A stretch of DNA of 51,818 bases from a virus, in IMG/VR virus record IMGVR_UViG_3300011116_000764, positions 1 to 51,818 of that record, one strand, 5' to 3'. This document shows, piece after piece, positions 1 through 51,818 of the stretch. The stretch's first letter is position 1. Each line of letters begins with the position of its first letter. The translations under genes and the position numbers were made by a program. Below the pieces are notes generated by a model. It had not been told where the DNA came from. It ran no database searches and worked only from the letters and a program-made list of their open reading frames with translations.

Positions 1-42
1 CGCAGTGGGGTTACGGCCGACCGTGTCTGGTCGAGCACGTAA
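1..42 (+). CDS. Major capsid protein, C-terminal fragment (duplicate of 51711-51752)
   Basis: Thirteen codons and a TAA stop, matching the end of the full capsid gene at the right edge of the window. Two of the three mismatches change amino acids (Leu to Arg at codon 1, Thr to Ala at codon 6) and one is silent. This is the tail of the gene seen through the contig overlap, not a separate gene. The differences may be strain variation or low-quality contig-end bases. Confidence 0.9.
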   Translation, partial: RSGVTADRVWSST

Positions 43-54
43 TAGGCTCCTGTT

Positions 55-72
55 AAGGGCTGCGGTGCCCTT
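55..72 (+). terminator. Small hairpin behind capsid gene
   Basis: Arms AAGGGC and GCCCTT (6 bp) enclose a 6-base loop, 12 bases after the capsid stop. No T-tract follows. It lies just before the much stronger hairpin at 83-108, and the two may act as a tandem 3' end. The same element recurs at 51765-51782. Confidence 0.5.
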
Positions 73-82
73 GGCGTCTCAC

Positions 83-108
83 GGGGGGTGGACTTCGGTC
101 CACCCCCC
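83..108 (+). terminator. Very strong TTCG-loop hairpin between capsid and phosphoesterase genes
   Basis: Perfect 11-bp arms GGGGGGTGGAC and GTCCACCCCCC close a TTCG tetraloop, among the most stable RNA hairpins known. It sits 40 bases after the capsid stop and 32 bases before the next start codon. There is no T-run after it, so it may be an unusual terminator, a partial terminator that lowers expression after the capsid gene, or an mRNA 3'-end stabiliser. The second copy is at 51793-51818, where the contig ends. Confidence 0.75.
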
Positions 109-140
109 AGGGACACGCCGCTCACCGTACAGGAGACGTC

Positions 141-908
141 ATGCCTACCCGCATTGCAGCAATTAGCTGTACCCACGCCCCCTTCACTCCCCCGAACGTC
201 CATCACTGGCTGCTTGAAACCCTGTCCGCTCTGGATGGGGTTTCTCACTTTGTGCACCTCGGTGACATCTTCGAAGCCTCCGCCGCATCCGTCCATCCGG
301 ACGAACACGACCACACCCTCCTCGACGAGTACCGGCACGCCGCTGCCTTCCTCGCCTCTCTCCGATCTGTCCTTCCTACAAGGACACATTTCCACGCCAT
401 CATGGGCAACCATGATGACAACCTCCGCTCCCAGGATCCCCGCCGCATACCCAAGGCCCTCCGCGACGTCGCCGACTTCATGCGCACGGAACCCTTTGCA
501 TCAGAAGCCAAGAACTGGCACTGGACCCCATACCGCAAGGACAAGCGCGGCTGCCTCGAAATCGGCCCCGTCGTCCTTACCCACGGCTTTGACGTAGGCC
601 AGAACTCCGACGAGCTCGAGTGCCTCCAGTTCATGAACATGACCGGCGGGGCCGCCCACCGCCTCTTTGTCCGCGGCCACACTCACCGTCCCGTGCCCCC
701 CACGCAGTGCCTCCGCACCCGTTCTATCCCCCTGCCGTACTGGTACATGAACGCTGGAACCTGTGGGCCACTTAACCCCGGATGGATGAGCCGCCGCGAC
801 ACCTCAATGTGGGGGGCGAGCATTGCTGTAATTGACTTGGTCCGCGACCCCTCTCACCGGAATCGAGGCCGCCAATGGGACGCTCAGTTGATCCGAATGG
901 ACGCCTGA
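141..908 (+). CDS. Calcineurin-like metallophosphoesterase
   Basis: The 255-residue protein has most metallophosphoesterase motifs in order: His12 in the first motif, Gly41-Asp42 followed by Glu45, the GNHD motif at residues 89-92, a metal-type His148 in LTHGF, and GHTH at 179-182. The family hydrolyses phosphomonoesters or diesters with two metal ions. Here the first-motif Asp is replaced by Cys10 (ISCTHAPF), and the second Asp of GDxxD is Glu45, so metal binding may differ. The ATG at 141 follows a good AGGAG site, and the gene is the first after the strong hairpin behind the capsid gene. Substrate is unknown; nucleic acid end processing or dephosphorylation are options. Confidence 0.85.
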   Translation: MPTRIAAISCTHAPFTPPNVHHWLLETLSALDGVSHFVHLGDIFEASAASVHPDEHDHTLLDEYRHAAAFLASLRSVLPTRTHFHAIMGNHDDNLRSQDPRRIPKALRDVADFMRTEPFASEAKNWHWTPYRKDKRGCLEIGPVVLTHGFDVGQNSDELECLQFMNMTGGAAHRLFVRGHTHRPVPPTQCLRTRSIPLPYWYMNAGTCGPLNPGWMSRRDTSMWGASIAVIDLVRDPSHRNRGRQWDAQLIRMDA

Positions 909-1189
909 TTTACAAGGTCAAGATCAACGGCCGCCGGTGGCGCATCCGCCTCAACGAAGCCGCTGCAATGGGCAAGGACTGGGGCCGATGCTGGGACCCC
1001 CACAAGCCGGGCCGCCATCCCCTCATCGAAATCCGAAGATCTCTCAGTGAACCCAATCTTTTGGACACGGTCATTCACGAGGTCTTGCACGCCGCTCGCC
1101 CAGAACTCGATGAGACCTCTGTGGACCAGACCGCCACCTCAATTGCACGGGCTCTTTACCAGATGGGATGGCGACGTAAACTGGACTAA
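875..1189 (+). CDS. Small HExxH protein, putative zinc metallopeptidase
   Basis: A 104-residue protein with HEVLH at residues 68-72, the zinc-binding signature of metallopeptidases, followed by Glu77 and Glu80. The layout recalls small SprT-like or phage metallopeptidase proteins. A third zinc ligand cannot be fixed from sequence alone. The start lies inside the phosphoesterase gene (34-base overlap) behind GAGGC, which suggests coupled translation. It could process a virion or host protein, but nothing in the sequence shows the target. Confidence 0.6.
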   Translation: MGRSVDPNGRLIYKVKINGRRWRIRLNEAAAMGKDWGRCWDPHKPGRHPLIEIRRSLSEPNLLDTVIHEVLHAARPELDETSVDQTATSIARALYQMGWRRKLD

Positions 1190-1191
1190 CC

Positions 1192-1644
1192 ATGGCAGAC
1201 CCCTACGAAGATAATGGGAAGTACGATTCGTCAGAGGACAACCCCCTGAACAAGTTGATGCCCAAGGGTGCATCCAAGGGCTACGGCGGTAGCAAGTCGT
1301 TCATCGCCAAGCTCATGGAGTGCCAGCAGTCCCTGGCCGTCCTCCACTGGAAGACCACGTCCTTTGCTGAGCACAAGGCGCTGGGCGAGGCTTACGAGTC
1401 GCTGGCTGACCAGATTGACGGATTCGTCGAGAGCTTCATCGGTGTCAAGGGCCGTGAGGTCCTGAATGGCATCACCACCCTGTCGATCATGAATGACGTG
1501 AAGTCCGTGCTGATGGCCGTCGAGAACGTGCTGCGCAAGGACATCCCCTCCGTTGTGGGCGAGAAAGAAACCTCGCTCCTGAACCTCCGCGACGAGATGC
1601 TGGATCTCGTGCAGCACACCCGTTACCTCCTTACCCTGAGCTAA
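1192..1644 (+). CDS. Ferritin/Dps-like four-helix protein
   Basis: A 150-residue protein whose helical core starts near residue 35. Residues 45-85 read like the first helices of Dps or ferritin-like proteins: an LHWKT block (His52) followed by His61, Glu67 and acidic residues near 73-80, at spacings seen in the iron-binding site of Dps. Phage proteins of this type exist. It is short for a full Dps, and the second half keeps heptad-like helices but no obvious second metal motif. It begins 3 bases after the previous gene. Iron or DNA binding is an inference; it could be structural. Confidence 0.6.
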   Translation: MADPYEDNGKYDSSEDNPLNKLMPKGASKGYGGSKSFIAKLMECQQSLAVLHWKTTSFAEHKALGEAYESLADQIDGFVESFIGVKGREVLNGITTLSIMNDVKSVLMAVENVLRKDIPSVVGEKETSLLNLRDEMLDLVQHTRYLLTLS

Positions 1645-1647
1645 ACC

Positions 1648-2007
1648 ATGCCCAACCCCCCTAGGAAAGTCCCCGCTGGAACCCGTATTCCTGGTCAGAA
1701 TAGTAACTATCGAATGACCAAAGCTGTATACAGGGAACCCTCAAACTACATGGACAAGCACGACTTTGATGCCGTGACTGCGCGTCTTGAGCATGCTCAG
1801 GAAGCTAAGCGAATGAGGACTACGGCACCTTCATCTACAAGGAACATGATGCGTGCTGCTAACCGTGCTGCTGACACAGAAGGTGCTTTGAAGAAGCTGC
1901 CTCTTGATAAGTTGAAGGCGATTCTTGCCCTTCTGGTTAAGATGGGTGGAGCTCCCCGTGGCGAGTCGCCTATGCCCTACAGCCGCTTTGGTCAGCCCAT
2001 GGACTAA
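1648..2007 (+). CDS. Hypothetical basic protein
   Basis: A 119-residue protein of unknown function, basic in the N-terminal half (about 25 Lys and Arg overall), with a helical stretch near residues 65-105. It opens a run of small, mostly basic proteins (1648-3448) between the ferritin-like protein and the head-tail genes. Codons are richer in A/T at third positions than in the ferritin-like gene. Such clusters in phages often encode minor virion or DNA-condensing proteins; that is inference from charge and position only. Confidence 0.75.
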   Translation: MPNPPRKVPAGTRIPGQNSNYRMTKAVYREPSNYMDKHDFDAVTARLEHAQEAKRMRTTAPSSTRNMMRAANRAADTEGALKKLPLDKLKAILALLVKMGGAPRGESPMPYSRFGQPMD

Positions 2008-2011
2008 GACA

Positions 2012-2461
2012 ATGCCTACCCCACCCAAGAAAACTTCTGCGTCGTCTATAGGCAAGAAATTGCCTAAGGAAGGTAGCCCTAAGTTTGTTGGGCCTCGATC
2101 TGAATCTAGTGTAGAGGCTGAATACAGTGAGGCTGTAGATGGCAAGTATAACCCGAGTCGCGGTTACAAGAAAAGGGATCGAAGGGCAGACGAGATTGAG
2201 GACGATCGTGTCTGGAAAAAGAACCCCATTCAGTCTCTTCATCTTGCAGTAAATGACCGCATTGGCAGGGCTATGGACTTGTTTATGGCCCCCCCCGGCG
2301 CAAACAGGAGTACTGAACGTGCTCGGTTAGCTGAGTTGATTAAGGCTGCCAGGAAGTTGAAAGATCCTCAGGCGAGGGAAAAAGTCCTTAACCTAATTCA
2401 AAGGCGGTTGAGTTCCTATCGCCAAGGTTCAAGCAACTGGGCCGAAGACATGCCTTTCTAA
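2012..2461 (+). CDS. Hypothetical basic protein
   Basis: Start taken at the ATG 4 bases after the preceding stop, although the frame is open further upstream inside the neighbouring gene. The 149-residue protein has a Lys/Arg-rich N-terminal half, a PPGANRS segment, and a C-terminal helical part with many basic residues (LIKAARKLKDPQAREKV). No family recognised. Third positions are A/T-richer than in the capsid genes. Same small-protein cluster as its neighbours. Confidence 0.7.
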   Translation: MPTPPKKTSASSIGKKLPKEGSPKFVGPRSESSVEAEYSEAVDGKYNPSRGYKKRDRRADEIEDDRVWKKNPIQSLHLAVNDRIGRAMDLFMAPPGANRSTERARLAELIKAARKLKDPQAREKVLNLIQRRLSSYRQGSSNWAEDMPF

Positions 2462-2464
2462 CCC

Positions 2465-2719
2465 ATGGCAAGCAACAAGCCCAAGTTCCAGTTCAAGGCC
2501 AAGCACAAGAACCCCATGGGGGGACTTAGTGAACTTGGCCGCCGTGCCTATAACAAGGCCACGGGTGGCAACTTGAAGCGTCCCCAGCCTGAGGGCGGGT
2601 CTCGTCGCAACTCCTTCTGTGCACGCATGAAGGGCATGAAGCGCAAGCTGACCAGCTCCGAGACCGCACGAGATCCCAACTCCCGCATCAACAAGAGCCT
2701 GCGCGCCTGGAAGTGCTGA
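2465..2719 (+). CDS. Small phage protein resembling the DUF6321 family
   Basis: An 84-residue basic protein with a very characteristic layout: a GLSELGRRAYNKATGGNL block near residues 20-37, a PQPEGGSRRNSFCARMKGMK block near 39-60, and a C-terminal INKSLRAWKC ending in cysteine. I recall this block order from short phage proteins catalogued as DUF6321. Two cysteines lie in the conserved blocks. Function is not established; charge and size suggest a nucleic-acid-associated or minor virion component. It begins 3 bases after the previous stop. Confidence 0.75.
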   Translation: MASNKPKFQFKAKHKNPMGGLSELGRRAYNKATGGNLKRPQPEGGSRRNSFCARMKGMKRKLTSSETARDPNSRINKSLRAWKC

Positions 2720-2720
2720 C

Positions 2721-3113
2721 ATGGCTAATAGAGTTAACCCCAGATTTCAGGTTCAAAACTTCCTTGATGACTTTTTGGCAATGCTGATGCCGCACAATGC
2801 GGCAAAGGCAAGCCCAAATTTAAGGATGCTAAATCCAACTGGGGTAGCAATGCCGAAGCGAAGATTTACCCCAACTGAGTCTGCATTGGCAAAAACGAGG
2901 CAATCATTTACAGGTGTTACCTCACCTTCGTCAGTAGTTAAAGGCGGTGATAGGTCCCATGTAAACTTTAACCAGGCGGTATTGGGTGTTCCCGGCGCTC
3001 GAAAGAAACTAGAAGAAACACTTAAGCGGATCATGTCACCGGCAAGCCGCAAGGAATTTTTGCGCAAATGGGAAGAGGCTATTGATTTCCACGTTCCAGA
3101 TGGGACCTACTAA
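2721..3113 (+). CDS. Hypothetical protein
   Basis: A 130-residue protein starting one base after the previous stop. No recognised family. It is basic, with a central Ser/Thr-rich part and a C-terminal helical stretch (KKLEETLKRIMSPASRKEF). The codons are clearly more A/T-rich than those of the gene before it, which suggests a different history or lower expression. Confidence 0.65.
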   Translation: MANRVNPRFQVQNFLDDFLAMLMPHNAAKASPNLRMLNPTGVAMPKRRFTPTESALAKTRQSFTGVTSPSSVVKGGDRSHVNFNQAVLGVPGARKKLEETLKRIMSPASRKEFLRKWEEAIDFHVPDGTY

Positions 3114-3146
3114 TAGTAAGTAACCGGTTGCTACACTGGGGAAACC

Positions 3147-3281
3147 ATGATGAAACACAACCCACTAAATTCGCTGGTCGGAAACATCAACAAGCGCAAG
3201 AAGCTTGGCACGAGCAGGCCCAAGTCAAAGTCCACTGTGGATCCAAAACAGTACGCTAAGATGAAGCGGGGTTGGAAGTGA
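3147..3281 (+). CDS. Very small basic protein (44 aa)
   Basis: Short frame starting with two ATGs (3147 and 3150) and ending TGA at 3279-3281. The peptide is strongly basic (NKRKK and RPKSKS in the middle, MKRGWK at the end). It overlaps the next GTG start by 4 bases (GTGA), an arrangement repeated throughout this genome, which supports it as real. Function unknown; DNA binding or condensation is possible. Confidence 0.6.
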   Translation: MMKHNPLNSLVGNINKRKKLGTSRPKSKSTVDPKQYAKMKRGWK

Positions 3282-3448
3282 AGAAACCCAAAAACTGGAT
3301 TGGCAAGGTGGCAGCTGGGATTAAGAAGCGGGGCACCGAGGGCGTGTGCACCGGCCCGAAGTTTGGTGGGTCGTCCTGCCCGCCCGGCTCAAAGCGCTAT
3401 AATCTTGCTGTGACCTTCAAGAAGATGGCACGCAGCAGGAGCAAGTAA
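3278..3448 (+). CDS. Small basic Gly/Cys-containing protein (56 aa)
   Basis: Starts at GTG 3278 overlapping the previous stop and ends at TAA 3446-3448, overlapping the next ATG by one base. The protein has a basic N-terminus (KKPKNW), the segment KKRGTEGVCTG, two cysteines 11 residues apart around KFGGSS, and a basic tail. It resembles small virion-cluster proteins I have seen in other phages, without a firm family name. The tight stop-start overlaps on both sides support it. Confidence 0.65.
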   Translation: MKKPKNWIGKVAAGIKKRGTEGVCTGPKFGGSSCPPGSKRYNLAVTFKKMARSRSK

Positions 3449-4002
3449 TGAGCGAAGAGACCGCGCCGCTTGACATTGAGATCATTTATGACCCCGTCGA
3501 AGAAGCCCACAGGGAGGGCCTTGTGCTGGATGCTACTCGCCATCGGGTTATGCCTGATAGCGAGTTCGTCCTGTGGGCCAAGCGCCACTACAAGCGCCCC
3601 ACACTGTTTGAGTACCACCACCTAGAGTCAGACAACATTGTGCTGTGCGACTGGTTGATCCGTGGCAAGGTGGCTCAGGAACTGGAAGCGTACCCCCACG
3701 ATCAGCGTCCTGATCGTGCGTTTCTTGACGCGCGTATTGTGTTGTGTAGTGAATCTGCAAACGCAATTAGGCGTAAAATGCGGATGAAAGCTGAAAAGCG
3801 CCAGTCTGAGCGCAATGAAGCCATGGAAGAACGAAAAAATGCAGCAAAGCATTTGAAGTTCTTGGGGCTGGAACGAGAGTCAAAAGCAATGGCTGCTGGC
3901 ATTACAAGTTTCATGGGTACCAAGGAAGGCGGGGAGGATTTGGCCCGTTCAAAAGAAGAGTTGGCTAATCTTGCTCGTGGTCGTATCATCACACACGGCT
4001 AA
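3448..4002 (+). CDS. Hypothetical protein with charged coiled-coil region
   Basis: A 184-residue protein. The first 90 residues look globular (YDPVEEAHREG, FEYHHLES). Residues 105-140 form a highly charged helix rich in Arg, Lys and Glu. No family recognised. It sits directly before the head-tail adaptor-like gene, 2 bases away, so a minor head or connector role is possible. Confidence 0.7.
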   Translation: MSEETAPLDIEIIYDPVEEAHREGLVLDATRHRVMPDSEFVLWAKRHYKRPTLFEYHHLESDNIVLCDWLIRGKVAQELEAYPHDQRPDRAFLDARIVLCSESANAIRRKMRMKAEKRQSERNEAMEERKNAAKHLKFLGLERESKAMAAGITSFMGTKEGGEDLARSKEELANLARGRIITHG

Positions 4003-4004
4003 CC

Positions 4005-4949
4005 ATGGACGACACCCGCTCTTTCATCAAGACCGTCATTGCCCGTATCCGAGGCTACCTCGACGATCCGGACTTTGACGCCAAGTACACCGACCAGTTC
4101 TTGGTCAAGCATGTGGTTATGCCCTCCCTCGTAGACGTGTGGAGTCGCTGCTCCTTAAGCGCTGACAACCCCGTCATGCTGGACTACAACCTGACGTTTG
4201 TGGAAAACCAGGAGTGCTATACCCTGCCCGCCTGCGTCGGCGAGATCCACGAGATCGTGCAGTACACCGGTCTTGACGGCCGCCAGCTAAGCAACGGACT
4301 CATTACAGACGATCTCCGTCCCTCCCACCCGCAGAGCCGTACTGGCCCCGTGTGGATGATTGAGGGCAACATGATTTGCTTCCGCCCCTTCCCGCAGAAC
4401 TTGGACTCTGGCGGCAACACCAACCTGACGTGGACCATTCGGTACACCACGAACGGCGACATGCTGCCCCACTACGCTACCTATGACAACTTTGGAACGC
4501 TGAACGCGGCCAAGACCATCTTCACCTTCAGTGGCTCGCCTGACCTTGGACTGGTTGACTACCGCCCCAACGCATACGCCGGTCAGTTCATCCGCATCCT
4601 GAGTGGTGCTGGCGGCAGCGGCTTGGGTGTCACGGAAGAGCGCGTCATTGCCTCTTACAACCCATCCACCCTGCAAGCCACCCTGGCTCGCCCCTTCACC
4701 GTGGCCGCAGGCAACTACGCCTACGAGGTGTGCCCGCCGCAGTCGCAGGGCATGGTTGAAGCTATTGCACTGTCAGCTGCCCTCAAGTTGGGTGCGTGGC
4801 GCAAGATTTCGCAGGCGCAGAACCAGCTCCTGACCCAGCAGTACCGTTCGGCCATCAAGACCATCGGTGACAACCTGGCGAACATGAACCTCCGCACCGG
4901 CAAGGGCTATGCGAAGGACACCCGTGACAACCCGAGGTGGCGTCCGTGA
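4005..4949 (+). CDS. Head-tail adaptor / tail tubular protein A-like
   Basis: A 314-residue protein. An N-terminal helical part (FIKTVIARIRGYLDD) leads into a beta-rich middle (ENQECYTLPACVGEI, WMIEGNMICFRPFP) and a C-terminal helical stretch near residues 245-295. This order resembles the adaptor or tubular A proteins that connect the portal to the nozzle in short-tailed phages (T7 gp11 and P22 gp4 types). High third-position G/C and location ahead of the nozzle-like gene agree. The match is by architecture only; another tail-completion role is possible. Confidence 0.55.
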   Translation: MDDTRSFIKTVIARIRGYLDDPDFDAKYTDQFLVKHVVMPSLVDVWSRCSLSADNPVMLDYNLTFVENQECYTLPACVGEIHEIVQYTGLDGRQLSNGLITDDLRPSHPQSRTGPVWMIEGNMICFRPFPQNLDSGGNTNLTWTIRYTTNGDMLPHYATYDNFGTLNAAKTIFTFSGSPDLGLVDYRPNAYAGQFIRILSGAGGSGLGVTEERVIASYNPSTLQATLARPFTVAAGNYAYEVCPPQSQGMVEAIALSAALKLGAWRKISQAQNQLLTQQYRSAIKTIGDNLANMNLRTGKGYAKDTRDNPRWRP

Positions 4950-5563
4950 GCCTGTGGTATCAGGCTCCCCAAAGCACATTCGAGCCCCGGGACAGTCGCT
5001 CCATCGGTTGGTCCCAGGTTCCCAATCGCAAAGCAGTCCTCCTAGACGACGACGTCCAGAGCCCGCAGCACAGCACCGGTGGGGGGACGCTCCTTGACCT
5101 GAGCAACACCATGCAGTTTGGCACGCCCCGAACTAACATTCAGTTTGACCCCACGGTTAACTTTGCCCAGTTTGGTTTTGAGAACATTCAAGACGTAAAC
5201 TTGGCTCAGTTTCAAATGATGGTTAGCCAGTCGCTGTCCGAGTTGTCTAACAAGATTAATTTCTACGCAGAGCAGGGGATTGACTACCTGGCTCGGATTG
5301 TGGCCCTTGAGACGTGGAAGGCGACTGGTATTACCGGGTGCGAACCAGAAATCTTTATGCGGGATTGGTCGTTTGATCCGGTCAGCGGTGACATCGTTAA
5401 CGAATACAAGGAGTTGCGTTTTGTTGACGGTCTGATGGTATTCCGCGATGGCGGAGTTGACGACCCGGATTGCCCCGGTACTGTTGCAAATGGAACTACA
5501 GCCACAACTGATTGCCCGAATAACTTTACGGGTGGCGGTGGTGGTCCTATTCTAGAGGGCTGA
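4946..5563 (+). CDS. Hypothetical virion protein, possibly tail-associated
   Basis: GTG at 4946 chosen because it overlaps the adaptor stop (GTGA) and has GAGGTGG just upstream; a GTG at 4937 is possible. The 205-residue protein has an N-terminal extended region, a middle helix (MMVSQSLSELSNKINFYAEQG), then an acidic part with four cysteines in the last 100 residues and a Gly-rich end. The decamer GTGGGGGGAC occurs at 5079-5088. From about 5130 on the codons become A/T-rich. No family recognised. Confidence 0.6.
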   Translation: MSLWYQAPQSTFEPRDSRSIGWSQVPNRKAVLLDDDVQSPQHSTGGGTLLDLSNTMQFGTPRTNIQFDPTVNFAQFGFENIQDVNLAQFQMMVSQSLSELSNKINFYAEQGIDYLARIVALETWKATGITGCEPEIFMRDWSFDPVSGDIVNEYKELRFVDGLMVFRDGGVDDPDCPGTVANGTTATTDCPNNFTGGGGGPILEG

Positions 5564-6366
5564 TGTCCCTATTTAGACTTGGTAACCAGCTACTTCGCAT
5601 TGCGGGTCAACTAGCACGAGACATTGCATGTTGTTGTGGTGGAGCTCCCGTAACTGGTGCGTGTTGTCTTGGTTGTCATTGCACAGACTCTCTTACTGAG
5701 TCACAGTGCACTGCACTGGGCGGTGTCTTTAAAGGAGTTGGCACGCCTTGTGATTACACGCTTGGCTCTTGTACTTGCTTAAGTGAGCCCAACTGTGATG
5801 CAGTAACATGCTGCGCACCTACGCCCGGTCTGGGATATGGGGCTACGTGTTATTATGATTTTGGCGGATTCCCTATCTCCACTTGCCAATGTGAAGCCTC
5901 GGTTGCAGAGGGTGGTTTGGGGGGTCGAGTTGTTACAACCGAGTGCACACAAGACATTGACTTTGAGTGCTGCAATGTTGGGGGAGTTGCTGGGCAATAC
6001 GCATGGGGCATTAGCTCTTGCGAGTGCGAAACTGGTGGCGGCGAGTACAACGTAATTGTTGCGGGAAGTTGCTGCATTGATGGTCAGTGCTACGACGGAG
6101 ACCCAGGTGGGTCTTCACCTGGCGTGTGGACTCGCTGTTACTGCGAAAATGTAATGGGGGGTACATGGAACGCAACAAGCTGCACACAAGACCCCTGTGC
6201 TTGCGGCGGCACATTTCAGATTGGCTGCTGCGAGGCGTGTTGTACTGACTGTGACAATCTTGATTTTTGTGATGATCCTGCTTTTATTGCTTGGGTTGCG
6301 CCTTACCTCCCATGTGCAACAATCATTAGGTTTGGCACAGACCAGCCTTGTACTGGGTGTGCCTGA
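5563..6366 (+). CDS. Cysteine-rich repeat protein (39 Cys in 267 aa)
   Basis: Starts at ATG overlapping the previous stop (TGATG). After a basic amphipathic N-terminus the protein is about 15 percent cysteine. Residues 31-63 form a GACC block with the spacing GACC-GxHC-TESQC-GG-TPC. Partly matching CCIDGQC and GGTW units follow. Such GACC repeats are, from memory, common in secreted proteins of Planctomycetes such as Phycisphaera and in aquatic metagenomic phages. It probably forms disulfide-stabilised modules on the virion, but no function is shown. Codons are A/T-rich compared with the adaptor gene. No signal peptide is evident. Confidence 0.75.
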   Translation: MSLFRLGNQLLRIAGQLARDIACCCGGAPVTGACCLGCHCTDSLTESQCTALGGVFKGVGTPCDYTLGSCTCLSEPNCDAVTCCAPTPGLGYGATCYYDFGGFPISTCQCEASVAEGGLGGRVVTTECTQDIDFECCNVGGVAGQYAWGISSCECETGGGEYNVIVAGSCCIDGQCYDGDPGGSSPGVWTRCYCENVMGGTWNATSCTQDPCACGGTFQIGCCEACCTDCDNLDFCDDPAFIAWVAPYLPCATIIRFGTDQPCTGCA

Positions 6367-6376
6367 TAGGTAGAGC

Positions 6377-6778
6377 ATGCAAAAGATCAATCTGACAAAA
6401 GCCAATCGACAACAGATGGAGTCCTGTTTGACCTCTCTTGTTGGGCAGGAAGTTGCCGAACAAGTCATGGAGTGCCAACGGGAGATCATGCAAAAGATCA
6501 TGCTTACCGGTGAGCAGGTGCAAAATGAAACAACAGTTGCAAATGAAACCACAAAGCCGGAGCCAGAGCCCCTAAAAAAGACTTTGCACTGGGCCGGAGA
6601 GGGTGCAGTTAAAGCTGCCAAGGCCATGCTTTTGCCCACTACTGAACAGTCCAAAGCCAGGCTTGTCGTGTGTGGTGGGTGCGACCAGTGGACTGGCACT
6701 GCTTGCAAGATCTGTGGGTGCTATACCAAACTCAAGGTGAAAATCCCTGAGGAGAAGTGCCCCCTCGGGAAGTGGTGA
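6377..6778 (+). CDS. Zinc-ribbon protein
   Basis: A 133-residue protein. The N-terminal part is helical and Gln-rich (QQMESCLTSLVGQEV, AEQVMECQREIMQ), followed by a Pro/Glu linker. The last 40 residues hold CGGC, CKICGC and a final Cys before PLGKW, the pattern of a small zinc-binding fold. It follows the cysteine-rich gene closely and may be a minor virion or assembly component. The fold call is supported by cysteine spacing only. Confidence 0.6.
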   Translation: MQKINLTKANRQQMESCLTSLVGQEVAEQVMECQREIMQKIMLTGEQVQNETTVANETTKPEPEPLKKTLHWAGEGAVKAAKAMLLPTTEQSKARLVVCGGCDQWTGTACKICGCYTKLKVKIPEEKCPLGKW

Positions 6779-6823
6779 TATACTTGCCCGGCCCCCCACG
6801 ATGGGTGGCAGAAGGAGACACAC

Positions 6824-6958
6824 ATGATGCTTGCTTCGATTGAGAGTCTGATTGGTAGCACTTGGGCTGCCGTCGCCACCTTTGCCCTTGGCTACGTGGC
6901 TGGTCACCTGGTTCCCCTCGGGAAGATCGCGTCGTGGATCCCCGGCAAGCGGGACTAA
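6824..6958 (+). CDS. Small membrane protein (44 aa), possible holin
   Basis: A short frame with a strong AGGAG site (GAAGGAGACACAC before ATG 6824). It encodes a protein with one hydrophobic segment (WAAVATFALGYVAGHLV, residues 13-29) and a basic C-terminus (GKR). The next gene, a lipoprotein with a transmembrane segment, starts inside it. One-TM small proteins beside a spanin-like gene are typical of phage lysis cassettes, so a holin role is plausible. No endolysin was found nearby. Confidence 0.55.
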   Translation: MMLASIESLIGSTWAAVATFALGYVAGHLVPLGKIASWIPGKRD

Positions 6959-7458
6959 TCCTCGTCTGCAGTTTGGTTCTAGGGTGTTCGGCCTCCCAGC
7001 ACATCGCTGAGGAGGCCAACACTATTTCCGCTAGTGCGGAAAACATCGAGAAGCTCGCGGAGCAAATCCGCCACACTTCTAAAGAAGTACAGACGATTCG
7101 CACCGCCACGGACATCAAGAACGAGGCCTTGCAGATTCGACAGTCAGTGGCGGAAATACATGCAACCCTCCCCGGCGTCCGGGACGTGACCCCCTGGTGG
7201 GCCTCCCTTATCCAGTGGGGCCTCATTGCACTCGTGGGGGGACTCGCCGTCTGGATCCTGTACTCCACCGGGGCCGTGACCGCCATCCGTGTGGCCGTCG
7301 GCTGGCTCCCCCGCCGCAAAGTGCAGGAGGCCCAGATCGCCGTGGCCGCCCTTGATGACTCCCGACCTGAGACTGCCCGAGAGTGGTTGGCTGCCCGCCG
7401 GGCCGCTGACCCAGAGTTCAACGCCGCATGGCTTAAGGCTAAAGAAAAGGTAGGCTGA
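6934..7458 (+). CDS. Lipoprotein with a C-terminal-half transmembrane segment; spanin-like candidate
   Basis: Start placed at GTG 6934, which gives a clean lipoprotein signal: a positive n-region, the hydrophobic GLILVCSLVL, and lipobox LGC near residue 17. The frame is open upstream, but an earlier start would bury the signal. Residues 25-75 look like a periplasmic coiled coil (SAENIEKLAEQIRHTSKEV). A transmembrane helix follows at about 91-113 (IQWGLIALVGGLAVWILY), then a basic tail of about 60 residues. An N-terminal lipid anchor plus a C-terminal helix is the architecture of unimolecular spanins, but the long cytoplasmic tail is not typical. GTGGGGGGAC occurs at 7234-7243. Confidence 0.5.
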   Translation: MDPRQAGLILVCSLVLGCSASQHIAEEANTISASAENIEKLAEQIRHTSKEVQTIRTATDIKNEALQIRQSVAEIHATLPGVRDVTPWWASLIQWGLIALVGGLAVWILYSTGAVTAIRVAVGWLPRRKVQEAQIAVAALDDSRPETAREWLAARRAADPEFNAAWLKAKEKVG

Positions 7459-7462
7459 GTTT

Positions 7463-7960
7463 ATGCCTAACCCCCTTGAAGAAATCATTGCTTTGATTAG
7501 CAAGATGTACCGGACTCCCGGTCGCATGCCGCCTTCCGAAGTGGGGATGAGCGAGGCTCAGTTAGCTGAACTCCTGTCTGGTCCCAAGTCCGACCTCACT
7601 CGCGGCTACGTGAAGGGACCTGGTGTTTATGCTGCACGCAGAGCCAGTCTTGTCCGAGGAGCCGACAAGATCCCAACAGTCCAGTCTTTAACAGCATTGC
7701 TTACGGCTAAGACCCCGCAAGAAGGACTGCTTGGAAACCCATTTGACTACCACGGCATGATTGCGGATCCCAATCAACGGGTTGCCGATGCGGTCCGGGA
7801 CTTTGCTATTTACGCCCACAAGCGAAATGAACTCAGCCCCAAGCTGGTAAATGCTTTGAAGCGTCTTCCTGCTGGGTCTATCCTTCAATGCTTCCCACAC
7901 CCGGGTAGTTGCCACACTGAAGTGCTGTCTAGACTGGCTCGCCGCGAAGGCAGAAAGTGA
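7463..7960 (+). CDS. Hypothetical protein
   Basis: A 165-residue protein starting 4 bases after the lipoprotein gene. A helical N-terminus (LEEIIALISKM) is followed by a mixed charged region and a Cys/His pair late in the protein (CFPHPGSCH). I do not recognise it. The A/T-leaning codon use resembles the cysteine-rich gene more than the capsid genes. Confidence 0.65.
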   Translation: MPNPLEEIIALISKMYRTPGRMPPSEVGMSEAQLAELLSGPKSDLTRGYVKGPGVYAARRASLVRGADKIPTVQSLTALLTAKTPQEGLLGNPFDYHGMIADPNQRVADAVRDFAIYAHKRNELSPKLVNALKRLPAGSILQCFPHPGSCHTEVLSRLARREGRK

Positions 7961-7967
7961 AAGACTG

Positions 7968-8339
7968 ATGGACACCAATGACGTGATCAAGATCCATGAG
8001 GGGCTGTGTGAGCACGCCCAGGCTTTGATGCGCAAGAAGCAGGCTGATTACACCAGCGGCGACGACCAGCCCTTCCGCAACTTCCAGCTGGGCCCCCTTC
8101 TGGGTGTGGGGAATGTGCAGCAGGGCATCTTCATCCGGTTCCTTGACAAGGTCAGCCGCCTCTCCACGTACATGACGCGCGGCAAGTTCCAGGTCAACGA
8201 GAGCCTGCAGGACACCATCGTGGATGCCATCAACTACTTGGTTCTTCTGAAGGCGTCGGTTATCCTCGAAGAGTCCAAGTCCGTGAATAATCCAGAGGAG
8301 ATTCGTTGTGGATGCTCAACCTGTTCAACTAAAGCCTAG
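7968..8339 (+). CDS. DUF1599 / nucleotide-modification-associated (Nmad1-like) protein
   Basis: A 123-residue helical protein. Residues 24-45 read KKQADYTSGDDQPFRNFQ, residues 62-70 FIRFLDKVS, and the C-terminal part DAINYLVLLKA. The pattern K..DY, then IR..DK..RL, then D.INY is what I associate with DUF1599 or nucleotide modification associated domain 1. Those proteins occur in phages with modified bases and are helical NTP-pyrophosphohydrolase-like. Here it is alone in a tail-gene neighbourhood. Activity is an inference. Confidence 0.5.
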   Translation: MDTNDVIKIHEGLCEHAQALMRKKQADYTSGDDQPFRNFQLGPLLGVGNVQQGIFIRFLDKVSRLSTYMTRGKFQVNESLQDTIVDAINYLVLLKASVILEESKSVNNPEEIRCGCSTCSTKA

Positions 8340-8598
8340 CCTGTTTCAGTACACGACTTTGGCATTTCAGGCAATCACGGCGGTGTCCGTGGTCTATGGC
8401 TTGGTGAGCATCCCCATTGAGATTGGCCGCAAGGACCAGATCCTAATGCAGCAGCAGAAGAGCACCGAAGAACTACACTCTGTGGTCCAAGATCTTGTGA
8501 AGACCACCATCAACCTGACCGGAACTGACCGCGTCCATGACCGGGATTTGAACGACCTGCGCTCCCGGCTGGAACGGCTGGAGAGCAAGCGTGGCTGA
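8308..8598 (+). CDS. Small single-TM coiled-coil protein
   Basis: Starts at GTG 8308 inside the preceding gene (32-base overlap), with AGAGGAG upstream. It encodes 96 residues: a hydrophobic segment near 16-33 (TLAFQAITAVSVVYGLVS), then a charged coiled coil (EELHSVVQDLV, LNDLRSRLERLESKRG). The overall shape fits small phage membrane proteins, possibly lysis-related or a tail-associated membrane protein. No family recognised. Confidence 0.6.
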   Translation: MDAQPVQLKPSLFQYTTLAFQAITAVSVVYGLVSIPIEIGRKDQILMQQQKSTEELHSVVQDLVKTTINLTGTDRVHDRDLNDLRSRLERLESKRG

Positions 8599-11236
8599 CA
8601 ACGACACTCAATGGACATGGAACTTCACTGGGCCAACGACCATGTCAAAGGCCCAGTCTCGCCCCTCCACGCCCCGCGAGATTGCATGGGAATTGACCGG
8701 CATTGACGGCAACACGCCCGGCTGCCTGCGCACTCACCCTTCGTTCAAGAACATCTCCACGTTCACGGCCGCCGGTACCCTTGTCAACTTCTTCCCCATC
8801 ACCGTCATCTACAACGCCACGACCTACTACGTCGGCTACGTTGTGGTGCGCGAGCAGTCGGGCACGACCTACTTTGACTTCAACCTGAGCTCCAACGGAT
8901 CCACCGTCACCTCCATCACGAGTGTGCACACGGTAGCGGCCACGGGTCTTGAGGTGGACATCCAGTCGTACGGCCGTTACGTCTACATCTACATCCGCGG
9001 GTACCCCGCGCAGGTGGTGTACGTTGCCTCCGGCACCCCCACGCTGACCAAGCTTCCCGCAGGTCCCGGTCTTGTGCCCACTGTGGAAACCCAGCTTGAC
9101 ACCGGCACCTCAGCCGTCGTTGCCGCCCCCTGCGGCGTTGCCAGCGCTACTGTGACAAGCGGTGGAACTGGGTACACGTCTGCTCCCACCGTAACTTTTG
9201 CCGATCCTCCGAGTGTTCCCCCTGGTCGCACAGCACGTGGTTACGCAGTGATTTCTGCTGGCGTTGTTACTAGCATTGTGATTACCGACCAAGGTTCAGG
9301 TTATCTCAACACAAGCCCCCCAGGAATTACTTTTACTGGCAGCAACACTACACCTGCAACTGCTACCGCTGTTCTTAACCCAGGCACAGCAACGGCATCT
9401 ACTACCGGCCGTCTTGCAGTCATGGTGGACAAGCGTGGCACCACGGGCAAGACGCTGTACAAGTCAGGTAGCTACGGATTTGCCGTGCAGTTCCTGGACT
9501 CCACCACGGGACGCAAGAGTCAGATCTCCGAGATTGCCTACCTGGATGTGCCCAAGAATGGCACCTCTGACCAGAGTCTGCCCATCATGGTGCGTGTGTG
9601 GTTCCCCTCCTACTACACCGGCGGCGCATGGGTGCGTGGCGTGGGCAGCACTGCGGGCGTTTATGACAAGGCGTTGATCTACCGTACCGTCAATCAAGGC
9701 TCGGGTGGCACGCTCTACGGCAGTGGCCCTCTGCACTTGGACAGCATCATCACGGCCCCTGCAAGCACTGCCACGGTTACCCCTGATGGCGTGAACCTGC
9801 GTGTGAGCGACACCCAGTTGGTGTATCAGGACACGTTTGCTGGTCGTACCCGGTCTGACAATGTCCCCCCACAAGGTGGTGTGGCTCAGTTCCTGGGGTC
9901 AACCCTGTTTGTGAGCCGGGTTTTGAATAATACGGCTACGGCTTTGACTGACTCGGTCACGGGTGTCACGCCCCCCAACCCGCCGCCGGGTGTGGGTGAT
10001 CTGCGGTGGAGCACGACCTTGGATGTCCAGCCGGAGAACTTCAGCCAGTTCAGTAGGTGGGTGCCCCAGACTCCAGGTAACGAAGTGATTGCCATGCGTC
10101 GCGTGGGTATGTCCATGCTTGGTTTCTCCACAGACCGTATGTACAAGATCAGCCGCGCCGACTCTTTCATCAAGGTGGAAGAGATGCACGTAGGCTACGG
10201 CGTGGCGGGCAAGGATGCCCTCGAGGCCATTGGCACCATGACATATCTCGTGTCGGGTGCAGGTCTCAAGGCCATCTCCGCAGACGGCCAGTTAGAAGAC
10301 GTGACCAGCCTAGACACCCTGCTGAACGTGGACTGGGCCTCCTCCAAGGCCAACCTGAAGATGGCGTTTGACGCTACCGGCCAGTGCCTCCATATCCTGA
10401 AGCCCTCAGTCAACGGGCCGGATGGTGAGGCTGCGTGTATGTGGTTTGGTACGAACCGAATCACCATGCTGAAGGACCTGCCCTTCAAGCACATGCGCAG
10501 CGGCAACTGGATTGTGAGCAGCAAGAACGTCCGCCGATCCTTGTTTGTGAAGCGCCACAACGGCTCGGGAACCTACGGCGTGTACATGGTGGATTACGAA
10601 CGGACCCTGAACGGTACCAACCTTTGTGGGGGGACCGCCCGGAATGTGCAGTTCGGTCCTGTGTCCCCACCCGGCCCTCTTCCTGCCCCACCTCTTAGCC
10701 CTACGGTGTATGAGTTTGACTGTGCTGGCTACAAACTTGATGGCACCATGACCCGCACTACGGTGGCCGACATGTCCGATGCAGGAGCTGCCGAAAACTA
10801 CGAGAGCTCCAATTGGAGCGTGGCACCTATCCTTGTGCGATGGGTCGGCGGCAACATTGGGTTTCAGATGCAGCCGGATCAGCCAGAGTTCAAGGACTTC
10901 TTCCGCCAGAAGCAGGTCACCAATGCAGCCGCCTACGTGGAACTCATTAATGGTACGTTTGAGACAGACTTTACTCAATCGTGGTGCGCTGAGGTCTACG
11001 AGGGAACCTCTGACGTACCTGTTTATACAGCCACCCCGGTCAACCAAAGCGGCACAAAGGTGAGCACGGTCGGCTATGTGGGCAATGAAATGCCAAGGGC
11101 CCCGTTTGGACAGCACGGTGTGATGGGGGCCTCGTTGAGCCCGTCGTTTGTGTTCCCGGTCTGCGGCGTGGACATCAAGCTGCTTGCATTCTCGCTGACT
11201 GGACGGATACTTGATACACAGAGGAGACGAGTCTAA
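8591..11236 (+). CDS. Tail nozzle / tail tubular protein B-like
   Basis: An 881-residue, beta-rich protein starting at GTG 8591 behind GGAGAG, overlapping the previous stop. Residues near 470-620 (VAQFLGSTLFVSRV, GMSMLGFSTDRMYKIS, TMTYLVSGAGLKAIS) resemble tail nozzle proteins of short-tailed phages, where strands pack as a propeller at the tail tip. Residues about 185-265 hold an inserted GxGYTSAPTVTF-type module (see separate note) with A/T-rich codons. The size fits tail tubular B proteins (about 800 residues). GTGGGGGGAC occurs at 10626-10635, and its reverse complement at 9863-9872. Confidence 0.65.
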   Translation: MADNDTQWTWNFTGPTTMSKAQSRPSTPREIAWELTGIDGNTPGCLRTHPSFKNISTFTAAGTLVNFFPITVIYNATTYYVGYVVVREQSGTTYFDFNLSSNGSTVTSITSVHTVAATGLEVDIQSYGRYVYIYIRGYPAQVVYVASGTPTLTKLPAGPGLVPTVETQLDTGTSAVVAAPCGVASATVTSGGTGYTSAPTVTFADPPSVPPGRTARGYAVISAGVVTSIVITDQGSGYLNTSPPGITFTGSNTTPATATAVLNPGTATASTTGRLAVMVDKRGTTGKTLYKSGSYGFAVQFLDSTTGRKSQISEIAYLDVPKNGTSDQSLPIMVRVWFPSYYTGGAWVRGVGSTAGVYDKALIYRTVNQGSGGTLYGSGPLHLDSIITAPASTATVTPDGVNLRVSDTQLVYQDTFAGRTRSDNVPPQGGVAQFLGSTLFVSRVLNNTATALTDSVTGVTPPNPPPGVGDLRWSTTLDVQPENFSQFSRWVPQTPGNEVIAMRRVGMSMLGFSTDRMYKISRADSFIKVEEMHVGYGVAGKDALEAIGTMTYLVSGAGLKAISADGQLEDVTSLDTLLNVDWASSKANLKMAFDATGQCLHILKPSVNGPDGEAACMWFGTNRITMLKDLPFKHMRSGNWIVSSKNVRRSLFVKRHNGSGTYGVYMVDYERTLNGTNLCGGTARNVQFGPVSPPGPLPAPPLSPTVYEFDCAGYKLDGTMTRTTVADMSDAGAAENYESSNWSVAPILVRWVGGNIGFQMQPDQPEFKDFFRQKQVTNAAAYVELINGTFETDFTQSWCAEVYEGTSDVPVYTATPVNQSGTKVSTVGYVGNEMPRAPFGQHGVMGASLSPSFVFPVCGVDIKLLAFSLTGRILDTQRRRV

Positions 11237-12636
11237 TGCCCCCCACCAACAAGCCTGCTAGCACTGGTGCCTTCTCGGCTCCTCCTGGGTTTGAGCCCAT
11301 TGCCTCTTGGAGCAGCAAGAGCGGTACGGCTATGCCTGCAGGTATGTCGTCTTTCATGGGGGGCGCAAACATCCCCAACACCGGGAACCCCACGGCTGAT
11401 TTTCAGCAGCTAATGCAGGGCACTGGCTACACGGTTGGCAACTCACCATCCCTGCAGTTGGCTCAGCAGGGTGCAATGCACGACTGGCTGTCTTTGAATC
11501 AGGCTCAGCAGGACACGGCTAAGCGCAACGCCCAGTTCTTTGACAAGACGATGGCGAGCATGAATGAAAGCCAGAAGCAGTTGTCCACTCCCAGTAAGGC
11601 GTGGGACAAAGCATATGACTTCCAGAAGCAGCTGCAGGATCAGACCACCGCGGACAGGGCTGACTTTGACAAGCAGGGTAAGGCCGCGCAGGCCAAGTAC
11701 GACCGGCAGATGGGCAATGTTGCTGGCATTTACAACGCGGCGGCCAATACGGTCACGGAGGGTCGGGACCGTATCTCTTCTGAGATGGCAGCTGGTATGC
11801 GTCAGAACTATGACCTGCAGCGTGACCAGATGCAGGGGGCCATGGCGGCTCAGGGCATCTCGCAGGATCAGATGGCGGAGGCTGAGCGCGAGAGCAAGTG
11901 GCAGATGGAACGTGGCGTTGGCGCTAACGTGTCCAACATTCAGGCTCAGAGTGCGCAGGCTGTTGCTGCCATCCAGCAGGCAAAGGCTGCAACCATGGCA
12001 AGCATGGCAGGCACTTCGGCCAACCTCAACACTACAGTTATGCAGATGGGTTGGCAGGCTGCAAGTGCCAAGCAGGACGCCATCAAGTTGGGTGCGCAGA
12101 TTGCCTTGGCTAACGCACAGGATGACCAGCAGCGCGCTCAGTTGTCCGCACAGTACGGAATGGCCATGGGCGAATTTGGAGCCTCGTGGCTTGCCAACAA
12201 CCCAATCATGGCCACCATGTTTAGTGGTTTGATTAACCAGCTTGGCACGTTGTCTGCAACTGCAGGTGGCAGCGCTCTGGTAAATAATGCAGCCAATATG
12301 CAGGACCGTGCATACCGCGAACTCCAGAGTGCTCAAGGTAACTTGACCAGTCGTGGGTACGGCAACTACGGTATGAACTTTGACTTTGAGAAGATGATTA
12401 TGAACGGCATGAGTGTGCCCGGAGTGTCACGCGAAGTTCAGGAGTGGGTCCGCCAGAACGGTATGCCCCGCCAGCAAATCCTTGGCGCAGCCGGTGGTGC
12501 AGGTCGCATGGGATACCAAGAAGGCATGGCCCCTCGCGGAATGGAAACCACTGTGGGACAAGACACCTCATATGGACGCGGTGGATTCAACCAGGGTTTA
12601 AACACTGACATTGGATCTTCTCGTCGCAGCAAGTAA
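11236..12636 (+). CDS. Internal virion / ejection-like protein
   Basis: A 466-residue, Gln/Ala/Met-rich protein starting one base into the stop of the nozzle gene. Residues about 80-250 are long helices (QQDTAKRNAQFFDK, RQNYDLQRDQMQGAM), followed by a small hydrophobic segment (WLANNPIMATMFSGLI) near 318-333. Proteins of this composition next to tail genes in short-tailed phages are often core or ejection proteins that form the channel through the cell envelope. No strong family match. Confidence 0.55.
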   Translation: MPPTNKPASTGAFSAPPGFEPIASWSSKSGTAMPAGMSSFMGGANIPNTGNPTADFQQLMQGTGYTVGNSPSLQLAQQGAMHDWLSLNQAQQDTAKRNAQFFDKTMASMNESQKQLSTPSKAWDKAYDFQKQLQDQTTADRADFDKQGKAAQAKYDRQMGNVAGIYNAAANTVTEGRDRISSEMAAGMRQNYDLQRDQMQGAMAAQGISQDQMAEAERESKWQMERGVGANVSNIQAQSAQAVAAIQQAKAATMASMAGTSANLNTTVMQMGWQAASAKQDAIKLGAQIALANAQDDQQRAQLSAQYGMAMGEFGASWLANNPIMATMFSGLINQLGTLSATAGGSALVNNAANMQDRAYRELQSAQGNLTSRGYGNYGMNFDFEKMIMNGMSVPGVSREVQEWVRQNGMPRQQILGAAGGAGRMGYQEGMAPRGMETTVGQDTSYGRGGFNQGLNTDIGSSRRSK

Positions 12637-12647
12637 AGGACATCACC

Positions 12648-14462
12648 ATGGCTGACTACACACAAGCAAGTTCCGCATTTGATCCCTCCGCACAGGGCCT
12701 TGCTTATGCCCAACAGCTGTTTGCTTTGCAGCAGGCAATGCAGGGAGGTGGTGGGGGTGGCGGTGGGGGGAACTACGCCAGTGGCGGTGGTAGCGAAACC
12801 AACATTGACCTGACGGGTATGCGCCTGCTCAACGATGAGAAGATGCGTGCCGCTCGTCAGATGGGTGCGTACGGCGCACAGATAGACAAGAAGGCTGCTG
12901 ACGCTGCCCACGCCCGTGAGATGGAACTTCTGCAGATGAAGGAAGCGATGGCCATGGACCGCGCTGACAAGGAGTTTGGTCAGGCGAAGGAACTGGAGGG
13001 CATGAAGTTTGGTCAGGGCATGCAGCTTGAAGACAAGCGCTTTGGCAATGAAATGTCTATTGCTAACCAGAAGAACGTCTTTGAACAAGGCCTTTTGGTC
13101 AAGTCGCAAGAGCATGATCGAAAGATGATGCAGGCTCAGATGGAAGCAAAACAGCAACTTGAAGATGACGCACGGGAGTTTACATTAGCGGCTATGAGGG
13201 CCCCCGCGGAAGCCAAGGCTGACCTTTTTGCCAAGCGTGATGCTGCCCTGCAAAAGTCACAAGAGCTTGACCAAAAGCTTCTTCAGGTTCAGGCTCGTGT
13301 AGCAAAGGACAAAGATGGTTACCAAGCTGATATGGTTCGACGTCGAGAAGAATTGGACAAGCGGCGAACAGCGTACGGCCTTATTGTCAAGCAAGCTGAA
13401 AGTGCTGCTTCGGAAGTAATTCCCACTGCTTTTAGCAACTTGTTGACTACTCATGGTGCTGGCCTTGGTGCTGGTGTGGGGGGTTTGAGTTACATTGGTG
13501 AGGGTGTTTTGCGCATGGGCGAAGCCATGCTTGGTCGCGACAACATCAATGACATGGAAATTGGTGGAGCCATTGACCGTGGGTACTTAAGCCCCCAGGC
13601 ACTGGCGGCTGCACGACAGGTAATGGGCGACCGCCTCAAGAACTTGGACACAACTCAATTTGATTTGAGTGGCAATAAAACGCACGGACCTGACGTGGAG
13701 AATTTGCAGGCGGCCAATACGTTTGCTGCTGATCGAATTTCAGATGTTCTGGTCAAGACCTTGGCGGCTACCGGCCGACAGATGGACCAGACCGCGGTGA
13801 CTGCAGGGGCCAAGCACCTTATTGCAAGCATGCAGATGTTGGATGCGTTGCCTTCCGGGGATAAAAGTCAGGGCGCATCGGCATTTAACGCCATTCGAAA
13901 TGCTGTATCTGATCTTGCAACTACGTTGTACAACGAGCCCGGCCATGAAGCCGAAGTGATTGACGTGTTTCGGACTGCGTTTGCTGAAATGAGCAAGGTT
14001 GGTTTGCAGCACAGTATTGAGTCGGAGCACCCAAAGGGGTTTGTAGGGGTTAAGGAAATCGCCCATGGTGCTTTGTCCTTCTTGGGTCAAAAGGCCAGTG
14101 CATATGGTGCCCTTTTGAAGCAGGCCGGTCATGGTCAGTACAACACTTTGGATACCATGGATTACGTTCTTGGGGCCATAGACAAGGCTGCTGGCAACCC
14201 GCAAGTCATCAAGTCCACCATGGAATCGGCTATGGCAGGCCCGATGGGTCGTCAGTTGGTTGACATGTCTAACCCCCTTGTTGCTGAGATTGCAGAATTG
14301 CTACAGACCAAAACAGACACGGACAAGGCCAAGGCTGATTTGGCTACCGAGGAGAGGTTGATGGGCCCCGACTACAGTCAGGGTGCTCAGGCCAAGGTAA
14401 GGGAAGCGAAGATCTTGGAAGACTTCTTGCGTGCCCAGCGAGAGCGTCGTTCAAAGAAGTAG
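12648..14462 (+). CDS. Internal virion / ejection-like coiled-coil protein
   Basis: A 604-residue protein, Gln/Ala-rich, with a Gly-run (residues 33-44) near the N-terminus and a long helical region after it with repeated FGQ(A/G) units (residues 104-136). The decay from high to lower G/C at third positions along the gene is visible. It resembles the neighbouring 466-residue protein in composition and probably shares a role in the internal core. No enzymatic motif seen. Confidence 0.5.
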   Translation: MADYTQASSAFDPSAQGLAYAQQLFALQQAMQGGGGGGGGGNYASGGGSETNIDLTGMRLLNDEKMRAARQMGAYGAQIDKKAADAAHAREMELLQMKEAMAMDRADKEFGQAKELEGMKFGQGMQLEDKRFGNEMSIANQKNVFEQGLLVKSQEHDRKMMQAQMEAKQQLEDDAREFTLAAMRAPAEAKADLFAKRDAALQKSQELDQKLLQVQARVAKDKDGYQADMVRRREELDKRRTAYGLIVKQAESAASEVIPTAFSNLLTTHGAGLGAGVGGLSYIGEGVLRMGEAMLGRDNINDMEIGGAIDRGYLSPQALAAARQVMGDRLKNLDTTQFDLSGNKTHGPDVENLQAANTFAADRISDVLVKTLAATGRQMDQTAVTAGAKHLIASMQMLDALPSGDKSQGASAFNAIRNAVSDLATTLYNEPGHEAEVIDVFRTAFAEMSKVGLQHSIESEHPKGFVGVKEIAHGALSFLGQKASAYGALLKQAGHGQYNTLDTMDYVLGAIDKAAGNPQVIKSTMESAMAGPMGRQLVDMSNPLVAEIAELLQTKTDTDKAKADLATEERLMGPDYSQGAQAKVREAKILEDFLRAQRERRSKK

Positions 14463-14474
14463 TACACTGCGGCC

Positions 14475-14843
14475 ATGTTCAACTGGCGACTTCTCAGTGC
14501 GGACCTGTGCCGAGACCACGCTACCGACGGCTTTGCCCGCCTAGCCCTTGGCCGGTCCTTTGACCTTGAGACCCGGCACGACCTACCCATCCTCAACCTC
14601 ACCCCCCTCCCCCTCGTCGTGGGGGGACCTTACCTGCGGGGGAAGCTTGTGCGGTCCTGGCTCTGGGAGATCCGCCACCTTCGGGCCATGAAGCGACCGT
14701 GGTCCATGCTCGTCTCAAAGTACGATCCAATTGAGCGGGTATCGACTGTCCACATTGGCACTGTTACACTGCCTGAAGTAGCAGAGCGATATGCCCGCGC
14801 GTGGCGTGGCTGCCCTCTGCCCCACGAACCAATGGTGCTTTAG
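14475..14843 (+). CDS. Hypothetical protein
   Basis: A 122-residue protein with many Leu, Arg and Trp residues, high-G/C codons, and no recognised domain. It starts 12 bases after the 604-residue gene and ends 2 bases before the next. It contains the decamer GTGGGGGGAC at 14619-14628 (Val-Gly-Gly). A beta-rich small tail or assembly protein is possible. Confidence 0.6.
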   Translation: MFNWRLLSADLCRDHATDGFARLALGRSFDLETRHDLPILNLTPLPLVVGGPYLRGKLVRSWLWEIRHLRAMKRPWSMLVSKYDPIERVSTVHIGTVTLPEVAERYARAWRGCPLPHEPMVL

Positions 14844-14845
14844 CC

Positions 14846-15535
14846 ATGCCTGTACCAATTCTCCCCGCCGTTGTCACTGCCGCCGAGTGGCTGCTCCCCC
14901 TGCTCCTTTCAGAAGGACTTGGTGCAATTACGGGCAGTGGCAAGAATCCAATTCCAACTCCAGGAATTGAAGCCAAGGCTCTTGAAGATCAGTTCAAGAA
15001 AATGTCAAAGCGCTTTGGTCCAGACACAGCTCGTAACTTTTTTCTTAAGCGCTATGGCGAGCGCGCTCTCAAGGGCACTACTGCAAGTGGTGCAGCCTAC
15101 AAGAGTTTGAAGCCCGGGATTGGCAATAAGATGAAGGGCTTTGGCAAGATAGGCCTTGCTGCAACAGCGGGTGCTCTTCCTTTTATCCTTCTCCCTGAAC
15201 TTCTGGGTGCACTGCACGGGGGTGGAGGGGGGATGGAAATGGGTGGTGGTGGGGCGTCCCCCCAGGATTTGCAGTCGTTGCTGGGGGGACTGCAGCAGCA
15301 GGCAGGTGGGTCTTACGCGGACACTCGAGAAGACTATTACAACATGCTGGGCAGTCGCTCTGCGCAGGGCATGGCTGATGCTTACAGTAGTGACATTCCT
15401 ACTGCAGGCATCCGATCTGACCTGCAGACTTTGATCCGCGGATACGAAGACCAGATTGGAAGAATGTCCAGCACTGAGCCCACGAGTCTTGCACAGGCGT
15501 TTGCCATGGAAGGCATCTACCCGAGTCGCATGTAA
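14846..15535 (+). CDS. Hypothetical protein with hydrophobic segments
   Basis: ATG 14846 chosen because it follows the preceding stop by 2 bases; an earlier in-frame start would overlap that gene. The 229-residue protein has an N-terminal hydrophobic stretch (VVTAAEWLLPLLLSEGLG), a helical basic region, a second hydrophobic segment (GLAATAGALPFILLPELLGAL, near 101-121), and a Gly-rich part. The two hydrophobic stretches fit a small ejection or membrane-active virion protein. No family recognised. Confidence 0.55.
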   Translation: MPVPILPAVVTAAEWLLPLLLSEGLGAITGSGKNPIPTPGIEAKALEDQFKKMSKRFGPDTARNFFLKRYGERALKGTTASGAAYKSLKPGIGNKMKGFGKIGLAATAGALPFILLPELLGALHGGGGGMEMGGGGASPQDLQSLLGGLQQQAGGSYADTREDYYNMLGSRSAQGMADAYSSDIPTAGIRSDLQTLIRGYEDQIGRMSSTEPTSLAQAFAMEGIYPSRM

Positions 15536-15540
15536 AAACA

Positions 15541-15978
15541 ATGCCCCCCGCAGCAGGTAAAATCAAAAGCATGTTGGGCTCCATCAAGGGGGCCGCTACC
15601 GGCAAGAAGATCTCAAAGGGGTCTGTAGCTCTTGCTGCTTTGGCTGGTCTGTCAGCCAGCAAGTTGATGTACCCCCAAGCAATCAATACGGGTGAGATTC
15701 AGCAGCGGGTTGATGATGCGGTTAACCAGTCGCAGTCGGAAAAGATTGCCAAGCTTCTGGAGCAGGCACGCATGGAGCGGTCCATTCAGAAGAATCAGAT
15801 GCAACTTGCACGACAGACCCCGGACCTCTACACTTCTGTCATGGCTGGGCGACGTGTGCCCAAGGGTTCTGTGGTACTGGGCGGACGGCCCAGGCAGGAC
15901 TTGATGCGAGAACTAGCTGCGTCTATGGACAGTGGACGCTACGCCCCGAAAGACCCACTGTCCGATTTGATGGGATAA
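15541..15978 (+). CDS. Hypothetical helical protein
   Basis: A 145-residue protein: basic N-terminus (KIKSMLGSIKGAATGKK), short hydrophobic stretch (VALAALAGLSASKLMY), and an Arg/Gln-rich helix. It continues the set of small virion-type proteins before the 243-residue beta-rich gene. No recognised domain. Confidence 0.6.
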   Translation: MPPAAGKIKSMLGSIKGAATGKKISKGSVALAALAGLSASKLMYPQAINTGEIQQRVDDAVNQSQSEKIAKLLEQARMERSIQKNQMQLARQTPDLYTSVMAGRRVPKGSVVLGGRPRQDLMRELAASMDSGRYAPKDPLSDLMG

Positions 15979-15984
15979 ACCAAA

Positions 15985-16716
15985 ATGCCTGGACAAAACC
16001 CCGTTGTTGCGCAGCACTACCCCGACCACTTCCACACCTTGTCGTTCCCGATTCACGGTAGCACCATTACTCGTGGTGCAATCACCCCGCTGCTGTATGT
16101 GGAAAAGCAGCAGATGGTGGTGGATGATGTGCGACTTCTGACTCGCGTTGGCGTGGCAAGCCTGACCATTGACGTCGGCTTTATGCCCGGCGCTACCCCC
16201 ACTGGTGCAACGTGGACTGGCACTTACACCTGTTCGGTTGCTGCTGGCACCACCGTAACCATCGCCAGCACCACGGGTGGTTCGCTCAGCGTTGGCGACC
16301 GACTGGTTGCGAATGACGGCAGCGCCCTGACCAACATTCCGGTTGGTGCCTACATTGTTTCGTTTGGCACCTACACGGTTACTGCGGGCACCGGCACTGT
16401 CGTTATTAGTGCAGCGGCTACGGGCACCAGCACTGGCGCTTCGGGCACGGCCCTGTCCTTCAAGTCCGTGCTGACTGCTCCCCTGAGCGCTGCTACGGAC
16501 AACACCATGGTGGTTGGTGCAATCAACAGCAACAACAGCACGGTGCCAACCACTGCGCCGAACAGCCTGGAAGTGACTACTCCCAACAACATTGTGCCTG
16601 GTCCTATCACCACGCCGTCGACTTTGGGTGGCGTGCTGGGCCTCGAAGCTCGTGGTGCGGCTACAACCAACTACATCGGAACTGTCCAGATTCGTTACCG
16701 CGATCGTCTGGCCTAA
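15985..16716 (+). CDS. Beta-rich virion protein, possible decoration or tail component
   Basis: A 243-residue Thr/Ala/Gly-rich protein with repeated beta-strand-like segments (TVTIASTTGGSLSVGD, TGTVVISAAATG) and few charges. Composition is like head decoration or fibre-associated proteins. Third positions are G/C-rich, as in the capsid gene, suggesting high expression. It is followed by a 15-residue peptide gene and a factor-independent terminator, consistent with the end of a high-level transcript. Confidence 0.55.
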   Translation: MPGQNPVVAQHYPDHFHTLSFPIHGSTITRGAITPLLYVEKQQMVVDDVRLLTRVGVASLTIDVGFMPGATPTGATWTGTYTCSVAAGTTVTIASTTGGSLSVGDRLVANDGSALTNIPVGAYIVSFGTYTVTAGTGTVVISAAATGTSTGASGTALSFKSVLTAPLSAATDNTMVVGAINSNNSTVPTTAPNSLEVTTPNNIVPGPITTPSTLGGVLGLEARGAATTNYIGTVQIRYRDRLA

Positions 16717-16725
16717 GGAGTTACC

Positions 16726-16773
16726 ATGAAGAAGAAAGGCCCCAAGAAGGGCGGTTGCGGTTGCGGCCGCTGA
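16726..16773 (+). CDS. 15-residue basic Cys-Gly peptide gene
   Basis: A very short frame, MKKKGPKKGGCGCGR, with AAGGAG immediately upstream (16715-16720) and ATG at 16726. The strong site and placement just before a terminator argue for real translation. The peptide carries five lysines and two cysteines in a GCGCG tail, so metal or RNA binding is possible. The short length makes chance a real alternative. Confidence 0.45.
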   Translation: MKKKGPKKGGCGCGR

Positions 16774-16792
16774 GGTAAGATCCCCCGGAACG

Positions 16793-16828
16793 GGCCCCGG
16801 ATGACGCGAAAGCTCTCCGGGGCCTTTT
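16793..16828 (+). terminator. Factor-independent terminator with nested GAAA loop
   Basis: Arms GGCCCCGGA and TCCGGGGCC (9 bp) surround a 14-base loop that contains a small GC-GAAA-GC helix; four Ts follow at 16825-16828. This is a classic terminator shape. It ends only 3 bases before ATG 16832 of the 1335-residue gene, so the hairpin also covers the region where that gene's ribosome binding site would lie. Confidence 0.75.
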
Positions 16829-16831
16829 CAT

Positions 16832-19800
16832 ATGACACCACAGCAGCAACAACTCGACGCCAACGGATTCCCCGATTTTGAGCCGGTTCGCATCTACGAT
16901 GCACCGGCCACAATTCTGACACAAATCTACGACGGCGAGGGGTCCCTGGGTCGTGCAGTTCGCACCATCATGTCGCAGGAGTCCCTAAGTCCTGCAGAGC
17001 GTGACTCGTATGCCCAGCGTCTAAAGAAGGCACATGGCGGCAACCCCGTCATGGACACTACCATTGACTTGGCGTTGAACCCACTGGTGTGGCTGCTGTT
17101 CCTTACCAGCCCCATCGGCCGCGGTCAGTTCATCAAGACGGGCGGCAAGCTCATCCAGGGTCTGGGCGAGATGGACAAGAGCAAGTTTGCTGGCCGCGCA
17201 TTTGGCAAGGTGGCCGAGCTCTTTCGCCTCACGCCCCTTGCTTCCCTTGTGGGTATGCAGGAGACCACTGCACCTACTGAGATTGTGCACGCGGTCACGT
17301 CTCGTCTCCTCAAGCTTCAGAAGAACCAGTCAGACACCGTGGGTGCAGCACGTGGCAAGCTTGTTAAAGCGTTGGAGGCAAAGCACGGCGTCACCGACTT
17401 TGACCCCACTCGTCCTACCAATCCTGAGACTCGCGCGTTCCTTGAAGAGCTGAATCTCCTCTCCGCTATGTGGTCCTCGGGCAGCCTTGAAGGTGGAACC
17501 ACCAACTTCCCCAAGGCTGGCTTCACCCGAGTCGCCAAGATGAAAGTGGGGGGACGCGAGATTGCCCGCCCGCTTACGGAACGCGAGTACCAACAAATTG
17601 AAGATCAGCCCGCAGTTGGAGCAAAACTTACTGGGGCAATATTCAAAGACGCATCTGGTGTTGAGCATGAACTGCTCAGTGCCCCTATTACCATTGACGA
17701 CAGAAAAACCTTACGGGCCGCCCACGCTCTAATCCGTAGCGTGCACGGGCCGAAGGCTGAGTTGCCTAAGTACAGAGTGTTGGTGGATGACAATCAGAAT
17801 ATCTTTAACGTAGAGGGCCTTGGTAAGGAGTTTGCGCTTAAGTGGGCTCGCAAGCACGGGATTGAAGAAGAGTTTGTCAACTACATGAAGGCTGGCGAGG
17901 AGTACCGCCTTCAGATGAAGAAGTATTTGTTTGGCAAGCTTGGACCCAACAACGAACTACCAGCTACGTTTGAGATTGACCCAGAAAAGGTTTCTCGCGT
18001 TTGGTTACGGTCGCAGCGTGGGGATAAGGAAAATGCCACACTTGAAGAGTGGGTGCTTAACTCCCTTGTGGGTACGGACACTATTGACAGGATTCTGCCT
18101 AGGTGGGCCAAGGAGGCGTTGCGACGAGGCACACCGGGTATCAAGTTGGATGATACTTATGACTTAATTCGCAGGACACTTGGCCCACAAATGGAAGCCG
18201 CATATCTGCCCCGCAACACCTTCAACCTCTACGGCAAGGAACGTGGCAAGCTTGCTGGCATTGGCCCTACGGATACAGATGCACTGATTCGTGGTCGTGG
18301 TGCAAAGGATGTATTGACGGTTCCTGGTGTGGCGTTGCCTCGTAGGGGTAATGCTGTGCCTGTAGACCCAAACGACTTGAAGATCATTGAGCGTCTTATT
18401 GGCAACCGTGAAGCAAAGGTTGTGGTGCCTGGGTACGAAGACGCCTCGTTAGCTCGGGTAATGGTCCGCACAAACCACGAGTTGCAAAACGCGGCTACTG
18501 CTCGTGTAGCAACGCACACGTTGAACCACGAACTGGCAATGCGTAACTACGTGGGAGACATGCACTCAGCTATCGGCCTGCATGCCCTTGAGATTACACC
18601 CGCGCTTCGAGAGACCGTGCTTGGTGCAGTGCGACGTCCCCCTGCTCAGCAGCTTGCGGGCAACCGACTTGGTGAAATTGCAGAACTTAGTGACACCACC
18701 AAGCGTCGCTTGAAGCAGATGGGTGCAGACCCCGAGCTTATGACGGGTAATGTTTACACAGCCCCTGAAACTCTTGAGGTTCATCCGCTGGCCCTTGAGT
18801 TGCGATTCAAACTCAAGGATGTACACGCACGCATCAAAGAGTTGGAAGCAAAAACAAGCCCAACACCAGCTCAGGCTAGAGCCCTTGAGGGACTCAAGCA
18901 AAGAAGGGCAAGTCTGCAAAATGACATGAAGATCATCGGCCGCACAAGCCTGCGGCCGGACGTTGCCCTTTTGGGGGAGACCACACCCACCCGCTTGAGC
19001 ATGGCGGATGCGATTGACGTGGTCATGGGTCGTGAGTCTCCGGCTACCCGCGAATACTTTGAGAAGGGCATTCTTCCCTCGATGTTTGGTGGCACCAAGC
19101 CCACGCAGATGTTCGGGTTGCAGATGAGTCAGCAGGCTCGCAAGATGGCACTGTCCACTGCCAACTCCGCTCCTGCAAAGTGGATCGAGAACAACGGTGG
19201 ATACCTGGGCAAGGCCATGGTCAAGCAGATGCGCGACTACGGCAACATGTCCGCGTACGAACTGGACGCTGCCCATGCCGCCGGTGGCCTGACCGGCTAC
19301 CTCTACGCCACGCACTTGGGTTTCAATGTGGCATCTGCCGCGTGGAACATGTTGCAGCCTTTCCAGTGGGCAGCCACGTGGATGGGTTCACCCGAAATCA
19401 TCAAGGCGTACGGCACTGCACTCAAGCAGATGGGCGGTTACCTGGCGGAGCGCGCCAAGCACCCGCTGCGTATTGATCCGCAGACCCAGATGGAGTTGTG
19501 GCAGAAGCACATCCGACTGGCTGGCAAGGAGTCATACGGCCGAGACCTCATCGGCATCACCCCCGGTGTGATATCCACCTTTGAGTCTGCTGTGTACTCG
19601 AAGCCGCCTGAGGGTCGCCCCGGTCTGTTGAAGTTCTTGACGATTGATGCTCCGCTCAAGTTGTTCCAGACCGCTGAAGCACTAAACCGCATTGTGGTCG
19701 CCGAGGCTGGGTACAGCTGGTACAACAAGATGCAGAAGAGTGCGGGGATGGACATCCCAACAAGCCGCGTCCTGGATCACATCCAGGAACTGCAGTCGAT

Positions 19801-20839
19801 GGTGAACTTCTCCTACAGCCCTGCTACCCAAATGAAGATGTTCCAGAAGGGTCAGATACTTGGCAACCCCTTCATGCGCATGTTCCTCCAGTACCCCAGC
19901 CGTACCATCGGTAACTTCATGTTGTCGCAGCAGGTGGGTGGTGGCGTGCGTGAGTTCGGTCTGCAGAAGATTGGTGGCCCGGTGTTCGGCGAGATCCCTG
20001 CACTGGCCGGTGACACAATGCGCATCCTGGGTCTGAGCGCCGTGGGCTACGAGGTGGGCAAGAACCTTCTGGGCCTCGACCTCTCTCCCGGTTTGTCCGG
20101 TGCCGCCATTTCCCAGTTGCCCAACCAGTTTTTCACCAAGGGAATCCCCGTTCCCCCAGTCATTGACATCCCGGTACAACTCGTGGGGGGACTGCTCCAG
20201 GGTGATCAGGAGCAGATCCGACAGGCGGCGTTCCGACTGGTGCCGGGTGGCGTCACTCTGCAGAAGGCATTGGGTGCACTGCCCGCTGTGCCGGGTGGTG
20301 GGCCCTTCGGTCTGTTGCAGTCGCAGTACGCAGACTGGACCAATCGCACGCCCGACGGTCAGGTGCCTGTGTACCGGGACGATGGCACGCTGCAGTCGTT
20401 TGATTCGCCGCTAAACCTGGTGATGCGTGGCATCGGTGCGGACTTCAAGAAGTTCCAGTCGCCTATGGAGGCCACAAAGTTCCTGCTGGCTAACAGGGCC
20501 GAGATGGTGGACATGCGTCGCAAGTACAAGGATGCGGTGCTGGGCAACAACATGTCGGGTGCCAGCGTCATCGAGGCGGAATACAAGAAGCGATATGGCG
20601 TGCCCATGACGGTAAAGACCAGCGAGTGGGACCGTGCCGTGCAGTTGCGCTCAGCCCCTCTCGCGGAGCGCATGCTGGACACCCTCCCGTCGGAGATGCG
20701 GCAGCAGTATCAGCAGTCGCTGTCTGGTATGTCGCAGCAGTTTGGTCTGCCACCCGGTGGGTTGGAGGATTCGGACACGTCGCGTCAGCGTCAGTCCATC
20801 CGCCAGTTCAATCCGTCAGTCAACGTCCCCGGGCAGTGA
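16832..20839 (+). CDS. Very large internal virion / ejection-type protein
   Basis: A 1335-residue protein, the largest in the window. It is helix-rich and contains hydrophobic segments in the last third, such as GLTGYLYATHLGFNVASA near residue 820 and LGLSAVGYEVGKNLLGL near residue 1070. No catalytic motif was recognised. Size and location after the tail nozzle and core-type genes match the large ejection proteins of short-tailed phages; a fused enzymatic domain such as a peptidoglycan hydrolase cannot be excluded. No good ribosome binding site precedes the ATG because a terminator hairpin is there. It overlaps the convergent gene at 20816-21196 by 24 bases. GTGGGGGGAC occurs at 17546-17555 and 20183-20192. 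Confidence 0.6.
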   Translation: MTPQQQQLDANGFPDFEPVRIYDAPATILTQIYDGEGSLGRAVRTIMSQESLSPAERDSYAQRLKKAHGGNPVMDTTIDLALNPLVWLLFLTSPIGRGQFIKTGGKLIQGLGEMDKSKFAGRAFGKVAELFRLTPLASLVGMQETTAPTEIVHAVTSRLLKLQKNQSDTVGAARGKLVKALEAKHGVTDFDPTRPTNPETRAFLEELNLLSAMWSSGSLEGGTTNFPKAGFTRVAKMKVGGREIARPLTEREYQQIEDQPAVGAKLTGAIFKDASGVEHELLSAPITIDDRKTLRAAHALIRSVHGPKAELPKYRVLVDDNQNIFNVEGLGKEFALKWARKHGIEEEFVNYMKAGEEYRLQMKKYLFGKLGPNNELPATFEIDPEKVSRVWLRSQRGDKENATLEEWVLNSLVGTDTIDRILPRWAKEALRRGTPGIKLDDTYDLIRRTLGPQMEAAYLPRNTFNLYGKERGKLAGIGPTDTDALIRGRGAKDVLTVPGVALPRRGNAVPVDPNDLKIIERLIGNREAKVVVPGYEDASLARVMVRTNHELQNAATARVATHTLNHELAMRNYVGDMHSAIGLHALEITPALRETVLGAVRRPPAQQLAGNRLGEIAELSDTTKRRLKQMGADPELMTGNVYTAPETLEVHPLALELRFKLKDVHARIKELEAKTSPTPAQARALEGLKQRRASLQNDMKIIGRTSLRPDVALLGETTPTRLSMADAIDVVMGRESPATREYFEKGILPSMFGGTKPTQMFGLQMSQQARKMALSTANSAPAKWIENNGGYLGKAMVKQMRDYGNMSAYELDAAHAAGGLTGYLYATHLGFNVASAAWNMLQPFQWAATWMGSPEIIKAYGTALKQMGGYLAERAKHPLRIDPQTQMELWQKHIRLAGKESYGRDLIGITPGVISTFESAVYSKPPEGRPGLLKFLTIDAPLKLFQTAEALNRIVVAEAGYSWYNKMQKSAGMDIPTSRVLDHIQELQSMVNFSYSPATQMKMFQKGQILGNPFMRMFLQYPSRTIGNFMLSQQVGGGVREFGLQKIGGPVFGEIPALAGDTMRILGLSAVGYEVGKNLLGLDLSPGLSGAAISQLPNQFFTKGIPVPPVIDIPVQLVGGLLQGDQEQIRQAAFRLVPGGVTLQKALGALPAVPGGGPFGLLQSQYADWTNRTPDGQVPVYRDDGTLQSFDSPLNLVMRGIGADFKKFQSPMEATKFLLANRAEMVDMRRKYKDAVLGNNMSGASVIEAEYKKRYGVPMTVKTSEWDRAVQLRSAPLAERMLDTLPSEMRQQYQQSLSGMSQQFGLPPGGLEDSDTSRQRQSIRQFNPSVNVPGQ

Positions 20840-21196
20840 GTCCCACTTGCCCATGGCGCAGGAGACGACCTCTTCGGCGGTCAGTCGTTCCATCCACACC
20901 ATGAAAGACTCGCCACGGTCGGGTTCATCAGGGTGCTCATCGCGCCATCGCTGGTACAACATGAACACGGACGAGATAATGAGCCCTGCCTCCTCAACGC
21001 GCATGGTGTGCAGGCCCTCAAGCACACGGATGCGCTCTGAGAACCGGGTGACCATGCGTTCCAGCATGTCGGCGTGAGCCTGCAGGTCAGACTTCTTGGA
21101 CCCCATGTCGGAGCGTGGGGTCCGAGGTCCGCCGTTGACTCGGTGCCGGTACTGTGGCTTCATCTCAGGGGTAGAGCCTACCTGTATTTCGTTCAT
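20816..21196 (-). CDS. Hypothetical protein, last gene of leftward block
   Basis: Start at 21196 because the preceding gene's stop overlaps it (ATGA). The 126-residue protein has a basic N-terminal half (RHRVNGGPRTPRSDMGSKKS), an amphipathic helix (LERMVTRFSERIRVL), and an acidic end (DEPDRGESFMVWMERLT). No family recognised. The tail-to-tail overlap with the large + strand gene leaves no space for a terminator between the two blocks. Confidence 0.6.
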   Translation of the reverse strand: MNEIQVGSTPEMKPQYRHRVNGGPRTPRSDMGSKKSDLQAHADMLERMVTRFSERIRVLEGLHTMRVEEAGLIISSVFMLYQRWRDEHPDEPDRGESFMVWMERLTAEEVVSCAMGKWDSLPGDVD

Positions 21197-21804
21197 ATAC
21201 GGTACCAGAACTGGAAATTTTTCCCGTCCGTGGTGGCACGCGCCGACCACTGGCAGGCTTTGGGGGATAGCCGAACCGCAGACCCAAGGATGCCGTCCAT
21301 GGCATCCCGGATCTGGGTTGGTATCTGAAAGGAGGCGACTCGCCAGCGCCCACCTTCCAGAAAGGCCGTGAAGTCTAGGCTGTCCGCCAGACGCACTACG
21401 TTGCCCCGGGTTGGCTCCGAGCGTTCCAACCACCCCTTGACCCTCTCCAAGGCAGGGGCTGGCTGCTGGGCCTCCCAGGACGCCAAGAGCCACTGGGAGC
21501 GTCCCCCCAGCGGATGGGGGGTCTCCCATAGGTCGAGGGCACACCGGCTCCTGTGGAGGCTACGGCGGGGAGAGGTGGGGACAGGGGGGCATGGGGCCTT
21601 GGATCCACGCATAGTGGGCCAGAACCGCAGGGCCCGGGGGTTCCGGGCGTCAGGGCGGACAAGTTGAATGTGAGCCACGCCGTTTCCAGCGTGGACCCAC
21701 TTGCAAAAGGAAGCCCCCTGGACACCGGTCGGGTAATCCAGGGGGCGATCGTGGGGGGACGATTGCTCGCCATCGTAGTGACTGCTTCCCACAAGGCAAG
21801 TCAT
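21193..21804 (-). CDS. Hypothetical protein
   Basis: ATG 21804 chosen: it follows the single-strand-binding candidate by 10 bases. The 203-residue protein is rich in Trp, Arg and Pro, with its clearest segment near the C-terminus (LADSLDFTAFLEGGRWRVASF). No recognised domain. It carries GTGGGGGGAC on the + strand (21751-21760), antisense to the gene. The frame is uninterrupted, but low complexity in the middle keeps confidence modest. Confidence 0.5.
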   Translation of the reverse strand: MTCLVGSSHYDGEQSSPHDRPLDYPTGVQGASFCKWVHAGNGVAHIQLVRPDARNPRALRFWPTMRGSKAPCPPVPTSPRRSLHRSRCALDLWETPHPLGGRSQWLLASWEAQQPAPALERVKGWLERSEPTRGNVVRLADSLDFTAFLEGGRWRVASFQIPTQIRDAMDGILGSAVRLSPKACQWSARATTDGKNFQFWYRI

Positions 21805-21814
21805 GGCGTTGGAA

Positions 21815-22339
21815 TCAAGACAGCGACAGCGGGGCGACCAGGAACTCCTTGAAGTACTTGGTGCCGGGCTTGGCCTTGCTCTCGTCGTAACGCGCACGGA
21901 GCTTGACCGGGATCACGTTGCCGTTGTTGATGCGCTCCTGCACGGTCTGCATAGCCATCTGCAGATTCTCAGGACGACGGCCGATCAGGGTGGTCAGGTG
22001 ACCCTTGATGCGCTCCAGTTCGATGCGAGCGCGGGTCTTGGCACCCTCGTCGGTCAACTGGGTCGGGTCAGCGGGCATCTGGAATCGGGCACCCGTAAAG
22101 CTGCGAGGCTCGGGGCTGCCCGGATCTTCGACCATCTGGTACTGAAACGTGATGTCGATGGACGGGAACAACTGGCCGTCCTTCTGCTTGAACTCTCCTT
22201 CCTCGATGGTCATGCCCGTGACGAGCACGGCATGGTCACCGGCATCGGGACGCCAGCCTGCGCCGGAGCCCTCGGTGTTGGCCTCGACCGAGGCGAAGGA
22301 GTTGTTGTACGCAGCAAACATGGTGGACTTGATAGTCAT
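21815..22339 (-). CDS. Single-strand DNA-binding-type protein (DUF669-like), candidate
   Basis: A 174-residue protein with AAAGG about 9 bases before ATG 22339. The first 100 residues are beta-rich (DHAVLVTGMTIEEGEF, FPSIDITFQYQMVED), then a helix (IELERIKGHLTTLIGR), then a strand-rich end. That order resembles phage DUF669 proteins, which bind single-stranded DNA. Location after a RecA-like ATPase and PD-(D/E)XK nuclease supports a recombination or replication role. A second protein of the same layout is at 36434-36958. Confidence 0.5.
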   Translation of the reverse strand: MTIKSTMFAAYNNSFASVEANTEGSGAGWRPDAGDHAVLVTGMTIEEGEFKQKDGQLFPSIDITFQYQMVEDPGSPEPRSFTGARFQMPADPTQLTDEGAKTRARIELERIKGHLTTLIGRRPENLQMAMQTVQERINNGNVIPVKLRARYDESKAKPGTKYFKEFLVAPLSLS

Positions 22340-22401
22340 GACAGTAAGCCTTTCGTGAAAGGAGTTAGAAATGGAAATGAGACACGGAACGAAGACAAAG
22401 A

Positions 22402-22430
22402 AATCGACACGTTATACGGACTTGTCGATT
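22402..22430. promoter_or_regulatory. Inverted repeat overlapping a possible leftward -10 box
   Basis: Perfect 8-bp arms AATCGACA and TGTCGATT are separated by 13 bases. The spacer contains TATAAC when read on the minus strand, close to a -10 consensus, 72 bases before the start of the single-strand-binding gene. No good -35 at the right spacing is present. It could be an operator or a weak promoter with a repressor site. Confidence 0.35.
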
Positions 22431-22445
22431 GGGTAAACGGGAGGC

Positions 22446-22476
22446 GGGGGTGGGACACCGTCGAGGGCCCACCCCC
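22446..22476 (-). terminator. G/C-rich hairpin after the RecA-like gene
   Basis: Arms GGGGGTGGG and CCCACCCCC (9 bp, perfect) with a 13-base loop lie 14 bases after the stop of the RecA-like gene. No T-run follows on the minus strand. It may be a partial terminator or an mRNA-end stabiliser. The GGGGGTGG core recurs in the hairpins at 36397-36428 and 83-108. The rest of the 151-bp gap holds the inverted repeat and the next ribosome binding site. Confidence 0.55.
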
Positions 22477-22490
22477 AGCCCTTCCGGGGG

Positions 22491-23396
22491 TCAGGGAGTG
22501 TTGGCGGTCTTGTAGGCCTCCTCGAACAGGCCCCAAGGGTCAACTGCACTGGTCACGTCGATGTCCTGCATCGGCTTGAGTGTGCGAGTACGGATGAGTC
22601 GCAGGTAGCGCGGGTCACGGAACGAGATGGTACGCGTGATCGTCTGCTTGGTGACAGTACGGTTTTGCGTAACCTGCTTCCCGGCCACGGTAACAACTGT
22701 TGGTTCCACGGTGGAGACTTCGCGCACTTCTGAGCGCATGGGTGCAATGATTTCTACCACCTTGGACAGTCGCTCCCGCAGGCCGGGAGGCAGGGAAAGG
22801 TAGTGCTCCTCTACCTTGGATCCTTCGCCGATCTCCACCCAGTCGCGGGACAGGTGGGCGAGCAGCCAAACGCCGTAGCCGTGTGAGCGCAGACGGTGAG
22901 CCACATCAATCACCGTGTCGTACAGACGCTCCCACGCAGCAGGGCCATGTGCCTGCTCAAAGAGTTCCTTGCCCATCTGCCGTGCAACCCACGGCTTGAG
23001 CAGACGGATCATCGGGATCATGGTGTCAATGACGACCATTGAGGGGCGCTCGTCTCCGTTCTTAGCCATATCACATAGCTGCTTGATCTTGGCTTCGACG
23101 TGATCCCAGGTAATGATGAGCGGCTTTCCGTCGACGTCCATTGGACGACCATCAATACCAATGCCGGGCCACACTGCACACTTGGCGTGGGGGGACACGG
23201 TGCTTGACAGATCGAGGTTGATGACGAAGGCGTCGGGGCAGGACTGGAACAAGTAAGACTTGCCAGAGTTCTGCTCACCCACGACCATGCCGAAGAGATT
23301 GCGGAGCGAATAGAGACCAGGTCCACCTTGGAATCCTAGCCCCTTGTAGGCCCGAACGGGGCCAGTGCCTGCTGCTGTTGTCTGATGAATGCTCAT
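22491..23396 (-). CDS. RecA/Sak4-like AAA ATPase
   Basis: A 301-residue protein with Walker A GEQNSGKS at residues 40-47 and Walker B MVVID at 120-124, the layout of AAA_24 or Sak4-type phage recombinases. These bind single-stranded DNA and pair with a single-strand-binding protein and exonuclease, both of which are neighbours here. The start overlaps the previous stop (ATGA), behind AAGGA. It has an extra C-terminal beta-rich part after residue 215. GTGGGGGGAC occurs at 23187-23196 on the opposite strand. Confidence 0.8.
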   Translation of the reverse strand: MSIHQTTAAGTGPVRAYKGLGFQGGPGLYSLRNLFGMVVGEQNSGKSYLFQSCPDAFVINLDLSSTVSPHAKCAVWPGIGIDGRPMDVDGKPLIITWDHVEAKIKQLCDMAKNGDERPSMVVIDTMIPMIRLLKPWVARQMGKELFEQAHGPAAWERLYDTVIDVAHRLRSHGYGVWLLAHLSRDWVEIGEGSKVEEHYLSLPPGLRERLSKVVEIIAPMRSEVREVSTVEPTVVTVAGKQVTQNRTVTKQTITRTISFRDPRYLRLIRTRTLKPMQDIDVTSAVDPWGLFEEAYKTANTP

Positions 23397-23812
23397 TGGA
23401 ATCCTTGTGATAGACGTGCGATCTCACCGAAGGCATCACCGAATCCCCGCGACGGGCGGAAATCGAACTGCTCTTCGTTGTCAAACTTTACTTCCTGTTC
23501 CCCTGCATCCGGGCGGGGGCCGGCCCCCCCGCCCGGGGCGGGGACTGGACCAGTATTGATGCCTTCAATGCGCACAACCTTGCGGAAAGAAATGCCAAGT
23601 GCTTCAAGCCACGTGTTGAACGTGGAGAAAGACACGGTGCTCTGCGTCGACTTCTTGAATGCAGTGTGCAACGTGGACTTGTTGGTGATCTCAGAGTCAG
23701 TGCGAATGAGTTCAGCAAGTGCGGGCTTGATGATCTGTTGCAGCACGGGCATGAGCAAAGTACCAAACTCACTGCGCTGCAGTTTGCTGGGCGGATACGG
23801 ATCCGTCGTCAT
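23393..23812 (-). CDS. Hypothetical DNA-metabolism protein
   Basis: ATG 23812 chosen for its strong AGGAG, although it lies 44 bases inside the preceding gene. The 139-residue protein has a helical N-terminal half with a TFNTWLEALGISFRK stretch that could be a helix-turn-helix, a Pro/Gly linker, and an acidic, aromatic C-terminus (FDNEEQFDF). It sits between the nuclease and RecA-like ATPase, so an accessory role in recombination is plausible. No family recognised. Confidence 0.6.
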   Translation of the reverse strand: MTTDPYPPSKLQRSEFGTLLMPVLQQIIKPALAELIRTDSEITNKSTLHTAFKKSTQSTVSFSTFNTWLEALGISFRKVVRIEGINTGPVPAPGGGAGPRPDAGEQEVKFDNEEQFDFRPSRGFGDAFGEIARLSQGFQ

Positions 23813-25064
23813 TGGTTGTCTCCTGTGGTGTGTCCCGGTCCGAAACGAGGAACCCCTCCTGCAGTACGATGTCCGGCCATTCCGTGACAGGTCGCAGGAT
23901 GAAAGGGGCGTATGTGTCCAGTGTACCAGATCCGTGGACTTCTGTGGGCCACGGATACTCATGTGGTTCAATTGCGGCGATTCTCCACTTATTCACCGCA
24001 GCCAACCGGGCCCGGTACTGGGCCGCCCAGTGGGGATCCATCAGGGCAGTGCCTGAGGTGAAGGACAGGTCGATGACGGGGTCAGCAATGCGGTCTGCGG
24101 ACAAGTGGATGTAGTCCTTCTCGCCGCGGTACCACTGACGGCAGCGCTCCAGATAGTTTTCTAGCCGGGGTTCGCCGGTGTAGATCTTCTCGTTGCGTGG
24201 CTGGCCCTTGCGGGGGCCCGTCTTAAAGGGACTCTCGTCAAGCACATAGTCCCGGTCGGCTTGGCCGAAGGAAATGGTGGGCTTGCGGATGATGGCGTGG
24301 AGCATGCCCCCCACGGTCACGTCGGAGGGCAGGTCGTACTTGGCTTGGAGTTGGCCCGTCTTGATCATGTGATCGAGGATGTGCATGTAGTGCTGGGTCT
24401 GTGGCTCGATGGGGCACGACGCTGCACGCATGCGGGGGCTGATGCCCGTGGTCTTGTAGTCCACGATCCACAGAGAGTTCTGGGTGTGGTGGTGGAGCAG
24501 GAGGTCGGGCTGCATGACGCAGTCGATGGGGGCAACCCGCTTGTCGTCCACTTCCAGGTTGGTGCGGAGGATGCACTCCTGACAGATGGGCGTGAAGTTG
24601 GGGTCCGAGAGGAACTCGTGCAGGGTGCGACCGTTGGAGATGGCTCCATTGATGGGCATGTCTTTGGTTGTGAGGGCCCAGACCCAGGCGCACGTGGCGT
24701 CCTGTTCCTCGGTGGCAAGGATCTCGCGGATGCGTGCGTCACCCATGGCAAGGGTGGTGCACACATTGCGGAGCTCATCCATGCGAACCTCGAGCTTGGC
24801 CTTGTACTGGGTGTGGGCTTGATCGCCCGTCATCCCCGGCTGAAGGAGGATCTCAAGGGCGGCGTGGAACCAGGTGCCCTGCGAGAGGGCCACGCTGTAG
24901 CGCAGCGCTGGGACCAGGCCCAGCTTGCGAGTGAGGTAGTAGTGGAACGGGGATCCGAGCGAACGGAAGTCGGACGAACGGATGGGGGGACGACGCTCAA
25001 CCAGACCGTGCTGGGCGAGCAGATCACGCGACCCCGTGGGGGTCGACCGGAACTCAGGCGGCAT
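23769..25064 (-). CDS. PD-(D/E)XK exonuclease
   Basis: A 431-residue protein. Near residue 180 it has IDCVMQPDLLL and near residue 200 LWIVDYKTTG, matching the D, D-x-K motif III/IV region of RecB/Cas4-like nucleases. N-terminal SSDFRSLGSPFHYYL is consistent with the helical entry of that fold. Clear AGGAG precedes ATG 25064. With the RecA-like ATPase next door it probably processes DNA ends for recombination or genome degradation. Catalytic residues look intact. Confidence 0.8.
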   Translation of the reverse strand: MPPEFRSTPTGSRDLLAQHGLVERRPPIRSSDFRSLGSPFHYYLTRKLGLVPALRYSVALSQGTWFHAALEILLQPGMTGDQAHTQYKAKLEVRMDELRNVCTTLAMGDARIREILATEEQDATCAWVWALTTKDMPINGAISNGRTLHEFLSDPNFTPICQECILRTNLEVDDKRVAPIDCVMQPDLLLHHHTQNSLWIVDYKTTGISPRMRAASCPIEPQTQHYMHILDHMIKTGQLQAKYDLPSDVTVGGMLHAIIRKPTISFGQADRDYVLDESPFKTGPRKGQPRNEKIYTGEPRLENYLERCRQWYRGEKDYIHLSADRIADPVIDLSFTSGTALMDPHWAAQYRARLAAVNKWRIAAIEPHEYPWPTEVHGSGTLDTYAPFILRPVTEWPDIVLQEGFLVSDRDTPQETTNDDGSVSAQQTAAQ

Positions 25065-25076
25065 GTTGTTCTCCTG

Positions 25077-26930
25077 TTAGAGGGTAATTGAACGAAGGTC
25101 TGAACTTGACAAGTTAGTTGGCCAATACTTCAGTTGCCTCAAGTGAATTGGGAAGTACTCAGTATCTGCAGCGGATGGGTCTTGGTGCATCAAGAACAGC
25201 GTGGGCGTAGCAAGGGTACCAGTACCTGTAGCAGTTGATTGCACGGTTCCGTTTATGCAATAAGTCATAGACTGACCTGTGTTTGCAAATGCAACGGCAG
25301 CCTTGAATGTCGTGGCAACAGGTCGAGTGTAAAAAGCACCTGTCACAATTGAACTAGGGGTTGCAGTCCATGTGTCGCCACCAATTCTAGGGTTTGTACC
25401 CGAAGAGTTGTTGAGTTGGAATCGCATGACCCGAACGGGACCCGCACGATACATGCCCGCAAATGCAGGGAAACTAGTTGTGTTGGATTCAGACTGCACA
25501 TCCATGTTCCACAAGAAAGTGCCTGCAGTTTGATTCCAACCCATTAAACTGATGTCAGTCATTGACAACTTATCTACTGCCCTTGTTACGTTGCTTGCGC
25601 CAGTTGGGATGTACGACGATGCACCGGAGCCTGCTTCTAGTTGTGCGCCCCAAATGTGAAACGACGCATTTGTTTCTGAACCCGTTGTGTTGGGGTAAAT
25701 CAATATCGCAACTGGTCCAGCAGAAAGTGCTGCTGTCGTGGTGAATTGAACCCGTGTCCATTGGCTTGTGGATAGGCCGGAAAGCGTAACAACATTTCCC
25801 GCCACGCTTGTTGATCCGGGGCCAGAAATAATAGAGGCTGTTCCTGCTACAAATGATGTTGTGTAAAGCCCAAACTGTACTTGTGTGGTTGTGGTTCCGG
25901 AATATGTGCTGGCTTTGAACCACGCGGAAAATGTATGCACAGCGTTTGTGACGGTTACGCTCTGCTGGAGAGGGCCGCTATTCGCGGTTTCAGCAAACTG
26001 GAATGCAGTTGATCCACCTGCGGGGTTAGTTGTACTGACCACCGTTCCGGTGTTTGAGTTGTAATACCAATTTGTCGAGCCTCCAGATATAGCAAAAGAT
26101 TCACTCCAACAAAGCAGATTAGTGGCCGCACCTTCGATAAGCAGTCCACGCGCAGTCAGCGTGGTCGGGTCGTAGTCGAAACGGGGGGCTTGATAGGCAG
26201 TGCTTGTAGATGAGTTTGGCACAGGAGCTGGAAGCAACGAAACGCCACGCTGAAGTTGCGGGGTTGAAATCACAATCGTGTAAGTTGCACCAGCAACTCC
26301 ACTACCCTGCAGCAAACGAATTTGCGAGCCGCCACTAAACACCATTGACCATGTTCCAGGCGTCACCTCAGTGTTTGCTCCACTAGCACCAACAGACACA
26401 CCATCTTTGTAGTACAAAATGCTTGCATTCTCTGGAGCTGCTGCAGCGCCGTTGAACGCAAGCAAGTTTCCGACCGTTGGCCCTGTTCCACTAACGGAAT
26501 GCACAACCAATGACAGTGTGTAAGCCAGCCCCGATGGCACGGTCTGAGCTTGGTGCATAAACGATTGAACTCCACTCGTTACAGTAATTGATCTCTTGCC
26601 AGTTTCTGGAATGGTTACAACCGCATTTGGGGTTGTGCCGTTATACATGGTCCATCCACTTGGAACTGGATTTGAGTCTGTCCAAGTAGAGTTCAAGACA
26701 AAATTGTGATCTGCGTACTGCACATACCCCAGCGAGTTAATGAAGGTAGCTGGGGTGCTGACGCCGCCCGGGGTGATGCGCGTGAAGGTGAAGCGAGTAT
26801 CAAGCGATGACATCGCCGTGAAGTCAAGGGACAGCGTGGACCCATCGCTTGCTTCAAGCGCGGGGTAGATGCGGTTACGCTGGTCGCGTGTGCCGAAGGC
26901 GTCGATTGAAGACGCGCGTGTTCGATTCAT
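25077..26930 (-). CDS. Tail fibre / receptor-binding-type protein
   Basis: A 617-residue beta-rich, Thr/Ser/Gly-rich protein. The block RFDYDPTTLTARGLLIEGA (about residues 248-266), followed by ATNLLCWSES, matches the central motif seen in many phage fibre and spike proteins. The following region resembles concanavalin-type carbohydrate-binding sandwich domains. Start at ATG 26930 behind GGAGAG, overlapping the upstream stop (TGATG). Codons are clearly A/T-richer than the nuclease and polymerase beside it, suggesting later acquisition. It is the only such gene in the replication block. Confidence 0.7.
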   Translation of the reverse strand: MNRTRASSIDAFGTRDQRNRIYPALEASDGSTLSLDFTAMSSLDTRFTFTRITPGGVSTPATFINSLGYVQYADHNFVLNSTWTDSNPVPSGWTMYNGTTPNAVVTIPETGKRSITVTSGVQSFMHQAQTVPSGLAYTLSLVVHSVSGTGPTVGNLLAFNGAAAAPENASILYYKDGVSVGASGANTEVTPGTWSMVFSGGSQIRLLQGSGVAGATYTIVISTPQLQRGVSLLPAPVPNSSTSTAYQAPRFDYDPTTLTARGLLIEGAATNLLCWSESFAISGGSTNWYYNSNTGTVVSTTNPAGGSTAFQFAETANSGPLQQSVTVTNAVHTFSAWFKASTYSGTTTTQVQFGLYTTSFVAGTASIISGPGSTSVAGNVVTLSGLSTSQWTRVQFTTTAALSAGPVAILIYPNTTGSETNASFHIWGAQLEAGSGASSYIPTGASNVTRAVDKLSMTDISLMGWNQTAGTFLWNMDVQSESNTTSFPAFAGMYRAGPVRVMRFQLNNSSGTNPRIGGDTWTATPSSIVTGAFYTRPVATTFKAAVAFANTGQSMTYCINGTVQSTATGTGTLATPTLFLMHQDPSAADTEYFPIHLRQLKYWPTNLSSSDLRSITL

Positions 26931-27433
26931 CACATCTCTCCGACGTGGGCGTTCACCGCGATGCCAGTGGAACCTGCGTAGAAGTGCAGCTCAACCAGCT
27001 CAAAGCCCTGCGAGTCCACGACGAAGTAGGCATCCGCGTTGTCCGCCGAGGGGGCAAACAGCTTGGCGTCACCGGCACCCTTGGTCAGGGTGGCTGCAGC
27101 CTTGAGGGCAGTGCCGTTGATGGTGGTAGTTGCCGATCGCAGCGAGGCCATGGTGACTTCCGCGATCAGGTGGGGGATCCACAGGCGGGTGTCGTTGCAC
27201 AGGGCCCAGCCGATGACGCGGACAGTCGGGGTACCCGACGCTGCCCACGGGTGGATCTTCATGTAGTTCGAGGTGGAACCAAACACAATCGAGCCGACGT
27301 TGGAACCAGTGTCCGTAGCCGGGCGAGTGGCAGTGGCAACCTTGGAGGTAGCCGAGCTGGGGGTAGTGGCGTTAGCTGTCTTGCCACCCAGGTAGGTGTT
27401 GCGGACGATGGTGTTGAGCATCACGTGTGGCAT
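26930..27433 (-). CDS. Hypothetical protein paired with the fibre gene
   Basis: ATG 27433 behind GAGGAAC, overlapping the ERCC4 nuclease gene by 13 bases; a later start at 27421 is possible. The 167-residue protein is rich in Ala, Thr, Ser and Val, with beta-like segments (ADAYFVVDSQGFELVELHFY). High-G/C codons contrast with the fibre gene immediately after it. A capsid-surface, fibre-base or decoration protein is plausible; no family recognised. Confidence 0.6.
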   Translation of the reverse strand: MPHVMLNTIVRNTYLGGKTANATTPSSATSKVATATRPATDTGSNVGSIVFGSTSNYMKIHPWAASGTPTVRVIGWALCNDTRLWIPHLIAEVTMASLRSATTTINGTALKAAATLTKGAGDAKLFAPSADNADAYFVVDSQGFELVELHFYAGSTGIAVNAHVGEM

Positions 27434-27975
27434 GGGGGTTCCTCAGAAGGGGTGATAGCAGGGAGTATAGGGCACAGCGCCGCGTTGACCAAGAGGCGTA
27501 CCGCCCACTCAGCCACGGCACGGCGGGCACTCATCGACGTGTTGGGTAAGAGAATCAGACCAATGTTTCTTTCAAGCAGGATGCGGTGGAGCGCGTCGAT
27601 CGCATTCCACGGATCCGGCAGATCCTTTGTGGGGTTCATCGTGTCCAGCAGGTTCCCCTCAAGAAGGAGGTAGGGGTAGAAGCAGGCTTCTTTGAGTCGG
27701 TCCATTGCCGCTGTGAATTTGCGGCGGCCGTCGGCGGTCAAGCAGTTCCCTGCCACCTCGGCTAGCGAACCCTTCCGCTCGATGAGACAGGCGGCTTCGT
27801 ACCCCTTGAGAGCGTAGTCCCCGGTGACGAGCGTGACCTTCTGGGTCTTGATGCGGTGGGTTCGTGAACTCCGGGAGAGAGCAGGCAGGTCCGACCGGAG
27901 CGACGGAAGGTGCTCCGGAAAGGGTAGCGGCTTCTTCTCCCTGGAGTCCACGAGGATCGTGAGTTCGTTGTTCAC
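27421..27975 (-). CDS. ERCC4-type nuclease
   Basis: A 184-residue protein starting at GTG 27975. It opens LTILVDSREKKPLPF with Asp10, then has GDYALKG near residues 46-52 and LIERKGS near 57-63. D, GDY and ERK in this order mark the ERCC4/XPF nuclease domain, which cuts branched or flap DNA. The last residue of the usual ERKxxxD is not evident. Placement after DNA polymerase suggests a role in repair or recombination. Confidence 0.75.
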   Translation of the reverse strand: MNNELTILVDSREKKPLPFPEHLPSLRSDLPALSRSSRTHRIKTQKVTLVTGDYALKGYEAACLIERKGSLAEVAGNCLTADGRRKFTAAMDRLKEACFYPYLLLEGNLLDTMNPTKDLPDPWNAIDALHRILLERNIGLILLPNTSMSARRAVAEWAVRLLVNAALCPILPAITPSEEPPCHT

Positions 27976-27984
27976 ACCCGTAGC

Positions 27985-29982
27985 CTAGCTGAAGTCGTAC
28001 TCCAAGGGAACTGTGTTGCCGTAGTGGGACTGGAGCTTGGCCCAGTAGCCACGGTCACGGACTTCCTCAATGTGGAACTTTAACTTCCCCTTGAGGGTGT
28101 CGATGTCCACGGAGGGATGGACGTCCAGGTAGACCGCGTCGTAGATCTGGAGGAACATCTTGACCCAGGGTCCAAGAAGGGGGGCGATGGCCCGTTGGAT
28201 GGCGAGCAGGGTGTTACCGGCTTGGGTCTGGATGGGGAAGTTGACGATCTCGTTGAGGTGCTCGGCGCTTCCCCCCACGAAGGTACGGGACTGGCCGGTG
28301 AAGGGCAGGGTCAGGTGGCCGTCGGTGTCCACGCGCTGGAGCAGGGACTGCTGCCAGCGATGGAGGCCAGGGCGGGCGTCGGGTCGGGTCTCGGCAACCT
28401 GCTCGAAGAAGGACATAGGCATGAGCTGGCCGGTCATCTCGTGCACAGACATACGCATGCGGAAGGGGGAGGCGAGAAAGAGGTCGGCAAAGTTCATGGT
28501 CTTGCCCACTTGACGCTCCAACTTCTTGAAGGTAGGTCGGCTGATAGAGTCCGCACCGAAGAGTTGGATGGCACGGTCTGTGTGCAGGTCAAGGCCATCG
28601 TTGAAGGCGGCAAGAAGGGACTTGTCGCCGGAGCACAGTGCAGCTACACGCAGCTCGATCTGCGAAAGGTCGAGAGACAGGATAGTGCCACCATGGAAGC
28701 GCGACTTGATACAGGCTTTGATCTCGGGCGGGAAGGTCTGAGCGGAGGGGTGCTTGCAGGTGATCCGGCCTTGGATGGTGCCACCCTCCGAGCCGGAGTT
28801 GTCCTTCGATGCGGATGGCACGGGATACCAGACTGGGAAGGCGAGCCCGTCAGCCTCGCCGGGGTATGGGAGCGGCAGCACAATGGACGACTTGTCCTCG
28901 GGCTTGTTGCGCTTGCCCTCGAGCAGGGGCCAGACGTAGGTGGAGAGCATCTTCTGTGCGCGCTGATGAGCGGCTGCAGCTGTGAGTACGGCGATCTCCT
29001 TGGTGTCGGTGTCCAAGAGGAAGCCGCGGATCAGGTTGCGGTTGGCGTCGGAGAAGGAGAAGGCGCGTGTCTTCTCGGTGAACTGGGCCAGGGGGTGGGA
29101 CAAGACGTCGATGTTGCGGGACGCCAGCTTCTGGACACACTCATCTAGGAATGTGGTCTTGCTCTTGGCTGAGCCCGTGCCCTCGAGCTGGACGCCGTGG
29201 TGCTCGGCGGACTTCATGGCCAGGTCGGAAGCGATGAGCATGGTCTCACGCATGTCGGTCAGGTCCTCACGGGACATGGGGATACCCGCTTCGGACATGG
29301 TGATGATGGTCCACAGGCAGTCGGAGTAGTGCTGGATGCAGTAGGGCGAGAGCTTGTCCGTGTCGGGCCAGTCGATCAGGGTGCGACGGGCCAACTCGGC
29401 GGAGGCGAGCAGGGTGTTGTGCGTGTCTTGGGCTGCGTAGTCAAGGAACTGCGGATCGTGGGGGGAGTGGAACTTGCCATCCTTGATGGTACGCTTGTAC
29501 GCATGAGTACCGAGGACAGGACCAAGAGACTTGAGCGACCGTTCTGGGCGGAGTTCCGAGTGCAGATAGTTCAGGATGGAGAGGTCGTACAGGGTCTTAC
29601 TGTGGGGGGACAACGCGAACTGGAAGCGGTGGTCACAGGCACGGAGGAACTGCAGGTCGAACGGCAGGTTCATGCCGAGGATAGTGTCGGACCAAGTGAG
29701 CCAGCGATGCAGGAGTACCCGGTCCTTTTCTACGTCCATGTGCAGGGTGAAGGTGCAGCAGGGCTTGGCCTTGTCTAGCGTGATGGCCTTGTAGTTCTTG
29801 GTACACGGGCAGGAGTGGACCTCGGTGGTGATGGTGCAGGTGAGGACCATGTTGTCCTTGGAGACGCCGTCAGTGGTGAGGGCGCGTTGGGGGTGGAACA
29901 CGGACTGCGAGGGGAGGGATTGACCCTTGGCGTTGGCGACGCATGAGCCGTACGTCTCGATGTCAAGGGAGATCAGTTTCAT
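27985..29982 (-). CDS. Family A DNA polymerase with 3'-5' exonuclease
   Basis: The 665-residue protein holds an intact proofreading domain (DIE at residues 7-9, N105 and D109, Y182 and D186) and a family A polymerase domain. Motif A is LDLSQIELR (Asp438, Glu443). Motif B has Arg490, Lys494 and Phe498, the last at the position of E. coli Phe762, but then ADLFL replaces the usual GLIYG. Motif C reads YDA (614-616) instead of HDE; the catalytic Asp615 is kept. It lacks a 5'-3' nuclease. ATG 29982 overlaps the small gene before it (ATGA). GTGGGGGGAC lies at 29602-29611 on the + strand. Confidence 0.95.
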   Translation of the reverse strand: MKLISLDIETYGSCVANAKGQSLPSQSVFHPQRALTTDGVSKDNMVLTCTITTEVHSCPCTKNYKAITLDKAKPCCTFTLHMDVEKDRVLLHRWLTWSDTILGMNLPFDLQFLRACDHRFQFALSPHSKTLYDLSILNYLHSELRPERSLKSLGPVLGTHAYKRTIKDGKFHSPHDPQFLDYAAQDTHNTLLASAELARRTLIDWPDTDKLSPYCIQHYSDCLWTIITMSEAGIPMSREDLTDMRETMLIASDLAMKSAEHHGVQLEGTGSAKSKTTFLDECVQKLASRNIDVLSHPLAQFTEKTRAFSFSDANRNLIRGFLLDTDTKEIAVLTAAAAHQRAQKMLSTYVWPLLEGKRNKPEDKSSIVLPLPYPGEADGLAFPVWYPVPSASKDNSGSEGGTIQGRITCKHPSAQTFPPEIKACIKSRFHGGTILSLDLSQIELRVAALCSGDKSLLAAFNDGLDLHTDRAIQLFGADSISRPTFKKLERQVGKTMNFADLFLASPFRMRMSVHEMTGQLMPMSFFEQVAETRPDARPGLHRWQQSLLQRVDTDGHLTLPFTGQSRTFVGGSAEHLNEIVNFPIQTQAGNTLLAIQRAIAPLLGPWVKMFLQIYDAVYLDVHPSVDIDTLKGKLKFHIEEVRDRGYWAKLQSHYGNTVPLEYDFS

Positions 29983-30149
29983 GGGGTTGCCTTTGTGTTG
30001 AGGTAGTCGGTAAGGAAGCCGCGTGCCCTGTCAATTAGTTCGAAGGCTTCTTCCCAGTTGCCGAACTCGTCGAGGGTGTAGTCGAGGAAAGCGTCGTCCA
30101 GATCTGCAAGGAGATCTTTTGCTTCCTTGGTTAGGTTCTTCTTCTTCAT
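29979..30149 (-). CDS. Small acidic protein (56 aa)
   Basis: Short frame with a basic first few residues (MKKKN) and an acidic helix (EAKDLLADLDDAFLDYTLDE). It ends in the polymerase start (ATGA) and begins at the stop of the next gene upstream (ATGA overlap). Both overlaps support it. Function unknown; one of many small early-type proteins in the leftward block. Confidence 0.65.
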   Translation of the reverse strand: MKKKNLTKEAKDLLADLDDAFLDYTLDEFGNWEEAFELIDRARGFLTDYLNTKATP

Positions 30150-30382
30150 TGGTCGCGTGCCTCCAGTTCCTGGATCTTGGAGAGGAGCTGGGTGTTGCGC
30201 TTGTTGAGATCACGGTTGCGCATGTAGCCGTCTTCAATCTGCTTGTGGCAGTACTTGAAGATCTCCTCCATTTGGTACTCGATGTTGTTGTACGCCTTGA
30301 GTGTTGCGTCGTCGTCGGCGTGTCGAGCACGGAGGACACGAAGTGTGTCACGAATCTCGTCGATGTTGGTATCAGCTTTCAT
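30146..30382 (-). CDS. Small coiled-coil protein (78 aa)
   Basis: ATG 30382 chosen for the AAGGA site before it. The 78-residue protein is almost entirely helical, charged (IDEIRDTLRVLRARHADDD, NTQLLSKIQELEARDQ), and probably dimeric. It overlaps the stop of the 72-residue gene by 11 bases. No family recognised. Confidence 0.65.
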   Translation of the reverse strand: MKADTNIDEIRDTLRVLRARHADDDATLKAYNNIEYQMEEIFKYCHKQIEDGYMRNRDLNKRNTQLLSKIQELEARDQ

Positions 30383-30590
30383 TGGATTCCTTCGGGTGGA
30401 TCTGGAGTGTGTCGTTGCGGATGACCGTGATCTGGTGATCCATGAAGTGTCGGATGCGTCCGTCGTCAAGGACCACTGCGTAGCACGAGTTGGTGTACAT
30501 GCCTGGGCTACAGATGTAGAGGAGGTAACCCTCGCCGAGTGGTGTGTTGACGGGGATGAGTTGCTGGAACTCATGGATTTGATTGTGCAT
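30372..30590 (-). CDS. Hypothetical protein (72 aa)
   Basis: A 72-residue protein with beta-rich segments (GYLLYICSPGMY, YAVVLDDGRIRHF). It begins 3 bases after the glycosylase gene, with only a weak ribosome binding site. No family recognised. Confidence 0.55.
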   Translation of the reverse strand: MHNQIHEFQQLIPVNTPLGEGYLLYICSPGMYTNSCYAVVLDDGRIRHFMDHQITVIRNDTLQIHPKESNES

Positions 30591-30593
30591 AGG

Positions 30594-31319
30594 TCAGTCC
30601 ATCTTGGGGTTTTTGCGGAACTCATTGTTCCAGTGGTTGGCATCCGCTGGATCGGTGGGTGAGAAGGGGGTGACGATGCGGGGGCTGGATGCTACGGGCA
30701 TCTGGCCGATGAGGGCTGAGTGCACGAGTGTCATGTGGTCGGCGACTGGGTGGAGGAGATTGCGGGAGCGGAGAACAGCGGCGGGGTGGAACGTGGTGAA
30801 GAGTTGCCAGTCCCCCCACAGTCCGGTCGGTGTACCTTGTCGGGTGAATGCAGAGGTTAGCGACCAGGGCTTGGGGTGTGTGAACTTGGTGACGGTGGAA
30901 ATTGCGTGAGCGCCTACGCAGAGCAGGATCTTGGGGATGTGGGCGTAGACCGCATGGCCTACAGCGTTGAGGTCAACAGCGGAAAACTTGGGGAAGCAGG
31001 TGCGGAAGTGACGGGGCTTGGGTGGAGCAGCGGCTGGGGTATAGCAGCGGGCTGCGTTGAGGAGGATGACTGAGGCATGGGGGAGGATGGATGGGAGGTA
31101 GATCTCCTTGAGCATCTTGCCGGAGGGGCCAACGAACGGTTCGTTGAAGCGGTCCTCTTGGAAACCTGGGTTCATGCCGAGTACTGCGACGAGTGGGGTG
31201 GTGGGGGATGGGGGCAGAGAGTCAGAAAGAAAAACCCCGGGGACTCCAGGGTTCTTTGCGTGCTTGTGCAGTTCGCAGGCAGTGCAGGATGGGGCGGAGG
31301 GCAGGAGTGGTAGGTTCAT
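30594..31319 (-). CDS. Uracil-DNA glycosylase-like protein, family 4 (Fe-S) type
   Basis: ATG 31319 behind AAAAGGA gives 241 residues. Cys12 and Cys15 (CTAC) and Cys92 and Cys108 match the four Fe-S ligands of family 4 uracil-DNA glycosylases. Motif GMNPGFQEDRFNEPFVG (residues 48-64) fits the uracil-pocket motif of that family, and TFHPAAVLR later in the protein is the second motif. The Pro-rich segment after Cys92 is unusually long. It may protect phage DNA from uracil or deamination damage, or act on host DNA. It carries the minus-oriented GTGGGGGGAC at 30810-30819. Confidence 0.75.
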   Translation of the reverse strand: MNLPLLPSAPSCTACELHKHAKNPGVPGVFLSDSLPPSPTTPLVAVLGMNPGFQEDRFNEPFVGPSGKMLKEIYLPSILPHASVILLNAARCYTPAAAPPKPRHFRTCFPKFSAVDLNAVGHAVYAHIPKILLCVGAHAISTVTKFTHPKPWSLTSAFTRQGTPTGLWGDWQLFTTFHPAAVLRSRNLLHPVADHMTLVHSALIGQMPVASSPRIVTPFSPTDPADANHWNNEFRKNPKMD

Positions 31320-31597
31320 GCTGGTTCCTTTTGTGGGGGGATGCACCAATCCCAGATGGCTTCGTACTGATCTGGGACGATGAGCTTGCGGCAGAGTTCG
31401 TGCTGATCGCGGTCGATCATGAAGGCGTAGGGGAAGAGCTTGTCCCCGTCGGGGTGTGACTCGATGATGCACAGGGTGGGGTAGCGGGCTCCTGTGTCCT
31501 CATGGCGCAGATCCACAAGTGTGATGGCGGGTATGGGTCGCTGCTTGAAAGCGTGCCACAGAGTACGCAGGTTAGTTCCGTTGGCTTCAGATGGCAT
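31316..31597 (-). CDS. Hypothetical protein (93 aa)
   Basis: ATG 31597 behind AAGGATCC. The 93-residue protein has beta-strand-like segments (ITLVDLR, YPTLCIIESHP, FPYAFMIDRD) and an acidic, aromatic C-terminus. It overlaps the glycosylase start by 4 bases. No family recognised. Confidence 0.6.
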   Translation of the reverse strand: MPSEANGTNLRTLWHAFKQRPIPAITLVDLRHEDTGARYPTLCIIESHPDGDKLFPYAFMIDRDQHELCRKLIVPDQYEAIWDWCIPPQKEPA

Positions 31598-31610
31598 GGT
31601 GGGGATCCTT

Positions 31611-33722
31611 CTACCGGTTGGCAAGACACTGACCGATTCCTGTGATGAGCTGGCATGCAATGGGGACTGCATCCAGAGGGGACTGAACCGTGAACCACTT
31701 GTCGTGATTGTACTGCTCACGCATGGTGTGTGCATCAACGCCGGAGCCGAAGCCTACGGCGAACACAGGGATAGGCAGGTTGTTGACGAGGTGACGGACG
31801 CTGTGAATGTTGTCACTGAAGGGTTGCTGCTGCTCATATGGGTCGTCCACGGTACCACAGGGTGCACCATCGGTGAGGTGGATGATGAGCTTGGTTGCGT
31901 CGGGGTAGTGAGTGTGGAGGTAATCGGACGCAGCCTTGATGCCAGTGGCGGATGGTGTGCCACCGTAGGTGTCGGTGAGAAGGAGTGCATCCTCGCTGTC
32001 GAGACGACGCATGTGGCACATGCTGAGGCTGGCACATGTGATACTGGGATCTGACTTGGTGTGGATGTAGTCTGACTGGTCTTCCGCGGCACCACCAGAG
32101 TGGTAGGAGAAGGAGCAGAGAGAGACGTTGTGTGCACGGGACAAGCCATCCTTGAGGCCGGCGAGGAAGGCGAGTGCCTCTTGCATGATGCAGTGAGTAG
32201 GTTGCCAGTTGCCTTGAGGGTCGATGGTCTCGGGGTAGACGTTGGCGGACATGGAAGAGGACGCGTCGACGAGGACGGCAATGGCGATCTGACCATGGCC
32301 AACCTCGGGTGGGGTTGAGAAGATGTGCGGGTCGTCAAATGCAGCGAGGTTGAGTAGGCTGCCTTCGTCGAGCACGCCCTGAAGCTGGGCATGTTCAGTG
32401 GGTGGCGGAGAAGGGACGTGCCACGCGGCAGCGCTGATGGACTCGGCGATGGAGGAACGGACCTTGTCCTGCAACTTCTGGGACTTGTCACGGTATTTGG
32501 CAAGGCCAGGGTTGAGGTTGACGACACGAGCGACCTGATCGGTAGGCATGACTTCGTAGAAGACGGCGGGTGGTGGAGTGCCGGGAGTCTTGAGGGTGCT
32601 GGGATCGGCATCGGCCTCGTCCTTGCTGGGCTCGATGTGACCGTCGGCGTTGCCATGCTGCTTGCCGTGGAAGGACTTGTCCTTGTCGGGGTTGCCGTCA
32701 AGGCCAATGCCGCTGGAGCCACGACGAGGAGCGCTACTGCGCTTGGGCTTCTCTTCGAGGGTGCAGAGCATGTCACTAAGGTCTTTGACCAGTGCATTGA
32801 TGGCAGTGAGATGGGCTTCGGTGTTGCGAGGTTGGGTGAGGATGTCTGGCCAGCGAGAGACGGCCAGGTCGTAAGCGGGCTTGAACTGACGAGGGAATGG
32901 AATGCGTTCAGCGGGCTGGGCGTTGAGGTTCCATGCGAGGGCCATGCAGAAGCGACGGAGTTCGCAGCGGTACTTGCTCTTGGTCTTGACCGTGGTGTGC
33001 ATCTCCTCCGTGGGGGGAAGGAGCACGGAGTCTTGGGCTGCGAAGATGGAATGCCAGCCCGGCCACTGGGTCAGGATGCGATTGCGAATGTCGCGCACGC
33101 ATGCTGCGTACCAGATGTCAAGAGTGCAGTCTGCAAGGATCGAGGGGATCTTGACGAAGCCGCTGGCGTCGGGCGAAAGCTTGCTGTCTTGGATGAGTTG
33201 GGCAGCCAACATGAGGCCGTCGTAACCGATGTTGAGACAGGCAGTGTCACGCTCCATCGACTCGAGTCCGTAGCCGGTGATGGCGTCGGCCAGAGTGTAG
33301 ATGTCGGGAACGACGTCAAGCATGCGGTCGGAGATGAGACTGACTGGGATGAAGATTGTAGGTCGTTCATCCTGTTCACCTACGTAGCCCACGGTGGGGT
33401 TGTCGTAGACAGCACCGTGTTGGTACGCGTGGATGAAATTGTGGACGAATGACTGCTTGTCTCGGGCGTATGGTTCGCGCTTCCAGTCTTCAATGTAGCG
33501 ACGCATGTGGTTGGAGAAGGACTCGATGGCCGAGCAGATGGAACGGTGGCCGATGCTGCTGAGCTCAACGTAGCGCACTTCCATGGGCTGGTGGGCCCAC
33601 AGAGACCAGATCTTGTTGGTGATCTCGCTCGTGCGGGTCAGGAGGTTGCGCTTGTTGTTAGCGTCCTCCTCGAACCAGCCACTGGTGTCGATGTCGAAGT
33701 TGTCGAGGATGCGTTGAAACAT
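31611..33722 (-). CDS. von Willebrand factor A domain protein (CobT-like)
   Basis: A 703-residue protein. The C-terminal third has a VWA fold with a metal-ion adhesion site: VDASSSMS near residue 482 and the TDG motif near residue 615. The N-terminal two thirds are unassigned, with a helical region and an acidic/Pro-rich linker at about 340-400. VWA proteins of this kind work with MoxR-type AAA+ ATPases as chaperone or insertase pairs, and the gene before it is one. Starts at ATG 33722 overlapping the ATPase stop (TAATG). Confidence 0.8.
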   Translation of the reverse strand: MFQRILDNFDIDTSGWFEEDANNKRNLLTRTSEITNKIWSLWAHQPMEVRYVELSSIGHRSICSAIESFSNHMRRYIEDWKREPYARDKQSFVHNFIHAYQHGAVYDNPTVGYVGEQDERPTIFIPVSLISDRMLDVVPDIYTLADAITGYGLESMERDTACLNIGYDGLMLAAQLIQDSKLSPDASGFVKIPSILADCTLDIWYAACVRDIRNRILTQWPGWHSIFAAQDSVLLPPTEEMHTTVKTKSKYRCELRRFCMALAWNLNAQPAERIPFPRQFKPAYDLAVSRWPDILTQPRNTEAHLTAINALVKDLSDMLCTLEEKPKRSSAPRRGSSGIGLDGNPDKDKSFHGKQHGNADGHIEPSKDEADADPSTLKTPGTPPPAVFYEVMPTDQVARVVNLNPGLAKYRDKSQKLQDKVRSSIAESISAAAWHVPSPPPTEHAQLQGVLDEGSLLNLAAFDDPHIFSTPPEVGHGQIAIAVLVDASSSMSANVYPETIDPQGNWQPTHCIMQEALAFLAGLKDGLSRAHNVSLCSFSYHSGGAAEDQSDYIHTKSDPSITCASLSMCHMRRLDSEDALLLTDTYGGTPSATGIKAASDYLHTHYPDATKLIIHLTDGAPCGTVDDPYEQQQPFSDNIHSVRHLVNNLPIPVFAVGFGSGVDAHTMREQYNHDKWFTVQSPLDAVPIACQLITGIGQCLANR

Positions 33723-34750
33723 TAGAAGGGCTCCGTTGCGGTGGTGGTGATGGTGTCAGCCATGAGATTGGGGAACTTGCCAGCGAGCAGGGTTGCCATG
33801 GCTGCACGCTTGGAGTGGTCCTCGATCTTGGACAGGATGGTGTAACGCAGGGACTGCTCGCCGTACTTGGCGATGTCCGATGCGGCAGCGAGGAGTTCAC
33901 GCGTGGAGATGGGCTCGTGGGTTGAGGCCTTGCCGCGCGTGTTGTGTGCGATTGTGGCGAGTGCAGTGCACGAGTCAAGCTTGAGACCAGTGCGACGAGA
34001 GAGGAGTGCTGCCTCCTTGGGGGTGGGCAGGTAGGTGACCTCGACGACACGAGAGAAGCGATCGCGCAGTGCGAGGTCAACGGGCGAGGCACCGAGATAC
34101 TTGGCGCCCATGTTGGTGGTGGCGACGAACGTGGTGTTGGGTCCGACGCGTACGGCAGCGCCGCGCTCCTCGATCCATGAGGCACGACGATGGTCGAGCA
34201 GAGGCATGAGACCGTTGAGCACGGATGCTGGGGCACGATTGAGTTCGTCGAGCACGATGACGCAGTTGCCGGAGGTGACAGCGCGCACGAACTCGGTGTC
34301 CTGCCAACGGATGCTGCCGTTGTGCACAGTGCGGAAGCCGAACCAATCGCGTGGCTCACGGATCACGGAGCAGTCCATGATCAGGAGGCGCTTGTTGGTT
34401 TCCTGTGCAAGCCACTGACCGATGGAGGTCTTGCCGCAACCGGCGGGACCGATGAGGCGGAGGTTCTCGACGGCGGTGGAGGTGCCGATGGACAGGAGGA
34501 ACGACTTGAGATTGTCATCGAGTTCCAGGTCGATGCGCTCCGTTGGAGTGGCGGGCGTGGTGCCGGGGACGGAGATGCCGTTGGGGGCAGTGGCGAAGAG
34601 TCCGTCGTCGAAGGCAGGCTTGTGGGTCTCGGGCTCGATAGTGGGGGGCATGGTGTCCTTTCGTGTGGTGACCGGAGCTGCGGGTGAGGCAGCCTTGACG
34701 GCGTTGATGCGGGCGAGGATTGCGGCGCGTGCGGTGGGCGAGATGTTCAC
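33722..34750 (-). CDS. MoxR-type AAA+ ATPase
   Basis: A 342-residue protein starting at GTG 34750 behind AAGGAGACC, overlapping the previous stop (GTGA). Walker A GPAGCGKTS is at residues 101-109, Walker B VIVLDE at 164-169, sensor 1 TTN at 211-213, and arginine finger candidates in LRDRFSR at 228-234. The layout is that of MoxR, CobS or GvpN-like ATPases that remodel partners via VWA proteins. The N-terminal 80 residues are Pro/Thr-rich and probably disordered. Confidence 0.85.
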   Translation of the reverse strand: MNISPTARAAILARINAVKAASPAAPVTTRKDTMPPTIEPETHKPAFDDGLFATAPNGISVPGTTPATPTERIDLELDDNLKSFLLSIGTSTAVENLRLIGPAGCGKTSIGQWLAQETNKRLLIMDCSVIREPRDWFGFRTVHNGSIRWQDTEFVRAVTSGNCVIVLDELNRAPASVLNGLMPLLDHRRASWIEERGAAVRVGPNTTFVATTNMGAKYLGASPVDLALRDRFSRVVEVTYLPTPKEAALLSRRTGLKLDSCTALATIAHNTRGKASTHEPISTRELLAAASDIAKYGEQSLRYTILSKIEDHSKRAAMATLLAGKFPNLMADTITTTATEPF

Positions 34751-34947
34751 TTGGTGGTCTCCTTGTTGACGAGGTGGTTCTTCATGATGTCGAGGACTTC
34801 GGTCATCAGTGTGCGGACGAGTTCGTACTTCTTGTCAACGGCCATGATCATGTCGCTCTGGTTCTCAAAGAGCTTGGCGGTCGTGTCGATGATGGCGTTG
34901 TGCTTCTTCTCGAGTTCGAGAATGCGGTTCATGATGGGGTCAGACAT
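34747..34947 (-). CDS. Small coiled-coil protein (66 aa)
   Basis: A 66-residue helical protein (ILELEKKHNAIIDTTAKLF, YELVRTLMTEVLDIM), with AAAGGA before ATG 34947. It overlaps the ATPase start by 4 bases. Possibly a partner or regulator of the ATPase pair, by position only. Confidence 0.6.
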   Translation of the reverse strand: MSDPIMNRILELEKKHNAIIDTTAKLFENQSDMIMAVDKKYELVRTLMTEVLDIMKNHLVNKETTK

Positions 34948-34958
34948 GGGGGTTCCTT

Positions 34959-35261
34959 TCAGCGGAAGTTGAGTGGGAGTTTTGACATTTTGATGACAGG
35001 CAACTTCAGGGCCTGACTCATGAGCTTGAGTTCGGACTTGAGCTGGCGGAGTGCCTCGGTCTTGGCTGCCTTCGTGTGCCAGTGTGGACCATGTGCAAAG
35101 GCTGTGCCCATGGGTCCGCGGTTAACGAAGGAGTAGTTGACGATCTTCTTGTTGTCGTAGTACACCTCGCAGAGTGTGAAGCATTCGCCACCGGGTCCCA
35201 TGTCAACGACGCGGTAGTTCCAGTGTGTCCAGCCCGATGAGTTGTTGGGTTTCTTCTTCAT
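34959..35261 (-). CDS. Hypothetical protein (100 aa)
   Basis: Begins with MKKKPNN after AAAGGA and has beta-strand-like segments (WNYRVVDMG, ECFTLCEVYY, VNYSFVNRG), then a helix (KTEALRQLKSELKLMSQAL). No family recognised. High-G/C codons. Confidence 0.6.
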   Translation of the reverse strand: MKKKPNNSSGWTHWNYRVVDMGPGGECFTLCEVYYDNKKIVNYSFVNRGPMGTAFAHGPHWHTKAAKTEALRQLKSELKLMSQALKLPVIKMSKLPLNFR

Positions 35262-35271
35262 GTGGTTCCTT

Positions 35272-35832
35272 TCAGAAGGGGTACTTGGGGTCAGAGGGCA
35301 GATCGTTGTAGTCGTCCGGGTAGGGCGAGTCCTTGTAGTGAGGGTCCCAGGTGGGAGGCTTGGGCTTGAGGTGGGCGTTGGGCTTGGGGTTGAAGCCCAT
35401 GGCCTTGAGGACCTCGGGCATGTGCTTGCCGTTGATGGAGACGGCGTCCTCTTCGGTGTCCTTGGGCAGGCAGACGACGAGTCCGACGCGATCGGGCTGG
35501 CCGGGCAGGGAGATGGGGCCGAGGTCGTCCTGCTCCTTGAGGACGGTGGTGCCGCGCAGGGAGGCGGACATCATGAGCTTCATGCACAGCAGGTCGAAGA
35601 AATCAACCCAGAAGCGGTCGGGTGTGGAGTGATCAGGTGACATTTGCGTGATGATCTCATGCTGGGCACCGGACTTGGAACCGAAGGGCGTGGTGGCGAA
35701 GCAGTCGTAGTCACGGGCTTCGACGCGGTCAGCGATGACGGCGTTGCCACGAGTGCGTGTGCGGGAGACGGAGATGATTGTGCCGTCCCCCGCTGCGGTG
35801 CTGATGGTGATGGAATGGATCAGGGGGTTCAA
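35272..35832 (-). CDS. Hypothetical protein (186 aa), TTG start
   Basis: The TTG at 35832 is chosen because it overlaps the preceding stop as TTGA, with GGAGATC upstream; no ATG in this frame is placed as well. The protein has beta-rich segments (SITISTAAGDGTIISVSRT, DRVGLVVCLP) and a Pro/Lys/Tyr-rich C-terminus. No recognised family. The use of TTG with overlap is unusual and worth confirming. Confidence 0.55.
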   Translation of the reverse strand: MNPLIHSITISTAAGDGTIISVSRTRTRGNAVIADRVEARDYDCFATTPFGSKSGAQHEIITQMSPDHSTPDRFWVDFFDLLCMKLMMSASLRGTTVLKEQDDLGPISLPGQPDRVGLVVCLPKDTEEDAVSINGKHMPEVLKAMGFNPKPNAHLKPKPPTWDPHYKDSPYPDDYNDLPSDPKYPF

Positions 35833-36374
35833 TGGATGATCTCCGAAGGATGGCGAGAAGCAGGACCGACCCACGACGAGTCGGGCAACTGCGGGTGAGA
35901 GTCACAACGTCGGTAGCGGCGATAGGAACCAGAGCGGCGACGGAAGTCAGGGTCACCGGAGGTTGGGAGGAACGGGTTGGCGTTACGGTCACGGATGCGT
36001 GGGGGGAGATTGGCCGCGTCGATATCGGCTGCGTTGAAGGAGCCGAAGAAGGCGGCCATGGAGCGGGCTAGGGTGTCGTCCTGCTGGAGGAAGGCCAGAG
36101 CCGCGCGGTGACCAAGACGCTGGATGAGGAGCGTGTTGGCGGAGCGACGGGTGGCGTGGTTGGCTGAGCGGAGGCGCTCGGCGTGGGTCGAGTCGCAGGT
36201 ACGGAGCGAGAAGTTGGGCGTGTCACAGCCGTGTGGATCGACGGCGGGGACCGCGTTGTTGGGATCGACGAGTTCCATACGACCGGACTCGATGCGAATG
36301 GGGATGTTGCCGAGAGAGAGGGTGTTACCGACAACGTCGGACTGGCGGATGTCGTTGATTCGATAGAAGGACAT
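35829..36374 (-). CDS. Hypothetical Arg-rich protein
   Basis: A 181-residue protein with AAGGAG before ATG 36374. The N-terminal 40 residues are beta-like (GNTLSLGNIPIRIESG). The middle is helical with many Arg and Ala residues (SANTLLIQRLGHRAALAFLQQ), and the end is basic (RRRSGSYRRYRRC), suggesting nucleic acid binding. No family recognised. Confidence 0.55.
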   Translation of the reverse strand: MSFYRINDIRQSDVVGNTLSLGNIPIRIESGRMELVDPNNAVPAVDPHGCDTPNFSLRTCDSTHAERLRSANHATRRSANTLLIQRLGHRAALAFLQQDDTLARSMAAFFGSFNAADIDAANLPPRIRDRNANPFLPTSGDPDFRRRSGSYRRYRRCDSHPQLPDSSWVGPASRHPSEIIH

Positions 36375-36396
36375 GGCGAGTTCTCCTTGTGTGGGT

Positions 36397-36428
36397 AATG
36401 GGGGTGGGCACAGGTACCCACCCCCATT
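36397..36428 (-). terminator. Perfect 12-bp intercistronic hairpin
   Basis: Arms AATGGGGGTGGG and CCCACCCCCATT with an 8-base loop lie 5 bases after the stop of the 174-residue gene and 22 bases before the next start. No T-run follows in the leftward direction. This may be a partial terminator or a 3'-end stabiliser. It shares GGGGGTGGG with the hairpin at 22446-22476. Confidence 0.6.
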
Positions 36429-36433
36429 GCGAG

Positions 36434-36958
36434 TCAGATGATCTGACGGTCCTCTTCGGCCGAGGACTGCTGGTCGGCATTGCTGAACTTGGAAGGCTGA
36501 GCAGCCGAGTCAGTGTCCGAGTCGTGACGCTGAGCACGGGCGACCTGCTGGATCATGTCCATGTCAGCAGGCTTGAGCGACTTGACGGCGTTGCGAGGCG
36601 CATAGCCAGTGGACTCCTCGATGGTGACGTCGACCATGAAGCAGATGCCCTCGTTGGCTGCCTTGTTGAGTTCAGCAGCGAACGAACGAGCGGTCAGGTC
36701 GAAGTCAGCGGGCAGCGAGAGGGCCAAAGCCTTGATGTACTGCTCGTAGCGGAAGAACACCTTGGGGTTCTTGTCGATGTCGGGCAGCAGATCCCACAGG
36801 CGTGCGGTGCGGCCGGAGTCGAGGATCAGGTCGAGCGTGACGTTGATGTTGGTAGCCGACGGATCCTTCTTGCCGGGCTGGCAAGTGGCCAGGGTCAGCA
36901 TAGCGGGGTACGTGCCGGGAACGATGAGCAAAGTCTTCTGAGCGTCAACGAGTTTCAT
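36434..36958 (-). CDS. Single-strand DNA-binding-type protein (DUF669-like), second candidate
   Basis: A 174-residue protein with AGGAA before ATG 36958. Beta segments (PGTYPAMLTLATC, NINVTLDLILDSGRTARLW) precede a helical part (FFRYEQYIKALALSLP), then a strand-rich segment with GYAPRNAVKSL. The order is that of DUF669-type single-strand-binding proteins. The acidic C-terminus (SAEEDRQII) recalls the tail of bacterial SSB proteins. It is distinct in sequence from the protein at 21815-22339 but similar in layout. Confidence 0.55.
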   Translation of the reverse strand: MKLVDAQKTLLIVPGTYPAMLTLATCQPGKKDPSATNINVTLDLILDSGRTARLWDLLPDIDKNPKVFFRYEQYIKALALSLPADFDLTARSFAAELNKAANEGICFMVDVTIEESTGYAPRNAVKSLKPADMDMIQQVARAQRHDSDTDSAAQPSKFSNADQQSSAEEDRQII

Positions 36959-37062
36959 GGCGAGTGATTCCTATGTAGGAGTTTGGAAGTGAAAGGCAGC
37001 CAACATGGATGCCTGAAATGCACTGCACACCGTCAAGTGAGCAATGCAAACAATTCAATACG

Positions 37063-37097
37063 CCCCGCCGGGCGGGCCGTCCGGCTGCCCGGCGGGG
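37063..37097 (-). terminator. Strong G/C hairpin in 152-bp gap
   Basis: Arms CCCCGCCGGGC and GCCCGGCGGGG (11 bp) with a 13-base loop start 14 bases after the stop of the 62-residue gene. On the minus strand the hairpin is followed by an A/T-rich stretch (CGTATTGAATTG) with broken T-runs, so it may terminate. The rest of the gap (36959-37062) shows nothing further except a ribosome binding site for the next gene. Confidence 0.6.
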
Positions 37098-37110
37098 TGT
37101 GCACAAGGAG

Positions 37111-37299
37111 TTAAACGTGGGAGTAGGCCTTGTCAACAGCATCTTGTACGTTCTCAAGTTGTCGACGGATTGGACGCAGGGCTTGGACTTCTATCTGCTT
37201 GTTCCGTGTAAGGTCGTAGAGGTCATTGCGCACCCTGCGAATGGTGACCAACGCAATGAAGAGTTCATTGCGCATCTCGTCAATCGTTTCGGTCTTCAT
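37111..37299 (-). CDS. Small coiled-coil protein (62 aa)
   Basis: A 62-residue charged helix (DEMRNELFIALVTIRRVRN, IRRQLENVQDAVDKAY), with AAAGGAG before ATG 37299. It overlaps the preceding gene by 4 bases. Similar in length and style to the next gene upstream; both may be small early-type proteins. Confidence 0.6.
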   Translation of the reverse strand: MKTETIDEMRNELFIALVTIRRVRNDLYDLTRNKQIEVQALRPIRRQLENVQDAVDKAYSHV

Positions 37300-37502
37300 C
37301 CTTGTGTCTCCTTTTGCAAACGAGTACGGAGTTCATTGAGTTCGGACTCAAGACGGAGGATGTAGTTGAGGGCCTCCTCCATGTAGTAGCGATGGGTTTG
37401 CTGGAGTGAGCTGAAATACTGACACTTGGTCGCGTACTCCAGGTTCTTCTTGAGTCGATCCTCTGGTGTGAGGGTTGCGTGGGCAAGCAACTTGTACTTC
37501 AT
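37296..37502 (-). CDS. Small coiled-coil protein (68 aa)
   Basis: A 68-residue helical, charged protein (LTPEDRLKKNLEYATKC, ALNYILRLESELNELRTRL), behind GGAGG. Overlaps both neighbours by 4 bases. Function unknown. Confidence 0.6.
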   Translation of the reverse strand: MKYKLLAHATLTPEDRLKKNLEYATKCQYFSSLQQTHRYYMEEALNYILRLESELNELRTRLQKETQG

Positions 37503-37744
37503 TGGTTGTCCTCCGACTTCTTGTCCTTGGACATCTCGTGCTTGACGCAGAGTGAGTAAAGTTCCTCATCAGTGATCTTGTTGAGGGCCTCCTTCATCTC
37601 ACGCTCTAGGTCGCCCAAGTCGCCATGAAGACGAACGCCCATCTCGCTACGAGCGGAGGGCTTGGCAATGGAGATCACGGTGAAGGCCACCAGCCCAAAG
37701 GCAGATGCGGCGGCCACGAGGAAGAACACTTCAGTCAGAGTCAT
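37499..37744 (-). CDS. Small membrane protein (81 aa)
   Basis: An N-terminal transmembrane segment at residues 5-27 (FFLVAAASAFGLVAFTVISI) is followed by a charged coiled-coil tail (LGDLEREMKEALNKITDEEL). AAAGGA precedes ATG 37744. Possible early host-takeover or superinfection protein; no family recognised. Confidence 0.6.
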   Translation of the reverse strand: MTLTEVFFLVAAASAFGLVAFTVISIAKPSARSEMGVRLHGDLGDLEREMKEALNKITDEELYSLCVKHEMSKDKKSEDNQ

Positions 37745-37774
37745 TGCGGTCCTTTCGTTAGAGTTGTGGGCGGA

Positions 37775-37801
37775 CCCCCGCCCCTCCGTGTGGGGCGGGG
37801 G
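37775..37801 (-). terminator. Perfect 10-bp G/C hairpin
   Basis: Arms CCCCCGCCCC and GGGGCGGGGG with a 7-base loop lie 12 bases after the stop of the 111-residue gene. No T-run follows on the minus strand. It is one of five similar G/C-rich hairpins placed just after stop codons in the leftward block. Confidence 0.55.
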
Positions 37802-37813
37802 GCTGCCTGAAGA

Positions 37814-38149
37814 TCAGCCATTGCCGGTGCCATCGCAGCGGCATGGAGTGCAATTGCCACAAGCATTGCACTCCGGAGTGGGGAAGAAGGGCTCACGGTC
37901 GCCCGGTTCGTAGACGTCCTCGTTCTCGTTCTCGAACTCCATTTGGATGGCATCCTTGACCGCGGAGACGATCTCCTGCTTGTCTTGATCGGAGATGCAA
38001 TCAAGGAGGTCAACACAGAACTCATCTACGACCTGTACGATCGTGATGGGGTTCACTTGGCCTGCTGCCCGACAGTTGTCCTTGCCCGGCAGGTCGAAGG
38101 TTGCATCCCAGTACTTGTTGTTGATCATGCTGACGACAAGATGTTTCAT
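37814..38149 (-). CDS. Hypothetical protein with Cys-rich C-terminus
   Basis: A 111-residue protein behind GGAGACC. A helical N-terminal half (IVQVVDEFCVDLLDCISD, QEIVSAVKDAIQMEF) is followed by an acidic segment. It ends CNACGNCTPCRC, a cluster of five closely spaced cysteines that may bind metal. No family recognised. Confidence 0.6.
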   Translation of the reverse strand: MKHLVVSMINNKYWDATFDLPGKDNCRAAGQVNPITIVQVVDEFCVDLLDCISDQDKQEIVSAVKDAIQMEFENENEDVYEPGDREPFFPTPECNACGNCTPCRCDGTGNG

Positions 38150-38211
38150 GGTCGGTCTCCAGTGCTAGTGGTGTGTAGAACAGTGGAACTGAACGCCAGT
38201 TCCAAGGGGGA

Positions 38212-38234
38212 GGACCCCCTCCGTTGGGGGGTCC
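38212..38234 (-). terminator. G/C hairpin upstream of the 111-residue gene
   Basis: Arms GGACCCCC and GGGGGTCC (8 bp) with a 7-base loop. A competing pairing of the upstream GGGGGAGG with CCCCCTCC is possible, so the fold may switch. It lies in the 183-bp gap between the 111- and 107-residue genes, together with the terminator at 38293-38326. Confidence 0.5.
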
Positions 38235-38292
38235 GACCCCGACCCAGTATTTGGTAGTGATGGTGGGAGGAGTATTTGATTGGGCCCGCGCG

Positions 38293-38326
38293 AAATAAAG
38301 AAAGGCCCGACATCGCTGCCGGGCCT
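38293..38326 (-). terminator. Factor-independent terminator after the 107-residue gene
   Basis: Read on the minus strand, arms AGGCCCG and CGGGCCT (7 bp) are followed by TTTCTTTATTT. The hairpin begins 6 bases after the stop at 38333. This is the only leftward hairpin with a good T-tract, so it is the most convincing terminator of that block and separates the origin-side gene from those below it. Confidence 0.75.
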
Positions 38327-38332
38327 CTCTGC

Positions 38333-38656
38333 TCACACGACCGACGAATCCTCGTCGATTTCCGAAACTGCCGCAACCTTGCTGTCCACGCGAGACGCCG
38401 AAGGCATCTTGGTGACTTCAACGGTGGCATCGTACATCTGGAAGCCGGACGCAGAACGAACGATTTCCTTGAGGGACTGGCCAGCGCACTGGAGCCCCAA
38501 CGCGGATCGACCGTCGATCTGATACGACTTCGCAGTCACTGGAAGCCACAGATTGCCAGCCACACACACCTCGACAGAGACCTTCAGATAGGTCTCAGTC
38601 TCGACGATGAACACGCGGGCGGGCATAACGGAAACACCGGACTTGCGCTCAGACAT
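38333..38656 (-). CDS. Hypothetical protein (107 aa)
   Basis: ATG 38656 behind the strong GGAGGTTTG. The frame is open further upstream but has no better start. The 107-residue protein has several beta segments (PARVFIVETETYLKVSVEV, LWLPVTAKSYQIDG) and an acidic end (EIDEDSSVV). It is the first gene below the origin-like region and has its own terminator, so it may be expressed separately. No family recognised. Confidence 0.6.
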   Translation of the reverse strand: MSERKSGVSVMPARVFIVETETYLKVSVEVCVAGNLWLPVTAKSYQIDGRSALGLQCAGQSLKEIVRSASGFQMYDATVEVTKMPSASRVDSKVAAVSEIDEDSSVV

Positions 38657-39051
38657 GTGCAAACCTCCAATAAGGAGACCAAGCCACTGCAACACCACGC
38701 GGTGCTGTCCGGGCCTGCGCAGCCAAGGCCCGGCACACCGCCAACAACGACTCAGCAAGGGCCCATAACTGCTTGCACCGGATCGGTACGAGCCACACCC
38801 CCCCTTGGCCCCCGGGAAGGACGGCTTTATTGGAAGGAAAGAGGGAACCCGTCCCAAAATTTCCCCCCACATTCCATGGACCCGACCACACCGACCACAC
38901 CGACCATGTCTCCAGAAAACCGTACACCCTATAGCCCAATCGCTTACTAGTTTTCCTATTTACCTGGTCTCCCTGGTCAGAATGATATAAGTAAGGGAAA
39001 TAGCAGGACTTAACCCGACCACCTGTGTGGTCATAACCTGGTCGGACGTGG
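38657..39051. other. Long non-coding region beside the primase-helicase
   Basis: The longest gap without a gene (395 bp). The left part (38657-38880) is C-rich with a CGGGCC..GGCCCGG-type pairing near 38709-38733. The right part (38884-39051) holds the GACCA repeats and is more A/T-rich around 38930-39005 (TATAG, TTTTCC, GATATAAG). Position beside the primase-helicase and the repeats point to a replication origin or a control region for the leftward block. No gene or RNA was recognised. Confidence 0.6.
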
Positions 39052-39068
39052 TCACCCCTCCCTGACCA
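38884..39068. repeat. GACCA/TGGTC repeat region, possible iterons
   Basis: Ten copies of GACCA or its complement TGGTC occur in 185 bases: tandem 9-mers at 38884-38892, 38893-38901 and 38902-38910 (GACCACACC, GACCACACC, GACCATGTC), then 38965, 38974, 39017, 39028, 39039, 39049 and 39064. GACCAC and GTGGTC at 39017-39032 form a perfect inverted repeat with a 4-base spacer. The last two copies reach into the end of the primase-helicase gene. Pattern suggests initiator or repressor binding. Confidence 0.6.
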
Positions 39069-40449
39069 CAACCCCCCTGACCCCTCTAATCCGCTCATCG
39101 CCCAATCGAGCCCTAACAAGCTTCCATGTACTCTCCTCTACCATCCTATGAACGAGCTGAGCCTGCGACACATCCTCCCGATACCCCACTCGAGCCTTCC
39201 ATTGCTTCCAGATCCCCCACAAATTGGTCGTACTGACGAATCCCCCTTCGCTTTCCACGAAATGGGACTCAAGGAAGTCCTGCACGGGGTTGTTCAGGGA
39301 CTGGAAACGCCCCACAACCTCGTCTGCCGCCGTTGGTACCGGCCACAACTTGCCCGAATTGGTCTCCTCAAGCAGCTCCTTAGCCCCCTGCAGCGCCCAC
39401 GCCGCAATGCCCGCGGTCTCCTGCGCCAACTTTGACGCCAACTGCAGGTCCTCTCGGCCCAAAAAGCTATTGGTAAACGGCAAAACCAGCATCTTGCTGG
39501 CCAAACCCTGCCCCTTATTGGGCAACTTGGGGATCTCGTTGCTCTGCACCACCAAGAAACCCGGTATCACCACATCCCTAATCGGCTCCATGTACTTCCG
39601 ATCAATGCTCACGGGGTCTCCACCCACAATGTTCTTCAACGTACTGGCCGCCAACTCACCCTCCCTGCTATTCAGCGCCCCAAACTCACTGACACTCAGC
39701 ACTCTGGCGGCCTCCGAACCCCACAATCCGAACTGACTGGCCAGTTGCGCCATGCTCAGCCCCCTAAAACCATCGCCCACAAGGTTCTTCACCACCCGCA
39801 TGATGGTTCCCTTGCCGCCACGGACCCGTCCCTGCATCAGAAGCCACCGCTGCCACCTCCGTCCCGGCATCAACATGGCCCCCATGGCCCTCTGCAGCAG
39901 ACTCTTCCACTTCTCATCACCCCCACTCCACTGTTCCAAGCACTCCATCCACGTAGGACACGCAGCCGCCGGATCCCACGCACACCCTACGACCACCGGC
40001 TCAAAGAACAGCTCGTCCCTAACCACCGTCTTGCCCGTCAGCACATCCACAACCACATCCTCAAAAGCCACGCACCGCTCAAGCTCCGGCGTATCCACCA
40101 CATTGCCTAGCCACGCGGGTGCATAGCTCTGCTTCAACCGGATCAGCGCCCTCAACGCTTGCTGCACGTTCATCACGGTCTGACTTGTGGGCCCCAAGCG
40201 CCTCGTGTTCACGCCCGTCGGCGTCGGCGTCTGGATATGCGCATCTTCCATCGCCAACCACAGCGCCTCTTCCAACCACCTCTCATCCCTGCGCACCCAC
40301 TTGCCCGCGTACCACTCCCACGGCTCGCCTCGCCACTCCCAAATACCCATCCGTCCCTGCGGCGTAGTCCACCTCGCCCTCAAGATAGCCCTAGCAATTG
40401 CCATGGGCTCTGCACTGTTCAGCGGGTTCCGTTGCGTCAAGACTTTCAT
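39052..40449 (-). CDS. D5-type primase-helicase
   Basis: A 465-residue protein at the head of the leftward block, with AGGAGG before ATG 40449. GRVRGGKGT at residues 207-215 is the Walker A loop. The following SMAQLASQFG, RVLSVSEFG and PGFLVVQSNEIPKL segments match the core of poxvirus D5/P4-type superfamily 3 helicases. The N-terminal 150 residues may hold a primase-associated or DNA-binding part but show no clear catalytic motif. It lies directly beside the GACCA repeats, supporting an initiator or replicative helicase role. Confidence 0.85.
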   Translation of the reverse strand: MKVLTQRNPLNSAEPMAIARAILRARWTTPQGRMGIWEWRGEPWEWYAGKWVRRDERWLEEALWLAMEDAHIQTPTPTGVNTRRLGPTSQTVMNVQQALRALIRLKQSYAPAWLGNVVDTPELERCVAFEDVVVDVLTGKTVVRDELFFEPVVVGCAWDPAAACPTWMECLEQWSGGDEKWKSLLQRAMGAMLMPGRRWQRWLLMQGRVRGGKGTIMRVVKNLVGDGFRGLSMAQLASQFGLWGSEAARVLSVSEFGALNSREGELAASTLKNIVGGDPVSIDRKYMEPIRDVVIPGFLVVQSNEIPKLPNKGQGLASKMLVLPFTNSFLGREDLQLASKLAQETAGIAAWALQGAKELLEETNSGKLWPVPTAADEVVGRFQSLNNPVQDFLESHFVESEGGFVSTTNLWGIWKQWKARVGYREDVSQAQLVHRMVEESTWKLVRARLGDERIRGVRGVVVREG

Positions 40450-40488
40450 CGCGTATCCTCCTGTTGTTCAGCCCCCTAAGGAGCCCAA
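40450..40488. promoter_or_regulatory. 39-bp divergent junction between the two blocks
   Basis: Only 39 bp separate the start of the leftward primase-helicase and that of the rightward 493-residue protein. The space holds both ribosome binding sites (CCTCC for the leftward gene, AAGGAG for the rightward). A weak rightward promoter is possible in the primase gene: TTGCGT at 40432-40437 and TATCCT at 40454-40459, with 16-base spacing. No leftward promoter was seen. Confidence 0.45.
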
Positions 40489-41970
40489 ATGTCTAACTTC
40501 AACAATCCAATGTTTGACTGGACCAATCGAAATGCGAACCCAAACCGGTTTGCGCAGAAGTCAAGCATGTTCGACCCCATGGCAAACATGCCTAACTTTG
40601 GCGTTCTTCAGAATCCTGCAGATTTGAATAGTGGCTCTACGACGTCGGGCTCGGGCACTGGAGTCGGAGCTGCAAGTGGGGCTGGCACTCAGACCAGCAG
40701 GCCGAACATTACACCAGGAGCAGGTGGAGGTCAACCCGCTTCGCCGACAAACCCACAAAATCCCGCCGGATACGCCCCCTCTACCGGCGGCTCTTCGCCT
40801 ACTGGTCGGCAGGTCACCATCGTTGACGTGCAGAGCGCAAACACCATTGCCGGTCTGATCAACCTCTCGAACTCTGTGGACACCATGGCGGACAGCGCCA
40901 CGAAGAGCCACATGCAGGACATCATCAAGGACAAGATCTACGAGCTCCGCCGAATGGAGAAGTTTGACGCTGATCGCAACTTCAAGGACACGCAGCGCAA
41001 GGACTGGGCGGAGAAGCGAACCCGCCAGCAAATGCAGCGCGACTACCCCCAGTGGGTTGACTGGATGAAGATGCACAATAACAACCCGCGAACCGACCTG
41101 AGCTATGAGGCTTACGAGGAGGCCATGAAGGATCCTGGTGACGCCGAAAAATTCCGTGGCCACCTGCGTCTCAAGTCCTTCAAGTCGAACATCCAAGACC
41201 AGCAGGGTCTGGGTGCGGGACGCAACGCCACCGACGTTGTTGATACCCGAAATGCTGGCAAGTCGGTTGACACGCTTTTGCGAAACATTGGCTCCCCCGA
41301 AGCCGGCCTTGCTGGCTCCACCGCCAACGACGCAATTAACGGGGCTCTTGCTAAAAACCCCAACGCTATTGAGGGGGGAGATCAAGACACAATCAACGCA
41401 GGCATTAGGTCCAGTGGAGCACGGTCATACGACCCAACTAGCACTGCAAATGTAGGTAAAGATGACCAAGCTGATGCGCTTGCGTCGCTCCGGAAGCAGC
41501 GAGACGCCAATCTTGCGGCAAAGAAGGACCCGCAGTACCAAGCAGATGAGACGGCGTACCGCAATTTGCAGGTCCGCATGATGAACATGGGTCTCTCGGC
41601 CGACGTGCAGATGAAGATGAACAGCGACATCCAGAAGGGACTCATCTCCCCTCAGGATGCAATGCGAATGATCATGATGATGGAGGCTGGAGCCAAGTCT
41701 CGTGGCCAGACACTTCCACAGGCCCTGCCCACCGGAGCGGCTCTTCGCACTTCGCGTCAGGCAAACGACCTGCGCATTGGCCGCAACACCACGGACACCC
41801 AGCCCCAACCTCAAACCGTACCAGCTGGGCTTCCAAAGGCACCTAGTCTGCCAGAACAGATGGCGACTCGAGACCGCGCACTCAATCAAATGAACGATGC
41901 TGCGTATGTGGAGGCGCTTGCTCGTGGCGACATTACCCCCGAACAGTACCGCATGCTGACCGGCCGCTAA
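40489..41970 (+). CDS. Hypothetical protein, first gene of rightward block
   Basis: A 493-residue protein behind AAGGAG. N-terminal part is Asn/Phe/Met-rich, then a Gly/Ser/Thr-rich linker at residues 45-105. A long helical region follows (KDTQRKDWAEKRTRQQMQR), and a polar C-terminus has a final EALARGDITPEQYR motif. No family recognised. As it precedes the terminase genes, it may be a minor virion or internal protein. Confidence 0.6.
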   Translation: MSNFNNPMFDWTNRNANPNRFAQKSSMFDPMANMPNFGVLQNPADLNSGSTTSGSGTGVGAASGAGTQTSRPNITPGAGGGQPASPTNPQNPAGYAPSTGGSSPTGRQVTIVDVQSANTIAGLINLSNSVDTMADSATKSHMQDIIKDKIYELRRMEKFDADRNFKDTQRKDWAEKRTRQQMQRDYPQWVDWMKMHNNNPRTDLSYEAYEEAMKDPGDAEKFRGHLRLKSFKSNIQDQQGLGAGRNATDVVDTRNAGKSVDTLLRNIGSPEAGLAGSTANDAINGALAKNPNAIEGGDQDTINAGIRSSGARSYDPTSTANVGKDDQADALASLRKQRDANLAAKKDPQYQADETAYRNLQVRMMNMGLSADVQMKMNSDIQKGLISPQDAMRMIMMMEAGAKSRGQTLPQALPTGAALRTSRQANDLRIGRNTTDTQPQPQTVPAGLPKAPSLPEQMATRDRALNQMNDAAYVEALARGDITPEQYRMLTGR

Positions 41971-41972
41971 AC

Positions 41973-42407
41973 ATGAGCCAACCCAATCTGATGTACATCT
42001 CCTTCGGTGGGGGGATGCGCCTTGTTGGTGAGGACTACATCCTCCGCGAGCTCGCCGCACTCGGCCTCACAAAGCGAGGCCTGCGCCAGCTCTTCCGCAA
42101 GCTGAACGTCCCCGTCATCCACGCACCCGGCGACCGCATCCTCGTGGACCTTATCGCCTTCATGCTGGCGATGCGAACCATCACCCGGCCCGGTGCACCA
42201 GACTTCTCGCTGCCCGGCTCCCAGCACCGACCCAACACACGCACTTCCGTTTCCTCCCAAGAGATCATCGACGCGATCCCCGAGACCACTGAGCTCATGG
42301 AACGCGGACGCAAGATGTTTGGCATAGTGCAACCTGGCACCTTAAGATCTGCAGCTGGCGAGGTCGTCTCGCGCCTCAAGGACACCCAAGCTCGGATCAA
42401 GAACTAA
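41973..42407 (+). CDS. Small protein with helix-turn-helix-like segment
   Basis: A 144-residue protein starting 2 bases after the previous stop. Residues 20-64 (LILRELAALG-type helix, then LTKRGLRQLFRKLN and VIHAPGDRILVDL) look like an excisionase or MerR-type DNA-binding unit. The C-terminal half is helical. It could be a regulator or a DNA-recognition protein for packaging; the position before the terminase allows either. No family recognised. Confidence 0.5.
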   Translation: MSQPNLMYISFGGGMRLVGEDYILRELAALGLTKRGLRQLFRKLNVPVIHAPGDRILVDLIAFMLAMRTITRPGAPDFSLPGSQHRPNTRTSVSSQEIIDAIPETTELMERGRKMFGIVQPGTLRSAAGEVVSRLKDTQARIKN

Positions 42408-44326
42408 TGCCCCCCATCTTCCGTTCAAAGCCAAAAGCTGGAATCAAAGTTACTGAAGCTCGAATGGGGGCTCCCGAGCTTCGTAATCCAAAGCGGGCCA
42501 TTGCTGGTACTACCGGCCGTGTCCCCAATTTGGCTGACTTGGTAAAGTTGGGGAAAGAACCCCGCCTTAAGGTACAGGACAATCAGCTACTTCTGGCTTT
42601 TGGGCCTGGATACGCACAGGGAAAGGCCATCAGTCGCGGTCAGCAGGAGACGTGGCACACGCTTGACGAAGCCGTCAAGCTGGTGGAAGCCGCAATCCCG
42701 GGAGCTAGCAAGCAAGCAACCGCCCGATACCAATCCATTATTGAGCAAATCAAAAAGTTGCAGTCGGATGCTGCTTTGATGGCGGAGCTGCCACTTGTAG
42801 ACGAACGTCTCATGACCTTGGCCCAAGCTCGCCAACGTCTTGCTGACAAGGTTGCTACCAAGTCGTTCCTTCAAGGCCAAGGTAACCCAAACTTTGAGGC
42901 ATCTACCGGCACTCCAAAGCTTCGTCCCGTTAAGGAGGGCGATGTTCAGGGTCTAGCTCGCCGCACCAAGGACCGGATGGCCTTGCAGCAGCAGCTGTAC
43001 AAGAACAGAAACTACAAGGCCCTTCCAGCAGAAGCCAAAACTGTTGTGAACATGGCCGTGAACACGGGGCAAATCTCCGTGGCGGACGTTGATCTCATTC
43101 TGACCAATGCCAAGAAGCAAGACCCCAAGGTATTGGAGGATCCCGAACGGTTGGGTCGGTTGATTGAGGTTGGAATTGCCGACAAGTTTAGGAAAACTGC
43201 TGTTGGTGCGTACCGAAGGGACATCTCTGGCTCACCCAATGTCGAATCCAAGTTGGCCGAGGTGGTCCCAGCTGAGGTGCCTGCATTTATTGACGAAGCC
43301 AAAGAACTCCTACGCACAGGCCAGTCTGGCAAGGGCATAGCCAAGCAGGTAAAGGGTCTTTTTGATCGAATTGACACCTCATCGGGTGTATCTGTGGAGC
43401 AGCGCACGTCCATCAAAAACCGTGTGGTTGAAATGCTGATGCGCAGCAACTTCGGTGACGACACACTGCGAGAACTTGCCAAGATCACCGCACGATCCGG
43501 TGGTGTCATGGCGCAGGACGCGGAAGGCAAGCTGATCCCGGTTAAGAAAACCAAGCTCGGCCTGCTAGGGGAGGGCTTGGCATCACTTAAGAAACTCATG
43601 GGGGTGGCAAACCTTACAAAACTTGACTTGCAGGCCGCCCGGGAAAACGCGGCCCTGCGTGGCAAGGCGGAATCCCGACGATCACCCGGACCTGCTGACA
43701 TAAACCCCAAGGCCCCCGGTACCAACCCTATCCTTGCGCTGATTCGAGCCAGGGAAGCAGCAACCAAACCGGTTGGCCCACCAATCCCCGAGGTAATGCG
43801 CCGTGGGGGGGTGCCCTATCGTCCGTCAACCGCAAAGCCGGGGGACCCATTGCCAGTTCGCAGTGAAGTCCGCGAGCCCGTAGCTCCAGCCCCACCTGGA
43901 CCAGCCCCAACTCCTGTTCCGGAAATGGTTTCAGGCAGGTCTGCAGCTGCCACCAAGGATTTTGCTCTTGTGCAAGCAATTGATGACGCAGTCAAGGGCT
44001 TGAAGGCTGACCCCCAGCGGTGGCGTGAATTCAGGGAGCCCCCAACCTACAAGGACATCATTACTCAACTCAAGCCCAATGTGTCAAAGCTTGAGTTGAA
44101 GCGAATCTTGGCTTTGGTTAACAAGGGCCTGCCCCCTGAGACCTACCAAGAAATCAGAAGCCAGGGGCCCTTGGCCCCCCCGTCACCACGAGTGCCGACT
44201 GGCCCTATGGCCGCACCTACCCAGGAAGCCAACCGTAACTTGATGATTGACTTTGTCAAAAAGCTGCAGAGAAGTGGTATGCCAACCGAGAAGATCGCAA
44301 GCATCCTTCGGTACATTGAAGGCTAA
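42407..44326 (+). CDS. Large hypothetical protein, probably virion-associated
   Basis: A 639-residue protein with a basic N-terminus (RSKPKAGIKV, NPKRAIAG), helical segments throughout, and a Pro-rich linker at about 455-510 (APAPPGPAPTPVPE). No enzymatic motif recognised. It starts one base into the previous stop and ends in the start of the next gene (TAATG). Possibly an internal virion or scaffolding-associated protein. Confidence 0.6.
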   Translation: MPPIFRSKPKAGIKVTEARMGAPELRNPKRAIAGTTGRVPNLADLVKLGKEPRLKVQDNQLLLAFGPGYAQGKAISRGQQETWHTLDEAVKLVEAAIPGASKQATARYQSIIEQIKKLQSDAALMAELPLVDERLMTLAQARQRLADKVATKSFLQGQGNPNFEASTGTPKLRPVKEGDVQGLARRTKDRMALQQQLYKNRNYKALPAEAKTVVNMAVNTGQISVADVDLILTNAKKQDPKVLEDPERLGRLIEVGIADKFRKTAVGAYRRDISGSPNVESKLAEVVPAEVPAFIDEAKELLRTGQSGKGIAKQVKGLFDRIDTSSGVSVEQRTSIKNRVVEMLMRSNFGDDTLRELAKITARSGGVMAQDAEGKLIPVKKTKLGLLGEGLASLKKLMGVANLTKLDLQAARENAALRGKAESRRSPGPADINPKAPGTNPILALIRAREAATKPVGPPIPEVMRRGGVPYRPSTAKPGDPLPVRSEVREPVAPAPPGPAPTPVPEMVSGRSAAATKDFALVQAIDDAVKGLKADPQRWREFREPPTYKDIITQLKPNVSKLELKRILALVNKGLPPETYQEIRSQGPLAPPSPRVPTGPMAAPTQEANRNLMIDFVKKLQRSGMPTEKIASILRYIEG

Positions 44327-44892
44327 TGCCTCCCGCACTACCCGACCCGAAGAAACCGACGGACCCACTCACCTCGTTCTTTGCGAGCGAATCCGTGGGG
44401 GGCGCGCTCAGAGCGTCGGGCTTCGACATTCATGAGGAAATGGAGACACTGGTCCGACATTTCCGCGACACAGACCCTAACATCTCACTTCGAGCCCACT
44501 CCCGGCTCCGGCACGTGATCAGGGAGGTCGCACAGGCTTCTGGTCTGATTCAGAAGCAATCCGCTGAAGCGATTGAGACGCAAGACGGGCGCAAGGTGAA
44601 GGTCTCCTTCGAGACCTCCAAGCTGGTGTCCAAGATTCAGGAGAACGTACATGGCATCGTCGACCAAGACCGTCCGGAGTTCGCAAGCACCTACCTCCCC
44701 GCAGCCACAGATTCCCCCCACGCCGGAAGACCCGATTCTGGTGCAAGCGATCCAGCAGATCGAAGCGATGGACGACATGCAGATGGCGCGAGCAGCGGGT
44801 CAGGTGTTGTACGATCTGGCGATACAGGATCCTGTGACCTCGGTGGCGAGTCCGGAGATGCTGGGTCTGATCTTGAAGACGACGCTTCGTGA
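44326..44892 (+). CDS. Hypothetical protein, small terminase candidate, with overlapping C-terminus
   Basis: A 188-residue protein. The first 110 residues are helical and charged (EEMETLVRHFRD, RAHSRLRHVIREVAQ, KVSFETSKLVSKIQENV). From about residue 119 the reading frame runs through the next gene and becomes Gly/Asp/Ser-rich (DGRHADGASSG, LGGESGDAGSDLEDD), which looks less protein-like. A 242-base overlap with the next gene is exceptional here. Position before the large terminase makes a small-terminase role possible, but no family match. Confidence 0.5.
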   Translation: MPPALPDPKKPTDPLTSFFASESVGGALRASGFDIHEEMETLVRHFRDTDPNISLRAHSRLRHVIREVAQASGLIQKQSAEAIETQDGRKVKVSFETSKLVSKIQENVHGIVDQDRPEFASTYLPAATDSPHAGRPDSGASDPADRSDGRHADGASSGSGVVRSGDTGSCDLGGESGDAGSDLEDDAS

Positions 44893-45070
44893 CGACCACG
44901 GAAAGCTCTTTCCCGAATACCTGCCGCTGCTGAAGCAGTACCTGTCGCACTCGATGGTTGCTCGTGATCCCCGCCTTGTTGCGGTGGCCATCACGCGCAT
45001 CATTACCGTCCAGCTGTACGCAGCCGGAAAGCTGAAGAATGCAAATCAAGCGAATCCCGCAACCGCCTGA
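44651..45070 (+). CDS. Hypothetical protein overlapping its upstream neighbour
   Basis: Starts at ATG 44651 behind a good AGGAG (TTCAGGAGAACGTAC), inside the preceding gene and in a different frame. The 139-residue protein has an N-terminal Pro/Ser-rich stretch, then helical segments (ILVQAIQQIEAMDDMQMAR, PEMLGLILKTTL, LLKQYLSHSMV). It ends 32 bases inside the terminase gene. It may be the true small-terminase or a packaging accessory protein; no family match. Confidence 0.6.
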   Translation: MASSTKTVRSSQAPTSPQPQIPPTPEDPILVQAIQQIEAMDDMQMARAAGQVLYDLAIQDPVTSVASPEMLGLILKTTLRDDHGKLFPEYLPLLKQYLSHSMVARDPRLVAVAITRIITVQLYAAGKLKNANQANPATA

Positions 45071-46973
45071 GAATCCGCTTTATCCCCTGCCTGCTGATTA
45101 CGACACGCTGACCGATGAAGGCCAGCGGCTTGCTCGTATCAATGCAACGCGACAGTGGCTTCTGCCCTCGACTGACCTGAAGCAGCGAGCCATTGATTTC
45201 ATTTCCTCACTCCGTTTCTTCGAGGCTTGGTATCTATGGCCGGACCCCGATACGGATTTCAATCCTTTGTTCTTCGACGACACTCCGGTGCCGACTCCGA
45301 AGGGCCACGTTTCAATCTACAAGGAATGGGCGACATCCCGATCAAGCATTGCCGTGGCCCCTCGTGGTTACGCGAAGAGCAACTGCATCCGCAAGTCGAT
45401 CTTGCTGCAGATGCTCACCCGACCGGCCTTCTCCTTTATCTACGCTACGAGCTCGCACGACAACGCGCAGCAAACGAGCCAGATCATCAAGAGTCAGTTC
45501 ACGGACAACTCGCGGATCTTCGACGACTTTTCTCCTGAGTTCCCCGACGGTCGCATTGTTCCCCGCCGCGGCGAAGCATCCTTTGGCCTTGAGATGATGT
45601 ACCTCAAGAACGGCTCGTGGCTCCGGGCCATCTCCGCATCCAGCAAGCAGCGCGGCGGTCGACCCCGGTGCTACATCCTCGATGACCCTGAGTACGACCC
45701 CAAGGCCTCGACGTCGATGGCGGTACTCCGCGACTACGTGGAGAATCTGCTGTTCAAGATCGTGCTGCCCATGCTCACTCGCCCCGACACCTCGGTGCGG
45801 TGGCTGGCTACCTTCGTCAGCCGACGTCACTATGCGTGGCATGCCATGCAGACCGAGCAGACGCCCAGTGGTCCGCGAGCACGGGATCCGCGCTTTGAGT
45901 TCTGGTCACGCATGCTTCTTGACTCGGAGTACGAAAAAGACGGAAAGCTCCACTCCTGTTGGCCCGAGATGTGGCCCCTCAACCGTGCAGACAAACTTGC
46001 GCGACCAGATCTTTCGAACCGCATTTCCCTTGAGGAAATCAAAGAACGAATCGGTAATGCTGTCTATCTGGCTGAGTATCGCGGTCGACCCGGTGAGAGC
46101 GGTGAGAACTTCTTCCCGCCCCTCATCCGTGAGAACCACGGGTGGTGGATTGAGGACCCGGATCCGTCCTTCGACACTGACCCGGTGACCTCCGATACTA
46201 AGATCGCGTGGGGGGAGAAAACCGGAATCAAGGTGATGCCCATCAAGGACTTCCTCTTGAACTCCCTCACCTTCATGGCTGTCGATACGTCGTATACTCA
46301 TGGTCCTGACTCGGACTATAAGGTAGCAGTTGTCATGGCGGTTAACAGTGACAACTGCCTTTTTGTTCTAGATATGTGGGCAGGCCAGGTTCCCGAGGAC
46401 CAGCTGATCCGGAACGTCTTCCGCCTGGCCGACAAGTGGAAGGTCCCCTCCATCCACCCCGAGGTGGTCCGCGAGTCGGTCAACCTCTACCAGCAGCTGG
46501 AAACCCTGGTCCGCCAGCGGGCCACCGAGATCACCGGCACCTCCCACATGCCCAAGATCATGCCCCTCAAGGTGGGCATGGTCCAGAAGGAAGCCAAGAT
46601 CTCCGGTCTCCTGTTCCGCTTTGAGCACGGCCTCCTCAAGCTCCCCATGTGGAAGCGCATGGACAAGCCATGGCGCGAGCTTTTTGACCAGCTGGAGCAG
46701 TTCAACCCTGAAGCCCGTGACGGCGGTCTAGCCCACGACGACCACATCGACGCGGTGGCCATGTCCTCCATGATCCTGAAGTTCCGACTGCCCAAGCGCG
46801 GCCTGGGTATCGAGGCGGTGAAGTCCCCCCTCGAACGGTTGAAGGACGGCGAGCGTCATGACAATGGGGTGTCCTTGCTGTCCATGGTTGACTGGAACAG
46901 CCTTCCAAGTGATGATGTCCTTGATATCTTAAGGCCAGAGGAGCATACAAATGACGGCGAGACCAGAGTCTGA
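45039..46973 (+). CDS. terL: Terminase large subunit
   Basis: A 644-residue protein. The ATPase motor has a Walker A-like VAPRGYAKS near residue 107 and a Walker B YILDDPEYD near 210. The C-terminal nuclease domain shows MAVDTSY near 415 with catalytic-type Asp, and HDDHIDAVAM near 566. The length and order match the large terminases of tailed phages, which package DNA into the procapsid. The start at 45039 overlaps the previous gene. It is in the same block as portal and capsid genes. Confidence 0.95.
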   Translation: MQIKRIPQPPENPLYPLPADYDTLTDEGQRLARINATRQWLLPSTDLKQRAIDFISSLRFFEAWYLWPDPDTDFNPLFFDDTPVPTPKGHVSIYKEWATSRSSIAVAPRGYAKSNCIRKSILLQMLTRPAFSFIYATSSHDNAQQTSQIIKSQFTDNSRIFDDFSPEFPDGRIVPRRGEASFGLEMMYLKNGSWLRAISASSKQRGGRPRCYILDDPEYDPKASTSMAVLRDYVENLLFKIVLPMLTRPDTSVRWLATFVSRRHYAWHAMQTEQTPSGPRARDPRFEFWSRMLLDSEYEKDGKLHSCWPEMWPLNRADKLARPDLSNRISLEEIKERIGNAVYLAEYRGRPGESGENFFPPLIRENHGWWIEDPDPSFDTDPVTSDTKIAWGEKTGIKVMPIKDFLLNSLTFMAVDTSYTHGPDSDYKVAVVMAVNSDNCLFVLDMWAGQVPEDQLIRNVFRLADKWKVPSIHPEVVRESVNLYQQLETLVRQRATEITGTSHMPKIMPLKVGMVQKEAKISGLLFRFEHGLLKLPMWKRMDKPWRELFDQLEQFNPEARDGGLAHDDHIDAVAMSSMILKFRLPKRGLGIEAVKSPLERLKDGERHDNGVSLLSMVDWNSLPSDDVLDILRPEEHTNDGETRV

Positions 46974-47208
46974 TTCCCAGTACGTCACCATTCCCTACTT
47001 TTTATATGAGGCGATGGCTCGTGTGTACTACGGACGGGCCAATGGTGACTTCCCCGTGACACGCCCTATCGCATCGGAGATCCCGGACCCCAAGTTTACG
47101 GGCAACTTCACGATGGTTGACGATGACATCCCCGCAACTTGGAAGCCACAGGGCGCAGCCCAGAGGACACCCAGTGAACACCCGAAGCCCGCTAAGTCTC
47201 CCAAGTAA
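46951..47208 (+). CDS. Hypothetical small protein between terminase and portal
   Basis: An 85-residue protein behind GAGGAG, starting 22 bases inside the terminase gene. The N-terminal part is aromatic (QYVTIPYFLYEAMARVYYG), the middle is acidic, and the C-terminus is Pro/Lys-rich. Overlaps the portal start by 35 bases. A small head-completion or packaging-associated role is possible. No family recognised. Confidence 0.6.
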   Translation: MTARPESDSQYVTIPYFLYEAMARVYYGRANGDFPVTRPIASEIPDPKFTGNFTMVDDDIPATWKPQGAAQRTPSEHPKPAKSPK

Positions 47209-49171
47209 GCCCGCCGATATTGCAAAGTTTATGCGCATGCACGTGGACCGTGAGCGTGTGCGCTATAACTATCGCCGATCCATCTGGCTGCTGGCGTGGC
47301 ACTACCTGAACGGCGCTCGTCGCTTTGACGTCTTTGACCCGCTTACTGGCCGCCTTTCCCCCCACTATCTGGACCGCGAAGGCAACATGGAGTTCCAGTC
47401 GCAGGACCTCCTCTCAATGATTGACCGCACCGTGGCGCGCATTGCCACCATGGATCTGCGGCCCAAGATCATGCGCCAAGGCACCAGCCTCCGCATGATC
47501 CGCGAGCGCTCCAGCGCCCAGATCATTGCCGACTCGCTGGTCTCCGACCACCAGCTTTCCCAGGTCACCTCCGACTTTGCCCACATCTTTGCGACCCTGG
47601 GTTGCTGCGGAATCATGGGGCACCTCACCGATGTCCCCACCGTCGGCCTTACTGCCGATCTTGAAGTGGTGCACCCTCGTGAGGTGTTCCCATTCCCCGC
47701 CCTGCACCAGGATCACACCAAGCAGAGCGGCATCATCCGCCAGCGCGTGGTCCCCATCGACCTGCTTGCCTCCAAGTTCGGAAAGATCTCCGCCAAGAAG
47801 AAGGACCAGATGGAGTGGTGGAAGGTTGACCACGGCGACGTAACGACCGACCTTGGCCTTGACGAGCCCGGCTCGTACATGCGCAACCCCTTCAACAACA
47901 GCGGCATTACCACCGGCGCATCCGAAGGCACCGACGTGGTCAATGAAGTGGCTCGTATCCGCGAACTGTGGATCAACGGTCCCCGCGACACCTGCGTCCG
48001 CTACGTTGTAACCAGCGGCAACGAGGTTCTCGTCGACGAGTCATACGAAGACGCGGCGATGTACTGCCCCCTGGGCTGGGCCCGCTTCATGGATACCGGC
48101 ACCTTCTACGGCGCTGGCATGTTCGACCTTCTGTTCGGCATCTGCCGACAGGCCGAGCACATGATGAAGAGCCTCTTCAACAACATCCGCGACACCGACC
48201 GCTACGGCGTCCTCGTGCTTCCGCAGGGCTCGATGAACGAGCGCACCCTCCTCAAGGACGTGGGTCGTGGTCTGCGCGTGATGACCTACACCCCGGACCC
48301 GTTGAACGAGAACTTCAAGCCGTTCCCCATCCAGCCGTGGAACGCAGGCGATGCACCCGGCAAGGTGGCCCAGTTTGCACGCGACGTGATGCAGCAGATC
48401 AGCCCCGTCCAGGATCTCTTGCAGGAGAAGGGCCGCGTAGACAGCGCCCCCGGTCTGCAGTTCCTCGATGAGCAGATCACCAAGGCCATGACCAATCCCT
48501 CGATTGGCATTCAGCGCGCCTTCGGCAACATGTACCGCTCGCTCACTGCTCAGGCCGTGGCGGAAATCGTGAAGTTCCCGCGTACGGTGCCCGTCAACTA
48601 CGTTACCTTGGACCTTGCCGGTGCTGTTCTGGACATTGACAAGTCTGAGGTGTCCTTCGATCAGAACCCGCTGCCACAGGTGGGCTACCTCACCTTTGGC
48701 GTCAAGCAGGTCAACCCCCGCAGTGACACCGCCCGCAAGGAAGAAGCACTCAACCTGCTCAAGACCGGCCTCACCGACCCCATCAGCCTGAAGATCTTTG
48801 CCCTTAAGGAGGGTTTGGACTTTGCCATGTGGATGGACGAAGAAAAGGGTGCGTACGAGTCAGTCGTGCAGAACATCCTCCTGCTGTACGGCAACGGCGA
48901 GGACCCCGGTCAGATCGTGCTTACTCAGCACATGAGCCGACCGGACATCCAAATGCGTGTCCTCAGCGGCTTCATGACCAGTCCCATCCTTGCGGCGGCC
49001 AGCGCGGAAGTGCAGGACGAATTCCGCAAGTTCCGAGACACGATGCTGCAGTTCATGGGCCAGACCCTGCCGCAGCAGATCCCGACTCCTGATGAAGCTG
49101 CCGCTATGGGCATGCAGCCGCAACAGGCACCCCCACAAATGCCCATGCAAGGAATGATGCCGAATGGCTGA
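47174..49171 (+). CDS. Portal protein
   Basis: GTG 47174 chosen for the GAGGAC site and moderate overlap with the previous gene; earlier starts would read deep into that gene. The 665-residue protein has a helix-rich N-terminus (FMRMHVDRERVRYNYR), the portal-type region VAHIFATLG-like (SDFAHIFATLGCCGIMGHLTD) followed by VVHPREVFPFP, and a C-terminal helical domain with a Gln/Met/Pro-rich tail. It forms the ring through which DNA enters. Size and context between terminase and scaffold agree. Confidence 0.85.
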   Translation: MNTRSPLSLPSKPADIAKFMRMHVDRERVRYNYRRSIWLLAWHYLNGARRFDVFDPLTGRLSPHYLDREGNMEFQSQDLLSMIDRTVARIATMDLRPKIMRQGTSLRMIRERSSAQIIADSLVSDHQLSQVTSDFAHIFATLGCCGIMGHLTDVPTVGLTADLEVVHPREVFPFPALHQDHTKQSGIIRQRVVPIDLLASKFGKISAKKKDQMEWWKVDHGDVTTDLGLDEPGSYMRNPFNNSGITTGASEGTDVVNEVARIRELWINGPRDTCVRYVVTSGNEVLVDESYEDAAMYCPLGWARFMDTGTFYGAGMFDLLFGICRQAEHMMKSLFNNIRDTDRYGVLVLPQGSMNERTLLKDVGRGLRVMTYTPDPLNENFKPFPIQPWNAGDAPGKVAQFARDVMQQISPVQDLLQEKGRVDSAPGLQFLDEQITKAMTNPSIGIQRAFGNMYRSLTAQAVAEIVKFPRTVPVNYVTLDLAGAVLDIDKSEVSFDQNPLPQVGYLTFGVKQVNPRSDTARKEEALNLLKTGLTDPISLKIFALKEGLDFAMWMDEEKGAYESVVQNILLLYGNGEDPGQIVLTQHMSRPDIQMRVLSGFMTSPILAAASAEVQDEFRKFRDTMLQFMGQTLPQQIPTPDEAAAMGMQPQQAPPQMPMQGMMPNG

Positions 49172-50099
49172 TGAGACCCCAAACACCGCAGACACTACTC
49201 CCGCGCCCGAAACCGCCAAGCCCGCTCTTGACCTCGACTCCACCGTTCGCGTGGGGGGACAAGACGTTTCTATCAAGGAACTGGTGGACGCTCGCGAGAA
49301 CCTGGAGTACCTGCGTCAGGACTACAGCAAGCTTGTTTCGTTCCGCGATGCCACCTCCAAGGTGATGCGTCCGGATGTGGATCCCCAGGTCAAGGAGCAG
49401 GCTGCCCGTCAGCTGCTCGTGGACATGGGGTACCAGGGTGAAGAAGTGGACAACTACGTCAATGACTGGATGCAGTCTCAGCAAGGAGCAATGAACGTGA
49501 ACGACAACGTGGATACGACGCCGGAAGGTGATGAGGATGACCGCAGCGCAGAGCAGGTGGCCAATGCCATCATGCAGGCACAGCAGGAGGCGCAGTCTGC
49601 CCGTGAGCAGCTGGACCGCATGCGCGCTGAGCAGCTGAACGGTCGCATGAATTCGCAGATCGTGGTGGGCCTTGATTTGAACAAGGACGCCCGTACGATG
49701 TTGAGCAAGCTCGAGGAGATCAACGGAAAGGAAGCCGTTGCAAATGCTCGTAATGCTTTTGAGCGTGACATCCGCCAGCAGGCGATGGACAATCTCAAGG
49801 CACGCCGCGCGGCTGCAGGGACTTTCGAAGAAGCGTGGGTCACCGAAGAGGCAGCAAGGGCGACTGACCAAGTCCTTGCGAAGTACCGCTCGGTAATCGG
49901 CGACCCCAACCGTTTGGGACGGGCCCCGGAAACAGACAGCAGTGCGAGTGCGTTTGCCAACCGTAAGCCCCTTTCGGCTCCAACGTGGAAGCCGGGAATC
50001 AGCACTGGCGACATTGAGACCGCTCTTGACGCATACAACAAGGATGCGCTGAGCCGTCTGGCCGCTGGTCTTGATACGGGAACTGACGGTCGCGTCTGA
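49164..50099 (+). CDS. Scaffold-like protein
   Basis: A 311-residue protein starting 8 bases inside the portal gene, behind AAGGA. It is acidic and helical with a Pro/Thr-rich N-terminus (DETPNTADTTPAPETAK), a coiled coil (IMQAQQEAQSAREQLDRMRA), and a charged C-terminal part. Size, composition and the place just before the capsid gene match scaffolding proteins. GTGGGGGGAC at 49251-49260 (Val-Gly-Gly). Confidence 0.75.
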   Translation: MADETPNTADTTPAPETAKPALDLDSTVRVGGQDVSIKELVDARENLEYLRQDYSKLVSFRDATSKVMRPDVDPQVKEQAARQLLVDMGYQGEEVDNYVNDWMQSQQGAMNVNDNVDTTPEGDEDDRSAEQVANAIMQAQQEAQSAREQLDRMRAEQLNGRMNSQIVVGLDLNKDARTMLSKLEEINGKEAVANARNAFERDIRQQAMDNLKARRAAAGTFEEAWVTEEAARATDQVLAKYRSVIGDPNRLGRAPETDSSASAFANRKPLSAPTWKPGISTGDIETALDAYNKDALSRLAAGLDTGTDGRV

Positions 50100-50132
50100 T
50101 TTCTTCAACCCCGTTTACAAGGAAACTGAAAC

Positions 50133-51752
50133 ATGCCTAGTCAATTTGCACCGACTGACAGTCTGTTTAGTCGGCACAGTCAGCAGCTCGAAGAGCTGAT
50201 CAACAAGAACGTCGACACGCTGCTGCCGACCCTCGACCCTGCTTGGCGCGACACCGTCGTGACCTCGCAGGGCGTGGGCCCCGCTTCGGCGATTGGTCGT
50301 GACCTCAAGATTCTGAAGCTGTATCGCGGCGGTCTGACCGGCGTGATCGAGCAGGGCGCGCAGTACGGCAAGGGTGACTTTGCTCTGTACGGCGACGACA
50401 CCACTGTGATCAACCAGAAGCTGTACCTCCAGAGCGCGACCAAGACCTGGCCCGATGCTCTGCAGGGTCCGGCTGTCAACAGCTACCGCCTCGGTATCGG
50501 CATGCGCTCCATGCTGACCAACCTGGCGGTCACCATGGGCGAGATGCAGGCGGAAGCCACTCCGGCTTTCATCGGCGATATCATCGCTCCGAAGCTGAAG
50601 GGCTTTGCTCAGAACCTGTCGCACACCCTGTGCAACTACTGGTACATGAGCCAGAACAACGGCTACCGTCTGGCCACCGTGAAGGACAAGAGCACTGTTA
50701 CTGATGCCAGCGGCACTGGTGCTGGTCCTTGGAGTGTGACTTTCCGTCCTGACAATTACGCGATTGACCGTTTCTACGTGGGTCAGCGCCTTGACCTGCT
50801 TGACCCAACTAACACGGGCAAGCGAAAGAACGGTGGCGATGCAAGCAGTTGGAGCAAGGGTGATACCCGAGTCAACCTGTTTGTGTCGGCAACGGACGAA
50901 CTCAAGGGCTACGTCACCGTGACCAGCACCCAGTGGAACTTTAACGGCAACACCGTTAACAGCACTGTCACTGGCGCTATTGCCAATGATGACGTTGTGG
51001 TGTACGCAAATAGCGGTTCGAATGCTCAGAGCACCGGTACTCAGTCGTTTACTGGCATCGCGGGCATCAACAGCTGGCTGAAGTTTGGCGATGGCGCCAC
51101 TGCAACGGCTGACGAAAACTACCTGCTGGGTGGTGAGCGTGATACCGGCAACCAGATCAGTGTGCTTACCCACCCTGAGTTTAAGAGCTTCGCGGTGAGC
51201 AACGTCGGTACCCTGACTGAGCACAAGCTCCGTCAGTACATCCGTCGCTTCCACGCTGCGAAGAACAAGTACGGTCAGACGATCGACTGCCTCATTGCCA
51301 GCGATGGCGTGTGGCTGAGCTACGAGGCCCAGAAGATTGGTCAGTACACCCTGGAGCGTCAGGGCAAGCTCTCGAACGTGAACAATGAAGGCTCCGATCA
51401 GGGCTTCAAGTTCACCTTCGAAGGCCGCACCTACAACGGCTACACCTCGACCTACATCGAGGACGGCGTGGTGTACGGAATCAAGAAGGGCGGTTCCAAC
51501 TGGAAGCGCTACGTGCCGCCGGATCCAAAGGGCGTGCAGAAGTTCAGCGAAGCCGACAGCTTCGTTCCGTTCAACTTTGTGGTCCCGGCCCTTACCGGCA
51601 CGGCTACCACCAAGTTCCCCATCCTGAGTGGTGGTCTGATGACGGAAGCCATGCAGATGCCGGGCATGCTGCGTATGCAGCTTGTGCCGGATCAGGCCTC
51701 TGGCATGAAGCTCAGTGGCGTTACGACCGACCGTGTCTGGTCGAGCACGTAA
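50133..51752 (+). CDS. Major capsid protein
   Basis: A 539-residue protein with AAGGAAAC before ATG 50133. It has the N-terminal extended arm, long spine-helix-type segment and beta-rich domains expected of the HK97-type fold of tailed phages. A Thr/Ser/Gly/Asn-rich inserted part is at about 200-330 (VTSTQWNFNGNTVNS). Third positions are strongly G/C-rich, consistent with high expression. It follows the scaffold gene and is followed by the strong hairpin at the contig junction. The call is based on context, size and composition. Confidence 0.8.
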   Translation: MPSQFAPTDSLFSRHSQQLEELINKNVDTLLPTLDPAWRDTVVTSQGVGPASAIGRDLKILKLYRGGLTGVIEQGAQYGKGDFALYGDDTTVINQKLYLQSATKTWPDALQGPAVNSYRLGIGMRSMLTNLAVTMGEMQAEATPAFIGDIIAPKLKGFAQNLSHTLCNYWYMSQNNGYRLATVKDKSTVTDASGTGAGPWSVTFRPDNYAIDRFYVGQRLDLLDPTNTGKRKNGGDASSWSKGDTRVNLFVSATDELKGYVTVTSTQWNFNGNTVNSTVTGAIANDDVVVYANSGSNAQSTGTQSFTGIAGINSWLKFGDGATATADENYLLGGERDTGNQISVLTHPEFKSFAVSNVGTLTEHKLRQYIRRFHAAKNKYGQTIDCLIASDGVWLSYEAQKIGQYTLERQGKLSNVNNEGSDQGFKFTFEGRTYNGYTSTYIEDGVVYGIKKGGSNWKRYVPPDPKGVQKFSEADSFVPFNFVVPALTGTATTKFPILSGGLMTEAMQMPGMLRMQLVPDQASGMKLSGVTTDRVWSST

Positions 51753-51764
51753 TAGGCTCCTGTT

Positions 51765-51782
51765 AAGGGCTGCGGTGCCCTT
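51765..51782 (+). terminator. Small hairpin behind capsid gene (right copy)
   Basis: Same element as 55-72, arms AAGGGC and GCCCTT. Confidence 0.5.
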
Positions 51783-51792
51783 GGCGTCTCAC

Positions 51793-51818
51793 GGGGGGTG
51801 GACTTCGGTCCACCCCCC
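51793..51818 (+). terminator. Very strong TTCG-loop hairpin (right copy)
   Basis: Same element as 83-108. The window ends at the final base of its 3' arm, which suggests that the contig was broken at this structure. Confidence 0.75.

Follow-up and report, generated by a model that had tools for sequence, protein, structure and literature searches.

Chi sites of E. coli and Chi-like sites of other bacteria, which are read by RecBCD or AddAB, are short, G-rich, asymmetric words that are dispersed, over-represented and placed regardless of genes. A known Chi is a host word, dense on the host chromosome and read by the host. A Chi density of 0.2 per kb has been reported for E. coli and its phages, and phages which depend on concatemers and leave RecBCD unblocked carry the host Chi in excess (PMC3784561). 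Outside five species, Chi sequences are known for few species (PMC8022716). The nick motifs of T5, phiKMV and tf (LUZ24 group) are another kind of dispersed word. In the 46 kb of phage tf, a 9-nt word occurs 14 times, dispersed and always on the same strand, and relatives of tf have a one-letter variant (PMC3517423).

The FtsK orienting sequences (KOPS) are short, G-rich and asymmetric as well, and show a strong switch of orientation at the origin and terminus. The stoperators of mycobacteriophage L5 are asymmetric, dispersed and lineage-specific; they follow transcription and lie mostly at gene borders.

The word described here was found in the window, that is, the whole stretch of viral DNA analysed (51,818 nucleotides; IMG/VR record IMGVR_UViG_3300011116_000764). 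Like Chi sites, it is short, G-rich, asymmetric, dispersed, over-represented and placed regardless of genes. As in the tf-type phages, it belongs to the 9-nt class, is dispersed over a genome of similar size and has variants among relatives. As in L5, many asymmetric copies lie across one phage genome. In contrast to known Chi, the versions of the word follow the phage family, and no searched bacterium is dense in it. Whereas the tf motifs are confined to one strand, the window's family, known here from sequence alone, has copies on both. Whereas stoperators sit mostly at gene borders along transcription, the words of this family lie mostly inside genes, in both senses.

An Exact Nonamer in the Window

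An earlier note on this DNA had listed 12 exact copies of a decamer (10 plus and 2 minus) and had put the number expected well below one. All 12 positions are exact, and an order-3 Markov model expects 0.23 copies on both strands. The nonamer core GTGGGGGGA is a better unit than the decamer. There are 23 copies of it in the window (17 plus and 6 minus; Table 1), about 1 per 2.3 kb over the whole genome. The third-order Markov model predicts 0.84 copies for both strands together, which is not similar to 23. In a synonymous-codon shuffle of the window, 1.1 copies were expected and the observed total was reached in none of 1000 runs. When the motif codons were masked, the codon null gave an expectation of 1.19 and a maximum of 4 (300 runs).

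The length of the G-run is exact. In the form GTG-Gs-A, six Gs occur 23 times in the window (0.8 expected) and five Gs 3 times (2.8 expected), while a search for seven Gs gave no copy in the window. Pooling four genomes of the window's lineage, I counted 90 copies against 3.1 expected. In this lineage, C is clearly tolerated at the first position and A less so, and C is tolerated at the last position.

The copies are mostly intragenic, lie in several reading frames, and some of them are antisense to genes. The earlier note had described mixed frames and had named the copies at 21751, 23187 and 29602 as antisense. The description holds overall, but the antisense status of copy 21751 is uncertain because it lies outside all genes of the analysed set. 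A glycine-rich protein motif was ruled out by the codon-matched nulls and the mixed reading frames, and G-rich composition as the cause was ruled out by the exact run length. Among the enriched word types of the window, CAAGGCCA ranks second, with 12 plus and 9 minus copies (4.6 expected); a 9-mer of the CAAGGCCA family, CAAGGCCAA, has 5 plus and 5 minus copies (1.1 expected).

Table 1. Positions of the nonamer copies and of core genes in the window
Feature	Positions	Strand	Basis
GTGGGGGGA copy, decamer with C	5079..5087	+	exact match
GTGGGGGGA copy, decamer with C	7234..7242	+	exact match
GTGGGGGGA copy, decamer 9863-9872	9864..9872	-	exact match
GTGGGGGGA copy, decamer with C	10626..10634	+	exact match
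GTGGGGGGA copy	12763..12771	+	exact match
GTGGGGGGA copy, decamer with C	14619..14627	+	exact match
GTGGGGGGA copy, decamer with C	17546..17554	+	exact match
GTGGGGGGA copy, decamer with C	20183..20191	+	exact match
GTGGGGGGA copy, decamer with C, in no gene of the analysed set	21751..21759	+	
Sak4-like ssDNA-annealing protein, core gene; candidate partner	22491..23396	-	PHROG 124, AAA_24, family conservation
GTGGGGGGA copy, decamer with C, antisense to Sak4-like gene	23187..23195	+	
Stand-alone RecB/AddB-type PD-(D/E)XK nuclease, core gene; candidate motif reader	23769..25064	-	PDDEXK_1
ERCC4-type nuclease (weak match), core gene; other candidate	27421..27975	-	domain match and family conservation
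DNA polymerase, core gene	27985..29982	-	match and family conservation
GTGGGGGGA copy, absent from earlier note	28270..28278	-	exact match
GTGGGGGGA copy, antisense to polymerase gene	29458..29466	+	
GTGGGGGGA copy, decamer with C, antisense to polymerase gene	29602..29610	+	
GTGGGGGGA copy, decamer 30810-30819	30811..30819	-	exact match
GTGGGGGGA copy	31333..31341	+	exact match
GTGGGGGGA copy	33010..33018	+	exact match
GTGGGGGGA copy	35999..36007	+	exact match
GTGGGGGGA copy, absent from earlier note	38862..38870	-	exact match
Primase/helicase-type protein, core gene; other candidate	39052..40449	-	PHROG 6088
GTGGGGGGA copy	42007..42015	+	exact match
Conserved small gene preceding the terminase; may encode the small terminase subunit	44326..44892	+	position only
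GTGGGGGGA copy, absent from earlier note	44713..44721	-	exact match
Terminase large subunit; basis of the family search, the orientation and the tree	45039..46973	+	PHROG 38
GTGGGGGGA copy, within terminase gene	46208..46216	+	
GTGGGGGGA copy, absent from earlier note	47357..47365	-	exact match
GTGGGGGGA copy, decamer with C	49251..49259	+	exact match

Versions of the Word Follow the Phage Lineage

With the terminase as query, 37 related viral contigs were retrieved at first and 80 later, in overlapping sets. The relatives form an uncultured tailed-phage family with genomes of about 48-54 kb, whose shared core genes include those for terminase, portal and primase-helicase. The family is syntenic, and its core consists of the Sak4-like protein, PD-(D/E)XK nuclease, ERCC4-like protein, DNA polymerase, uracil-DNA glycosylase, primase-helicase, terminase, and portal and capsid candidates. 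An apparent loss of the polymerase and the nuclease in one relative (G121) was a gap in the contig only. No close cultured phage was found with the terminase and recombination proteins as queries. Exact terminal repeats of 123-127 bases were found in four relatives and of 99 bases in one, and the window has a terminal repeat of about 90 bases. These repeats are as expected of circular assemblies, and thus the window is near a whole genome. One relative is opened within the polymerase gene.

Some neighbouring genes were also compared. The uracil-DNA glycosylase superfamily gene (30594-31472, minus) is present in nearly all checked family contigs spanning the region. A gene with a strong match to a PHROG 'tail protein' (E=1e-35; 25077-26933, minus) sits amid the recombination and replication block; it is present in one relative (G003) and absent from the other relatives checked. 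A CobS-like AAA ATPase lies beside a weak von Willebrand-domain protein (31611-34750, minus), and this CobS/CobT-like pair was seen only in those relatives that are nearer to the window.

When the 8-mers of 29 contigs, which range from 41 to 67% GC, were ranked by over-representation, a version of GTGGGG(G) came first in every contig. The versions are cGTGGGGGGAc in the window (GTGGGGGGA preceded by C), AGTGGGGGGA, GTGGGGGGGA, CAGTGGGGGT, CAGTGGGGGG and GAGTGGGGG. The core GTGGGG(G) is constant in the family, and the flanking letters and the length of the G-run vary with the phage lineage. On the terminase tree (84 rows), the version changes 10 times, against 44.7 times with shuffled labels. 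The CAGTGGGGGT lineage has 78 copies where 0.3 are expected, and single-base variants are near zero at nine of the ten positions. A convergent-residue scan, which left out the recombination genes, found no residues tracking the switch from CAGTGGGGGT to CAGTGGGGGG in the terminase, the small gene before it, the portal, the capsid candidate, or the products of the genes at 49164 and 4005.

Aligned copies are kept between genomes. In comparisons with relatives of falling similarity, 11/18, 5/8, 6/8 and 3/5 copies were kept, against 19%, 8%, 9% and 4% of background 9-mers, so that the retention of copies is 3 to 14 times above background; off-motif G-runs were kept at 6-23% in the compared genomes. 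A protein-guided alignment confirmed that copies are retained among the GTGGGGGGA lineages. When the CAGTGGGGG and GAGTGGGGG lineages were aligned in this way, no positions were shared (0 of 8-15), at a similar density. The word density in the family is mostly 0.4-0.7 per kb, or one per 1.5-2.5 kb. The spacing of plus copies tends to be even: all 20 contigs have a gap CV below 1, and a minority of them are individually significant.

Strand Bias

Strong polarity of the word had been claimed at first from a list of nonamers that is right for the 17 plus copies and lacks four minus copies (28270, 38862, 44713 and 47357). With these four included, the ratio in the window is 17:6. The bias itself stands after the full count. 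In the relatives, where the plus strand was defined by the orientation of the terminase, plus copies are in the majority in nearly every family contig. Four lineages with almost no sites in common give 85:33 (P=2e-6), and the pooled shared genes of eight genomes give 93:47, that is, 66% plus (P=1e-4 against 1:1). However, a codon-matched null in which the motif codons are masked gives 60% plus by itself, and the 66% seen in the shared genes does not significantly exceed this value (P=0.17). I therefore describe the word as asymmetric with a plus bias and claim no selected polarity. Minus copies are conserved between relatives too, and plus copies outnumber minus copies on minus-strand genes as well. 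Strict strand polarity was weakened as a candidate by the four extra minus copies and the codon null.

A segregation-type reading, as for KOPS, had also been suggested; the strict polarity of KOPS is not supported here, the bias being weak beyond composition, in contrast to the strong switching of KOPS. No consistent orientation switch of the origin/terminus kind was seen in the family site lists, and a scan of the genes gave no FtsK-like motor among those covered. In the window, the GC skew made replication-arm polarity look possible, but a hand count of the sites of one relative (G008) showed no switch. The GC skew is strong in 28000-41000 and flips near 37.5 kb, from +0.29 to -0.28, within the minus-strand gene block; part of this block thus has a C-rich coding strand. 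In the seven-G lineage (L034 and L036-L039), the rare six-G words are all minus and near the terminase, and the seven-G words are nearly all plus.

Searches outside the Family

I searched 2.9 million viral contigs with motif-pair baits, which are blind to genomes without a close pair of words. Dispersed copies were found only in the window's phage family; the remaining matches were local repeats, and no unrelated phage with the dispersed word was found in this search. The bait recovered two distant family members, G083 and G089, that were absent from the terminase searches. Among the matches listed for GTDB genomes, the bait showed no dispersed copies at phage density, these matches being tandem or hairpin repeats. 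One uncultured Myxococcales genome of 3.2 Mb (L160) has 316 copies of GTGGGGGGA, and GTGGGGGGAC is part of its hairpin-like repeats.

In addition, the 8-mer AGTGGGGG, which lies within most word versions but not the window's own, was counted in about 670 bacterial genomes of six phyla, a sample that excludes Verrucomicrobia, Planctomycetes and others. It reaches at most about 1 copy per 18 kb there, without phage-like density. A provirus search by terminase found no relative among GTDB genomes, and the literature on the words yielded nothing relevant. The suggestion that the word is enriched on the host chromosome thus received no support from the GTDB matches listed or from the 670 or so genomes.

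A Candidate Reader

In AddAB, Chi is bound by a helicase-like part of AddB. The stand-alone nuclease of the window (431 aa) has a PDDEXK_1 match (E=3e-11) and the RecB-family residues of PD-(D/E)XK nucleases. By family comparison, H67, D187, D202-x-K204 and Q222-xxx-Y226 are invariant. The best PDB match of its structure model (pLDDT 84) is AddAB chain B, which I take to be AddB (E=2e-5; TM-score 0.34 on the query). A Pfam search of the nuclease gave no helicase domain, so that the Chi-binding helicase-like part of AddB is absent. The nuclease gene adjoins the Sak4-like gene, and this arrangement of an AddB-like nuclease next to a Sak4-like protein makes a Chi-like end-processing pathway run by the phage plausible.

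Possible Roles of the Word

The exactness of the word, its excess over the codon-matched null, its conservation and its occurrence in the whole family strongly support a genuine, selected, asymmetric, lineage-specific DNA recognition word of an uncultured phage family. On the same grounds, the earlier note was right that a protein motif does not explain the copies. Very probably, the word is a site that a DNA-handling enzyme recognises. This selected site, which co-evolves with the lineage, would most likely be used in a Chi-like way, with the phage's own end-processing enzymes as the reader; I put the probability of this reading at roughly 0.4. The Chi-like role proposed at the outset is thus possible in a phage-read form, while its host-chromosome form is unsupported by the genomes searched.

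A phage-encoded DNA-processing enzyme would read the word. It may belong to an end-resection machinery made of the AddB-like nuclease and the Sak4-like annealing protein, perhaps together with a helicase, and this machinery would switch its mode at the word. The switch may protect the phage DNA from full degradation, and it may start recombination and concatemer formation.

It is rather unlikely that the word is instead a nicking, priming or packaging site of a phage nickase, primase or terminase, comparable to the motifs of T5, phiKMV and tf. The number of copies in tf and the one-letter variant in its relatives (PMC3517423) are in favour of such a site, as are the fairly even spacing and the dominance of plus copies on the terminase strand. 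However, tf has all its words on a single strand, whereas about 30% of the copies here are on the other strand (17:6 in the window and 93:47 in the pooled shared genes) with a bias that is largely codon content, and the residue test found nothing in the terminase, portal or capsid.

A host word is unlikely. In this case the word would be the Chi of the bacterial host, read by the host RecBCD or AddAB, and its versions would differ because the hosts differ. GTGGGGGGA is over-represented against composition models as a Chi is, and phages leaving RecBCD unblocked are rich in Chi sites, which are likewise short, G-rich and asymmetric (PMC3784561). The versions could track hosts as well as phages, and outside five species the known Chi sequences are few (PMC8022716). 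Against this, the bacterial bait matches listed have no dispersed copies at phage density, AGTGGGGG is dense in none of the 670 or so genomes from six phyla, and no unrelated phages with the dispersed word were found among the viral contigs searched with the bait. The density in the family (mostly 0.4-0.7 per kb) also exceeds that of E. coli Chi.

An operator bound by a repressor at many places is very improbable: L5-like repressors do have asymmetric, dispersed, lineage-specific sites, but the copies here are mostly intragenic and in both senses relative to transcription, not transcription-oriented near gene borders, and neither an integrase nor a repressor was matched among the genes scanned. 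There is a negligible chance that the excess stems from G-rich composition, glycine codons or shared ancestry of the copies. The word is a G-run which glycine codons can host, but such an origin is contradicted by the codon-matched nulls, the exact run length, the independent placement in distant lineages and the occurrence of the word both at about 41% and at 67% GC.

If the Chi-like reading with a phage-encoded reader is correct, I would tentatively propose that this phage family has a Chi of its own, namely a self-mark word set by the lineage. Word-bearing DNA would be spared or recombined and other DNA degraded, and the word and its reader would co-evolve. The word, nine or ten letters long and exact like a restriction site, has been retained by an uncultured phage family that is widespread, and it shifts with phage ancestry. 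It can serve as a sequence tag for spotting family members, as its use alone as bait for two distant ones indicates, and its at least five versions are a natural series for matching to candidate reader proteins. Dispersed recognition words are usually host words imitated by phages, whereas this word follows phage ancestry. Chi-like self-marking encoded by a phage thus becomes a directly testable question.
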